NCBI GenBank assembly: GCA_949751835.1
Contig: CATKHK010000046.1
Location: 1-64,000 of the forward strand
DNA length: 64,000 bases
From: Blepharisma japonicum
Taxonomy: Eukaryota; Ciliophora; Heterotrichea; Heterotrichida; Blepharismidae
Reading direction: 5' to 3'
Position 1 is the stretch's first letter; each line of letters opens with the position of its first letter. The position numbers and the translations under genes were made by a program. Under the pieces are notes generated by a model that saw only the letters and a program-made list of their open reading frames with translations, was not told the DNA's origin and did no database searches. Of the stretch, positions 1-64,000 are shown piece by piece.

Positions 1-427
1 GAGCTTCATCTCTCACTCCATCAGCATCGGCTTCTAAGGCACTAAGATTGTATGATTGACCTTTCTCTTTTTTTGAAGTTTGAGAGATCTTTTCAATTAA
101 GCTGATATTTTTTTCTAAATCAGAATTTAGTTTACTCATATTATCTTCAAGGCTATTTCTTGAATTGTAAAGATTTGGCCTAAAAGTAGTAGAGATAATC
201 TTCCTCAGCTTCTTTATCTTGGACTTTTCTTTTAAAAGAAATCTGAGAATTTCATCTTTGGTCCCTTTAGAAGGCTCTACAAAAATAGAGTCAAAAGTAT
301 GAGTTCTGTTGGGAAGTTTAAGGTGAGCCGCAAGATGAAATTCGCAGCTATAAGTATCAAAAGACAAGCATTGACATATATACTTTACTTTGAGTTCACA
401 ACCCTGTTTGTAGCATTGATGCAACAT
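1..427 (-). CDS. B-box / coiled-coil protein, 5' part, runs off left edge
   Basis: The first 142 codons read open from an ATG at 427 to the window edge. Residues 5-43 form a Cys/His-rich B-box-like zinc site (C5, C10, C18, C20, C28, H31, H35, H43), followed by a basic, helical coiled-coil stretch. The sequence is nearly identical to the start of the complete gene at 19917-22562, which continues into a kelch-like propeller and TPR repeats, so this copy probably does too outside the window. B-box plus coiled coil is the core of TRIM-type ubiquitin ligase adaptors, but no RING finger is visible, so ligase activity is not claimed. No stop or frameshift is seen within the visible part. Confidence 0.75.
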   Translation of the reverse strand, partial: MLHQCYKQGCELKVKYICQCLSFDTYSCEFHLAAHLKLPNRTHTFDSIFVEPSKGTKDEILRFLLKEKSKIKKLRKIISTTFRPNLYNSRNSLEDNMSKLNSDLEKNISLIEKISQTSKKEKGQSYNLSALEADADGVRDEA

Positions 428-954
428 ATTTTATGAAAATTTACTAAGCTAATATGAAATTTATATTGAAAGCTAGGCTATTAAAATTTTGGAAAATAAA
501 TATATATTATTTTAAAATAAAATCATCAAAAAAATTATTCTGTTATTAAGATGTCAGGATGTCATTAAAGATGTCTCTGGCTAATGAAACTGAATTGCCA
601 TATAATAGTTTAAATTTGAATAGTTATTTTAATATTAGATTTAAATTTTAGACTATTTATTAAGGTCCAAAAATGCCGAAATTAGAGATTTTAAATGCAT
701 TATCATAAGAATCCTCCATAGGGCACTTTTAAAGCGATTTGCTTTTAAGTCTGAAGTTAAATTTCTTGCTTAAAGTTAAACTTAACTACATAAGAAGGCG
801 CAATCTGAAAATAAAATTGGAAAGCTAGCCTTAAATATAATAGATTTATTGAGGACGAAGTTTAATATGAGTAACTAAATTTCATAATTCTAAAACAATT
901 CATATAAGCTAGTAAAGATTTATACATTATTATAAATAACCAGAAATATTATTT

Positions 955-1983
955 TTAAAGTTTACTTAATGATATTTTCTTCAAATCAAATTTGAAATAT
1001 TTGATTTTCTCCCTTTCATAGGTTCCAACATAGAAATTTCCTTTATTATATATGTAGAGGCTTTATAAAGATTATTATCAGCTTCTGTTTTTCCTATTAT
1101 TTTCCAAATATGCTCATCTCCAATCTTGCTTTGATAGATCTTTCCTTTGCCAGTTTCAATCAAATACAGTCTCTCAGCATTTATCAATATCTTTGTATTT
1201 TTCTCTTTAAAGTCATATTAAATTGTCGAAAAAGAGTCAAGATCTATTGAATCAAAATATTTTTATTCCATCCTGAAATCAAAATATTCCCATTAAATAT
1301 TACACTATGACATAAGTCATCTACATTTGGCATTAAATGTAATTTTATTCATCGATTTTTATCAAAATCAAACCTACTTGAAAGAGTCAAAGTATACATC
1401 CTGTTTCTTCCTCCAAAACAATAGACATTTCTGTTAAAATAGATAGCTGATGAGTATGCACAAGGAATTCCAGGTGGTAATAATCAAATTTTAAAGTCAC
1501 TATCAATTATAAGGGTTCTCTGTATAAATGTCACTGCCATAACAGAATAATTTGTTATTTGGAAGCAGAGCAATGCAAGTACCTCTACCTATTGCTATAT
1601 TTCCTAACACCTTGATTTCTTTTCTTTTGTTTTCAGTATCATAAATAGTTAAAATAGCTCAATCATTCATGTAATCAATAAAATAAAGAGATGTGATGGT
1701 AAGCATTGACATATTCTTGATAAGCTTGGCTTAGCGAAAAGTTAGAGGCAAAGTCCTGATTTTTATAAAGCGAGCAAGTTGCCCTGAAGCCTCTTTCTAT
1801 TTCTGGATCATTATTGGTTGTGATAAAAATTACAGATGTTTTAGCATTTAGCTCTTGATCATTTAATAAATTTCATATAAGATCATGATTGAATTGACTT
1901 TGGGATCATTTTGTTACATTAGATACAGCTTCTAAGAGTTGAAAATTTAGCAATTGAGTTAAGTTAAGAGTTCTTGGCTTCAT
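955..1983 (-). pseudogene. Broken kelch-like propeller gene, copy A
   Basis: The reading matches the intact kelch gene at 22998-24038 along its whole length, starting from an equivalent ATG at 1983. Compared with that copy it lacks 5 bases near 1700 and 2 bases near 1515, and has a TAA in place of a serine codon near 1215. It therefore cannot make the full protein. UGA codons in it are Trp positions and are not counted as breaks. It stands 5' to 5' with the broken UBL at 2235-2538, as the intact pair does. Confidence 0.8.
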
Positions 1984-2234
1984 TTATATTTTTGAAGCCC
2001 GTTAAAATATGTTTACATTTTTATTGAAAAAACTTGCAGGTTAATCTATGAGGACTTAACGGAAATATTTTTTCATCCAATTTACGATGATATTAACAAA
2101 TAAACTTTACAGATATTTAATCTTAAAAATTATTTAAATAAATTCTTTACTCACTTTTACTTTATGGAATATTCCATTTCATTATCATAATTCTACAATT
2201 ATTTTCAGACATTTTTGTTTCTTATAATTATAAA

Positions 2235-2538
2235 ATATCGAACTTGAAGATAAATGTAGAGGATAGGGAGGGCAAAAGTCTCGAAATACTGTTACTAATA
2301 ATTTCTTGCCTAGCAAATTTATTATAATTAGCATCGCAAAATATATGTAAACAGTTCGTGGACTTTTGCTAAACTTTACAGCATTTTTCTGGAGCTGTTT
2401 GAGACTGAAGAAAATCTTTCAGTGATTTATGGAAATAAGTATTTGAGCATAGGTCGTTGTGGCAATATGACTTTAGAAATGCTAGGAGTCCATAGCAATT
2501 GCAGGATAGTTGTTATGTTTATAATGAAAGGTTGCTAG
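2235..2538 (+). pseudogene. Broken ubiquitin-like modifier, copy A
   Basis: This aligns with the intact UBL at 24295-24543 from its start (ATG has become ATA) to its end at a TAG. A 55-base segment at 2289-2343 interrupts it. The 3' half still reads as the beta-grasp segment, with W-T-F-A-K-L-Y and a late L-G motif. The C-terminus reads M-K-G-C, so this lineage had no Gly-Gly. Confidence 0.8.
2289..2343. other. 55-bp TA-flanked insertion in broken UBL
   Basis: Copy B reads CGAAATA-TATG continuously. Copy A has 55 extra bases between those words, and both junctions end in AAATA, so the insert is bounded by a TA-containing direct repeat. The broken UBL at 19314-19809 carries an insert starting with nearly the same bases at the same site. 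It resembles an internal eliminated sequence or a short footprint; its nature is inferred. Confidence 0.5.
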
Positions 2539-2781
2539 ATAATAAACTCTTGAATGATTATAAATAAATTATAGATTATTTTAAAATAAAATTTTTGAAT
2601 GAGTACTTTTTTAGAAAATGTGGCAGTTTTCTATAAGTATATATAAATTCAAAAAGTGGCTCAAACTGTGCACTTTACTGGTGAGTATAGAAACAATTTG
2701 GCATAAATATTAGCTGTTGAACATTGATAACTTGTTATATGTATGATTATAGCTTGTTTTTGAGAAGCATAAGCATTTGAT

Positions 2782-3284
2782 TTATGGGCATTTGATTTTA
2801 CAAATATTTACTTTAGTGAATTTCAATAAAGTAGTTAAAAGTAAAATTTCCAAGTGAAATGAGGAAACAATCTGTTGTGAGTCCTTTAGGAAATAGTAGC
2901 TAACTGGTACATATTGTTGTACTGGCAACTTTTTGGCTGAGTAATAGGAAACTAATTGTGACAAGTTAGTTGTTTTATGTCTAAACAGACTCATTAATTA
3001 TATTTAATAAAATCTGTTGCATGCTATCTTTTATGTGAAAACACAATTTCATATACTAACCTGATTTTGCAAACTAAACCATATTTTGATTTGCCAAATT
3101 TTTGACTAAGATTTATCTGGATCTTCTTATGATAAACAAGCTGGAAAAATGCGAAAAAATTAAATAAAAGCGTATTAGGAATAAATAACCAATACACTCT
3201 ATAATTAAAGTGAAAATAGAGGTCGGTAATATAGCTTTTATGATCATAGACTACAATAAGGGCCAGTAAAGCTATAGTTACCAA
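2782..3284 (-). pseudogene. Remnant of a multi-pass membrane protein, unrecognised
   Basis: On the minus strand two open pieces (3024-3284 and 2782-2994) are rich in hydrophobic runs, including two membrane-like segments in the first. The second copy of this duplicated segment (24840-25180) keeps parts of the same reading but with indels. No family is recognised. It may be the 3' end of a decayed gene or simply AT-rich spacer. Confidence 0.25.
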
Positions 3285-4050
3285 GCCGAAATTTATTTTG
3301 AAAAGGGTAAAATATAAAAGTGTATTTAAGCTTTGCTTTGGATTTTAGTTTTAATTTCAAACGGAATTATTCATGGAGATATTAAACTGCAAAATATAGA
3401 TAAAATAAACAAAAATTTTAGGTTTTTTTGTTGTCAGGTATTATAGGGATTGAATGCTACTTTTTTAAAGATATGTGAGAATGTAATAATCCCTCTTATA
3501 AGAGAGCTATATTTTGGAATTTGTATACGCTTTATATTAGCTGTACAATTTTAAGATCCATTTTGGGAGTAGGTATAAAAATAAAATCTGAAGTGCATTA
3601 TAAAATAAGCAAAATATAATTAGATAAGGTAGTTCTGTAGTTGATAGATGCTTAGAAAAGCAACGTTGGGCAAGACTAGCAACCACTGATTTATTGACAG
3701 AAAAATTTATAGTCAGCATGGCTATAAATTTAGATACAAATTAAAAGATTTTACGATAAGTTATTAAACACTTCTGAAAGAAAGAAATTAATTTTACGAA
3801 AGGCTCATAAATTAAAAATTTTCTATTGGTAAGGTTAAAAGACACATTTTTTTTTTCAGTCTAACCTTCATTTATGCTTTTGATAACTTTAAACTTTATG
3901 GGAAATTTAATTCTCTAGTGAAAATTTACATTTCAGAAGCTATGAAGGTAAGTTTTAGTCTTGTTTCGCTACAAGTATAATTATTTTTAATTTACTCATA
4001 TATTTAATTTTATTCTTTTGTCTAATGCATGCTTTTGGCAAATTTAACTT
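3160..4050. repeat. Intergenic duplication, partner 7500-8370
   Basis: About 0.9 kb upstream of USP1 recurs, with many small indels, upstream of the 3' end of USP2 at 7500-8370. Shared words include a run starting AATAAATARCCAATACRC and the tail GTCTTGTTTYG. Both copies contain traces of a hydrophobic reading on the minus strand, but I see no intact gene in 3285-4220. Confidence 0.6.
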
Positions 4051-4220
4051 AATTTAAGCTAACAAGAAAAAAATTTTATTAAATTGGGGAGATTTATGGT
4101 TATATTTTTATTTAGAATTAAATTGGCGATAAAATAGAGAACTTAACTAAGATATAAATACATGTTGAATCTAATTATTTGTAGATTCTTAGAATAAAAT
4201 GCCATTTATAATAAATATAT

Positions 4221-6236
4221 ATGCTCTCGAAAGGAATCTCTCCTTTATGAGCTCGGAAGGCAGCTATTAACATCATTTTATGCAATAAGGATCGATTATG
4301 TATAGATTCAAATTCACAAATAGGAATTTTATTAACAAATTTTGAATCAGACCCAAATTCTTTACCTTCTTCTGAAGGACCTCACATAATTAATATTTTA
4401 GAACAGATTGCCAAAAAATGCGATTTAAAATATTTTGAGACAGCTCAGTATTCCTCTATCATCATAGAAATCTTAAAAAAAGATGAAGAAGAAAGGCAAT
4501 TTTTTGAACAAATAAAAGCTAAAGAAGCTCCTCTAATTTTACTTAAACGAAATAGCAAAGAGAAACCATATGCTTATTTTGAAAGTGGTGATGGAAGGGT
4601 TTATTTATTAACTGCACTTTTTACTCAAAACAAGTATAATCGATTATACTGCAATTTTGGCAACCAATGGAAAAACCTCTGTGAAAATCCAGAGGTTAAT
4701 CCAGCAATAAAATTCAGCGAAGAAACCGTCTATGTTTATACAAAAATCAATAATGAAGGCTTTGATAAAGAAAAGGTAAATAAGATTCTTCCTTCTGAAT
4801 TTGAAGGAATTAAAAATGAAGTACAAAAATTAATAAAGCGTACTGATGCAAATTACACTGAGGTAAAAATCATAAATAAAACCAAAAATACAGAGGGTAT
4901 TGAAAAAGGATCAAAAGATCAAAAGAATTTTAAAATTGAGTATGAAAAATCGCAAAGAGAAATTGAAAATTTAAATAAAGAATTAACAGCAGAAAAAGCA
5001 AAAAATGCTGAAATTTCTTTAGAATTGCAAAAAGATATTGAATTTATCCAAGAATTAAAAAACAATAATCAAAATAGTGAAGATATAATAAAAGAGTATA
5101 AAGAGCAATTAAAGGACTCGAAATATAAGCAAGAGCTCTTGCAAGCAGAAATAAATAAACTCAAAAATGTGATTGATGAAAATAAAAATTTCGAAACCAT
5201 TATAGATATTCTACATGAGGAAAATAAAAAATTTGAAACTGAAAATAAAGCACTAATGCAAGAAAATCAAAATTATCAGAAAGAAATTCAAAATTATCAG
5301 AAAGAAAATCAAAATTATCAAGATCAAATAAACAAATTAATTTCAGAAATTAAACGATTGACACCACCAAGCTCAAAGCCTATAATTATAAGCTATCCAC
5401 TAATTTTTGACAAGAAAAAATCAGGAATTCCTAATATAGGAAATACTTGCTATCTTAATTCACTTTTGCAAGTACTTGCTAGTAATAATCAATTTTGTGA
5501 GAAAATCCAGACATTGGAATATGGATTATTTTCTACATTGTCGTCACTATTATTGAGCATTAGAAATTCTGGGTCTAATAATACTCAGCAGCTTATAACG
5601 CATTTTAAATATCAGCTTGATATAGAATTCCCACTGGTAATTTTTATATAGCTTCGAGATTTTTATCAGCAGGATTCTAAAGAAGCAATGGTCATGCTGT
5701 TAGATAAATTATCAGAATTAACTTATATAGATCCTTTGTTTACAACTTCATATCATCAAGTATTTAATTGCCACGCTTGTAATTGCAATACAAAAATGTC
5801 TGAACCAAATATTTTTATTATAGTCCCTAGTCAAAAATTCCCTTCGATACAGGAATTTTTAGTAGATTTAAAGCAGCCAAAGGATTTTTCTGGCGATAAT
5901 CAATTACATTGTGAAAAATGCAATATGCCGCAAGATATTACTCTGGAAAAAGAAGAAATTACTTGGCCATCGACAGTTATCTTTTATTTACCTTCAAATA
6001 ATGGCAGCACTGAAATTAATGAAGAGTTAGATATTGAAGGAATTAAATATAGATGGTATGGCTTAATATGCCATTATGCATGGGGTCCACGAGATGGGCA
6101 TTATATAGCATATACATGGGATACCAAGAATTGGACTGAATATAATGACTCCAGTGCAAAAAACGTTAGCTCTGACAGCGTTGATGTGGAGCATGGATAT
6201 TTAGCCTTTTATGCAAGGGAAGGAGATTTTAAATAA
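4221..6236 (+). CDS. USP1: coiled-coil ubiquitin-specific protease (C19)
   Basis: The 666-residue protein is encoded in two exons (4221-5636 and 5652-6236) joined across a 15-nt intron, GTAATTTTTATATAG. The N-terminal domain (about 1-210) contains V-Y-L-L-T-A-L-F, matching the YFLVAALS motif of the other USPs. A long Lys/Glu coiled coil follows (about 215-385). The C19 catalytic core has the Cys box GIPNIGNTCYLNSLLQVL (nucleophile near residue 410), QQDSKE directly after the intron, two CxxC pairs of a zinc ribbon, and the His box GHYIAYTW with W-T-E-Y-N-D. All catalytic positions are present. UGA codes Trp at codon 10. It would cleave ubiquitin or UBL isopeptide bonds. Its closest relative here is USP12, in opposite orientation at the other end of the window. 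Confidence 0.9.
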
Positions 6237-6469
6237 GATAAAAAAATATCATAAATAGCATTTATAAATATATTATACATACCTAATACACTATTAATCT
6301 AAATTACTGCTATTTTCATACTAAGTTCAATAATATTATTTAAAAATATATATAACTGAAATTTTTGTTATATAATGTCTATTGGAGTATATGCAGATTG
6401 GAGAAAACTGAAGTTATTGTAGAGAGGGCTGCATGGTGGAGTTTATGAATAGTATCTGGATATGCTGAA

Positions 6470-6703
6470 ATGAAATGTAGTGGCAAAGCTGATGAGGCAA
6501 TCAATGTTTCTCAAAAGGAATACTTAAGGAGAAGGAAATGCAATGAAAAAGAAACAAGGATGGCTATCGATGCAACTACAAAAGAGAAAACCAATGACGA
6601 ATTTAAATATGAGCCTGAACCTGAAGAAGAAAATGAAGATGAGATTGAGTTAAGAGAAAAAGAAAAAATAAGGGTTTCAGCAATACTAAATCACATTATT
6701 TAA
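6470..6703 (+). CDS. Uncharacterised charged protein or 3' remnant
   Basis: An open frame (UGA as Trp) runs from a stop near 6354, with the first ATG at 6470. It encodes a basic stretch (EYLRRRK) followed by a strongly acidic one (EPEPEEENEDEIE). The part before the ATG also looks protein-like (A-W-W-S-L-W-I-V-S-G-Y), which suggests a decayed gene whose 5' part has been lost. I do not recognise the family. Confidence 0.3.
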   Translation: MKCSGKADEAINVSQKEYLRRRKCNEKETRMAIDATTKEKTNDEFKYEPEPEEENEDEIELREKEKIRVSAILNHII

Positions 6704-8556
6704 TAGATAGCCCTCATCACTGGAATTTTCAAAAATTGCTGGCTTAAAATTAATGAAAGTCAAACAGAAAGACTTCTTTTTATACCAATTTCTATATTTC
6801 TTCTCTACAGAATGATGATTTCTGAAGAGATGAAGCATTTTATTAACCATGCCGTTTATTAAATGATTAATTGTATTCATTTATAAAGTCTTATTTTTGA
6901 TTTTTCTTCCTGATTCGATTTTTGCGTCTCAAAGACTGCCTTAATTCTTGTCATTTTGTAATGCCGCTTATACCTCTATCATTTCCATGATGAATTTTTG
7001 GGTTAACTAAATTAGTATTGCTGAAATTTTTGAGATAGAAATGTAAGAATGATCATTGCTATTTCAGATACTTTTATTTACACTTTCTCTCAGTTACCAA
7101 TTCTTAACCTTTTTGATAAGCCATTCTACTTGCTATAGAAGTCTGGCCTAGCCTTGGAAAATAAATTGTCTAGAATTAATTTTTTTTGCATTTATATAAA
7201 TTAATAATTATTATAAAATTCAATTGCATGCACTAATAAGAATTATTTTTGACAGCTGATGACGCATTATTATATATAAATAAGGGAAAATTGCATTTAA
7301 TAAATGAGCCAATATATTTAAATTAATAAGCTAAGTCTTTAAACTGTTTATAAAATATTTTTCAAGCCAAAAATCAGCCTTAATAATTTTAAATATTTCT
7401 GTTTTATTAAAATCCTATAGAAGAAATGGTTTTGGATTATCTAAATAGTTAGGAGTATCTATAGGCAGTCAAATAAAATATGCAATGAGCGTGTAGCTAA
7501 TACTTATTATGAAGTTGGAAAAATTTTAAAAAAATTAAATAAAGGTATATCAGAAATAAATAGCCAATACGCTCTATAACTAAAATGAAAAATAGAAGTC
7601 GGTAATACAGCTTTTATGATCATGGACTACTCTAAAAATAAACACCAGTAAAGCTATAGCTGACCAAATAGAAATTCATTTGTAGAGCATAAAATATGAA
7701 AGTATCTTTTAAAGATTTGTTTTGGGGCTTATATAAATATGTTAGCAAAAAATTTTAGGATTTCTATCTGCCAGGTTGCTCAGGTATTTCAGGGATTGAA
7801 TGCTAATTTTTCCCAGAAATGTGAGAAATTGATAATTCCTCTTATAAGAGATCTATATTTGGGCATTTCCAGGTGCTTTATATTAACTGTGCAATTTTAA
7901 GCTTCTTTTGGGTAGAAAAGCTATAAAAATAAAAGAGGTAACAGTAGTTGATTAATGCTTAGAAAAGGAACATTGAGTAAGACAGGTAATTAATAATTTA
8001 TTTACAGAAAGAATTTATAATAAGCAAGACATAAGTTTAAGCATAAATTAAAAGATTTATAATAAGTTTTAAAATACTTCTTTAAACTAAAACTCAATTT
8101 TACATAAAGATCATAAATTAAAATAGCTCTATAATGGGTATGAAATTTTTTAATCGTAACCTTTATATATACTTTTAAACTTTTTTAAAAGTTTACTTAT
8201 ACCTTGCTGGGCTTTCGACTTTATTGTGCATTTAATTCCACTGGTGAAAATTTAATTTTAGTCACTATGGAGATAGTTAGTTTCAGTCTTGTTTTGTTAA
8301 AGTATAATTATTTTAATTTACACTTATATTTATTTTTTATTCTTTGATTAAATTATTTTTTTTGGCAATATCAACGATAATTAAGTTAGAAAATTGAGAA
8401 TTTATGAAGAATTAAGATTATTTAGATTGGGAAAAGCATGAAAATTTTGAAGCCATTGCAAACTATTAGCTGTTAATTCATATGATTAATAAAAATAATC
8501 TTTATTTGAATGATTTTTATTAACGATCTTAAGATCAGGTGCAAAGAGCTTCTCAG
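6704..8556. other. Spacer without a supported gene
   Basis: Both strands are rich in TAA and TAG. A short minus-strand basic reading near 6900-7000 (R-Q-S-L-R-R-K-N-R-I-R-K-K) may be a fragment of a lost gene, but it is not continuous. The part 7500-8370 duplicates 3160-4050. Confidence 0.5.
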
Positions 8557-10569
8557 TTACTCATATTGCTTACACAAACCTTCTTTTCTGGAATAAAAGG
8601 TTAAGTGTACAACATGAGGGTCTAATTTTCTTGTTTCAACATGCTCGTCATTGTATTCATTCCATTCATTTTCATCGCTTGTAAAAGCAGTGTAATGAAA
8701 ACAGCCTTGATCTTGATAATAGCAAATAGCTCCATATATATAATAATATTTCTGGTCAATATAGAGTTTTTCTGAAATATTATCAGGGGGAGTTGGAAAA
8801 TAAAGCACCAGATAGACTGGCCAATCAATAGTTTTCAGTTCAATATTCATATCAACTTCTTCTCCACAGTCATTGCAAATTAATTTTTGTTTTGAGCTAT
8901 GATAATACCATAGATTTTGCAGATAATACACGATTGAATTTTTATGCGAAGAAGGAATTATTAGAAAGTTTTGAATGTCATTATATTGAGATTTGTGCTG
9001 ATATCTTCTGCGGCAAGTGAATTCCTGATGAAGCCCTATAGAGAATAAGTCAAGAGGTTCCCCATCTTCATCAATTTTGCTTAAAATCATGTTAAAAACT
9101 TCTTTAACGTCTTGCTGAGTGTAAGCCTCAATCTAAATATTTTTTACATTTTGATAGGTTTCCATTAAATTTTCTCGGAAATTTTGTATTAAATTGGCAA
9201 TTGTTTTAGAACTGTTTTCATTATGCATTTCAGCCAAAAGGGTTGATAAAGAGCTACAAAATGGGGTTTTGGTGTTTTTAATTTTTTTTACAAAAAGAGG
9301 AGAGCTTGCAAAGACTTGTAAAAGAGAATTTAAATAGCAGGTGTTTCCAAAGTTAGGTAATCCATGTTTTCTATTTGGCAGCAATCTAATTATTAGATTT
9401 TCTTGGCTGAAAATTTGTTGTGAATTATTAATTTTATTTAATTCTTCCTCGAAGTTTTTGCAATTTTCTTGCAAAATTTGATTATTATTGCAAAGTTCAC
9501 TATTTGCCTTTATTAAATTTTGCTTGGTGTTTTCAGTTTCTAAAATTGAGTTTTTAAGACGAGAATTTTCAGCCTCTAATTCATTTATCTTACATTTTAA
9601 ACCCTCAAGATTTTGTTCGAGCTGAGTAATAACTTGAGCATTATCTCGCTTTACGATTCTTGACCGCTCAATTTCTTTGTCTTTTTCTTTTATTGTTTGT
9701 ATAAGCTTTTCTTTCTCTATTTCAAGAGACACACGTGATTTTTCTAACAACTCATTTGATTCTTTTAATATTTTTTCATTTTTTTGATATGATGCTATTG
9801 ATTCTTCGTACCCACTAATATCTATCTCTAATTCTTCAATCCTTTTTTTCAAGCTTTCTATAGTTGTTTTGTCTTCATTTTTATCTTTATTTAATTTTTC
9901 AATTATTTCATTATTTTCCCTTTCAATTTGGATTTTTGTTTCCTCATCAAAATTACTTCTTGAATATTCATGATATTCAAATAAGTTTTCAATTGTCTTA
10001 GTAAAACTTCATAAGCCACGTAATGCTCTATGTGTGTGAACTTTGGAAATATCTTCAAGGCGCAAGAATTTAACAAAAATTTGTGGAGTCACTTTGCAAT
10101 AGTAAAAATAATAAGGCTCAGAATATGAATAAGTATAATAATCCAAACGTATTTCATTCCAGCTCCCATCTTTCCAATTACATAAGATTTTTCCATTTCC
10201 AGAAAGCGCTGCAACAAGAAAATAGCAATAGCAAGCATCTTTGACAACTGCTGAATTATTTGCTTCTAGTTTATTTTTTATTATCAGAATTTCATCTCCT
10301 GAACAGCGAAGCCTGCCTTGCTCTGGTAAATTTTTTAAATCATTTTCTTTAAAAGAAATAGTTCATCTATTTTTTGCTAAGACTTTGTCCAGTTTTTTAA
10401 TCAGAGAACTTTTATAATGGTTATTTTGCTCATAAATTGTATTGCAATCTCTTAAGGCATTACTAAGAAATGGTCAATCTGTATCAGCAAATGTGAGATC
10501 AACAAATTCTTTAAGAGATGATATGAGCTTCAAAGCAATTGCCAAATTTCATTCTACCGGGTTTGACAT
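8557..10569 (-). CDS. USP2: coiled-coil ubiquitin-specific protease (C19)
   Basis: The 665-residue protein is encoded in two exons, 10569-9148 and 9132-8557, split by the 15-nt intron 9133-9147 (GTAAAAAATATTTAG). Residues 1-200 form the shared N-terminal domain, with YFLVAALSGNGK, two Trp-rich turns (N-W-K-D-G-S-W-N-E) and YYFYYCKV. A coiled coil spans about 205-390. The catalytic core has GLPNFGNTCYLNSLLQVF (Cys near 411), TQQDVKE at the exon junction, one clear CxxC (ICNDC), the His box FHYTAFT and WNEYND. Only half of the usual C4 zinc ribbon is preserved. The start ATG follows a TTTATAGAATC element. UGA codons at Trp positions (for example codon 7) are needed to keep the frame open. Confidence 0.9.
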
Positions 10570-10585
10570 TTTTATAAGATTTTTA

Positions 10586-10596
10586 GATTCTATAAA
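10586..10596 (-). promoter_or_regulatory. Upstream TTTATAGAATC element of USP2
   Basis: On the coding strand this reads TTTATAGAATC and lies 17 bases before the ATG. The same element or TTTGTAGAATC precedes most USP genes of the array, so it is a candidate core promoter or initiator. Function is inferred from recurrence only. Confidence 0.45.
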
Positions 10597-10686
10597 AATT
10601 ATTGCATCAAAAGAAAACAAAAAGAAGAAGAGAAGAGGCAGCTCAAGCTAATTGCGGAAGGAATTCTGGAAGCAAAATGATTCTAG

Positions 10687-10709
10687 AGGAGGAGGAGGAG
10701 GAGGAGGAG
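10687..10709. repeat. (GGA)n microsatellite
   Basis: A pure GGA run of about eight units lies between the USP2 promoter and the broken UBA gene. It would read as poly-Glu on the plus strand, but no complete gene is supported there. Confidence 0.8.
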
Positions 10710-10799
10710 AAGCGTAATAATTTTACTTATGCTAGTATAACTAATAATGACGAGCCCGATGAGAAATTGAAGGAACAGACTGAAGAAAACCCAAATGGA

Positions 10800-11480
10800 T
10801 TTTAAAGAGAACACCCTGAAAAAGCTGGAATAATTTGCCCACTGAAAAAACCTTCAATTCTGGCTCAAATTTGGGTCTGCCTTTTGGTGTGATTTTTTGT
10901 TTAATTTTCTGCTCAATTTTCGACTCAAATTCTATTTCAATTTTGGTCCAAACTTCAGCTCAACATACGGTTCAACATTCAGCTCAGATTTCGATTCAAT
11001 TTTTGACTCAATTTTTGGCTCAATTTCAGGCTCATTTTTAGCTATATGTTTTAGCTTCTGGTAGCCCGTGCAAACTAGCTCCACCTAATTCATTTTCATA
11101 TCTCCTGGCTGAACTAAAATACCTCATCATTTCCAAGCACTTCACCTTCCAGTCCACCAATACTTCCCAACAATTCTTGCTCACGATCTCTTTCATTACT
11201 CTTACTGCCTTGATTGCCTTTTGCAATTAGAGGCTCAATAGCTTGTTCAAATTCTCCTTCAGTCAGTTTTATTGCTTCTTTGACTTCGTTTTCACCAAAG
11301 CCTAAGTCTTCAAGGATTTGAATGTCCATTTCCAATACTTCAGATGACTCCAATCCATACATTCATCCTCATAGTCTTTATAGTCGCTTAAATAGTCGTA
11401 GTGGTCAATTTCATCATCAGAATTCTCAAAACTGCATAATCCTGTGCTCAGTCCAGGCATCTGTGTTTCTCTTGAACCCT
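10800..11480 (-). pseudogene. Broken UBA-domain protein with acidic and Glu/Lys-repeat regions
   Basis: Reading leftward, an ATG near 11480 opens a short reading, then an acidic part in another frame (D-D-E-I-D-H-Y-D-Y), then a piece at 11114-11362 that looks like a ubiquitin-associated (UBA) domain: D-I-Q-I-L-E-D-L-G-F-G with V-K-E-A-I and F-E-Q-A-I-E-P-L-I, the usual three-helix spacing with the L-G-F loop. A degenerate Glu/Lys repeat (E-P-K-I-E-S-K-I-E-S-K) lies at 10980-11040. At least two frame breaks and several stops separate these parts. UBA domains bind ubiquitin, so the relic fits the theme of the locus. Confidence 0.5.
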
Positions 11481-11639
11481 TTTGAATCCATAAATCTGGT
11501 AAATAAAAAAAGTATATAAAGCCTTAAATGGAAAATTCATAAATAGCACACATTTATAAAATATGATCTTTTCTATAAATTTTATATCGCTTGCTAGTTA
11601 AAGCATTATATAACTTTTATAAGATAAATTTTTTTGTGG

Positions 11640-11960
11640 ATAAAATGTAAAATTTACTATTTGGGTGTCTATTCTTAGTTTAAACATGCTCGCTTTTGTA
11701 TTATTCCATTCGATCCTACCTTTAGTGAACACATTATAATGAAAACATCCTTCGTCTTGAAAATGCAAATTGTTTCATATATTTCATAAAAGTATTGTGG
11801 GTGTTCTAGATAAAATTTTTAATATATTAATAGGGAAATAAAACATGAAATATTCTGACCGATTATAACCCATCAATTGTATATTCATATTGGCCCTGAT
11901 ATTTTTCCTTCTTTCTCTGATAAATCAAAGTTTATTTTGTATACACATGTATTAAACGCT
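11640..11960 (-). pseudogene. C-terminal scrap of a USP gene
   Basis: Minus-strand sequence matches the last exon of the USPs (AGTGAACACATTATAATGAA corresponds to the YTAFT coding region, AACATGCTCG to the D-E-H-V region), but it is full of stops and shifts and lacks any 5' part. A paralogous scrap is at 26220-26500. The rest of 11960-12660 holds nothing I can name. Confidence 0.55.
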
Positions 11961-12660
11961 CATTTGTAAAATTGGATTGTGATTTATTAGGGCTGAAGAG
12001 GGAAAATATTCAATATAATAACTTTTGTATTGTATCTATTTTAAATTAAGAACTGCTGTTGTTAAGGTGTTGCAAATTTGATCTCGAGTGTAAATATAGG
12101 GAAATCTTTATGCTGGGGAAATATATGCACTCTTCTAAAATAGTGTAAAATCAACGCCTTATTTGGGGGTTCGAAAGAACCAGGGATTATAAATAAAGGG
12201 TTAAAATAGAGCCCGCCATTTAATTTTCAACTTAGCAAAAAGATCTTTAAAGATCAAAAGTGATCTTACAAAAAGAATTTGTCATGAGGAGTAATCATTT
12301 CAGCAAACAAAATTTTCCTTTAAGTTTAAAAAGACTGAAAAGAAATCTCAGGAGAGTAGAAATATGAAATATAGCAGTGAAATGGTCGCATAAAACACTA
12401 CAAAATTTATTTGGAAATACTTGAATTGAAGTAGGAATATTGATATCCGCTGTTTTGCTTTACAATTTGGAGCTGCAATACAACAACTATTTCAAAAGTT
12501 AAGATATCACAATAATTGGTGTTAGAAAATTGCAAATTTATGAAAATTTTGAGAGCCAATGCGAATCCTAAAATATTAATTTATGTCTATTATTACTAAA
12601 AATAATCTTTATTTGAATGATTTTTATTAATGATCTTAAGATAACGTGCAACTACACATT

Positions 12661-14652
12661 TTATTTACATAAACCTTCTTTTCTGGAATAAAAGGTTAAG
12701 TGCACAACATGAGGGTCTAATTTTCTTGTTTCAACATGCTCGTCATTGTATTCATTCCACTCATTTCCATCCCTTGTAAAAGCTGTGTAATGAAAACAGC
12801 CTTGATCTTGATAATAGCAAATAGCTCCATACATATAATAATATTCTTGATTAATATAGAGTGTTTCTGCAATATTATCAGGGGGAGTTGGGAAATAAAG
12901 TACCAGATAGACTGGCCAATCAATATTTTTCAGTTCAATATTCATATCAACTTCTTCTCTGCAGTCATTGCAAATTAATTTTTGTTTTGAACTATGATAA
13001 TGCCTTAGGTTTCACAAATAATTCGCTATTGAATCTTTATGCTGAGAAGGAATTATTAGAAATGTTTGGATGTCATTGTACTGAGATTGGTGCTTGCGCC
13101 AGTTATTGCAAGTGAATTCCTGATGAAATCCAATAGAGAATAAGTCCAGGGATCCCCCATCTTCCTCAATTTTGCTTAAAATCATGTTAAAAACTTCTTT
13201 AACATCTTGCTGAGTATAAGCCTCAATCTAAATAATTTTTACATTTGAATATGTCTCTATCAAATTTTCACGGAAATTTTGTATTAAATTGGCAATTATT
13301 TTAGAACTGTTTTCATTATGTATTTCAGCCAAAAGTGTCGCCAAAGAACTGCAAAACAGAGACTTTGTATTTTTAATTTTTTTTATGAAATAAGGAGAGC
13401 TTGCAAAAATTTGCAAAAGAGAATTTAAATAGCAGGTGTTTCCAAAGTTAGGCAGTCCATGTTTTCTGTTTGGAAGCAATCTAATTATTTCATTTTCTTG
13501 ATTGAAACTTTGTTTTGAATAATTGATTTTGTTTAATTCTTCCTCAAGGGTTTTACACTTTTCTTGCAAAATTTGATTGTTATTAAAGAATTCTGCATTT
13601 GCCTTTATTAAATTTTGATGGATACTTTCATTTTCTGAAATTAAGCTTTTAAAGGTAGAGTTTTCAGCTTCTATAGAATTTATTTTATCTTTTAAATCCT
13701 CAAGATTTTGTTTAAGTTGGTTAATAGCTTGAGTATTATTTTGCTTTATGGCTTTAGACTGATAAATTTCTGTGTCTTTTTCTTTTATTATTTGTATAAG
13801 GTTATTTTTCTCGATTTCAAGAGATTCGCACATTTTTTTCAATGACTTATTTGATTCTTCTAATTCTTTTTTATTGTTTTTATATTGCTCTATTAATTCT
13901 TCATCGCTATTAATAATTGTCTCTAATTTTTCAATTCTTTTATTCAAGTTTTCTATTATTGTTTTGTCTTCATTTAATTTTTCAATTATTTCATTATTTT
14001 CTCTTTCAAGTTTGACTTTTGTTTCCTCATCAAAATTACTTCTTGAAGATTCATGATATTTAAATAAGTTTTCACCTCACTTAGTAAAATATGATATATT
14101 GTGCAATGCTTTATATCTATATTCTCTGGAAATATTTTCAAGCCACAAGAATTTAACAAAAAATTGTGGAGTCACTTTGCAATAGTAAAAATAATAAGGC
14201 TCAGAATTTTGATAAGTATAATTACCCAAGTGTACTTCATTCCAGCTCCCATTTTTCCAATTGCATAAAATTTTTCCATTTCAAGAAAGTGCTGCAACAA
14301 GAAAATAGAAGTAGCAATTATCTTTGGCTACAGCTGAAACGTTTTCTTCTGGTTTACTTTTTATTATCAGAATTTCATTATTTGAACAACGAAGCCTGCC
14401 TTGCTCTGGTAAATTTATTAAATCGCTTTCTTTACAAGAAATCATTCATCCATTATGTGCTAAAACTTTTGCAAGATTTATAGACTGATAACTTTGATAT
14501 CCTTCGCTTCATTGATAAACATAATTAATTCTGCTTAAGATAGTGTTCAGATCTTCCGAAGATCTATCAGGAAATTTGAGATCAACAAATTCTCTAAGAG
14601 AATATGTGAGGTTTAGAGCAATTGTCAAATTTCATTCTATCGAGTCTGACAT
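12661..14652 (-). CDS. USP3: coiled-coil ubiquitin-specific protease (C19)
   Basis: The 658-residue protein is encoded in exons 14652-13243 and 13227-12661, with 15-nt intron 13228-13242 (GTAAAAATTATTTAG). Order of parts: N-terminal domain 1-200 (YFLVAALS, YYFYYCKV), coiled coil about 205-390, Cys box GLPNFGNTCYLNSLLQIF with Cys near 407, TQQDVKE, zinc half-site ICNDC, His box FHYTAFT, WNEYND. At least seven in-frame UGA codons fall at Trp positions; no UAA or UAG occurs before the end. It is the duplicate of USP4, with most differences in the coiled coil. The ATG lies 6 bases after a TTTATAGAATC element. Role: removal or maturation of ubiquitin or a UBL, inferred from the family. Confidence 0.9.
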
Positions 14653-14657
14653 TTTTA

Positions 14658-14668
14658 GATTCTATAAA
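14658..14668 (-). promoter_or_regulatory. Upstream TTTATAGAATC element of USP3
   Basis: TTTATAGAATC on the coding strand ends 6 bases before the ATG, the same position as in USP4. Confidence 0.45.
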
Positions 14669-14677
14669 AATTATTAT

Positions 14678-14920
14678 TTAATTTTAGGCCTATTTCATAT
14701 ATTTTTTGATATATCTAATAATTTTTTAATCCCATGCAGGGGTTCTTGTAGAGAACTTACTCTCTTAATTCTCACATTTCTTTCCATTTAAAAGGACCAA
14801 TAAATTATTTAATTCTTTCTCAAATATACCACCTGCGATCCTTTCAAAAAGAGAAGCTATCTCTTGCTCGTAGTAGTGATTTGAACATTATAAGATGATA
14901 GTATCGTTAATATTCTATAT
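14678..14920. other. 243-bp TA-flanked insertion in one duplicate
   Basis: The second copy of the duplication reads TTATTAT-AACTAATTT without interruption at about 29240. Copy 1 has 243 extra bases there, bounded on both sides by TAT. No terminal inverted repeat is obvious to me. Its minus strand has a short open reading (S-L-F-E-R-I-A-G-G-I-F) of unknown meaning. Candidates are an internal eliminated sequence, a mobile-element relic or a deletion in copy 2. Confidence 0.55.
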
Positions 14921-14994
14921 AACTAATTTACAATTTTATGAGTAAATAATTTTATTTTAAGTAATATAGAGATGTGATTGGTAGGAATTCTAAA

Positions 14995-15245
14995 GAGTCA
15001 TACTTATTTTTAAGAAAACGCTAAATATGCAGGTTTAATGCTTTTGTCTCAGCACATTCATCATTATATTGACTCCATTCGTTTACTCTTTAGTGTCCGC
15101 TGTATAATAAAATCATTCCTCATCTTAATAGAGCATATAGTTCCATACATTTCATTTTTTCTTTATTATTCATTCAGAGAGATTCTAAAATTTTATTTAA
15201 GGATTTTAGAAAAAGCACCAGATAAGCAAGCAAGCCTACGTCTTT
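14995..15245 (-). pseudogene. C-terminal scrap of a USP gene
   Basis: This matches the USP last exon around the His box and WNEYND coding region but with frame breaks; there is no 5' part. Paralogous scraps occur at 29340-29540 and 36235-36430. Confidence 0.5.
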
Positions 15246-15339
15246 TAGGGCTATATCAATTAAGATTTAGCTTTTTGGTATAATTCTTAGAAATAAAAAT
15301 GCACTTAATACATGAAGGATTTTTCTTTTGTTTACAAAA

Positions 15340-15800
15340 TAAACTTTTGTTGACTCTACATTTTCTTTTTTTCTGCCTATCCTCTTCAAGATGGCTCAGA
15401 GACTAATTGAAACCACCATTGGATCAGATTACTTGATTCACAGTGTGCTGGCCCATTCTTTTTACTTTTGAATAGCAAGTGAGAACTCCTGTGGCTGTGC
15501 AGGTAAGGCCTGACTAGCAAGTATGCCAATAAACAGGGTTCATATAAAAAAGAACTGATTTTATTTAACAAAAATTATTTTTGGTTCCAAAAGCAAAACA
15601 ATAATGAATTATAAATATTCATGAAAAATCTATACTTGGAAAAGATCTCAATACATGAATTTGCTGTAGATTTAATTCTACACTCTAAAAATGTAGTATA
15701 AATAAAGAAAGAAATCGCATATATCAATTTTCTGAATTTCTCAGATAAGAAGCTGTTTTTAAGCGAATCAGAGAGATTATAAATGAAAATCACATTTTCG
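15340..15800. repeat. Conserved spacer repeat present four times
   Basis: A segment beginning near GCCTATCCTCTTCAAGATGG and ending past TATTCATGAAAA recurs at about 29690-30060, 32925-33300 and 36525-36880, always downstream of a USP gene of the minus-strand array. Conservation is higher than in the neighbouring spacer in the first two copies. No continuous frame survives in all copies; it could hold a non-coding RNA or be passive spacer copied with the genes. Confidence 0.45.
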
Positions 15801-16129
15801 TAAGCAGAAAAATTCGAAGCTAATAATAATTCAAATTTTATTTTTAAAATAAAAAACGATTTATTTTAGTAAATTCAGTTTTTATCGTAGCCATGAAAAA
15901 ATTTTCGATTAGCATTGAGGAAGGTACCATGAAGATTATTTATATAGAGTTTAAATTTTATCTTAATTTAATTAGACTTATCTATATTTTTGATAAATTT
16001 ATGTAATTAGATTAATGCATTAATTTGCACAAATATGAATTAAAATAGCTTTTATTAGACTTAGAGCTATATTAATGATCATAAGAAGTCTAACGATACA
16101 TTAGGGATGTCTTTTGTAGTAAAATGCTA

Positions 16130-17997
16130 AATATAAAAAGCGATAGTCTATTCTTTTCGTTTCAACATGCTCATCATTATATTCATTCCAGTCATTTTCA
16201 TCTTTAGTAAATGCTGTATAATGAAAACGGCCTCCATCTTGATAATAGCAAATAGCTCCATACATTTCATAACTCTGAGAATATAAAATGACGCTTTCTG
16301 TAATATTATTAGAAGGAGTAGCTGAATATTTTTATCAACTTCTATTTTGCAATCTCTACAAAATAGCTTTTGCTTTGAACTATAATAGTTACTTAGATTT
16401 CAAAGATAATTAATAACCGAACCCTTATGCTGAGTAGGAATTATTAGAAATGTTTGGATGTCATGATACTGAGATTTATGCTTATGTCGACTATTACAAG
16501 TGAATTCCTGATGAAGTCCAATAGAAAATAAGTCAATATTTCCTTCATCCTCTTCAATTTTGCTTAAAATCATGTTAAAAACTTCTTTAACATCTTGATG
16601 AGTGCAAGCCTCAATCTAAATATTTTTTCATTTGCATTGATCGCTATCAAATTTTGACGGAAATTTTGCATTAGATTGCTGATTGTTTTTAAGCTGTTAT
16701 CCTTAATCATGCCGTCTAAAAGTAGTGACAAAGAATTACATAAAGGAGAATTTATAGATTCAACTTTTCTTGCGAAGAGGGAGTGCTTGCAAAGATTTGT
16801 AAAAAAGAATTTAAATAGCAGGTGCTTAAAAAGTTAGGCAGCCCATGCTTTCTGTTTGGAACCAATTTAATTATTTCATTTTCTGGGTTGTAGATTATTT
16901 GTGATTTATTTCTTCAAGATCTTTGAGTTTTTCTTCTAATTGTTTATTTTTTTCTTTGGCTTCACCAAGTTCAGTATATCTTTGTGAAAGAGCTTCATTT
17001 AAAATGTTAAGGGCTTTTATTATCTTATTTTTTTCAGCTTCTTTAGCATCAAGATCTAGTTTTAATTGTTCAATAGTTTCAATATTAGGATCATATATCT
17101 TTCATTTCATTTTTCTCTTTATCATACATATTGCTTAGAATATTCACTTGCGATTGAGAGTTTGATTTAAGCTGCTGAATTTCTATTTTAAGCAGCTCGT
17201 TATTGATTTTAATTCATTTATTTGATCTTGGCAGTTTTCGTGATTTTTTAATTTTTCTTCTAATTCTGCTGTTTTTGCTTTCAACCTTTCAATGATTAGC
17301 TTATTTTTCTTATTTTCTTCTTTCAATCTCTCGACAAATTCATTATTTTCGCTAGCAAAGGTGTTTTTAGTTTCTTCGTAAATGGCACCTCTATTAGGTG
17401 AGACATTATAATTAGAGGTATTTTCGTGGCTTCTATTATAATTCCATATGCTTTCCAAAACTTTATAATTTTCTTGATATGTAGTTGGGTAATATTCAAA
17501 TCTTAGATATTTATGTATTCTTCTTGGATTCATTTTACAATAATAAAAATAATAGAGCTCGTTTCCTATATGTTCTTTCTCAAAATCGTATTTTCATGCT
17601 CCATCCTTCCAATAAATAAGACTGTTCCCATTACATGAAAGTACTGCTACAAGAAAATAGCTACTATATCCTTCTTTTATTATTGTTGATATATTTCTTT
17701 CTGGGTAGCCTTTTATTATTAATATTTCGCCTCTAGCACAAAGAAGTTTATCTTGAACCCCCATACGTATTAATTTTTCATCCTTTCAAGAAGCTATTCA
17801 ATTATTTCTTTTCATGCTTTGAAAAGCTTTTTAAAATATTCATTTCGATAATCATCGTTTACCCTAAAATATATTCTCGAATGCGCTAGACCATCATCAA
17901 TATCAGACTCAATGTTGGGAGAAAAATCTATAAATTCTCTAAGAGAGCTAGTAAGATATCGTGCAGTATCAAAATATCAATATATATTATCTTGCAT
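16130..17997 (-). pseudogene. Broken coiled-coil USP gene (partner of USP5)
   Basis: It aligns from its ATG at 17997 to the C-terminus with USP5 (30421-32391). The N-terminal part meets a TAG after about 70 codons because of an indel. The coiled coil is shifted near 17180, the Cys box has changed from F-G-N-T-C to F-L-S-T-C with a one-base loss just downstream, and about 50 bases are missing before the His box. It cannot encode an active protease. It keeps the TTTGTAGAATC element upstream (18012-18022). Confidence 0.85.
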
Positions 17998-18011
17998 TTA
18001 AATATTATTAG

Positions 18012-18022
18012 GATTCTACAAA
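18012..18022 (-). promoter_or_regulatory. Upstream TTTGTAGAATC element, broken USP
   Basis: The same element as before intact USP5 and USP6 is retained upstream of a decayed gene. Confidence 0.35.
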
Positions 18023-18324
18023 TATTAATTTGGAAATTAAAATTCTTTAAAATTGGATGATAAATCTAGATTGATATAAATCATAATAACTAATTTGGCT
18101 AGTTATTAAATGATAAACTTATTATTGTTGAAAGATTTAGATTGATGAAGAAGCCTTGTATCATTTCATACTGGCTTTTTCGTCAATGCTAGATAAATTG
18201 CCAACTCTGCCCTGAAATATTTTCTAGGAATACTTAAAATATGTTCTGTCTAATCAGTACTTCTTATTTATAGTCATATTAATGCTAAACTATCTGATTG
18301 ATATCGGCACAAAATTTAAAGCTA

Positions 18325-19058
18325 CAGTCTCTCAGCATGTATCAATATTTTTGTATTGTTCTCTTTAAAATCATGTAAAATTGTCGAAAAAGAGTCAAGA
18401 TCTATTCAATATATCAACACATTTTTATTCCATCCTGAAATCAAAATATTTCCATTAAATATTACACTATACGAAGTCATCATCATTTGGCATTCCTCAA
18501 ACAATAGACATTTCTGTTAAAATAGATAGCTGATGAGCATGCACAAGGAATTTCAGGTAGTAATAATCAAGTTCTATAATCATTATCAAATATCAGGGTT
18601 GTCTCTGTATAATGCCACTGCCATAACAGAATAATTCGCTATTGGAAGTTGAGCAATACAAGTACGTCCCCATATTGTTATATTTCCTAGCACCTTAGTC
18701 TCTTTCTTTGCTTTCAGTATCATAAATAGTAAAAACAGCTAAATCATGCATGCAATCAATAAAATAAAGAGATGTGATGTGATGGTAAGCATTGACATAT
18801 TCTTGATAAGCTTGGCTTAGAGACAAGTCAGAGGCAGAGTCTAAATTTCATAAAGTGAGTAAGTTATCCTGAATTCTTGCTCTATTTCTGGGTCATTATT
18901 GGTTGCAATTAAAATTGCAGAAGATTTAGCATTTAGCTGTTGATCATTTTATAAATTAGATCATGATTAAATTTATTTTGAGACCATTTTGTTACATTAG
19001 AGACTGCTTCTAAAAACTGAAAACTAAGCAATTGAACTAAGCTAATACCTGAGCTTCA
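18325..19058 (-). pseudogene. Broken kelch-like propeller gene, copy C
   Basis: Shortened and shifted relative of the kelch gene at 22998-24038, recognisable from its start (M-K-L-R) through the GTACTTGCATTGCTC-like segment to the I-D-L-D-S-F-S-T-I coding region. Several indels and internal losses are present. It sits head to head with the broken UBL at 19314-19809, as in copies A and B. Confidence 0.75.
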
Positions 19059-19313
19059 TTTATTTATATTTTTGAAAGCCTGATAAATATATTTACATTT
19101 TTATTGAAAAAAATTTCCAGTTAATTTATGAGGACTTAACAGTAATATTTTTTTCATCCAATTTAGTCGATGTTAACAAACAAACTTCTCAGGTCTTTAT
19201 CTTAAAAATCATTTAAATAAATTCTTTACTCACTTTTACTTTATAGAATATTCCATTTCATTATCATAATTCTAAAATTATTTTAAAATATTTTTGTTTC
19301 TTATAATTATAAA

Positions 19314-19809
19314 ATATCGAATCTGAAGATAAATGCAGTGATAAGAGACGGCGAAGTTCGCGAAATACTGCTACTAATAATTTATAATATTTGATTGCTA
19401 ATCTTTTCAGCAGGGAAATACATCAGAATCTTCCTTTTTTACCATCCATATAAAGACTTCAGAACTATCTAGTTGAGCATGCATTCCAAAAGACTTACCA
19501 ATAGGATTAGAATACCTTCGCAAGTCATGCTGACTCGCTTGCTACTTATTTCTACACGTTTTCAGCTAAGGGTCGTCCTATCTATACCAAGCAGCAAAAT
19601 TACATAATCCTTTATTCAGACAAGCTGAATTTTTATACTGAACTTTATGGATTTTTTCAGCAGATGCTTGAGTTCCAAGACAAAATTTAGTGATTTTGGG
19701 GAATAAGTGTTTATGCATAAATCCTTGCGGTAATATGGCTTTAGAGACGCTAGGAATCTATAACAATTGCAAGATAGTTGCTATATCTTCAATGAAAAGT
19801 TGCTCGATA
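19314..19809 (+). pseudogene. Broken ubiquitin-like modifier, copy C
   Basis: The first 50 bases and the last 130 match the intact UBL at 24295-24543; between them lies about 250 bases of foreign sequence starting CTGCTACTAATAA, at the same site as the copy A insertion. Part of the insert reads F-S-A-K-G-R-P-I-Y-T-K, reminiscent of the first longin strand of Mon1-type proteins. That resemblance is weak evidence of captured coding sequence. Confidence 0.6.
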
Positions 19810-19916
19810 ATAAACTTTGAATGATTATAAATAAATTCAGCTTATTTTTTATGGTCTTATTTAATTTATACAAATAGACTTTTAGCATTGCTTTAGATAA
19901 TCCAGCTTACTTAGCT

Positions 19917-22562
19917 TCATTTTTTTTCAAGGGCCAATTCTTTATTATTGTAAAATTCCTCATTTCTAGGATTTTGATTGATTGCTTTATTATAGCACTC
20001 GACTGCTTCTTCTTTTCTTCCTAAATCAGCAAGAGCCAATCCATTACTAAAGTAAAAAATAGCTTTGTTAGAGTTTAGCTTGATTGCTTGATTATAGCAC
20101 TCGATTGCTTCTTCTTTTCTTCTTAAATCAGAAAGAGCCAATCCTTTTTTAAAGTAAAAATCTCCATTTCTAGGATTTAGCTTGATTGCTTGATTATAGC
20201 ATTCGATTGCTTCTTCTTTTCTTTCTAAATCAGCAAGAGCCAATCCTTTACTAAAGTAAAAATCAGCACTATTAGAGTTTAGCTTGATTGCTTGATTAAA
20301 GGACTCGATTGCTTCTTCTTTTCTTCCTGTGTCAGCAAGAGCCAATCCTTTATTATTGTAAAAATCTTCATTTCAAGGATTTAGCTTGATTGCTTGATTA
20401 AAGGACTCGATTGCTTCTTCTTTTCTTTCTAAATCAGCAAGATCACATCCTTTATTATTATAAAAATTTTCATTTCTAGGATTTAGCTTGATTGCTTGAT
20501 TATAGCACTCGATTGCTTCTTCTTTTCTTCTTAAATCAGAAAGAGCCAATCCTTTATTAAAGTAAAAATTATCATTGTTAGAGTTTAGCTTGATTGCTTG
20601 ATTATAGCATTCGATTGCTTCTTCTTTTCTTCCTAAATCAGCAAGAGCTAATCCTTTACTAAAGTAATAAATATCTTTGCTAGAGTTTAGCTTGTTTGCT
20701 TGATTATAGCACTCGATTGCTTCTTCTTTTCTTCCTAAATGAGCAAGAGCCAATCCTTTATTAAAGTAAAAATCAGCATCGTAAGAATTTAGCTCGATTG
20801 CTTGATTATAGCACTCGATTGCTTCTTCTTTTCTTTCTAAATCAGCAAGATCACATCCTTTATCATTATAAAAATTTTCATTTCTAGGATTTAGCTTGAT
20901 TGCTTGATTATATCACTCAATTGCTTCTTCTTTTCTTCCTAAATCAGCAAGAGCTATTCCTTTATTAAAGTAGCAAAAAGCATCGCTAGAATTTAACTTA
21001 ATTGCCTTATCATATCGCTCTATTTCTCCAAGCTTTTTTCCCAAATCTCAAAGAGTGAATCCTTTTTGAATGTATGCTGATGCGTGTTTTGAATAGAGCT
21101 CGAAGATTTGATTATAGCATCCTATTCCTTCGAGATTACTATTTTTTATTCTTATAGCTACATTCTCATCATAATAAGCAATCTCAGTAAGAGATTTTCG
21201 ATTAAGATCAAACTTATAGTATTCCCTAGCATGCTCATCAATGATTGAGATGTAAATTCCTTCTTTATTATATGAACAATAAACTTGAGAAATATCATGA
21301 TCTATTGCTGAATTAGCGATTTGATGCCACGTATATTCATCTCAAACTTCGCTTTCATAAATAAACCCAGACCATTCAATCAAATACAGCCTCTCTGTTC
21401 CATTTATCAGGATTTTTCTATATTCATTTGAAAAATGATAAGGAACTGTCGTAAAAGAGTCGATTTCAATTGAGTATAGCAAAAGTTTTTTTTTTAGATC
21501 CCTAGAAATCAAAATCTTCTCATTAAAAATTGCACTAAGGCAATTGTAATTGATATCTTGTGGTATAAGAGCTAATGGAACTCAAAGATTTTTATCTATA
21601 TCGAATCTAATAGATGTGGGGGGTGTGCCATCCATATATTTACCAAAACAATAAACAGATCCTTTGAAATGAATAGCTGTTTTGAATTCAAATTCCATTT
21701 CAGATACCACTCGAACTCCATAATTTCTATCAATTATGCAGGCCCAGAAATCTTCAGATGCACAAAAAAGCTCACCGCACGAAAGTTGTACAATGAATAA
21801 ATTTTTTGAACAACGTATTTCATATGGAATTTCCAATGCTTTAGCTTGCTCTGTTTCATTTTCAGTGTCATATATCAATAAACTATCTCTTTCCTCTATT
21901 GTGCCAATAAGATAGAGAGATGTGATCTGATGGTAAGCATCAGCATAATCTTGAAAAGCTTGGCTAACTGATGCCTTAGAGGTTTGACTCTGAATTTCAT
22001 ACTGAAAGCAAGTCCTCCTAAACTCTTGCTCTATTTTTGGGTTATTAGGCATACTCAAGATGGGATATTTTTTCGCTTTTAATTTGCAAAGTTTCCAAGA
22101 AATATTTAGACTATTATATACTTCTAAGACATCTGGAGCTTCATCTCTCACTCCATCAGCATCGGCTTCTAAGGCACTAAGATTGTATGATTGACCTTTC
22201 TCTTTTTTTGAAGTTTGAGAGATCTTTTCAATTAAGCTGATATTTTTTTCTAAATCAGAATTCAGTTTACTCATAGTATCTTCAAGGCTATTTCTTGAAT
22301 TGTAAAGATTTGGCCTAAAAGTAGAAGAGATGATCTTCCTCAGCTTCTTTATCTTGGACTTTTCTTTTAAAAGAAATCTGAGAATGTCATCTTTGGTCCC
22401 TTCAGAAGGCTCTACAAAAATAGAATCAAAGGTATGAGTTCTGTTGGGAAGTTTAAGGTGAGCCACAAGATGAAATTCGCAGCTATAAGTATCAAAAGAC
22501 AAGCATTGACATATATACTTTACTTCGAGTTCGCAACCCTGTTTATAGCATTGATGCAACAT
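19917..22562 (-). CDS. B-box, coiled-coil, kelch-like propeller and TPR protein
   Basis: An 881-residue single open frame if UGA is Trp; the UGAs fall in W-V-P-L-A, V-W-D-E-Y, T-L-W-D-L, I-E-W-Y-N-Q and P-W-N-E-D, positions where neighbouring repeats have aromatic or equivalent residues. Parts: B-box-like zinc site 5-43, coiled coil about 65-130, a kelch-type beta-propeller about 150-480 (V-Y-C-F-G-K, R-L-Y-L-I-E), then about 11 TPR units of 34 residues with the consensus G-R-K-E-E-A-I-E-C-Y-N-Q-A-I-K-L-N-P. It shares its propeller with the shorter kelch gene at 22998-24038. Role inferred: scaffold or substrate adaptor in ubiquitin or UBL attachment. No RING or U-box is seen. The start ATG at 22562 matches the one at 427. 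Confidence 0.85.
19930..21060 (-). repeat. 102-bp tandem array encoding about 11 TPR units
   Basis: The segment recurs every 102 bases (34 codons), with a nearly invariant core coding for K-E-E-A-I-E. Adjacent units alternate between N-P-R-N and N-S-N endings, suggesting expansion by multi-unit blocks and recent homogenisation. Confidence 0.9.
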
Positions 22563-22997
22563 ATTTTATGAAAGCTTACTAAGCTAATATGAAATTTATC
22601 CTGAAAACTAGGCTATTAAAATTTGGAAAATAAATATATATTATTTTAAAATAAAATCATCAAAAAAATTAAATTTGAATAATTTTTTTAATATTAGATT
22701 TAAGTTTTTAGACTATTTAATAAGGTCCAAAAATGTCAAAATTAGAGATTTTAAATCATTATCATAAAAATCCTCAATGAGACATTTTTAAAGTGAAGTC
22801 ACAATTCTTGCTTAAAGTTAAACTTAACTACATAAGAAGGCGCAATCTGAAAACAAAATTGGAAAGCTAGCCTTAACTAGAATAGATTTATTGAAGACGG
22901 AAGTTTAATATGAGTTAACTAAATTTCATAATTCTAAAACAATTCGTATAAGCTGGTAAAGATTTATACATTAATATCAATAATCAGAATATTATTT

Positions 22998-24038
22998 TTA
23001 AAGTTTGCTTAATGATTTTTTACCCAAATCAAATTTGAAATATTTGATTTTCTCACTTTCATAGATTCCAATATAGAAATTTCCTTTATTATATACGCAG
23101 CAGGCTTTATAAAGATTATTATTAGTTTCTGTTTTTCCTATTATTTCTCAAATATACTCATCTCCAATCTTGCTTTGATAGATCTTTCCTTTGCCAGTCT
23201 CAATCAAATACAATCTCTCAGCATTTATCAATATCTTTGTATTTTTCTCTTTAAAGTCATATGAAATTGTCGAAAAAGAGTCAAGATCTATTGAATATAT
23301 CAAAATATTTTTATTCCATCCTGAAATCAAAATATTCCCATTAAATATTACACTATGACATGAGTCATCTACATTTGGCATTGAATGTAACTTTATTCAT
23401 CGATTTTTATCCAAATCAAACCTACTTGAAAGAGCCAAAGTATACATCCTGTTTCTTCCTCCAAAACAATAGACATTTCTGTTAAAATAGATAGCTGATG
23501 AGTATGCACAAGGAATTCCAGGTGGTAATAATCAAGTTTTAAAGTCACTATCAATTATCAGGGTTGTCTCTGTATAAATGTCACTGCCATAACAGAATAA
23601 TTCGTTATTTGGAAGCTGAGCAATGCAAGTACCTCTACCTATTGTTAGATTTCCTAACACCTTGGTTTCTTTTCTCTTGTTTTCAGTATCATAAATAGTC
23701 AAAACAGCTAAATCATACATATAATCAATAAAATAAAGAGATGTGATGTAATGGTAAGCATTGACATATTCTTGATAAGCTTGGCTTAGTGAAAAGTCAG
23801 AGGCGGAGTCCTGATTTTTATAAAGCAAGCAAGTTGTCCTGAATTCTTGCTCTATTTCTGGGTCATTATTGGTTGTGATTAAAATTACAGATGTTTTAGC
23901 ATTTAGCTCTTGATCATTTAATAAATTTCATACAAGATCATGATTGGGTTGATTTTGAAATCATTTAGTTACATTAGAGACAGCTTCTAAGAGTTGAAAA
24001 TTAAGCAATTGAGCTAGGCTAAGAGTTCTGAGCTTCAT
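22998..24038 (-). CDS. Kelch-like beta-propeller protein
   Basis: A 346-residue open frame with UGA as Trp, from ATG 24038 to TAA at 22998. It matches residues of about 120-480 of the B-box/TPR protein but lacks its zinc site and TPR array. Kelch-like blades are visible: I-Y-D-T-E-N, E-L-F-C-Y-G-S, V-Y-C-F-G-G, I-L-I-S-G-W and R-L-Y-L-I-E. Propellers of this type commonly present substrates to ligases; that role is inferred. It is divergent from the UBL gene at 24295 with 256 bp between the two starts, a likely shared regulatory region. Paralogues A (955-1983) and C (18325-19058) are broken. Confidence 0.85.
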
Positions 24039-24225
24039 TTATTTATATTTTTGAAAGCCCGATAAAATATATTTACATTTTTATTAAAAAAAAATTTGCC
24101 AGTTAATCTATGAGGACTTTACGGAAATATTTTTTCATCCAATTTACGACGATATTAACAAATAAACTTTGCAGGTCTTTATCTTAAAATCATTTAAATG
24201 AATTCTTTACTCACTTTTACTTTAT

Positions 24226-24235
24226 GGAATATTCC
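24226..24235. promoter_or_regulatory. Palindrome GGAATATTCC between divergent kelch and UBL genes
   Basis: A perfect 10-bp palindrome inside ATGGAATATTCCAT, 60 bases before the UBL ATG. It is kept at 2166-2175 in copy A, and its GAATATTC core is kept in copy C at about 19246, while surrounding bases vary. It may bind a dimeric regulator; this is inference. Confidence 0.35.
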
Positions 24236-24294
24236 ATTTCATTATCAAAATTCTACAATTATTTTCAAACGTTTTTGTTTCTCATAATTATAAA

Positions 24295-24543
24295 ATGTCG
24301 AACTTGAAGTTATATGTATCGGATCCGGAAGGCCACAATCACGAAATATATGTAAATAGTTCGTGGACTTTTGCTAAACTTTACAGCATTTTTCTGGAGC
24401 TGTTTGAGACTCAAGAAAATCTTACAGTGATTTCTAGAAATAAGTATTTGAACATATGTCGTTACGGTAATATGACTTTAGAGGCGCTAGGAATCTCTAG
24501 CAATTGCATGTTACGTGTTGTGTATAAAATGAACGGCTGCTAG
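24295..24543 (+). CDS. Ubiquitin-like protein without Gly-Gly
   Basis: 82 residues, intronless. The beta-grasp pattern is visible: L-K-L-Y-V-S-D-P-E-G, then W-T-F-A-K-L-Y in the helix, S-R-N-K-Y-L-N, and L-E-A-L-G-I-S-S-N-C before the last strand L-R-V-V-Y. It is clearly homologous to the UBL at 54114-54380 (shared W-T-[FY]-A-[KR]-L and R-N-K-Y-L-N). The C-terminus is K-M-N-G-C, where that paralogue has K-M-R-G-G, so it ends in Cys with no tail and cannot be conjugated in the usual way. It may act as a non-covalent or altered modifier. Divergently paired with the kelch gene. Confidence 0.8.
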   Translation: MSNLKLYVSDPEGHNHEIYVNSSWTFAKLYSIFLELFETQENLTVISRNKYLNICRYGNMTLEALGISSNCMLRVVYKMNGC

Positions 24544-25169
24544 ATAGTAAACTCTTAAATGATTATAAATAAATTCAGATTATTTTTTATGGTCTTATTT
24601 AATTTATACAATCAAACTTAAAACATGCTTTGAATTTTTTGCTTGCTTAAAAAAGATTTGAATAAGCACTTTTCTAGTGAAATATGGCAGTTTTTTATAA
24701 GTATTATTTCTATTGAAGATTGATTATATAAATTCAAAAAGGGGCTCAAGCTGTGTACTTTACCTCAATATTAGCTGTTGAGCATTGAAAACTTGCTATA
24801 TGTATGATTCTCACTTGTTTTTGAGAAGCATAAGTATTTGATTTTACAAATATTTACTTTAGTGAATTCATAAAGTAGTAAGAAGTAAAATTTCCAGGTG
24901 AAATATAGAAACAATCTGTTGTAAGTCCTTTAGGAAATAGCAGCTAACTGGTGCATACAATTGTGGATTCTGGCAACTTTTTGGCTGAGTAATAGGGAAC
25001 TGGTTGTGACAAGTTAGCTTTTTATTTGTCTAAAAAGACTCATTAATTATATTTAATAAAATCTGTTTGCATTTTATCTTTTATATGAAAAAACAATTTC
25101 ATATACTAACCTGATTTCACAAACTAAACCATATTTTGATTCACCAAATTTTTGCCTAAGATGTATAAA

Positions 25170-25518
25170 ATGTTTTATAATTTATAATTTAATTGCGTAT
25201 CTGAGCATAAAAATCACCACATAAGAATAAGAACGCAGCCACAGCTAAATAAAGGAGTTGGAGCTAAAAAGAGTAATATATCTGATATCATCTGTGAGTA
25301 ATAAAGCCAAAAATCAAGCATAAGTAAAATCCTTAATAGGCATGTTGTCATTCCGAGATAGCAGCATAATTTTCCTCAGCTTTCACCCACCTTTTTTTGA
25401 GCTTAATTATGCACCCGGCTAAAAATAAGAAGACAATACCAAATTCTGATACTAAAATACTGATAACTGCAAAGTCGAACCTTGATTCTCGGTCTTTCCA
25501 ATCATTATCAAATGGCAT
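25170..25518 (-). pseudogene. Remnant of a membrane protein, unrecognised
   Basis: From an ATG at 25518 the reading gives a polar start, a strong membrane segment (I-V-F-L-F-L-A-G-C-I-I-K-L-K-K-R-W) and then a stop. Two further hydrophobic stretches lie in shifted frames before 25170. It looks like a decayed multi-pass protein; the family is not recognised. Confidence 0.35.
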
Positions 25519-25559
25519 TATTCATTATAATTATTTCAATAAAATGAATCAAAATTAGT

Positions 25560-26118
25560 TTAACTTGATATTAAGCAAATTTGCATTTCCTCCTGCAAAT
25601 AAGTAACATTTTCAGATTTTGATAAATTTTCTGCAATATTCTTAGCTGCCTCAATTCTTCTGACTTCTAGCATCCGCTACCGTATGTTTTTATTGCTTCA
25701 GATACAAGCTTTGCAGATTTAGCTTCTCCCTCAGCTCTTATAACTGCAGCTATCCTTTCTTGTTCTCTTTTCATGACTAAAAATTTTGCTCTTTCAGCAT
25801 CTTGTTGAGTCACTTGCTTTTTTAACAGGCGGGTGTAAAATACTCCCCAAAATTTAAAGTAGCCCTTTGTGTAAGCCTTCCCTTATTTCTTTTGAAACTT
25901 GCTCCCTTTGAGTTAGTAGCTGCTCTGCATTGTACTGAGCTACGATTGATTATAAAATTTCCTCACTAATTGATGGTAAAATACACTCATCGTAATCTTT
26001 GCCTAAGTTTAGGTAAATTGATGGGAGAAATGAGGGATCTGGCCTATATAAAATCTGAGATCAATATTAACCATTAGGAGATTTTTATTCCCTGTCTTAG
26101 AGTTTATTGCTTGTGCAG
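25560..26118 (-). pseudogene. Prohibitin-2-like pseudogene fragment
   Basis: Pieces in several frames match prohibitin 2 in order: A-Q-A-I-N-S-K-T-G with L-L-M-V-N-I-D-L-R, Y-N-A-E-Q-L-L-T-Q-R-E-Q-V-S, then a long clear stretch [21 protein letters not shown] and A-I-K-T-Y-G-S-G, and after a shift R-R-I-E-A-A-K-N-I-A-E-N-L-S. Prohibitins form ring scaffolds in the mitochondrial inner membrane. Multiple shifts and stops break the frame, and the 5' part is cut exactly where the 26119-32530 duplication begins. It is the only clearly non-ubiquitin gene remnant of the window. Confidence 0.85.
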
Positions 26119-26219
26119 TTATAAAGCCTTAAATGGAAAATTCATAAATTTTATATCGCTTACTAGTTAAAGCATTATATAACTTTTATAAGATAAATTA
26201 TTTTTAGGATAAAATGAAA

Positions 26220-26500
26220 AATTTACTACGTGGGTATTTATTCTTAGGTTTAAACATGCTCGCTTTTGCATTATTCCATTTGATCCTACCTTTAGTGAAC
26301 ACATTATAATGAAAGCATCCTTTGTCTTAAAAATGCAAATTGTTTCATATATTTCATAAAAGTATCATGGATGCTCTTAATAAAATCTCTAATATATTAA
26401 TAGGGAAATAAAACAATAAATAGACAAACCAATTATAACCCATCAATAGTATATTATATCAGGCCTTATCTTTTTCCTTCTTTCTCTGAAAATCAAAGTT
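26220..26500 (-). pseudogene. C-terminal scrap of a USP gene
   Basis: Duplicate of the scrap at 11640-11960, equally decayed. Sequence 26500-27230 contains no recognisable gene. Confidence 0.5.
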
Positions 26501-27231
26501 TATTTTGCATACATATGTATTAAACGCTCATTTGTGAAATTGGATTGTAATTTATTAGGGCTGAAGAGGGAAAATATTCAATATAATAACTTTTGTATTG
26601 TATCTATTGTAAATTAAGAACTGAGTGCTGATAAGGTGTTGCATATTTGATCCCGAGTGTAAATATAGGGAAATCTTATGTTGGGGGAATATATGCACTC
26701 TTCTAAAACAGCGTAAATCAACGCCTTTTTGAGAGTTCAAAAGAATCATGGATTATAAATAAAGGGTTAAAATAGAACCTGCAATTTAATTTTCAACTTA
26801 TCGAAAAGATCTTTTAAAGATAAAAAGTTAGCTTACAAAAAGAATTTGTCATGAGGAGTAACCATTTCAGCAAACAAAATTTTCCTTTATGTTTAAAAAG
26901 ACTGAAAAGAAATCTCAAGAGAGTTGAAATATGAAATGTAGCAGTGAAATAGTCGCATAAAGCGCTTACACAATTTATTTGAAAATACGTGGGATTGAAG
27001 TAGGAATATTGATATCCACTGTTTTACTTTGTAATTTGCAGCTGCAGGACAGCACCTATTCCAAAAATTAAGATATCACAATAACTGTGTAAGAAAATTG
27101 CAAATTTATGAAAATTTTGAAGCCAATGCGAATCCTAAAATATTAATTTATGTCTATTATTACTAAAAATAATTTTTATTTGAATGATTTTTATTAATGA
27201 TCTTAAGATAACGCGCAACTAAACATTTTGC

Positions 27232-29217
27232 TTAGATATGCCTGCTTTTTTTGGAATAAAAGGCCAAATGCACAACATGAGGATCTAATTTTCTTGTTTC
27301 AACATGTTCGTCATTGTATTCATTCCATTCGTTTTCATCCCTTGTAAAAGCTGTATAATGAGAACAGCCTTGATCTTGATAATAGCAAATAACTCCATAT
27401 ATATAATATTTATAATCAATATAGATAGTTTCTGCAATATTATTAGGGGGAGTTGGAAAATAAAGCACCAGATAGACTGGCCAATCAATATTTTTCAGTT
27501 CAATATTCATATCAACTTCTTCTCCGCAGTCATCACAAATTAATTTTTGTTTTGAACTATAATGATGCCTTAGGTTTCGCAAATAATTCGCTATTGAATC
27601 TTTATGTTGAGTAGGAATTATTAGAAATGTTTGGATGTCATGATACTGAGATTGGTGCTTGCGCCAGCTACCGCAAGTGAGTTTCTGATGAAATCCAATA
27701 GAGAATAAGTCAAGGGATTCCCCATCTTCCTCAATTTTGCTTAAAATCATATTAAAAGCTTCTTTAACACTATGCTGAGTATTGGCCTCAATCTAAATAT
27801 TTTTTACATTTGAGTATGTCTCTATCAAATTTTCATGGAAATTTTGTATTAAATTGGTAATTATTTTAGAACTGTTTTCATAATGCATTTCAGCCAAAAG
27901 TGTTGACAAAGAACTGCAAAACAGAGACTTTGTATTTTTAATTTTTTTTATGAAATAAGGAGAGCTTGCAAAAATTTGCAAAAGAGAATTTAAATAACAA
28001 GTGTTTCCAAAGTTAGGCAGCCCATGTTTTCTGTTTGGGAGCAATCTAATTATTTCATTTTCTTGATTGAAACTTTGTTGTGAATAATTGATTTTGTTTA
28101 ATTCTTCCTCAAGGGTTTTGCACTTTTCTTGCAAAATTTGATTGCCATTAAAGAATCCTCCATTCTCCTTTATTAAATTTTGGTGGATACTTTCATTTTC
28201 TGAAATTGAGCTTTTAAATGTAGAGTTTTCAGCTTCTAAAGAATTTATTTTATCGTTTAAATCTTTAAGTTTATCATTGAGTTGGTTAATAGCTTGAGTA
28301 TTATGTTGATTTATCATTTTGGACTGATAAATTTCTGTGTCTTTTTCTTTTATTGTTTGTATAAGGGTTTTTTTCTCGATTTCAAGAGATTCGCACATTT
28401 TTTCCAATGACTTATTTGATTCTTCTAATTCTTTTTTATTGTTTTCATATTGCTTTATTAATTCTTTATCGCTATTAATAATTGTCTCTAATTCTTCAAT
28501 TCTTTTATTCAAGTTTTCTATTATTTTATCTTCATTTAATTTTTCAATTATTTCATTATTTTCTTTTTCAATTTTGACTTTTGTTTCCTCATCAAAATTA
28601 CTTCTTGAAGATTCATGATATTCAAATAAGTTTTCATTTAACTTAGTAAAATATGATATATTGTGCAATGCTTTATATCTATATTCTCTGGAAATATTTT
28701 CAAGCCACAAGAATTTAACAAAAAATTGTGGAGTCACTTTGCAATAGTAAAAATAATAAGGCTCAGAATGTTGATAAACATAATAATAACTCGAGCGTAC
28801 TTCATTCCAGCTCCCATTTTTCCAATTGCATAAAGTTTTTCCATTTCAAGAAAGTGCTGCAACAAGAAAATAGAAGTAGCAATTATCTTTGGCTACTGCT
28901 GAAACATTTTCTCCTGGTTTACTTTTTATTATCAGAATTTCATTATTTGAACAACGAAGCCTGCCTTGCTCTGGTAAATTTATTAAATCGTTTTCTTTAC
29001 AAGAAATAGTTCATCCATTATATGCTAAAACTTTTGCAAGATTTTTAGACTGAATCATTTGATATCCTTCTGTTCATTGATAAATATAATTAATTCTGCT
29101 TCAAGCAGTGATTATATTTTCCGAAGTTATATCAGGAAACTTGAGATCAACAAATTCTTTGAGAGAATACGTGAGGTTTAGAGCAATTTCCAAATTTCAT
29201 TCTATCGAGTCTGACAT
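27232..29217 (-). CDS. USP4: coiled-coil ubiquitin-specific protease with altered QQD box
   Basis: The 656-residue protein is encoded in exons 29217-27808 and 27792-27232, with 15-nt intron 27793-27807. The N-terminal domain (YFLVAALS near residue 125, YYFYYCKV near 155) and coiled coil (about 200-385) are as in USP3. The Cys box GLPNFGNTCYLNSLLQIF has Cys near 407; His box HYTAFT and WNEYND are intact. The conserved QQD segment after the intron reads TQHSVKE, unlike TQQDVKE in its duplicate USP3, and the His box context is G-C-S-H-Y. The zinc half-site is ICDDC. The enzyme may still be active, since Cys, His and Asp are present, but the QHS change is unusual and may mark relaxed selection. 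The start is fixed by similarity and by the upstream element. Confidence 0.88.
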
Positions 29218-29222
29218 TTTTA

Positions 29223-29233
29223 GATTCTATAAA
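29223..29233 (-). promoter_or_regulatory. Upstream TTTATAGAATC element of USP4
   Basis: TTTATAGAATC on the coding strand, ending 6 bases before the ATG as in USP3. Confidence 0.45.
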
Positions 29234-29339
29234 AATTATTATAACTAATTTGCAATTTTATTAGTAAATATTTTATTTTAAGTAATTTAGAGATGTGATT
29301 AGTAGGAATTCTAAAGAGTTATACTTGTTTTTAAAGAAA

Positions 29340-29540
29340 ACGCTAAATATACAACCTATAGGTTTAATGCTTTTGTCTCAGCATATTCATCATTATATTG
29401 ATTCCATTCGTTTAGTCTTTAGTGTCCGCAGTATAATAAAAAATTCTTCATCTTAATAGAGCATATAGCTTCATGCATTCCATCTTTTCTTTATTTATTC
29501 AGAGAGATTCTAAAATTTTATTTAAGGATTTTAGAAAAAA
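29340..29540 (-). pseudogene. C-terminal scrap of a USP gene
   Basis: Duplicate of 14995-15245 with the same decayed His-box region. The rest of 29540-30420 is spacer including a copy of the four-fold repeat (about 29690-30060). Confidence 0.5.
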
Positions 29541-30420
29541 GCACCAGATAAACAAGCAAGCCTACGACTTTTAGTGCTATATCAATTAAGATTCAGCTTT
29601 TTGGTATAATTCTGAGAAATAAAATCCACTTAACACATGAAGGATTTTACTTTTGTTTACAAAATAAACTTTTGCTGATCTGCATTTTCTTTTTTACCTG
29701 CCTATCCTCTTCAAGATGGCTCAGAGACTAATTGAAACCACCATTGGATCAGACTACTTGACTCGCAGTTTGCTGGCCCATTCTTTTTACTTTTGAATAG
29801 CAAGTGAAAACTTCTGTGGCGGTACAGGTAAGGTCTTGACTATTAAGTATGCCAATAAGCAGGGTTCATATAAAAAAGAACTGGCTTTATTTAACAAAAA
29901 TTTCTGTTTTGGTTCCAAAAGCAAAATAATAATGAATTATAAATATTCATGAAAAGTCTATACTTGGAAAAGATCTCAATACATAAATTTGCTGTAGACT
30001 TAATTCTAAACTCTAAAAATGTAGTATAAATGAAGAAAGAAATCGCATATATCAATTTTCTGAATTTCTCAGGTAAGAAGCTGTTTTAAGCGAACCAGAG
30101 AGATTATAAATGAAAATAAAATTTTCGAAAGTAGAAAAATTCGAAGCTAATAATAATTCATATTTATTTTTAAAAGAAAAAAACGATTTAATAAATCCAG
30201 TTTTATCGCAGTCATAAAAAAATTTTCTATTAGCATTGAGGAGCGTACCAATAAGATTATTTAAATAGACTTTAAAATTTGTCTTAATTTAGTTAGACTT
30301 ATCTACATTTTTGATAAATATCTGTTATTAGATTAATGCATTAACATGCACAAATATAAATTAAAATAGCTTTTATTAGATTTAGAGTTATATTAATGAT
30401 CATAAAGGATCGTGAATAAG

Positions 30421-32391
30421 TTAGGGTTTTTTGCTGTAAAATGCCAAATTTACAACGCGAGAGTCTATTATTTTCGTGTCAAAATGCTCATCATTATATT
30501 CATTCCAATCATTTTCATCTTTAGTAAATGCTGTATAATGAAAACAGCCTTCATCTTGATAATAACAAATAGCTCCATACATTTCATAATGCTGAGAATG
30601 TAAATAGATGTTTTCTGTAATATTATTAGGAGGAGTTGGAAAATAAAGTATAAGATAGGTTGGCCAATCAACTTTTCTCAGCTGAATATTTGTATCAACT
30701 TCTTTATTGCAATCTCTACAAAATAACTTTTGCTTTGAATTATAATAGCTGCTTAGATTTCAAAGATAATTCATAGCCGAACCCTTATGCTGAGAAGGAA
30801 TTATTAGAAACGTTTGGATGTCATGATACTGAGATTTATGCTTATATTTGCTATTACAAGTGAATTCCTGATGAAGTCCAATAGAAAATAAGTCAAGATT
30901 TCCTCCATCCTCTTCGATTTTGCTTAAAATCATGTTAAAAACTTCTTTAACATCTTGCTGAGTGCAAGCCTCAATCTAAATATTTTTTACATTTGGATAG
31001 ATCGCTATCAAATTTTGACGGAAATTTTGCATTAGGTTGCTGATTGCTTTTAAGCTGTTATCCTTAATCATGCCGTCTAAAAGTAGTGACAAAGAATTAC
31101 AAAAAGGAGAATTTATAGATTCAACTTTTCTTGCAAAAAGAGGAGTGCTTGCAAAGATTTGCAAAAGAGAATTTAAATAGCAGGTGTTTCCAAAGTTAGG
31201 CAGCCCATGCTTTCTGTTTGGAACCAATTTAATTATTTCATTTTCTGGGTTATAGATTATTTGTGAATAATTGGTTTTATTTACTTCTTCAAGATCTTTG
31301 AGTTTTTCTTCTAATTGTTTATTTTTTTCTTTGGCTTCATCAAGTTCAGTATATCTCTGTGAAAAAGCTGCATTTAAAACGCTAAGGGCTCCTACTAGCT
31401 TATTGATTTCAGCTTCTCTAGAATCAAGATCTAGTTTTAATTGCTCAATAGTTTCGATATTAGGATTATGTATTTCTTTCATTTCATTTCTCTCTTTATC
31501 ATACATATTATTTAGAATATTGGCTTGCGATTGAGAACTTGATTTAAGCTGTTGAATTTCTATTTTAAGCAGTTCGTTATTGTTTTTTAATTTATTTATT
31601 TGATCTTGGCAGTTTTCGTGGTTTGTTAATTTCCCTTCTAATTCTGCTATTTTTGCTTTCAAGCTTTCAATGATTAACTTATTTTTCTCATTTTCTTTTT
31701 TCAATTTCTCAACAAATTCATTATTTTCGCTAGCAAAAGAAATTTTTGTTTCTTCGTCAATGGTACCTCTATTAGGCGAGACATTATAGCATAGCTGATA
31801 ATTAGAGGTATTTTCGTGGCTTCTATTATAATTCCATATGCTTTCCAAAACTTTATAATTTTCTTGATATGTAGTTGGGTAGTATTCAAATCTTAGATAT
31901 TTATGTATTCTTCTTGGATTCATCTTACAATAATAAAAATAATAGAGCTCATTTCCTATATAAGCTTTCTCAAAATCGTATTTTCATGCTCCATCCTTCC
32001 AATAAATAAGACTATTACCATTACATGAAAGTGCTGCCACGAGAAAATAGCTACTAAATCTTTCTTTTGCTATTGCTGATATATTTCTTTCTGGGCAGCC
32101 TTTTATTATTAATATCTCATCTCTAGCACAAAGAAGTTTATCTTGAACTCCCATACGTATTAATTTTTCATCCTTTCAAGAAATTATCCAATTATTTTCT
32201 TCTCATGCTTTGGAAAGTTTTTTTAAATATTCATTTTGATAATCATTGTTTTCTCTAAAATATATTCTTGAATGCTCTAGACCATTATCAATTTCCTGAG
32301 ATTCAATGTTGGGAGAAAAATCGATAAATTCTCTAAGAGAGCTAGTAAGACGTCGTGCAGTATCAAAATATCAATATATATTATCTTGCAT
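30421..32391 (-). CDS. USP5: coiled-coil ubiquitin-specific protease (C19)
   Basis: The 651-residue protein is encoded in exons 32391-30991 and 30975-30421, with 15-nt intron 30976-30990. The N-terminal domain holds YFLVAALSCNGN, Y-W-K-D-G-A-W and YYFYYCKM at about 110-155, followed by M-N-P-R-R-I-H-K-Y-L-R-F. Coiled coil about 205-385. Cys box GLPNFGNTCYLNSLLQIF with Cys near 404, TQQDVKE, zinc half-site FCRDC, FHYTAFT, W-N-E-Y-N-D. UGA codes Trp at codon 7. It ends in the short F-Y-S-K-K-P tail, whose coding and downstream bases are almost identical to those of USP7 rather than USP6. The broken copy at 16130-17997 is its duplicate. Confidence 0.9.
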
Positions 32392-32405
32392 TTAAATATT
32401 ATTAG

Positions 32406-32416
32406 GATTCTACAAA
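32406..32416 (-). promoter_or_regulatory. Upstream TTTGTAGAATC element of USP5
   Basis: TTTGTAGAATC on the coding strand, 14 bases before the ATG. Confidence 0.45.
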
Positions 32417-32530
32417 TATTAATTTGAAAATTAAAATTCTTTAAAATTGAATGATGAATTTAGATTGATATAAATCATGATGACTAATTTGGCTAGTTAT
32501 TAAATGAATAAACTAACTTATTATTGTTGA

Positions 32531-33640
32531 AAGATTAAAGAAGAAGTCTTGCATCATTTCATACTGGCTTTTTTGTCAATGCTGGATAAATAGCATTCTC
32601 TGCCCAAAAATATTTTCTAGGAATGCTTAAAATATGTGTTCTTAATCTGTACTTCTTATTTATAGTCATATTAATGTTAAACTCTCTGGTTGATTTCGGC
32701 ACAAAATTTAAACTTACATTTTATCTTTTCTTTATTTATTCAGGAGATCAAAAATTTTTATTTAAAAAAGCACAAGATAAACAGACAAATGTACGTCTAT
32801 TAGATTATGTTTATTTAAGATTCAGCTTTTTGCTTATAATTCTAATAAATAAAATCCACTGCAGGCATGAAGGATTTTTATTTTGTTTACGCAATAAAAG
32901 TTTTGCAGGCTGTGCAACTAATTTCTTTACTTCGACCTATTCTCAACAAGGTAAGTTCAGAGGCCAATTGAAACCACTATTAGATCAGGTTACTTGAGCG
33001 ATAGTGTGTTGTTCCATCCCTATTCACTTTTGAATAGCAAGTAAAAGTTCTTGTGGAAAAGGGCGATGCAAGTAAAGTCTTGACTAGCAAGTGTGTCAAT
33101 CAGTAGGGTTCGCATGAAAAAAGAGCTAATTTTCTTTTAAAAACAACTGACAAAAATTTTTATTTTGTTCCCAAAAAAAAGATTACTGACAAAATACAAA
33201 CTATTCATGAAAAGCCGACACCTTTTGTAAGATTTCAATATGATACTTGTTGAAAGCTTAATTTTAAACTCTAACAATGCAACTCAAATGAAGAAATGCA
33301 TCGTATATACTAACTTTCTTGATCGCCATATAAGAAGCAGTTTTGAGAGTATCAGCGAGATAGATTTTATATGAAAATCATATTTTTCGTATCCATGAAG
33401 CAGAAAAATTTGCGAAGCAGTTAAAACTAAATTTATTTTTGAATAAATCTAGTTTTTATTGCAGCTTAAAAAAAAATCGGTTTGCATTGAGGATGGTATC
33501 AATAAGTTTATTTATTATAGACTTTAATTTTTATTAAACTTATCTAATTTTTAATAAAGTTCTGCATTTAGATAATTTATTAATTTGCACAAATATGAAT
33601 TAAAATAATCTTTATTCAGAATTAGAATTATTTTAATGAT
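32531..33640. other. Spacer with repeat copy and faint USP traces
   Basis: Contains the third copy of the four-fold spacer repeat (about 32925-33300). Short open stretches occur on the plus strand (32623-32997), but they lie in the repeat and are not conserved between copies, so no gene is called. Confidence 0.4.
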
Positions 33641-35638
33641 CTAAGAAAATACTGAATATGTTTGGACTCCTTTTTTGCGGTAAAATGCCAAATTTACTAC
33701 ACGAGAGTCTATTCTTTTAGTCTCAACATGCTCATCATTGTATTCATTCCAATCATTCTCATCTTTTGTAAATGCTGTATAATGAAAACAGCCTTCATCT
33801 TGATAATAACAAATAGCTCCATATATTTCATATATATTTTGATAATTAATATAAATGCTTTCTGTAATATTATTAGGAGGAGTTGGAAAATAAAGTATAA
33901 GATAGGTTGGCCAATCAATCTGCTTTAGTTGAATATTTGTATCAATTTCTTTTTTGCAATCGCTACAAAATAACTTTTGCTTTGAATTATAATAGCTGCT
34001 TAGATTTGAAAGATATCTCGCGACTATATCCGTATGTTTAGAAGGAATTATTAGAAATGTTTGGATGTCATGATACTGAGATTGGTGCTTGTGCCAGCTA
34101 TTACAAGTGAATTCCTGATGAAGTCCAATAGAAAATAAGTCAAGATTTCCTCCATCCTCTTCAATTTTGCTTAAAATCATATTAAAAACTTCTTTAACAT
34201 CTTGCTGAATGCAAGCCTCAATCTAAATATTTTTTACATGTGAATACGTCGCCATTAAATGTTCACGGAAATTTTGTATTAAATTTCTGATTATTTTTGA
34301 GCTGTTTTCTTTAAACATGTTGTTTAATAGTAGTGACAAAGAACTGCAAAAAGGAGAATTTATAGATTCAACTTTTCTTGCGAAGAGGGGAGTGCTTGCA
34401 AAGATTTGTAAAAGAGAATTTAAATAGCAAGTGTTTCCAAAGTTAGGCAGCCCATGCTTTCTGTTTGGAAGTAAATAAATTATTTCATTTTCTGGGTTGT
34501 AGATTATTTGTGAATAATTGGTTTTATTTACTTCTTCAATCTCTTTGAGCTTTTCTTCTAATGGTTTAATTTTTTCTTTGATCTCATCAAGTTCAGTATT
34601 TTTCTGTGAAAGAGCTGCATTTAAAATGCTAAGGGCTTCTACCAGGTTATTTTTTTCAGCTTCTTTAGCATCAAGGTCTAGTTTTAATTGTTCAATAGCT
34701 TTAATTCTAGTATCATATATTTCTTTCAATTCATTTTTTTCTTTATCATGCGCATTGATTAGATTATTGATTTGCAATTGAGAGTTTGATTTAAGCACTT
34801 GATTTTCATTTTTAAGCAATTCGTTATTGTGTTTTAATTCATTTATTTGACCTTGATAGCTTTCGTAGTATTTTACTTTACCTTCTAAATCTTCTATTTT
34901 TGCTTCCAAGCTTTCAATGATTAACTTATTTTTCTCATTTTCTTCTTTCAATTTCTCAACAAATTCATTATTTTCGCTAGCAAGAGCAGTTTTATTTTCT
35001 TCATAAATGGTATCTCTATTAGGGAAATCATTGGGGTATAGCTGATAGTCAGGGGTATTTTCAAAGTTTTTATTATAATTTCATATACTTTTCAGCACAC
35101 GATATCTGTTTGGATAAGTGCTTGGGTAATATTCAAATCTTAGATATTTATGTATTCTTCTTGGATTCATCTTACAATAATAAAAATAATAGAGCTCATT
35201 ACCTGTATATTCAGTTTTTTCTAAATAGTTATTTCATACTCCGCACTCTCAAAAAATAAGACTACTTCCATCAATTGAAAGTGCTGCTACAAGAAAATAG
35301 CTACTATACCCTTCTTTTATTATTGCTGGTATATTTCTTTCTGAACCTTTTATTATTAATATTTCGCCTCTAGCACAAAGAAGTTTATCTGGAACTCTCA
35401 TACTCATTAGTTTATCATGCTTGCAAGAAATTATTCAATCATTTTCTTCTAATACTTTGCAAAGTTTTTGAAAATTTTCATTTCAATTATAATGATATGC
35501 CATGGAATTTTTGTTTCTAATGATTAAAATTTTATCAATATCCTTAGAATCATTGCTAGGAGAAAAATCGATAAATTCTCGAAGCGAACGAGCAAGACTG
35601 CGTGCAGTATCAAAATTTCAATTTATAAGATTTTGCAT
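33641..35638 (-). CDS. USP6: coiled-coil ubiquitin-specific protease (C19)
   Basis: The 660-residue protein is encoded in exons 35638-34238 and 34222-33641, with 15-nt intron 34223-34237. N-terminal domain with YFLVAALSIDGS and YYFYYCKM, coiled coil about 205-385, Cys box GLPNFGNTCYLNSLLQIF with Cys near 404, IQQDVKE, zinc half-site FCSDC, His box FHYTAFT and W-N-E-Y-N-D. The N-D-W-I-I-S motif uses UGA where USP5 and USP7 have TGG, a direct demonstration of the code. Its C-terminus is longer than that of USP5 and USP7 (G-V-Q-T-Y-S-V-F-S). Confidence 0.9.
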
Positions 35639-35654
35639 TTTAATATATTATTAG

Positions 35655-35665
35655 GATTCTACAAA
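35655..35665 (-). promoter_or_regulatory. Upstream TTTGTAGAATC element of USP6
   Basis: TTTGTAGAATC on the coding strand, 16 bases before the ATG. Confidence 0.45.
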
Positions 35666-35929
35666 AAATAAATTGAAAATTAAATTTTTTTCTATTAATT
35701 AAAAACTTATAAATATTTAGATTAAATGATAAATTTAGATCATGAAATTATAATGGCTACTTTGATTAGTTAAAGGATGATAAACTTATTATTGTTGAAG
35801 TTAATAATTCCAAAGTTTTAGATTTATGAAATTATAATAATTAATTTAATCCTATCTAAAATTATACCAAATTTTATCAGCCTTATTTTATTTTAAGAAT
35901 TATAAAAATATGTCTGCTAGGGGGTTTGA

Positions 35930-36430
35930 TTCTGCAATTTTTTTTTGAATAAAATGCCATATATATACAAAATAGGGGTTTAATTCTTTTGTCTCTACAT
36001 ATTTATCATTAAATTCATTCACTCATTTCCATCTTTTGTAAACGCTGTATAGCGAGGACTTCCTTAATTTTGATAATAGCAAATCGCTCCATAAATTGCA
36101 ATCAAAAGCTTAAAGCTCTTTTCTAGCTAATTATTGCTTAAAAAATTGAATATAAATGAATATTGTCTATTTATGCTAAGGCACAGAAACCTAAACTTGC
36201 TATTTGCAAACTTTAGTATTTTTGCAATAAAATAGCTTGCGGGTTTAATGTTATTGTCTTATATATTTATCATTATATTCATTCCATTTATTTTAGCCTT
36301 TAGTGAACGCAGTATTGTAAAACTTTCTTCATCTTAATAACTCATATAGCTCCATTCATTTCATCTTTTCTTTATTTATTCAGAGAGAAATTCTGAAGTT
36401 TTATTAAAGGGTTTGAGAAAAATGCCCCAG
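35930..36430 (-). pseudogene. Two C-terminal USP scraps in a row
   Basis: One scrap at 35930-36110 resembles the USP8 last exon (same AAAATGCCATATA context); a second at 36235-36430 resembles those at 14995 and 29340. Both lack 5' parts and carry stops. The rest of 36430-37246 is spacer with the fourth copy of the repeat (about 36525-36880). Confidence 0.5.
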
Positions 36431-37246
36431 ATAGGCAGAAAAGTTTACGTATTTTAAACTCTATAAAATTTTTTGTACTTTTGCTTATAAAATAAACTTT
36501 TACTGGCCCTTCAACTAATTTCCTTTCCTTCTGCCTATCCTTTTCAAGGCGGTTCAGAGACCAATTGTAACCAATATTGGATCAGGCTACTTGACTCACA
36601 GCGTGCTGACCCATCCTTATTACTTTCGAATAAGTAAAGTTTTTGTGGAAAAAAGAGTGATGCAAGTAGAGTCTTGACTAGCAAACAAGTATAGGGTTCA
36701 CAGAAAAAGAACTTGCTTTCTGTCAAAATGACTGAAAAATATTTTTATTTTTCTTCCAAAACAACTAACGATAAATTATAACTATTCATAAAAGCCCAAC
36801 ACCTTGGAGAAGATCTGAGCATATAGAATTGCTGTAACTTAATTCTAAATTCTAACAATATAGCTCAAATGAAGAACAAATCGCATCTATTAATTTTCTT
36901 GAATTGCCTTCGTAAGAAGATGCTTTTGATTGGCCAGAGAAACACTAAATGAAAATCGCGTTTTTCATATCCACGAAGCAAAAAATTTGCGAAGCTACCA
37001 TAATATTTAGATGCATTTTTAAAATAAATTGCATTTATCTTAGAATAAATCCAGCTATGAAAAAAAATTAGCATTGAGGATGCTATCAATAAGATTATTA
37101 TAGACTTTAACTTTCCCCTTGATTTAATTAGACTTTAATAAATTTCCGTATTTAGATTAATATATTAATTTGCATAGATATGAATTAAAATAATCATTAT
37201 TTATAATTAGAATTATTTTAATGATCATAAAGAGATCGTGAATACG

Positions 37247-39235
37247 TTAGGGTTTTTTGCTGTAAAATGCCAAATTTACAACGCGAGAGTCTATTCTTTT
37301 CGTTTCAACATGCTCATCATTATATTCATTCCATTCAGATTCATCTTTAGTAAATGCTGTATAATGAAAATTTCCTTCGTCTTGATAATAGCAAATAGCT
37401 CCATACATTTCATAGGAAGTTTCATAAGAAACCTGAATGAATTCTGTAATATGACAAGGAGGAACAGGAAAATAAAGTATTAAATAGGCTGGCCAATCAA
37501 TGCTTGAAATTCATATATTCATATCTACTTCTCTACTGCAAGTGTTACAAATTAAGGATTGGGTTGATCTGCCATAATTTATTTGATTTTTGATATAACT
37601 TTCTGGGGAATCCTTCTGCTGAGGAGGAATTATTAGAAAGTTTTGAATATCATCATATTTTGATTGATGATATCAGCTACAGCTAAATACCTGATGAAAA
37701 GCAACAGAGAATACATCCAGATTTCCACCATCTTCTTCGATTTTACTCAAAATCATGTTTAGAATTTCTTTAACATCTTGCAGAAATCATTGCCCAATCT
37801 AAATATTTTTTACATTTGAATAGGTCTCCATTAACTTTTGATATAAATTTTGAGTTAAATCCTTGATTTTATTAAAGCTATTTTCGACATGCATGCTAAG
37901 TAAAAGCGATGCCAAATTGTTGCAAAATGGAGAATTTATGGATTCAATTTTACTTATAAAAAGAGGAGTGCTTGCAAGGATTTGCAAAAGAGAATTTAAA
38001 TAGCATGTGTTACCAAAGTTAGGCAGACCATGCTTTCTGTTTGGGAGCAATTTAACTATTTCATTTCCTGAATCATGATATTTTTGAGAATAGTTGGTTT
38101 TATTTATTTCCTCTTCTTCAAGATTTTTGAGTTTTTCTTCTAATCTTTTATTAGATTCTATGATTCTCGAGAGTTCAGTTTCTTTTTCTGAAAGATTTAC
38201 CTTTAAATGACATAAATCTTCTTCAAGTTTACTTATTTGAGTTTCTTTTTCACTAAGATTTTGTTGTAGTTGCTCAATTGCTTTGATCTTAGACTGATAT
38301 AACTTTTCTAATTCAATTTTTTCTTTGTCATGTACACTAATTAAATCATTAGCTTTTGATTTGAACATTTGATTTTCATTTTTTAGTGATTCATTTTCAT
38401 ATTTCAAAAAGTTGTTGGATTTTTCTAATTCAGCCATTCTATTTTGGCAATTTTCGTGATTAATTAATTTTTCCTCTAATTCTATTCTTTTTGATTCCAA
38501 GCATGCAATAATAGATTTATTTTCATCATTTTCTTTCCTCAATTTACTAATGGCATCTTCATCATTTTCTCTCAAAAATTCATATTGGTTTTCTTCTAAA
38601 GAGGCATCTATACTTAATAACTCATTGCAACTTAGTTGATACTTAGTTGTATCATCAGAGAGTTGATTATATTTTCATATATTTTCCAACACCTGATAAT
38701 AACCTTGATATTTCACCGGATAATAATTAAATCTTAGATATTTGTGTATCCTTTCAAGATTCATCTTGCAATAATAAAAATAATAAATTTCATTTTCTTT
38801 ATATTGATTCTCTAATAAATAATTGTATCACTTTCCATGGTGTCAATTAACAATGCTTTTACCATTTCATGAAAGTGCTGCTACAAGAAAATAACTGTGG
38901 GAATTTTCATTAACTATAGCTGATATGTTAACTTCTGAATAACCTTTTATTATTAATATTTCACCTCTCGCACAAATGAGCTTGCCTTGATGTCTTAAAT
39001 ATTTTAACTCATCTTTTTGACAAGAAATAATCCAATTATTCACTTCTAAAACTTGACAAAGTTTATTATCAATTTCATTTTTGAGACTTTGGCTTCACAG
39101 CTTATAATTATCGAAGGAGATCAATGCCTTATCTACGTATTTAGACTCGTCGCTAGAGATAAATTTGATAAATTGTCTAAGAGTGCAGGTTAGATTCAGT
39201 GCAGTTTCCAAATTTCAATCTATTGTCTCTTGCAT
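37247..39235 (-). CDS. USP7: coiled-coil ubiquitin-specific protease (C19)
   Basis: The 657-residue protein is encoded in exons 39235-37814 and 37798-37247, with 15-nt intron 37799-37813. N-terminal domain with N-N-W-I-I-S (TGG), YFLVAALSWNGK and YYFYYCKM; coiled coil about 205-390; Cys box GLPNFGNTCYLNSLLQIL with Cys near 411. The post-intron segment is IGQWFLQDVKE, so one Gln of QQD is Leu and two residues are UGA- or TTT-coded aromatics. Zinc half-site ICNTC, His box FHYTAFT, WNEYND. The last exon is diverged from USP6 except for its final 60-70 codons, which match USP5 and USP6. It ends F-Y-S-K-K-P like USP5. Confidence 0.9.
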
Positions 39236-39249
39236 TTGATAATTTTTAA

Positions 39250-39260
39250 GATTCTACAAA
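39250..39260 (-). promoter_or_regulatory. Upstream TTTGTAGAATC element of USP7
   Basis: TTTGTAGAATC on the coding strand, 14 bases before the ATG. Confidence 0.45.
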
Positions 39261-39394
39261 TAATAATTATTTGAATTTCTATAATTTAAAATGGAATTTT
39301 ATTTTACCGATCTCTTAAATTTGAAAAAATCTGCAAATTTGATCAAGTAGAATTTACCTAGCTCGGGTTAATCCTACCTTTTTTTGTTTGATCT

Positions 39395-40016
39395 CAGATA
39401 TTTATGTATTTTTCTTGGATTCATCTTAAAGTAATAATAAAATAATAGAGTTCATTTCTTTTATACCATATCGTATTAATTTAAGGGTTTAATGTACTTA
39501 ATCCCTTTAGAAGGGACATAAATCGCCCTTTTTATGAGTCGTGAACCTCCTAAATCATAATACCAAAAGTGGCAGGAAGCTGCAGGGCATTTCTTTCATA
39601 TCAAGTCTTCTCTAAATTTTTGTCTCAAATTCCCTTCTTCCAAGAAAGAGACTATCTAAAACATGAAAGCTCTACGACAAGAAAATAGCTACTAAATCTT
39701 TTTTTTGATTTGGCTAATATATTTATGTCTGAATAAACTTTATAATTTATATTTCGCCTTCAGCACAAAAAAGCTAATATTATACTCCCATAAGTATTAA
39801 TTTTTTTTTCTACAGAATAATCCAATTATTTTCTTTTAATACTTTGCAAGACTTTTTTAAAATTCATTTGGGAAATTATCTTTTATCTAAAATATTCCCT
39901 AGGCCACTAAAATATATTAGGACTCAGTGCAGGGAAATCAATAAATTATAAAGAGAGCTATTAAGACTCCTGCAGTATCAATATTTAAAAAATATGATTT
40001 GCATTTTGATATATCA
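39395..40016 (-). pseudogene. N-terminal scrap of a USP gene
   Basis: It matches the N-terminal domain of USP5 and USP6 (coding traces of YFLVAALS near 39680 and of YYFYYCKM near 39440) from the equivalent of the ATG at about 40014. Insertions, deletions and stops are frequent and the coiled coil and catalytic parts are missing. Sequence 40020-40616 holds no gene I can support. Confidence 0.65.
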
Positions 40017-40616
40017 TTAGCATTCTACGAATAATAATTTCAGAAATTAAATATCTTACCATTAATTATTTAAAAATAAAAACTTAAAAAGCTCTATGTG
40101 CTGTCTAATGATAGGCTAAAACATAATGCCCCCATCTCCACTTCACTTTTCAAGTTAAAACATTCAGCATGCAAGGATTTATACTAATGCACATCTCCTG
40201 ACCCATACGATTTGCTTTTGGCAAAAAGCAATTCAGGATAAAACTTCTAACTTTTGGCGCAAGGCGCGATTATGTCCCGGATATTATTATGAGAATTCTG
40301 GATAAACAGCTAGTTCTGCCTAAACTATTTTCTAGTAAGAGCTTAAAATGTGCTTTGAGTAAGCTAACTGGTTTGATGTGGCTAGCGTTTCTTCTTTGTA
40401 GTCCTATTAGATTTAAACTCTCAGCTGGTGTCAGCGACAGATTTAAATTTATCTATTTATCTTTGTTGAAAGCATTCTTACCCAAAGTTCATAAAAATCA
40501 CTACCATGCTAAGAAGGTAAAACTAGTGCCCAAAGTTTTATATTTTTGAATTTTACTAATTAATTTAATCCTATCTAAATTTAACCATTTTATCAACCTT
40601 AATTTTATTTTAATAA

Positions 40617-42539
40617 TTATAAAAATCCGATTTTGTAGGGTGTTTGGCTCAGCGGATCTTTTTTGGAATAAAATGCCATATAAACAAAATAAGGGTTTAA
40701 TTGTTTCGTCTCAACATATTTATCATTATATTCATTCCACTTATTTCCATCTTTTGTAAATGCTGTATAATGAGGACTTCCTTCATTTTTATAATAGCAA
40801 ATAGCTCCATAAATTTCATAAATATTTTCATTATTAATGCAGATGGATTCTAAAATATTATTTGGAGGATTTGGAAAATAAAGCACCAGATAGTCCGGCC
40901 AATCCACATCTTTCAGCTCTACATTCATATCAACTTCTCTATTACAGCCATTACAAAATAAGGGCTGCGTTACACTATAATAATATTTTTGATTTCGAAG
41001 ATAATTATCTTGTGTATTTAGATGCTGAGGGGGAATTATTAAAAATGTTTGGGTATCATCATAAGTTGATTTATGCAAATTCAAGCATCAGAATACCTGA
41101 TGAAAAACAATTGAGAAAATATTAAAGCCTCCTCCTTCCTCTTCAACTTTGCTTAAAATCATGTTAAACACTTCTTTCACATCTTGCTGAGTACACTGCC
41201 CGATCTAAATATTTTTTACATTTGAATAAGCTTCCATTAACTTTTCAGAGAAACTTTTGGTTAAGCTGCTAATTCTCTCAGAACTATTTTCAATAAGCAT
41301 ATTAAATAAAATCGAGGACAAAGAACTGCAAAAAGGAGAATCTATGGATTCAACTTTACGTACAAAGAGAGGAGTGCTTGCAAAAATCTGCAGAAGAGAA
41401 TTTAAATAACAAGTGTTTCCAAGGTTAGGCAGCCCGTGCTTTCTGTCTGGAGATAATTTAATGATTTCATTTTCTGGGTTGTAGAGTATTTGAGAGTAAT
41501 TAATTTTATTTAATTTTTCTTCGAGATTTTTGCATTTTTCTTGCAAAATTTTATATTTTTCGGTGATTTCATGCTGCTCCTCTGATGATTTTTGTAAGAG
41601 GCTTTCTTTTTCTGAAAGCGAATTTTTAAGTTTAAAATTTTCAGAATCTAAAATATTTTTTCTAACTTGTAAATCACTAAGTTTTTGATTGAACAGCTGC
41701 GCAGCTTCATTTCTGCTCTCTTCTTTGTCTTTAATAATTTTTATACGTTTTTTAAGCTCATTTTCAGGTTCTTTGCACATTTTTTCCAAAGAATCATTCA
41801 TGCTTTCATTTATTATATATTCATTTATATATATTTTATATTTTTCAATTTCTGATTCTAATTCTTGGATTTTTGATTTTAATTTTTTTATTTCTTCTTG
41901 AGCTCTTTTTCTTTCTTCATTAAAATTGTCTTCTTTTGTCAATGAATGAAGAAAATTTTTTTTCTTAGTAAATTTTCATATCTTTATCATCAATTGGAAT
42001 GAGCTATCATTAGCCTTGTAAATATCCTCCAATCTCAATAATTTAGAAATAGATTTTGAAGTAACTTTGCAATAGTAAAAATAGTAAGGTTCTTTTGAAT
42101 TAGCTGAATAAGAGTCAAAAGTTTCTCGATTTCAAGTTCCATCTTTTCAAAAATATACCACGTTTTCATTGCATGAAAGCGCTGCCATAAGAAAATACGT
42201 ATATTGGGGATCTTTCACTGCTGCTGCAACATTTTTTGAATAGCTCTTTATTATTAATATTTCCCCTCCTCCACATACAAGCCTGCCTTGTATTTGTAAA
42301 TTTAATAAATCACTATTATTGGGAGAAATAATTCATCTATTTCAAGTTAAAACTTCATCTAGATTTTTGGACAATTGATCTTGACAATTTTTATATTCTT
42401 TAAGACCTTCCTCTATATTATTTAAGACAAAATCCACAAACGGCCAGCATAAATAAGGAAACCTAAGGTCAACATATTTTCTAAGTGAGTTCACGATGCA
42501 TAAAGTAGCTTTTAAATTTCATGAGATAGTGCTTGACAT
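40617..42539 (-). CDS. USP8: coiled-coil ubiquitin-specific protease (C19)
   Basis: The 635-residue protein is encoded in exons 42539-41220 and 41204-40617, with 15-nt intron 41205-41219. N-terminal domain with YFLMAALSCNEN, W-K-D-G-T-W-N and YYFYYCKV; a shorter coiled coil (about 200-360); Cys box GLPNLGNTCYLNSLLQIF with Cys near 377; CTQQDVKE; zinc half-site FCNGC; His box PHYTAFT; W-N-E-Y-N-D. UGA codes Trp in several places (codon 7, F-W-C-L-N). It has the most divergent N-terminus of the USP2-USP8 group and a longer C-terminal tail. It closes the minus-strand tandem array. Confidence 0.9.
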
Positions 42540-42555
42540 TTTTATTCTACTTCTT

Positions 42556-42566
42556 AATTCTATAAA
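42556..42566 (-). promoter_or_regulatory. Upstream TTTATAGAATT element of USP8
   Basis: TTTATAGAATT on the coding strand, one base different from the other elements, 16 bases before the ATG. Confidence 0.4.
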
Positions 42567-42729
42567 AATAATTTGTAACCCTCATCTTTTCTTTAAAATA
42601 TAATTTTTTACAATATAAATTTAAAATAATATACATGGATGTATATAGATTTTCATTATTATTTTAGCTAAATAATCCTTTAATTAGCTGATCCAGAGAA
42701 TTAAACTAAAGATGCACAATTTCTGCCCA

Positions 42730-43803
42730 TGGCTTTAAACTAGTCAATATATAATGATTATCTCTCAGATTCTGCTTTATTTATGCACTGAAAATAATTA
42801 GAAATACTATTAAGAGTTAATAAAAAATATGTATTTTTATTATTGAACTTATTTTTTAAGTCAATGGAGTCTATTATGTAAGGTTTAAGTTGATTAATAT
42901 ACTTTGGCAATTATAGAGGATGTGGATGTTTTCGATAAATATTTGACTTTCTTTTGCTCTTTCTTTTAAATAGTTTAAATTAATTTCTATACCTAATTAA
43001 TGTGAAGATAAATTTCCAAACCATTATCTTATTTTCAAATAGCAAATAAGCTAACACTGATTAGTAGAAATGCTTTTAGTTATTTCAATTAGTCATAAAA
43101 CTATGCTAGTATCACTGTTTTTTTATTCATACTTTCTATCATTATTTTTACTTCATTCATACCTCAGCTAATTTTTCTAGTTCTAATTTTACTTTTTAAG
43201 CTCAGATATGAGAAATTCATTTCTTTGTCTGCGTTTAAATAATTCTTCGTTTGTTTGTTTAAACCTTTCATTTATTTGGTCTTCATTTATATATTTAGTA
43301 TTTTCTTCGAAATCTTGAGCATTACCTTTATTTTCTCTTGTTATTTCTTTTTTATCTTCTTCTTTTTCTATTTCACTTTCTAACATTTCTCCGCTTTTGG
43401 GAATTTCTCACAGTTTAAAAAAGCAGATAATCACAGAAGAGCTTTATGCATATCATTTATATCTATTTGCTGATTTGATGGGCAATCCTTTCATTCTTCT
43501 TTGTATTTACAATATAAATCTCCTTCAGGCAGAAAAAGTTTTACAATTAAAATTTAGCCTTCTATTCCTCTTTGTAATCTTCATTATTAGTGCAAACACA
43601 AAAAAATCCAGACTCTTGAATTTTTTGAGAGCTTTACGGCTTAACACTACTCTTTTTTTCAAGTTCTTTAAGGCTTTCATCATCAATGCCTGAGGTAAAA
43701 GCATTTTGAAAAATCATGCTTAAACATGAATAATTTAAAGGAAGCTCAATATATTGGCTAATTGTTGAAAGAATATAAGCTGCTTTTTAAGCTCTTCTGA
43801 CAT
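42730..43803 (-). pseudogene. Broken USP of the USP9 type
   Basis: From an ATG at 43803 (M-S-E-E-L-K-K) it follows USP9 closely but has lost one base within ten codons. The middle piece at 43189-43386 still reads D-Q-I-N-E-R-F-K-Q, as in the USP9 coiled coil. It stops near the homologue of the N-x-V-S-D-Y-F region and lacks the catalytic domain, so it is a truncated, shifted copy. Confidence 0.75.
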
Positions 43804-44439
43804 AATAAATTTGTAGAAATATATTAGACATTTTAATTAGAGAATTTAGCTTTAATATTAAAGCAATAAAAAATTCTACCAAGAAAATTGTTTTTAATTT
43901 CCAGAGTAACGATATCAAAACTACTTCAGATTAATATTGGAATTAATGCAGATATGGCATATTTTTTAATTTGTGAGTTTTATAGAAATCCGAATTTTTT
44001 AAAAAAGATTTTACAAAGACTTGAAAGATTATCCTCAAATAGCTTTCTATACTTTTTTACTTATTTATATATTATAAAAATTAAATTAGTTTTAATGTTC
44101 TTTCTTATGAAATAAAGGTGGTTTCTAAGTTATAACTAATAAATTTGGATTTTACTTTTTATTTTTCATAATAAATAAGAAGGTAAAACTCAAAGTGGTC
44201 TAGGCTGTCTCTATCCACATATGAAAAATCTTATCTTATCTTACCTAGTGGCTATAGCTACCTGCGATCCTTAAGAATCATTTAATCTTTATAGGTTTCT
44301 TCACCAAAGATCTTTACAAGTGGATATATGTCGAAACTGCAGCGTAATCTATCTGACATAAATTTATAGAATCATAATATCCATTTCATTATTCCTCGTA
44401 AAGCGTTTATAAATTTTGATTGTATAATGGTACATATGT

Positions 44440-45075
44440 CAGACTAGAAGATTTTATCCAGGTGATTTTACTTTTACAGGAGAATCTCTGTAGCCGTATA
44501 AGTGCGTACAGCTTATGCAGCGAGACATTTGCTAGTGGTAGACGAAGCTAAATGTGCAAGACTTGAAGGAATATTGGAGATCATGAGGCTTTTGTCAGAA
44601 TCCAATATTTTAGTTCAGAATCATAAATAAAAGTTTTTATTTTGAATAAAAAAATTTAAACGAAGTCAAATCGAATTTGTTAGCTCAGAAACTCAATTTT
44701 TTGAATCAATTTGGTAATACAGAGTAAAGATGGCAACCTGATTTCATTGCCAAAACCTCGGATGCGAATTGCTTTTTGAACGATGAGCAACTTATCCGCC
44801 TCGAGGAGCTGGTCCAAGATCATCTTGAAGAGTGCTATGAAGATGTGGATAATGAAAGAAGATGGCATGATGAAGAGGATATGGATGAGGATTATGGGGA
44901 AGAAGGGCTAATTTATGAGTATGAAGAATATGATTATGAGATTAATTCAAGTGGCGGAGATGAGGACTTCTGAAGAATTTGAATAAAAGGGTTGTGAAAA
45001 TTTGTATCGTGGAGGTGTAATCAGGCTGAAGAGATTCTGACAGCGAAGAATGTGTCCATTTTTCCGCAAAGATAG
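44440..45075 (+). other. Possible decayed gene with acidic tail, unrecognised
   Basis: A plus-strand open stretch of 100 codons to a TAG at 45073-45075 (UGA as Trp) contains R-L-E-E-L-V-Q-D-H-L-E-E-C-Y followed by a very acidic run (E-D-M-D-E-D-Y-G-E-E). It has no ATG of its own; a 16-nt GTAATACAGAGTAAAG just upstream could be an intron joining it to an earlier reading. A further helical reading lies at about 44540-44630 (A-R-L-E-G-I-L-E-I-M-R). The local base composition is richer in G and C than the neighbourhood, as for coding DNA. No family is recognised; spacer 43804-44440 and 45076-45894 holds nothing I can name. Confidence 0.3.
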
Positions 45076-45894
45076 ATTCTTCTCCTCGGAATTGATCGTG
45101 AAGGAAAATATTTCTGAGGTTGAAGATGAAGGAGCAAATTGAACGGATGAAGCAACACAAGTGGAAGCTGTAATAGAGAGGCACTGCAGGGTGCTGGAAT
45201 AGTCTCGTGGTGAGAGAAAGATTTGCCGGCGCATGCAAAAAGTTGGGGGATTACTTAACTCTATGAACATTAAGCAATTCTTTAAGCCATCATGCCCACA
45301 AAGGAAACGAATATTTAATGGAATCAAATTGAAGTTTAAATGTGATGCCTAAAGATTTATTAAAGAAATTCAAAAAAAATGAAAAAATTGAAGCTGAAGA
45401 AGGAAAAGAGAAGAAAAAGAAAGAGAAAAATTTAATAAATGGCCTGCGATAGCCTTGGCTATGCTATGTTTTATTAGATCAGAATCGGCTACTTTTTTTA
45501 TTTTATCATAATTTGAAATTTAATATCAAAATTATTTTATCAGACTGTAATAGCCTTATGGCCATAATTCATTTAGTTTAGTTTTAAAGCGTTTAGAAGT
45601 AGGTAAGTAACAATTTAGTTTTTACTAGAGAATGCTATCTATTGCTGCAATTTCTTCAGCTTTCTATATGAATAACTAATAAATTAAAGCAATTCATTAT
45701 ACAAATCACATTATATTGTAGTTTTTCTATGAGAAATTCAAATTTCTATAATCATAAATAAATTTAAAATTAATGAGAATAAATAATGATAACTCATAAA
45801 AAATTTGATAATTCCCTCTGTTTAAGATTTAGAAAAAATTAAACCCCTTTTAAAGAGAAAAAAATTTGTTTTATTAAATATCTTCTGAATAAAA

Positions 45895-47935
45895 CTAATC
45901 GGTTATTTTTTTATAAAACAGCATATAGCTATTATTTGGGTTTGGAGGCTTATTTTTTGTGATCTGCTTATCATTATACTCATTTCAAACCCCATTTTCA
46001 ATTGTATAAGCCATATAGTGTCTCCCGCTATACCAAATTATTCCAAATATCTCATACTGATTTTTGCCTAATGAAACATAATAAGGAATATTTTTAGTTG
46101 AATTTTTACTTTTAGCATTATAAAATGCTAGGATTTCGTTAGACTCAATGCTCTTTGTCACTATCTCTGTTTCAGAACAATCCTGACAAGTTTCACAAAA
46201 TAATTTATTATCTCCTGAAAATTTATTTTTTTCATTTTCAAGCTGATTTAATCAATTTTCGATGTCCAATCCGTTATTTGGTATAGTTAAAAACACTTGA
46301 GATTCAGGTAATTCTTTCTTATGGCTATTTTCACAAATTATTGTTTGGTTTTTGTTTATAACAAACATGTTATTTTTAGTAGCATCCATAAATAAATTTA
46401 CGATAATAGTATATAGTTCTTTGCAGTCATTTTCTGCGTTTCCATCAAACTAAATATATATTTACCATAGGATATTCTCTAGCAAGCAAGCTTCTTAGTT
46501 TTCTTAATTTTTCATCTATTTTTATAGAAGAAGGGTCTGTTATCGATAAAAGTATATCACTTAAGCATTTAAATAAATTGCTCTCAATGTTTCTTATATT
46601 TTCTATAAAATATGGAGTACTAGCAAAGATCTGTAAAATTGAATTGAGATAACAACTGTTTCCTATATTGACTAATCCCTTTTTTTCCTTTTCGAGAGGA
46701 TCTCTATTTAAAATTTTTGGCTTAGGAGCATTTTTCAGGCTTGAAATTAATTCATTTCCATTTGATATTGAAAAATTTTGGGTCTTCTCTCTGAGATCAT
46801 TAATTTTTGCTTCTAATGATGAGAATTTCATATCACCCTCACTTATCATCTTATTGTATTTATCTATTAATGAAATGCATTCATTTTTCAGTTCGCTGAT
46901 TTTCTGAAGATAATCTTGGATAGTTTTATTTATGCACTGAAAATAATCAGAAACACTATTAAGAACTAAAGAAAAATCGCTGTTTTTATTGTTAGGCTCA
47001 TTTTTTAAGTCAGTGGAGTCAATTCTGTAAGGTTCAAGGTGATTTAAATTATTTTGAAAATTGTAGAGGATGTTTTCGATAAATAATTGACTTTCTTTTG
47101 TTTTTTCTTTTAAATTCTTTTCTAAATCTATTCTAGTATCATCTAATTTTTTGTTCATATTTTCTACCATTGCTTTTACTTCATTCATATCAGATTTTGT
47201 ATTTTCAGTTTTTAATTTTACTTTTTGCAGCTCAGATTGGAGACATTCATTGCTTTGTTTGTATTTGCATAATTCTTCTTCTATTTGTTTGAACCTTTCA
47301 TTTATTTGGTCTATATTTATATTTTTAGCATCTCCCTCAAAATTCCGATGATTAGCTTCAATTTTCTCTGTTATTTCTTCTTTATCTTCTTTTTCTATTT
47401 TATTTGCTGGTATTTCGTACTGGGGTATTTCTTCTCTGTTTTTAACAAAGCACATAATTACGGAAGAATGGTTGTTAGGCATGTCATTCATACCTTCTTG
47501 CTGATTTGATGAGCAATTTTTTCATTCTTCTTTGTATTTACAATATAAATTCCCTTTAGGTATAAAAAATTTTGCAACTAAAATATAGTCTCCTACCATC
47601 TTTTTGTAATCTCAATTATTCAGGCCACTCCAAAAAAATCCAGGATTTTTAATATTTTGAGGTATATCAGGTGTTTTAAATAAATTCAGTTGTTTGTCCG
47701 ACCAAGCAAAGATATCTTCTCATTTCTGGGATTTAATAATTTCTCTTACATGCTGGTATGCATTATTTGAGTTTGGCCCTGCATATTTTTCAAGCTCTTT
47801 AAGGCTATCATTATCAATGCCTGAGGTAAAAGTATTTTGAAAAATTGTGCTGAAGCAAGAACTTTCGGAAGGAAGTTTAATATATTGATTGATTGCCGCA
47901 AGAATATAAGCTGCTTTTTTAAGCTCTTCTGACAT
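45895..47935 (-). CDS. USP9: coiled-coil ubiquitin-specific protease, second subfamily
   Basis: The 674-residue protein is encoded in exons 47935-46466 and 46449-45895. Its intron (46450-46465, GTAAATATATATTTAG) is 16 nt, one longer than in the other USPs but at the same codon boundary. The N-terminal domain differs in detail but keeps the pattern (Y-I-L-V-A-K-F, C-K-Y-K-E-E-W, V-I-M-C-F-V-K). Coiled coil about 180-345, then GLVNIGNSCYLNSILQIF with Cys near 428. The QQD box is replaced by A-E-N-D-C-K-E. Zinc ribbon partly kept (IICEN, LFCETC). His box R-H-Y-M-A-Y-T and W-N-E-Y-N-D, whose Trp is UGA. Forms a pair with USP10. Confidence 0.88.
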
Positions 47936-48887
47936 AATAAATTTATAGAAATGTATTAGACATTTTAATTATTCTTATTCAGAATTTTGAAAGACACCCA
48001 AATGACATAATTATTAGCCTGAACAAAACTTTTCAGACTGTTAATAAATGCTGATTAGCTTTTAGTTAAGATTTAAATTCTCTATAATAAAGAATAAAGA
48101 ATAAAGAATTTAGCTTTAATATAAAACAATATATAATCATTATCAGATATGCATTATAGCGAATCTTCTATAAGAGAATATTTTTATATGAGTTTCTATG
48201 AAATTAGATTTGATTATTGTAAACTTATTTTTTTGAGTAAAAGGAATGATTAATTAGTCTAGTATAATATTTATCTCATCTTTTTCTTGCCAGTGCATTT
48301 CTGGCTATAAAGATCACTGCGTAACTTAATTATACCAATCCCCTCTCTAATTATTAATTTGGAAGTTATTCTTATAGATCATATTATATTTAATTACTTC
48401 ATAAGAGCTGTACTTAAAATAAAACTCCTTGGTGATGTGATGCTTGCATTAGTATTGCTTTCAGACTATAAATCTAGTTGTTTTTACAAGAAATAATAAT
48501 TTTTATCATAGACAATCGGAAAGTAACATTTCTTCAGTTTTCTGGCTTAGGAAAACCAAATAACATTTAATTTCATAGCCCTCTTATCTCTTATCTCTCA
48601 TCCTCAATCCAAAACTCAAAGGAGTGATAGAAAATTTGTTATTAATTGGAATAGTTAAATTTAAAATATTTCCTATTTAAATGCTTCTCGGTATAAAATA
48701 AAAAATATGAGGCATTGCTATTGAATTTGATGTTTGGTTAAGTCATAATTGAAAGAGGCAAGTAATAAAGAAAGAGCCTACCGAAACTAATCCCAATAGA
48801 AAGCTAAATGGATTGCCAAGAATATTCCCATTTTTTATAAATTTATTAAATTCAAACTGATATTCCCACTTCTGACATCTCTCAAAT
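47936..48887. other. Spacer between USP9 and USP10
   Basis: AT-rich with stops in all frames. I see no gene or repeat. Confidence 0.5.
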
Positions 48888-50894
48888 TTAAGGGGAAACA
48901 GATGAGGCTTTATAAAACAGCATATAGCATTTATTTGGGTCCGGAGTCTTATTTGGTGTAACGATCTCATCATTATACTCATTTCAAATCCCATCATCTT
49001 TGGTATAAGCAATATAGTGCCTTTCACTATACCAAATAACTCCAAATATTTCATAATTGATTTTACCTAAATGCAAAAAATCTGGAATTCTGTTAAGCCG
49101 ATTTTTACTTTTAGCATTATAAAATGCTAAAATTTCATGTGACTCAATGCTATCTGTTATTATCTTTGAATCTGCTAGTGTCCCACATGTTTTACAATAC
49201 AATTTATTATCTCCTACATAGAAATTTTCTTCTTTTTCAAGCTGACTTAATCATTCTTCAATAGATAATCCATTATCGAAAATAGTTAAAAATGCCTGAG
49301 GTTGAGATAATTCTGCCCTGTGGTTATTATTTTCACAAATTATCGCTTGGTGTTTGTTTATTAAAAACATATCACTTTGGAAAATTTCCCCAAATAAATT
49401 TATGATGATAGCAAATAATTCTTTACAGTCATTTTCTCTATTTCTGTCAAACTAAATATAAATTACCATAGAATATTCTTGGGTAAGGGCATTTCTTAAG
49501 CTAGTTAATTTTTCTTTTGTGTTTATAGAATAAGGATCTGTTACAGAAACGAGCACATCATTCAAGCTTTCAAATAAGCCAGTTTCAATGATTCCTATAG
49601 TTTCTATAAAATTAGGTATACTTGCAAAGATCTGTAAAACTGAATTGAGATAGCAACTATTTCCTATATTTTCTAATCCTTTTTTCTGTTTTTTGGAAGG
49701 ATTACTATTATGCCTTTTAAACCTAGAGACTTGAGTTGCAGTTTTTGAGACTGAGATTTGTTTGGCCTCATTTAAGCTTGATAAATTTTGGATGATTTCT
49801 TCAATATTACTAATTTTTGATTCTAATCTTTGGTGATCATTTTTAGATTCACACATTAGCTTATGGTACTCGACTTCTATATTTTTGCAATTTTCGAGTT
49901 TTTGCTTCAGTTCGTTGATACTTTGTTGACATTTTTGAGAAGTGCTATTTATGTACAGAAAAAAGTCAGAAACACCGCTAACAATTAAAGAAAAATTGTT
50001 ACTATCATTATCCTTTGTTAAATCGCTTCTGTTATTTTCAAAAGGTTTGAAATGGCTCAAATTAGATTTGCTATTAGATTGAGCATCCTTTATAAATAAA
50101 TAGCTTTCTTCTATTATTTTTTCTAAATATTGTATCTTTTCTTTGACAATTCAATCTATCTTTTTATCAAAAATTGTTTGTATATTCTCCATATCTTCCA
50201 TCTTTTTATAAATATTTTCATTTTCATGTCTTAATTTTACTATTTCAGTATAAAGGTAGTTACTCTTTTGATCATTTTCGATTAAACGTTTATCAATTTC
50301 TCTAAATATTTTATTGATTTCAATTGAATTTTCTGTTTCTTCTTTATTTTTAGAAGTTTCTTCAGTTTTTTTAATAAAACACATGATCATAGGAAAGGTG
50401 TTAGGCAACTCATTTATGTCAATTTGCTGAAAAGGAGGCTCATTTATGCCACTTTGTTGAGATGAGCAATCATTTCATACCTTATCATAGTTACAATATA
50501 AATAACCTTCTTTTTGAAAAATTTTTACAATTAAATTATAGCCTTTTATGTTTTCATTTCATTCTTGATTTTTAGAGCAAACACAAAAAAAAGCATGGTT
50601 TTCTACTCTTTCAGGAATTTCATGCATTTTAAATGGATCGAAAAGTCGATTTTGCCATGCAAAATTCTTTTCTCAATCCTGGGAAATAATAATTTCTTTT
50701 ACGAGCTGATATACTTCTTTTGAGCTTGTGAAATTGATAATTTGTTTAAGCTTTTCAATGCATTGATTATCGATGCCTAAAGTAAAAGCATTTTGAAAAT
50801 GTTTTTCTAAGACTTTATCTTTTCAGGGAAGCTCTATATAATGGCTAATTGTTGAAATTATATAAGCTGCTTTTCTAAGTTCCTTATAATCCAT
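48888..50894 (-). CDS. USP10: coiled-coil ubiquitin-specific protease, second subfamily
   Basis: The 663-residue protein is encoded in exons 50894-49467 and 49451-48888, with 15-nt intron 49452-49466 (GTAATTTATATTTAG). N-terminal domain with Y-N-L-I-V-K-I-F, C-N-Y-D-K-V-W and M-I-M-C-F-I-K; coiled coil about 190-330; Cys box GLENIGNSCYLNSVLQIF with Cys near 414; N-D-C-K-E in place of QQDVKE; zinc parts IICEN and LYCKTC; His box R-H-Y-I-A-Y-T; W-N-E-Y-N-D with UGA for Trp. The segment shortly before the Cys box is basic (F-K-R-H-N-S-N-P-S-K-K) and may be flexible. It is the closest relative of USP9 and its tandem neighbour. Confidence 0.88.
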
Positions 50895-51706
50895 ATTTAT
50901 AGAATTGAATTAAGCATGTTAATTATTCCCATAAATGGAGCTGTTAAACATTATTTAGAAGCTAATAGCAAGATTTTTTTAATTAAATCTGGAAAATAAA
51001 TGAATGGCTTGTCTTGCACGAATAATTATCTAATTATCTAGCGTTAATAGTAGTAAAATGAATTTTTCTAATAAGAGCTAGGCATACAAAATAGCTATAA
51101 TTTTCTTGGGAGTATGTAGTCTTGAGAAATAATAACATAAAAAATAAATGATACTGACTATTATGAGCTAGGGAATAAATCTTTCCTACGTATCATCAAA
51201 GAAAATAAAATTCCTAATTTTAGAAATGCCTGCTATTTAAAATTTTTCTTCAAATTCTAGTGGGCTTTATAAGCATTTACAGATATCATCCAATTTAAGG
51301 GTTATTTTATCCAAAAAATTAGCTTCAAATATTTTCCTTATGCTGTTTAAATCATCAAACGGCAGTTTTAAATTAGAAACTCTAGAGATATTAAATATAT
51401 ATAAATTAATCGATTTTTTCCATTAAAGATATTAGCCAACATTATTGCTATCTCATCAGGACAATAATTAGTCACAAAAAAATTTAGGCATAATTGGAGA
51501 AATGCATATACAATACTATTAAAAATTCTTGGTGTAAAAAATTATATCACATGCACTATCATAATAAGATTAATAAGCTTCATTATAAATATTTTGCTCC
51601 AAAAAACCCTAAAACCCATCAAATGTCTGTTTCCTGAGTTTTATAGCAAATCCGTAAGTTTAATGTCTTATTTTTGATCTAAATTTCAAATAAAAATAAA
51701 ATATAA
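50895..51706. other. Spacer upstream of USP10 and USP11, with one relic
   Basis: Divergent region between USP10 (-) and USP11 (+). It carries the Cys-box relic listed at 51190-51420; nothing else is recognised. Confidence 0.4.
51190..51420 (+). pseudogene. Relic of a USP11-like Cys box
   Basis: AAAATTCCTAATTTTAGAAA and following bases parallel USP11 from K-I-G-I-P-N-Y-G-N-T-C-Y-L-N onward, but read K-I-P-N-F-R-N-A-C-Y-L-K and then meet a TAG. Only a short, decayed piece remains. Confidence 0.5.
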
Positions 51707-52729
51707 ATGAATGATTATGTTAAGTATGCTGCTATAGGAGGCGTTATAATTGGAATATATGCTTATATTCATTATAGACCGCAGCTAAAAGCATGATGGA
51801 GAAATCGTAGAAATAAGCAAAATAACAAGTTAAGAGATTCTAGAGGTTATCAAGAGCTAGAAAATAAATCTTTTAAAAAGCTATACTCTAAAAAGATCGG
51901 AATTCCAAATTATGGAAATACCTGCTATTTAAATTCTGTACTCCAAATTCTAGCAAGTACTCCAAATTTTGTAGATTCTATATCAAAATCTAAAGCCATT
52001 TTATTTAGAATTTTATCATCAATATTTTCCCTTATATTTTCACATAGTTCAGCAAGTAGTTTTAAACCAGTTATTATACAATTATTAAATATACTCAAAT
52101 CCCATTATTGTCCGTTAAGTTCCTCGACTAATACTACTTCTACTATGGTAAGTGATATTTAGTATGAACTTTACTCCCAGAACGACTGCAAAGAAATTTA
52201 TAATATTTTAATAGATATCTATATACAAGAATTCAGCCATGAGAAAAAAAGATTTCAGCTCACAAAAAACCAAACTTTCATGTGCCAGAAAGGCCATAGA
52301 GATAAAAATTTAGAAGAATCACTATTTATTATCATTCCTCCAGGATATAAATTAAGTGTAAAAAGATGTTTAGAAAGCATAAAAAGTAGGGAAAGTGAAT
52401 TAGATTTATGATGTGAGGTTTGCAAAGAAATAAGCAGTTCCATAATAATGGTAGATTCTTTAGAAATGCCCGAAATTTTGGCATTTTATGTAACTGATGC
52501 ATCGAATAAGGATAGAAAGCCTAAGACAGAAATAAATTTCGAGAATATTGACTATAAACTATATGCTGTAATATGCTATTATGGAGGAGGGCAATCTGGT
52601 CATTATATTGCTTATACTTGTGATGATGGAAAATGGAATAAGTATAATGACGCCTTTGCGTCAGAAGATCTTCCTGATTACGATCATGCTTATATGCTTT
52701 TTTATTCAAAATTTGATAAGATTATATAA
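51707..52729 (+). CDS. USP11: short membrane-anchored protease, USP30-like
   Basis: The 335-residue protein is encoded in exons 51707-52147 and 52163-52729, with 15-nt intron 52148-52162 (GTAAGTGATATTTAG). Residues 8-24 form one membrane span (A-A-I-G-G-V-I-I-G-I-Y-A-Y-I) followed by basic residues (W-W-R-N-R-R-N-K), the layout of a mitochondrial outer-membrane signal anchor and of animal USP30. There is no coiled coil or N-terminal domain. Cys box GIPNYGNTCYLNSVLQIL with Cys near 73; N-D-C-K-E after the intron as in USP9 and USP10; zinc parts FMCQK and LWCEVC; His box GHYIAYT; W-N-K-Y-N-D. The intron position is the same as in the long USPs, so this may resemble their ancestor. Localisation is inference. 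Confidence 0.88.
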
Positions 52730-53248
52730 TTATTTTATTTCTCTTTCAGCTGCTTAATTTATTCATTTCTCTTGCTGCTAATCAAAAATTAATATTTTTT
52801 CTGAAGTAAATTTATAATAACGCAAATGTATTTTTCTTATCTCTTATATAGCACGTATATACTAAAGGTGTTATTGCATTTATTTCTCTGTGCTTTTCAA
52901 TGCTATTAGGCTATATATCGTCATCTATTTGTTGGATATTGGTAATTTTAGCTAATTTATGGTTTGATTTTTACTGTTACTAATCCCAAATTATATTATA
53001 ATTATGTATTGATTTTGCTCAAATAGTAGATCGTACTTATAGATTGGTTTTAAAAAATTCTTAAATTAATTCTGTCATATAGGGCAAGCTTGACGATAAT
53101 AACTTTTGCATTATTTAAAAATATACTAAAATAAGTTTCGTCATCTGCCATTTAATATCAAATCTCATTTGCAATATTTTGATTCTATAAAATATCAAAT
53201 TATAAAATTTTATATAAAATCATTTTTTAATTCAATTAATATTTAAGT
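52730..53248. other. Spacer between USP11 and the UBL trio
   Basis: AT-rich, convergent 3' ends on both sides, no gene or repeat seen. Confidence 0.5.
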
Positions 53249-53509
53249 TTAGCTTAGTTTCCAATTCCGATGAAAAACTTTTATTGACGTATTGCTTGAT
53301 ATTCCCAATTCTCTGAAGGTCCTGTCTTTATCTCGATTAAATATCAATGCTCTATTTTGGTACACAACATTTTGCTGATCTTGGGGCACACCATAAATGT
53401 CAGCCATCTTCATCGCCAGTAATGAGTATTTTCAGCAGCTGTAGACTTCTAGAGGCCTGGTATGACCTTCGATGTCTTCCAATGTAATTCTTATCTTTTC
53501 ATTTGCCAT
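53249..53509 (-). CDS. Ubiquitin-like protein lacking Gly-Gly
   Basis: 86 residues if the single in-frame UGA is Trp (S-C-W-K-Y-S), matching S-M-W-K-Y-S of the UBL at 55269-55553. Homology runs throughout: I-R-I-T-L-E-D-I, L-E-V-Y-S, K-M-A-D-I, D-K-D-R-T, L-G-I-S-S-N. The C-terminus reads V-F-H-R-N-W-K-L-S where the paralogue has V-L-H-R-V-I-G-G, so the Gly-Gly needed for conjugation is absent. It is either a non-conjugated UBL or early in decay; the open frame and conserved core favour the first. First of three tandem UBL genes on the minus strand. Confidence 0.75.
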
Positions 53510-54113
53510 TCTAAAAATTTTAATAAACTTTATCAAATGTGTAGAAAATAGCCAGTTTTGCGATTTTTAAATATGGTGAAATTTTTGTTTTTCAAGTATT
53601 TGGATTTAAATTTTAATAACTAACTCTCCAAAAATGTGATTTTTTTGGTAATTTGCTTACTGAACATATTTTTTCGTTAATCAGAAGCTTTCTTTGGATC
53701 TTCATATTTTTTTATCTGCTTGCAGAACACTAATTTTTTTTCTTAGGAAATTTTCTGAACAAGTATTTTTTAGCTTTTATTACTGTATATAATTCGCATA
53801 GAATTTAATATCAAATATTTAGTTGCTTGCTCCTATGTTTAATATTATTTTTAAGCAAAAATCTCATAATATCAATAATTAAAGAATATATTTATTTAAC
53901 CTTCAAATTAAGAGCATTTTTATCAATATCATAAATGATGAGTTATATATATTTCATTTTTTAAATAATTAATTTCCTTTATAATGGACTCAGAATGCCT
54001 CAGGTATTTGTCTAGTCCTTAATATACATAAAAATACAGTTTTTAATTAAAATACAATGATAAGCCTTATTTTGAAATATTTTAATTTCATTTTAAAAGT
54101 CTGATATTTAAAC
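53510..54113. other. Spacer between UBL genes
   Basis: No open reading or repeat of note; very AT-rich. Confidence 0.5.
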
Positions 54114-54380
54114 TTAAATTAAGCTTAAACTTCCTCCTCTCATCTTCTCAAGAACTTGAACTTGACAGTTGTTGCTAAAGCCCAGTTGTTGCAAAGAAAA
54201 TCTGCCAGATTGCGCCAAATTCAAATACTTATTTCTAAAAATCACACATGGTGTTGCATTTTGATTCCCAAATATTTGCAAAAATTCTTCGTGAAGCCGA
54301 GCATAAGTCCACGTGCTTTCAACTTGCTGTGAGCGCGAATTTCCTTCTTTATCTTCAATTATTATAGTCCAGGTAGCCAT
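54114..54380 (-). CDS. Ubiquitin-like modifier with R-G-G and five-residue tail
   Basis: 88 residues, intronless, read entirely with TGG. Beta-grasp signature: W-T-I-I-I-E-D-K-E-G, then W-T-Y-A-R-L-H in the helix, F-R-N-K-Y-L-N, L-Q-Q-L-G-F-S-N-N-C and V-Q-V-L. The C-terminus is K-M-R-G-G-S-L-S-L-I. Ubiquitin ends L-R-G-G, so cleavage after Gly-Gly would give a conjugatable form, and the tail would be removed by a protease such as one of the USPs around it. Paralogue of the UBL at 24295-24543, whose corresponding end is N-G-C. Identity with ubiquitin itself is low by eye; it is a separate modifier, not polyubiquitin. Confidence 0.85.
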   Translation of the reverse strand: MATWTIIIEDKEGNSRSQQVESTWTYARLHEEFLQIFGNQNATPCVIFRNKYLNLAQSGRFSLQQLGFSNNCQVQVLEKMRGGSLSLI

Positions 54381-55268
54381 TTAATAATTATAAACTACTG
54401 AAATTTGACTGCTAAATTGTAGAATTAAATGAAAAATTAATTGAGTAATTATTAAATTAAAATGAAGAAGCCAAAACGGAGGTTTAAGCTTTATTTAAAA
54501 TACAGTCTAGAGCTTTATAAAAAACCTACCAATACATTAAGACGAAGACAATTTAATTTTTTTAGAATAAAATAATTTTACTTGGTCTTATGGCATATTG
54601 AAATTCTTCCCGTCTTCTCTTTTATATTAAATTTAGCATTACCTACTTCTTCAATTGTTTCACCTAGTAATTAATTGATAATTACTATTGAATGCTTTTT
54701 TAACTCTATTAATTCCATTTTAAGTATCTGACTCTTTCATGAGCAGGCCCCCTTGACGTATAAACTTGAAAAAAGTATGTGTACTTTAACATGAATTTCT
54801 TATGAATATATATACATTTAAACAAATTTTTTGGTCGGTAATATAGCCTATGTATGAATATAAATTGGTTTAAGTGTAAATTCTATAAGATTAAATTCTT
54901 TGGTTTTTTTTAAAACTATTTACAGCCAGCTGCACAATGCGAATTTTTTCAATTGAATTAATCAACATCAAGGTTTGCCAACTCAGATAAAGAATCCAAG
55001 TCATTATAGGTTATAATTATTTATGATAAAAAAATTTGTAACTTTCTTTATAAACTAACTTAGCTGTAAGTTCATTTCTTTTATTATCATTTAAAAAAAG
55101 TCTATTTCGATCTATATTTTATGCACCATTTTATATTATGAACTAATAAGTAATATTTTGATTCTATAAATTTAAAAATTATTCCCTTGAATATTTATTC
55201 CATGAAGTTAGTTATCGTAAAATAGTTCATAATAAATGCGTCAAATCTTATAAAACGAAAAATTTTAA
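54381..55268. other. Spacer between UBL genes
   Basis: No supported gene; stops in all frames. Confidence 0.5.
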
Positions 55269-55553
55269 TTAATTCAAATAAATATTTAAACTTTTGTTTT
55301 TACCTCCAATTACCCTATGTAAAACCTTGACCATCATGTTATTTCTAATTCCCAATTGGCTTAAGGTTTTGTCTTTATCCTGGTCATAATGCAATGATCT
55401 AGTTTGGAAAGTAACAGATTGCTGATTTTGAGGAACTTGGCAAATATCAGCTATTTTCTGTGCCAGTTGTGAGTATTTCCACATGCTGTAGACTTCTATA
55501 GACCTGTAAAGGTCATTAATATCTTCCAGTCTTATTGTTAATCTTTCTCCCAT
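55269..55553 (-). CDS. Ubiquitin-like modifier with Gly-Gly and ten-residue tail
   Basis: 94 residues, intronless. Beta-grasp pattern: L-T-I-R-L-E-D-I, E-V-Y-S-M-W-K-Y-S-Q-L-A, V-T-F-Q-T-R-S-L, L-S-Q-L-G-I-R-N-N-M-M-V-K-V-L. The C-terminus H-R-V-I-G-G is followed by K-N-K-S-L-N-I-Y-L-N, a tail that must be cut off before activation by an E1. The upstream sequence contains TTTTGTAGAATGG, so the shared upstream element runs into the start codon. Paralogue of 53249-53509. Together with 54114-54380 it gives two different potentially conjugatable modifiers within 1.5 kb. Confidence 0.85.
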   Translation of the reverse strand: MGERLTIRLEDINDLYRSIEVYSMWKYSQLAQKIADICQVPQNQQSVTFQTRSLHYDQDKDKTLSQLGIRNNMMVKVLHRVIGGKNKSLNIYLN

Positions 55554-56869
55554 TCTACAAAATATAATAACTTTAGGCTTTTAATGGAAAATATGTCCTA
55601 AATATACTAGATAAATTAGCATTTTTTCCAAGGAAACAATTTTATTTGAATTTAAAATGCAAAGTTATCTAAAACGACAAAAATAATAAAAAATTATTTT
55701 CGAGCACTAATCTTTTATAAATAAATATATAAATTATTTAATTAATTATTTATAGAAATTATGGCTGATTCTCTGTATTTACATATAACTTAGAGAGGCT
55801 CAAAAAGGCAAATTATTAATAAATTACAACTTATAAGATATTTGTTTGATCTCTAGTACCCTTGATAAGATGTTTTAAAGAAAGATATCTAAAGTTTAGT
55901 CTCTCTAATAGTGTCTCAGAGGTAGAATTATTTGATTGATATCTTTATGAGACCATTTGATTAAGCTCAAACTATATCCTAATATGTTGAGCATGATGAT
56001 GCAAAAGATAAGCTGATTTACTTATAAAGAACTGACACTTTTACTTCAATTATTTAGTAACTCTATATAATTAATATTTGATATAAAATTTCTGTTCTAT
56101 TGACTTTAAATGTCTAATTACTTTAGACTATATGGTTTAAATATGATCTAATTATATTGTAGAATTCTTAAGAGATGAATATTCATTATTTAAAAAGAAT
56201 GTTGAAGGATAGCGACAATTAATAATAACATAAATGCTAAATCTTGATTCAAAGGCTGAATTGAAGGACATAGAGCTTTATGAAATTACAAAAATGCATT
56301 TAAAAATGAATTTTTGATAATTTAAATTGTCTTATTCAATTTTTTTAAATGGTTTATTAGAATTTTGTCTTGGATTTCTCTAGCCATCAACAACATCAAC
56401 TGGATTCTAAAAAGTAATTAATTTAAGTTAAACTACTTAGACGGCTAGAAGTATCCATCTATAGGTGAGCTCATTAAAAGTATTTTCCCATATATCTATC
56501 AGAAATACAAAATTGTGTGTAACTTAAGCAAAACTCACTTTACTAAAAATTTGCAAACTCAAATCAATTTTTAAAATAAACTGATGATCAATAGTAACCT
56601 ATTTCGATATAGGAGCTATGCTAGTTTTGTGATGCCGTCATTATATGTATAATTTATCTAAGGAAAGACCTAAAATCTCTAGTGAATAATGAAATTTCTG
56701 TTCATAATACTTTATATAAGAAAGGTCATCATTATACAAGATCTTCCTCATATCCTCTTATCTATCTAGAAGGCTATTCATCAAAATTGGGCTACAGTAA
56801 TCAATAAAGCATCTTAAAACTCATCTTAAAATATCAGAAGGTAAACAGAATAATATTCGATCTGGTGAA
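55554..56869. other. Spacer upstream of the UBL trio
   Basis: No gene recognised. Stops are dense on both strands; a few helical-looking plus-strand pieces near 56280-56860 may be the far 5' end of the broken USP that follows. Confidence 0.4.
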
Positions 56870-58790
56870 AAGGCACTTATTTTCATCGAAGCACAGAATC
56901 AGGACTCACATAATAGAAATAATTTTCATTAAGCGCAAATTATTTTACGGAATTAGAAGAAAAATTAGCTAAAAGGGTAGAAAAGGATATAGAAAATAAT
57001 TACAAGGGTATGCTAGAGAATTATTAGTTCAATGTGAAGAAAAGATAAACTCAGCAGTTTTAATATAGAAACTAAAAACTGTAATAAAATTGTAGTTATG
57101 AAGGCTAAGCTAGAAAACGTATTTTATTCCTTTAAATATTTTGAGTAAAGTGAAAGAATTAGAAAAATGCTTCAAGGATAATGAGGAAGGCAAAATAGCA
57201 ATTTTAGCTGAGAAGAATTAGTTACAAATGATATTTTATTGGATTATATGACAACATTTACCAAATCTCTATTCGATCCAGCAAAACAGGGAGTTTGTCT
57301 GAAGACTGGTGGTGCAAGAGCTCTCCACAGCTGAGCCTATTTAGGGTGAACTTAGGGAAAGCCCTATATATAGCAATCCAGAGTATTAATACATAATTAA
57401 AAATTTAATTTAAATTTTAAAAGCGAAACTAAAAACATTTTTTAAGGATTTAAATAAAAAAATTGAAAGAATTGATATTGAGAGTAAAAACTCTATTGAA
57501 ATAATAAAAATCCGGCCAACGGAATTGAGAAAATAAAAAATGAATCTGATAAAAGCAAGATAAGCTATTTGCTGATACTAAAAATCAAAGAATTACAATA
57601 AGGAAATGCAAGATTGGCAATTTGAAGTTAATAGTGATTTTAAAAATATTAAAAATGAAATCGAGAGATATAAATCTGGAATTTCCAGCCAGCCGCTTGC
57701 TATATCAAATCAACCTCAAGCCACACCCAACTCAGATCTTATAAGAGTCAAACAAAGATACTTCCATCAACGCATTCTATAGATTCTCAAAATAAACAGA
57801 CTGAAAGGAAATCTCAACTTTTTAACTCTCATAGACAGATTCAAATCTTAAGACCTCTTCATTTTAACAAATCAGGCCTACCAAACATAGGAAATACTTG
57901 TTACATGAATTCAGTTATACAAATATTAGCAAGCTCAGCTGATTTCATTCAATATATAATTAGCATTACTAAAGACGACTTATTGCAGAGCCTAAATTCA
58001 GTTATATCATCAATAAATGCTAAATTTGGAGAAATTAAAATAACCCACTTCTCCAAATCTTTAAAAAATTTAATTTCAAGAGATTTTTCAATGGTAAATT
58101 ATTTAGTTTAGTGGAAGTGCTGTAAATGATGCAAAGAATTTTTTGCTATTCTTTCAGAAAAAGTTGAAAATAAGAGTTATTTTACTCTAGTGAAAAATCA
58201 ATTATATACTTGCAGTTCCCACTTCCAGCATAAATCATGAAACGAGGACAATTCAAATTTTATAATTATCCAAAAAATAGTCAAAATAATATAGAGGCAT
58301 TTTTAAATAATATGAAGAATTTTCAGGCGAAAATCAATTAGAATGTGTGAGATGTAGAGCATTGGTAATAAATACTGAAAGCAATGAATGGCCTAAAAGT
58401 TTAATACTTTATATCCTGATTAGCAGATCTAAGGAGAGATCCCAGATATGTTGCAGGTTGAAAATAATAGTTACCAAATTTTCGGAGTAATATAAATCTT
58501 TGCAAATTTTGCAGAGTTCTCAACGTATGGTTTATACTCTGTGTGAATATTTCCACATTTTTAGCATACAAATATGGAGGCTCATTATATCAAATAAATT
58601 CTGCACGCAATCTGCATTTTGAGAATTTTACAAGAGTTCTATGCTATTATGGGTATCATTTCATAGCATTTACTACTAATGGAGATGTATAATGACTCTG
58701 AAGTGAGTTAAAAGAAACCTGATTGGGGCAAGCTTTATCTTGCATTTTATAAGAATATTGATTATAAATCTTATAATAATGCCCATTAAG
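56870..58790 (+). pseudogene. Broken coiled-coil USP gene
   Basis: Coiled-coil readings with many stops run from 56870 to 57700. A clear catalytic piece at 57860-58100 follows, with KSGLPNIGNTCYMNSVIQIL. The intron position is recognisable but its length no longer fits (ATGGTAAATTATTTAGTTTAG), and the last exon to 58790 has shifts and an extra segment of roughly 150 bases before the His-box region (near 58500-58640). Catalytic parts are recognisable but no continuous frame exists. It is nearest to USP9 and USP10 in the last exon. Confidence 0.8.
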
Positions 58791-58829
58791 CTTAAATTTA
58801 AAGATAACTAAGAATTATATTATTCTTAT

Positions 58830-60815
58830 TTAAATTTTATAACTTGCGTAGAAGGCTAAATACCCATTTGTCACGTCAACTTTAGCATTAGTGCTTACCC
58901 AGGAATCATTATATTCAGTTCATTTTTTGGTATCCCATGTATATGCTTTATAATGTCCAGAATAAGGAGTTCCATAATGGCATATTAATCCGTACCATCT
59001 ATAAATAGTTCCTTCAATATTTAATTCTTCATTGATTATAATTCTCCCATTATTAGAGGGAAGGTAAAAGGTAACTGTAGATGGCCAACTTATTTCTTCA
59101 CACTCCATTGTAATATTTTGGGTTTTTTTGCAGTTCTGACAATATAATTGGTTTTTATCAGTGAAATATTTTGATTCTCTTAAACTTGGTAAAAATTCTT
59201 GTATAGAACGGAATTTTCCTTTAGGAACATTAATAAAATTATTTGGTTCAATCCCATTTGTTTTGTTCTTACAAATATGGCATTTAAATGCTTGTTTATA
59301 TTCAGTTGTAAATATAGACTTTATATCAGTTAATTCTGACAGTCTACCTGTCAGCATCATCATTACTTCTTTAGAATCTTCCTGAGTGGAATTTCCAAGC
59401 TATATAAAGATTACCCATGGGAATTCTGTAACAAGTTGGGATTTAAAGGATCTCACAAGTCGCTCAGTATTGCAAGACCCAGGATTCCTAATACTCAATA
59501 TTAGTGATGATAAAGCAGAAAATAATTCATATTCTATAGTCTCGATTTTTTCACAAAATTCATTATTACTTGCAAGCACTTGTAGAAGTGAATTAAGATA
59601 GCAAGTATTCCCTATGTTAGGGATTCCTGATTTTACCTGATTAAAAATTAGTGATGGGGAAGGCGGGGGAGGTCGTGGAATCGGTGAAGGAAGGGGAAGC
59701 GGGTCATCTTTATTTTTCAAATTTTTTTTTAACTCTTTTATTTGAGATTTAAGATCTTGGTTTTCTTGATTTAAGGCATCATTTTGAATTTTATAAACTT
59801 GGTTTTCTTTTATTAGAGATTCGTTTTCTTTTAGCAACTCTTCCAAACATAATAATTGATTTTTATAATCTTCTATCACCTCTTCTTTATTTTTAATATT
59901 TTGACTTAATTCTTGTTGGATTGAAACACTTTTTTGTAGCTCTTTGCTGATTTCATTCATTTTATCTGTTTCGACATTTAATATTTTTATGTAATAATCT
60001 TTTAATTTCTTATTTTCATTTTCTAGACTCTGTATTTTTTCATTTAAATTTTTTTGAATTTCTTTATTTTCTTTTTCTTTTTCAGCCTTAAATTTATCAA
60101 TTTCATTTTTAAAATCCTTTAATTGATCTTCATAATTGATTTTTGGCTTAAAATCAATATCTTTTTCATCGAATTTTTTATTTTTGCCAACAGAATATGC
60201 TGTTATAGCTTCTGGCAATTTTTCAGCATCTTTTTTACGTCCTTCTCATTCAGAAGGAAGACGCTTATTAACCTTTTCTTTATCAAGATCTTCTTTTTTG
60301 ATTTTTGTATAAACATATACAGTTCCTTCGCTGAATTTTATTGGGGTTTTATCTTTTGGATTTTCACTAAGATTTTTTCATTGATTTTCAAAATTGCAAT
60401 ATAATCTTTTCTGCGCATTTTCAGTAAAAAGTGCAGTTAATAAATAAACCGTTCCATTATTGTTTTCGAAATAACTATATGGTATATCCTCACTTAATCT
60501 TTTAAGCAAAATTAAAGGTGCTTCTTTATCTTTCATTTGTTCAAAAAAACATTTTTCTTCATCTTTTTTATGAAGATAATTTATATTGATATAATATAAT
60601 TGAACTGTTTCGAAGTATTTTGAATCATATTTTTTCGAAATATCTTCAAGAATATTTTTTACAAGTTTCTCTTTAGTAGGTAACAAAAAATCTGGGTTCG
60701 ATTGAAAATCTGTTAATAATTTGTCTATTGGTAAATTTTGATTGATGCATAGTCTATCTTTATTGCATCAAATAAGTGAGATAGCTGCCTTTGAAGCTCA
60801 TGAAAGAGTAGGCAT
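58830..60815 (-). CDS. USP12: coiled-coil ubiquitin-specific protease with proline-rich linker
   Basis: The 656-residue protein is encoded in exons 60815-59415 and 59399-58830, with 15-nt intron 59400-59414 (GTAATCTTTATATAG). N-terminal domain about 1-200 (V-Y-L-L-T-A-L-F as in USP1), coiled coil about 205-370, then a proline-rich linker (P-L-P-L-P-S-P-I-P-R-P-P-P-P) unique in the window and typical of SH3- or WW-binding stretches. Cys box GIPNIGNTCYLNSLLQVL with Cys near 405; the QQD box reads T-Q-E-D-S-K-E; two complete CxxC pairs (FKCHICK, YCQNC); His box GHYKAYT; W-T-E-Y-N-D with UGA for its Trp. Paralogue of USP1 in mirror orientation. Confidence 0.9.
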
Positions 60816-60847
60816 TTATATTTATTATAAATTTCAATTCATTACAA

Positions 60848-60858
60848 GATTCTATAAA
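60848..60858 (-). promoter_or_regulatory. Upstream TTTATAGAATC element of USP12
   Basis: TTTATAGAATC on the coding strand, 32 bases before the ATG, further away than in the USP2-USP8 group. Confidence 0.4.
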
Positions 60859-61511
60859 TTTACTTTGTGAAAATATGGAGGATTTATTATCTAATATTAT
60901 TATAATTTACTTAGACAATTATTCTACAATTATACAGCGTATACTTCTTAATCATTTTTGAAAAATATTTAGGACTCTAAAATTTTTATGCGGTTATTAA
61001 AAATTCTATAAAATATTTCCAGTTTATGAGTTTCTTATAAAACCTCTTTTATTTATTGCTTGAAAGTTCAAAACCTGATATACTTTTCTCCATTCAATTA
61101 TCTGGCAAGGATAGATTAAAGAGTTGACAAATGAATTTTACTTTAATTAGTTTGGCCAACTTGAGAGTTTCCCTCTCCATTCTCTGGAGAATTGAAGGAA
61201 AAAGAATACCTTAATTTCATTATGATTCTTCTATACATTTTATTTCAGCTCATATTTCCGCTAATCCAAAATCCTTATTTTTGATTAAAAGCGATTATTA
61301 AGAGTAAAAAATGTTTTGCATAAATAATTATTATTTATATCTATAGAAATTTTCTCTTTATAAGAGTTTCTAAAGAGAAATATTATAAAATTAACTGTTT
61401 ATAATATAGTAAACTTATTGCTAGATATTTTGCATTATATCTTTCCTTATTGGCTAAAATCAAAACTAGAGCAAAAATTATAGAATCAGCATAATTAATT
61501 GAAATAATAAA
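60859..61511. other. Spacer between USP12 and the broken E2
   Basis: Divergent region; no gene. It contains TTATAGAATC on the plus strand just before the broken E2. Confidence 0.45.
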
Positions 61512-61932
61512 ATGGATAGGATGTTGCTAGAATTCAATAAATTAAGAAATCCTATTATAGGAATCAAAATTGATCTATGGCAAGATGCCTTCACTAGAAT
61601 GGGCTATTAATTGGCCCTACATAAACATCATTTGAAGGCGGAAAATTCCATTTTGAGATAATTAATTTTTCCTTCTAATTTCCCTGAATTTATTCCTTAC
61701 AAGGATTTATCATCTAAATGTTAACTCTGATAGTAAAGCATTCGTGGAAATTCTAAACTTAGCTTGAAAACCTGAAATATCAATAAGATCTATCTAGAGT
61801 GCTATATGCACTTTGCTAGCTCAGCCTTTTCCTGAGTCAGGATAAGTTAATGATGCATATAATACTATGCAAACCAATGCAGCAGCTTATGAAAGAGAGG
61901 TAAGACGATATAAGGCTTATTTTGCAAGATAA
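61512..61932 (+). pseudogene. Broken ubiquitin-conjugating enzyme (E2)
   Basis: The ATG and first 30 codons are open (M-D-R-M-L-L-E-F-N-K-L), then a TAA, then shifted pieces that match an E2 fold in order: F-E-G-G-K-F-H-F-E-I, S-N-F-P, a region in place of the H-P-N box, W-K-P-E-I-S-I, and a C-terminal helix A-A-A-Y-E-R-E-V-R-R-Y. The active-site segment has no Cys at the expected place. The neighbouring intact E2 at 62575 is a relative but not a recent duplicate. Confidence 0.8.
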
Positions 61933-62574
61933 GAGCTATTTTAATAATAAAAAGATAAAAAATATTTAATCTATTATTAAAAATTATCATAGAAGATCAA
62001 GGAAGATTTAATTGAGACTGTATAACTAATTTCCAAAATCTAAAATGATAAATAATGAGGCTTTCCAAAGGATATATTGAATTTTGTAGGAGACAAAATT
62101 TATTAGAGAAATAAACACTCTTACTAGTATTCCACTCAACTAATTTTGATTTTTTCTTTTATGAATTTATGTGGAATATTTATTGAGTTATTGCTCATTA
62201 TGCTAATAGATAAAATATTGCTATTATATTAGCTATATACACAATCTGCTTAATTTTAAAAAGAGAGCAGTAAAAGAAATTCTCTAAGAGCAAATAATCA
62301 ATCAAAAATTAAATACTGAGCTTTTAGCATTAATCCATATAACTTTATGCTAAAGAGGGAAATATTTAATACTTATAAAGTAAGCAGACGTAAGTAAGAT
62401 AAGAAAATTATTTACCATTTTATTCACTAAAACAGTATTAAATTTAAGAATTATAAATTTTTTTTGGATAATTTTTAGAATAAAATTCTTCAATTAAAAT
62501 TATTTTATCTTTAAAGTAAAGCCATTAGTTTATGCAGTTAAAATCAGACCCCATTTTAAATTTATAGAAATAAA
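61933..62574. other. Spacer between E2 copies
   Basis: No gene or repeat recognised. TTTATAGAAATAAAATG lies at the right end, directly before the E2 start. Confidence 0.45.
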
Positions 62575-63015
62575 ATGGAAAGACTTACGAATGAATTTAA
62601 CAATCTCCTAGAAAGACCTGAGCCTTATATCACTATACATTTAGTAGATCAATCACTATTTCACTGGAGAGGAACTCTAAATGGTCCTGAAGATAGCCCA
62701 TATGAAGGCGGCATGTTCAATTTCGAAATTAAATTTCCGGAAAATTTCCCTTCGAGCCCTCCTACATTCATTTTCAAAACGAAAATTTTTCACCCAAATA
62801 TATATACTGATGGTAGAGTTTGTTGCGAAATCTTTAATAGTGGATGGAGTCCAAGAGTCCCTGTAAGAAATGTAATCGCTTATGTGGTAGGATTATTGAA
62901 TGAGCCTTCGCCATCGACTGGGTACTCAGGGGAAGCTAGAGACTTGTGCATTCGAGATGTAGAATTGTATAACCAAAGGGCAAGAGAATTGACTATGCAG
63001 TATGCCATGGGATAA
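62575..63015 (+). CDS. Ubiquitin-conjugating enzyme (E2)
   Basis: 146 residues, the usual length for a minimal UBC fold, intronless. Visible parts: N-terminal helix, H-W-R-G-T-L-N-G-P-E-D-S-P-Y-E-G-G, F-P-E-N-F-P-S-S-P-P, the H-P-N motif at 73-75, then G-R-V-C-C-E-I-F with the catalytic Cys expected at 83, eight residues after the Asn as in canonical E2s. A second Cys at 84 replaces the common Leu. G-W-S-P-R follows. It carries an activated ubiquitin or UBL from an E1 to a ligase or substrate. It lies 880 bp upstream of the E1 start on the same strand and 7 kb from the UBL trio. The partner modifier cannot be told from sequence. Confidence 0.93.
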   Translation: MERLTNEFNNLLERPEPYITIHLVDQSLFHWRGTLNGPEDSPYEGGMFNFEIKFPENFPSSPPTFIFKTKIFHPNIYTDGRVCCEIFNSGWSPRVPVRNVIAYVVGLLNEPSPSTGYSGEARDLCIRDVELYNQRARELTMQYAMG

Positions 63016-63895
63016 ATTTAATTAAATAGATGATTTGAACTAGACTTTAATTTTATTTCAATAAAGGATAAATTAAATAATTTAAAGAATAATAAATAGA
63101 GAGAGGCTGATGATTTAGATGCTTAAGTGAAATAGATTCATGCTATGGCTATATGATATTTAGTCATATTTTATCTCTTATTCCGTTATTAGTCATTTTA
63201 TGTCAAATGGTTCGCTTAATAAGAAATCAAGAGCCACCTAGATGAAAATATAAATCTGATTCCTGGCATAAAGTTATGAGTTAGTAAAAAGAATAAAATT
63301 CTTAAAATTGGCTTAATTATTGTAGAATAATAAAAACATGGAAACTAAATAATTATTCTTAAAAAATTAACTTAGTTATTTGCACCATAGTTCAAATTTA
63401 TAGAATCAAACAAAAAGGAGTTTTAATTCTTTGATATAGCGTCATTTATTTTTAAGGATTTTAGATCCATAAAAGGCGTTTGCAGTGGATTATCAATAAC
63501 ATTTTCAGATATATAAATTGTTACTTACAAGAAAAGTTAATAAAACTTCTCATTTTTTTAAAATTATTCTACAGCCTTGCATTATGAATAATCCAATTAT
63601 ATCCTAAATCCTTAGAAATAAAAACCTAAAATATATTTTGAAAAATCAATAATCTAATTCTCTTGCATAATTGCACAATTAATTATAATTTAATATTAAT
63701 CTTTAGCTTTTAATTATATGAGTTCTCATCTTAGATAGAGAAATTGGTCAAACTATTTTAGTATCTCTGCTTATCTAATTTTGTTATGCAGATTTCTCAT
63801 AACCTGATTTTCATTTTAATGTTTGACATTTTTATTTTCATTTTTATTCAATCTTTTAGTTCATAACTAAAGATTCTACAGTTTATTTAATAAAA
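63016..63895. other. Spacer between E2 and E1
   Basis: No gene recognised; stops in all frames. The word AAATTTATAGAATCAAAC at about 63396-63413 is a copy of the upstream element but no start codon follows closely. Confidence 0.45.
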
Positions 63896-64000
63896 ATGTT
63901 AAATCAAGATCATCTCTATTCACGCTCTATTGCTGCTATTGGTATAGCCACTCAAAAAAAGCTCTTCACCCTACGTGTTTTGATTTCTGGTCTCCGTGGT
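63896..64000 (+). CDS. E1 ubiquitin-activating enzyme, first 35 codons, runs off right edge
   Basis: The open reading from ATG 63896 to the edge gives D-H-L-Y-S-R-S-I-A-A-I-G, K-K-L-F-T-L-R-V-L-I-S-G-L-R-G. UBA1-type E1 enzymes begin with Y-S-R-Q followed about 20 residues later by V-L-[IV]-S-G-L-[RQ]-G-L-G, the first adenylation-domain strand and glycine loop, and the spacing here is the same. The Gln after S-R is Ser here. E1s adenylate the C-terminal glycine of ubiquitin or a UBL and pass it to the E2. Only the N-terminus is visible, so completeness and specificity are unknown. Confidence 0.75.
   Translation, partial: MLNQDHLYSRSIAAIGIATQKKLFTLRVLISGLRG

Follow-up and report, generated by a model that had tools for sequence, protein, structure and literature searches.

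The vertebrate ISG15 system is a lineage-specific ubiquitin-like modifier (UBL) with an E1, an E2 and a USP of its own (ISG15-UBA7-UBE2L6-USP18); ISG15 consists of two UBL domains, and the genes of the system are not known to be clustered in man. It is a possible model of how the Blepharisma locus described here works, with the differences that here the pairing of UBLs with enzymes is predicted and the genes are clustered. The mammalian DUB/USP17 genes form tandem arrays of C19 deubiquitinases that, in the excerpted text of PMC2874809, are described as independently expanded within species by repeated duplication. The Blepharisma locus likewise holds tandem C19 genes multiplied by duplication; unlike the arrays covered in that excerpt, it adds UBLs, an E2 and a probable E1 within 64 kb, and its USPs bear an N-terminal domain without a known match. 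In Caldiarchaeum and Asgard archaea, a modifier precursor, an E1 and an E2 lie in an operon and the modifier is trimmed before use (PMC5654768, in excerpt). A modifier, an E2 and an E1 (a probable one in Blepharisma) are encoded together in both cases, whereas the archaeal operon systems, as far as the same excerpt describes them, have a JAMM/Rpn11 protease and a small RING protein, and no USP array is found there.

In this study, we analysed a single window, a 64-kb stretch of Blepharisma-type ciliate DNA (TGA read as Trp, introns of 15-16 nt). Its gene content bears out the sequence-only reading insofar as modifier-like, conjugating and deconjugating genes are co-located with a probable activating gene. 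From the divergent UBLs and E2 and the probable E1 near the USPs we infer a lineage-specific modifier branch, and these components could plausibly belong to a single private tagging pathway. The reading that we favor, at about an even chance, is that a USP array evolving by birth and death serves a UBL/DUB branch specific to this lineage; we prefer it to a USP array that acts on ordinary ubiquitin beside unrelated neighbors.

The window holds 12 intact C19 deubiquitinases (USPs), each with one intron of 15 or 16 nt at a position common to all:

4221..6236, + strand: intact USP, intron 5637-5651, both CxxC pairs kept
8557..10569, - strand: intact USP, intron 9133-9147
12661..14652, - strand: intact USP, intron 13228-13242
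27232..29217, - strand: intact USP, intron 27793-27807, QQD box changed to QHS
30421..32391, - strand: intact USP, intron 30976-30990
33641..35638, - strand: intact USP, intron 34223-34237
37247..39235, - strand: intact USP, intron 37799-37813
40617..42539, - strand: intact USP, intron 41205-41219
45895..47935, - strand: intact USP, intron 46450-46465 (16 nt)
48888..50894, - strand: intact USP, intron 49452-49466
51707..52729, + strand: short intact USP of 335 aa that lacks the N-terminal domain, intron 52148-52162
58830..60815, - strand: intact USP, intron 59400-59414, both CxxC pairs kept

PF00443 matches exon 2 in all 12 (E<=0.001), and the boxes GN[TS]CY, HYxA[YF]T and W-x-x-YND, which carry the catalytic Cys, His and Asp, are present throughout, so the twelve apparently intact C19 proteases counted earlier are upheld. 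A zinc finger of two CxxC pairs is common in the C19 family and not obligatory; both pairs are kept in 2 of the 12, and the remaining 10 have a single CxxC with the other pair replaced by C...H. All but the short USP share a layout of N-terminal domain, long coiled-coil-like stretch and conserved catalytic domain. The catalytic domains are under constraint (dN/dS 0.21-0.58 in ten USP pairs), and the enzymes are predicted to be active. The N-terminus of the short USP is hydrophobic and, judged by eye, resembles a membrane anchor. The motif T[AG]TAGAA lies at most 45 nt upstream of 8 of the 12 USP starts and also upstream of the E2 (chance ~0.026 per gene, for a motif picked after the sequences had been seen); in the same 45 nt it is found in none of the four UBLs, neither of the two kelch/B-box genes, and not in the E1. 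We do not take it as evidence of co-regulation because the USP copies share a common descent and the motif is possibly a general promoter element.

The nearest solved relatives of the USP exon-2 profile are USP15, USP21 and Ubp8, all ordinary ubiquitin USPs, and USP15 (E 4.8e-14) comes ahead of the UBL-specific USP18 (E 5.2e-7); the USPs could therefore act on ubiquitin itself. This profile supports the main alternative, in which the USP array alone is the functional unit, grew by unequal exchange and acts on ordinary ubiquitin, while the UBLs, E2 and E1 are neighbors by chance or through independent duplication in an unstable region. The mammalian USP17 arrays, as excerpted from PMC2874809, are its precedent, and we regard this alternative as a real possibility, though one that we would not bet on. 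Viral contigs compared with the exon-2 alignment gave 67 pattern matches, with no relative among them.

At least four USPs in the window are damaged:

16104..17997, - strand: damaged USP, most of it ~90% identical to the 30421-32391 region
57674..58689, + strand: damaged USP, Cys-box half matching PF00443 at 1.9e-8
42776..43839, - strand: USP relic of the 45895/48888 clade
11575..11951, - strand: USP exon-2 relic

Block duplications show 87-97% identity, and the array evolves through recent segmental duplication; the intact USPs at 58830-60815 and 4221-6236 are inverted partners with 68% DNA identity. The rapid evolution that had been proposed for the locus is supported, with local duplication as its route.

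The N-terminal domain is freer in one clade, which is what a targeting module in flux would show, but not in all pairs. In the clade of 8557, 12661 and 27232, its dN/dS is 0.93-1.31 and exceeds that of the catalytic domain in 99.8-100% of bootstraps (three pairs); over six pairs it is above 1 in at most 0.78 of bootstraps, reliably so in none. The N-terminal and catalytic values are 0.39 versus 0.46 for the pair 4221/58830, 0.42 versus 0.58 for 30421/37247 and 0.41 versus 0.39 for 33641/37247. No Pfam family recurs among the 11 members that bear the domain (the best stray hit is Pox_B6, E 0.0012), its profile finds no relative among solved structures (best E 0.34), and Foldseek gives no match at E<=0.001 among the best 50 of 230 rows, where the top probabilities (0.41-0.44) belong to USPL1. 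The idea that the domain is a degenerate second USP half was set aside as a lead only, with hhalign probabilities below 1% (E 0.07-0.2). In comparisons bearing on this idea, the W-box stands in register in one case and in two of a further three, and falls elsewhere in the third.

Four open UBL genes and two UBL relics are present:

24295..24540, + strand: UBL ending Gly-Cys-stop at the position of ubiquitin's Gly-Gly, with a kelch gene in head-to-head orientation
53252..53509, - strand: UBL without a C-terminal diglycine, PF00240 at E 4.1e-4 (under its cut-off)
54117..54380, - strand: UBL ending ...MRGG plus a 5-residue tail, no Pfam match, AlphaFold2 model with a ubiquitin fold
55272..55553, - strand: UBL ending ...VIGG plus a 10-residue tail, PF00240 at 1.3e-5 (at its cut-off)
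2142..2535, + strand: UBL relic ending Gly-Cys, adjoining a kelch relic
19287..19827, + strand: UBL relic adjoining the kelch relic 18325-18895-

The sequence-only reading had listed intact UBL genes. All four are open, but a diglycine in every UBL is unsupported: Gly-Gly stands in register with that of ubiquitin in just two of them (54117 and 55272), not in 24295 or 53252. The ubiquitin fold comes from the model for 54117 (TM 0.80 to 1ubq by target length; 521 PDB chains at E<=0.001) and from alignment alone for the other three. The pair 55272/53252 has a dN/dS of 0.36 over 78 codons. The lack of Gly-Gly in half of the open genes is a further point for a USP array that acts on ubiquitin. It is also possible that the UBLs act non-covalently, as ubiquitin-fold proteins akin to the domains of BAG1 and NUB1 that dock to and regulate USPs or kelch proteins, an account that overlaps the previous one and does not exclude it. 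The best solved match of the UBL profile is indeed the BAG1 UBL (0.006), followed by polyubiquitin (0.019), and in each of three blocks the Gly-Cys UBL or one of the two UBL relics faces a kelch gene or kelch relic head to head. The two UBLs that keep Gly-Gly in the ubiquitin register, with tails, argue against non-covalent action, which we consider rather unlikely.

Conjugating genes and the start of a probable activating gene lie toward the right end of the window, and a UBA relic lies toward the left:

62575..63015, + strand: intact UBE2D-like E2, PF00179 at 8.4e-40, HPN and catalytic Cys aligned to UBE2D2
61666..61932, + strand: second E2, a relic with two UQ_con stretches that share one frame
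63896..64000, + strand: probable UBA1-type E1, truncated by the end of the window after its first 35 residues
11117..11377, - strand: UBA-domain relic, 1.1e-4, 0.1 bit under the Pfam cut-off

The intact E2 reported earlier is confirmed by its PF00179 match, and the relic of a second E2 by its UQ_con stretches, while the UBA relic just misses its threshold. Identity of the intact E2 to human UBE2D2 is 39% (57/145); the enzyme is divergent, and a housekeeping UBE2D would be expected to stand well above this value. The Ube1-like start shares the strand of the E2 and follows it at a distance of 0.9 kb. TIGR01408 (Ube1) aligns there at its positions 4-34 (E 0.0079, far under cut-off), phmmer puts UBA1 chains on top (E 0.1-0.16) and ThiF gives E 0.048. 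The E1 start proposed earlier thus has a Ube1-like match, and with 35 residues and marginal E-values it is best called probable. No RING, HECT or U-box E3 was seen in the intergenic frames scanned, which make up part of the spacers. The description of the system as complete is unsupported because the E1 is cut by the window end and no E3 was seen in those frames. The presence of both an E2 and a probable E1 speaks against the USP array being the sole functional unit: their falling by chance within ten slots has a probability of ~5e-5, a rough, after-the-fact figure that takes the 35-residue E1 as real and uses guessed numbers (~40 E2 genes, ~8 E1 genes, ten neighbor slots) together with the total of 25,711 genes given for B. 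stoltei in an excerpted source. The pattern is repeated by the second E2 relic and the two UBL relics, and relics of UBLs, USPs and the second E2 show that these gene classes have been present here repeatedly.

The remaining genes and relics are as follows:

22998..24038, - strand: kelch-like gene
19911..22562, - strand: long gene with a Cys/His-rich N-terminus, then a middle part that is a paralog of the kelch gene, and TPRs arrayed in 102-nt units
2..1983, - strand: duplicate of 22136-24348, comprising a second copy of the B-box-like gene start with a damaged kelch gene
25670..26054, - strand: unrelated prohibitin/Band_7 relic, Band_7 at 3.7e-4 (under its cut-off)

These had been read as B-box/kelch/TPR adaptor-like proteins. 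The TPR array is certain, and kelch is supported below cut-off (1.9e-6 to one model; Kelch_1 19.6 versus a cut-off of 20.1; no kelch model at cut-off). The B-box and the adaptor role are unconfirmed: 1-430- has no Pfam match to a B-box or RING, the N-terminal 322 residues of the long gene (21597-22562-) have no NCBIfam match to either, and neither B-box nor RING is among the Pfam matches listed for the long gene (25 of 36 and 25 of 37 families). By eye, the Cys/His spacing of the B-box-like start resembles that of a B-box. The kelch-UBL pairs form duplicated blocks of their own, separate from the USP units, and this, together with the unrelated Band_7 relic in the same region, fits an array whose neighbors are incidental. 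That relic had been singled out as the only clearly unrelated one; its match is below cut-off, and a weak SYF2 candidate (E 0.0015) may be a second.

The window has a GC content of 28.2%, and intact genes cover 44% of its bases, versus the 33.5% GC and 77% genic that an excerpted source gives for the somatic genome of B. stoltei. These figures and the many relics would suit a decaying or germline-limited region in which most copies are dead or dying and irrelevant to the soma. We find this very unlikely, given that 12 USPs are open with constrained catalytic domains and that no IES interrupts their frames, whereas at the B. stoltei density germline USP genes totalling 22.9 kb should contain ~20; uninterrupted frames fit somatic DNA. 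The telomere repeat CCCTAACA has no + strand copy in the window and a lone reverse-complement copy at 59615, and tRNA and Rfam scans of the window gave no matches. The region 44500-45460, with several overlapping open frames, gave only a stray Pfam match (E 0.052), and no solved relative was found for the frame 44728-45072+ inside it.

If the favored UBL/DUB branch exists, a USP would cut the short tail after the UBL Gly-Gly, the UBL would be joined to targets by the E1 and E2, and the USPs would strip it off again, each from targets picked by its variable N-terminal domain. This domain, which in one clade is freer than any other part, may be the targeting module, and UBLs without Gly-Gly could be decoys, non-covalent regulators or genes being lost. 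We counted for this branch the Gly-Gly and tail of two UBLs, the modeled fold, the dN/dS of the UBL pair, the intact E2, the Ube1-like start, the constrained USPs with their catalytic boxes, the freer N-terminal domain of one clade, the block duplications and the recurring relics. Counted against it were the two UBLs that lack Gly-Gly, the marginal E1, the lack of an E3 in the scanned frames, the USP15-like profile, and an N-terminal dN/dS that is not reliably above 1 and whose contrast with the catalytic domain is weaker or absent outside one clade. A bolder version, a private heterotrich UBL pathway in one cluster, with its own tailed UBLs, E2, E1 and a dozen or more USPs whose receptor-like, diversifying N-terminal domains choose targets, perhaps in intracellular defense or self-recognition, is in our judgment unlikely, and the links to mating type, defense or genome editing suggested earlier are speculative. 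Among the matches listed for literature on Blepharisma and ubiquitin, no such locus is evident from titles or the starts of abstracts, and the words "ubiquitin" and "USP" are absent from the excerpted main text of PMC10946202.

Even as a plain USP array, the locus would parallel, in a protist, the USP17 arrays of mammals, adding an N-terminal domain without a convincing Pfam or solved-structure match here. The private-pathway reading, if true, would make it a eukaryotic cluster that couples a modifier with a fast-turnover set of erasers. If the UBLs are substrates of the USPs, the locus would represent a eukaryotic modifier pathway with writer, tag and erasers adjacent, evolving by local duplication. 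It would then offer a natural series of USP paralogs in which active sites are conserved while N-terminal domains change, and a direct test of the origin of new ubiquitin-like systems.

That the window holds an array of deubiquitinases that diverge but keep their active sites intact is well supported. Of the twelve intact USP (C19 deubiquitinase) gene models, ten lie on the minus strand and two on the plus strand; every one has a single intron, which separates the Cys box from the QQD box at a matching position. The Cys, His and Asp boxes were found in all twelve, exon 2 matches PF00443 in each, and the USP profile matches USP15, USP21 and Ubp8 at 5e-14 to 7e-11. Exon 2 of one USP also matches the SUMO isopeptidase model Peptidase_C98 (9.1e-4), and the QQD box is altered in one copy, 27232 (genes are named by start coordinate). 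Identities among the USPs range from 20% to 86%, and at least four further copies are damaged. The first CxxC of the exon 2 zinc finger has become C...H in ten of the twelve, a replacement that may yield a C-H-C-C zinc site. Eleven USPs carry an N-terminal domain of ~200 residues and a long stretch that reads, by eye, as coiled coil; 51707 is short and has a hydrophobic N-terminus. AlphaFold2, given 11 window sequences, modelled the domain as a bundle of helices with a beta unit after it (mean pLDDT 76, pTM 0.77). Neither Pfam, a profile search of solved chains nor Foldseek at E<=0.001 supplied a name for it.

Self-comparison of the window identified block duplications pairing 1-2288 with 22136-24348 (90-97%), 11575-18333 with 26144-32725 (89-92%) and 18323-19367 with 23209-24348 (87-90%). 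Two related USPs in opposite orientation (4177-6262 and 58800-60859; 68% DNA identity) flank most of the array. Nei-Gojobori dN/dS in ten USP pairs was 0.21-0.58 for the catalytic domain; for the N-terminal domain it was 1.31, 0.94 and 0.93 within the 8557/12661/27232 clade and 0.39-0.67 in the remaining seven pairs, in two of which (4221/58830 and 30421/37247) the catalytic domain is the faster. Six pairs were bootstrapped, and the N-terminal value exceeded the catalytic one in 99.8-100% of replicates for the three pairs of the clade, 96% for 30421/33641, 89% for 45895/48888 and only 26% for 4221/58830. The array thus keeps its enzyme part conserved, and some of its members have an N-terminus that is relaxed or diversifying. 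In none of the six was N-terminal dN/dS reliably above 1, and these pairs do not demonstrate positive selection on the N-terminus. Trees of the three domains recover the same close groups apart from two differences, both in the catalytic tree: 12661 pairs with 8557 rather than 27232, and 30421/33641 join the 8557 clade before 37247. The catalytic exons thus look as if they had been exchanged between copies, and because the catalytic tree departs from the N-terminal tree, the conflict (catalytic exons, 8557-38000) hints at gene conversion.

Long open frames appear in the window when only TGA is read as an amino acid, with TAA and TAG still stops; TGA occurs 66 times and TGG 51 times in the high-scoring gene models. 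USP introns are 15 or 16 nt, starting with GTA and ending with TAG. The same code and introns are described for B. stoltei in PMC9942806, and the window probably comes from a heterotrich of Blepharisma type. Window GC (28.2%) and intact-gene coverage (44%) both lie below the figures that PMC9942856 gives for the B. stoltei somatic genome (33.5% GC, 77% genic). Germline DNA with the IES density of B. stoltei should have about 20 IESs across the 12 USP frames, but none interrupts them, so the sequence is probably somatic. The element T[AG]TAGAA lies 12-41 nt upstream of the start codon in eight of the 12 USPs and the E2, and possibly acts as a core promoter element in this organism.

The features that accompany the array are as follows.

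2142-2535, plus strand: ubiquitin-like (UBL) relic
19287-19827, plus strand: UBL relic
19911-22562, minus strand: long gene, Cys/His-rich N-terminus, kelch-paralogous middle, TPR array
22998-24038, minus strand: kelch-like gene
24295-24540, plus strand: UBL gene
53252-53509, minus strand: UBL gene
54117-54380, minus strand: UBL gene
55272-55553, minus strand: UBL gene
61666-61932, plus strand: broken second E2
62575-63015, plus strand: intact E2
63896-64000, plus strand: probable E1 start

The UBLs comprise four open genes and two relics. For the gene at 54117 Pfam gave no match, but its model (mean pLDDT 81) has a ubiquitin fold and matches 521 PDB chains at E<=0.001; 24295 has no ubiquitin-family match in Pfam, 53252 matches PF00240 under the cut-off and 55272 at it. 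Aligned with ubiquitin, 54117 and 55272 have Gly-Gly in register, followed by tails of 5 and 10 residues, respectively; 24295 ends in Gly-Cys, and 53252 has no Gly-Gly-type motif. The Ile and Lys aligned to ubiquitin Ile44 and Lys48 are kept in 54117 and 24295 and missing from 55272. The Gly-Cys UBL and both relics each have a kelch neighbour, gene or relic, in head-to-head orientation, the kelch-UBL pair having been duplicated as a block; dN/dS between 24295 and the relic at 2332 is 1.13 over 65 codons, which fits relic status. In the long gene, the TPR part (19911-21131, minus strand) consists of a 102-nt unit repeated regularly 10.6 times (84% matches), so its repeat number probably changed recently. 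Several long overlapping frames on both strands of 44500-45460, with no family match, are probably a decayed gene, and 6852-7052 on the minus strand, a weak match to splicing factor SYF2 (E 0.0015), is possibly another unrelated relic.

The intact E2 matches PF00179 at 8.4e-40, and in the best 60 of 297 solved matches, 57 bear the name UBE2D, UbcH5 or a fusion of these and three have other names. It retains HPN and the catalytic Cys and is identical to UBE2D2 at 57 of 145 positions (39%). UBE2D is usually much more conserved than this, so the gene is probably a divergent paralog. Its GC (62575-63012, plus strand) is 38.8% versus 28.9% in the USP genes, as if it originated elsewhere in the genome or were under stronger constraint. 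The broken second E2 lies 0.6 kb upstream. The frame from 63896 continues past the window end, and its match to UBA1-type E1s covers the first residues only (TIGR01408, E 0.0079; UBA1 chains, 0.1-0.16).

The sequence-only reading proposed a complete conjugation and deconjugation system with B-box and adaptor-like proteins; "complete" exceeds the evidence, and neither the B-box nor the adaptor role was confirmed. Against a single pathway, two UBLs are without Gly-Gly, an E3 was not found in the frames scanned, and the closest relatives of the window USPs are ubiquitin USPs. Neighbourhood, divergence and repeated relics suggest that the USP array may share one pathway with the UBLs, the E2 and the probable E1.
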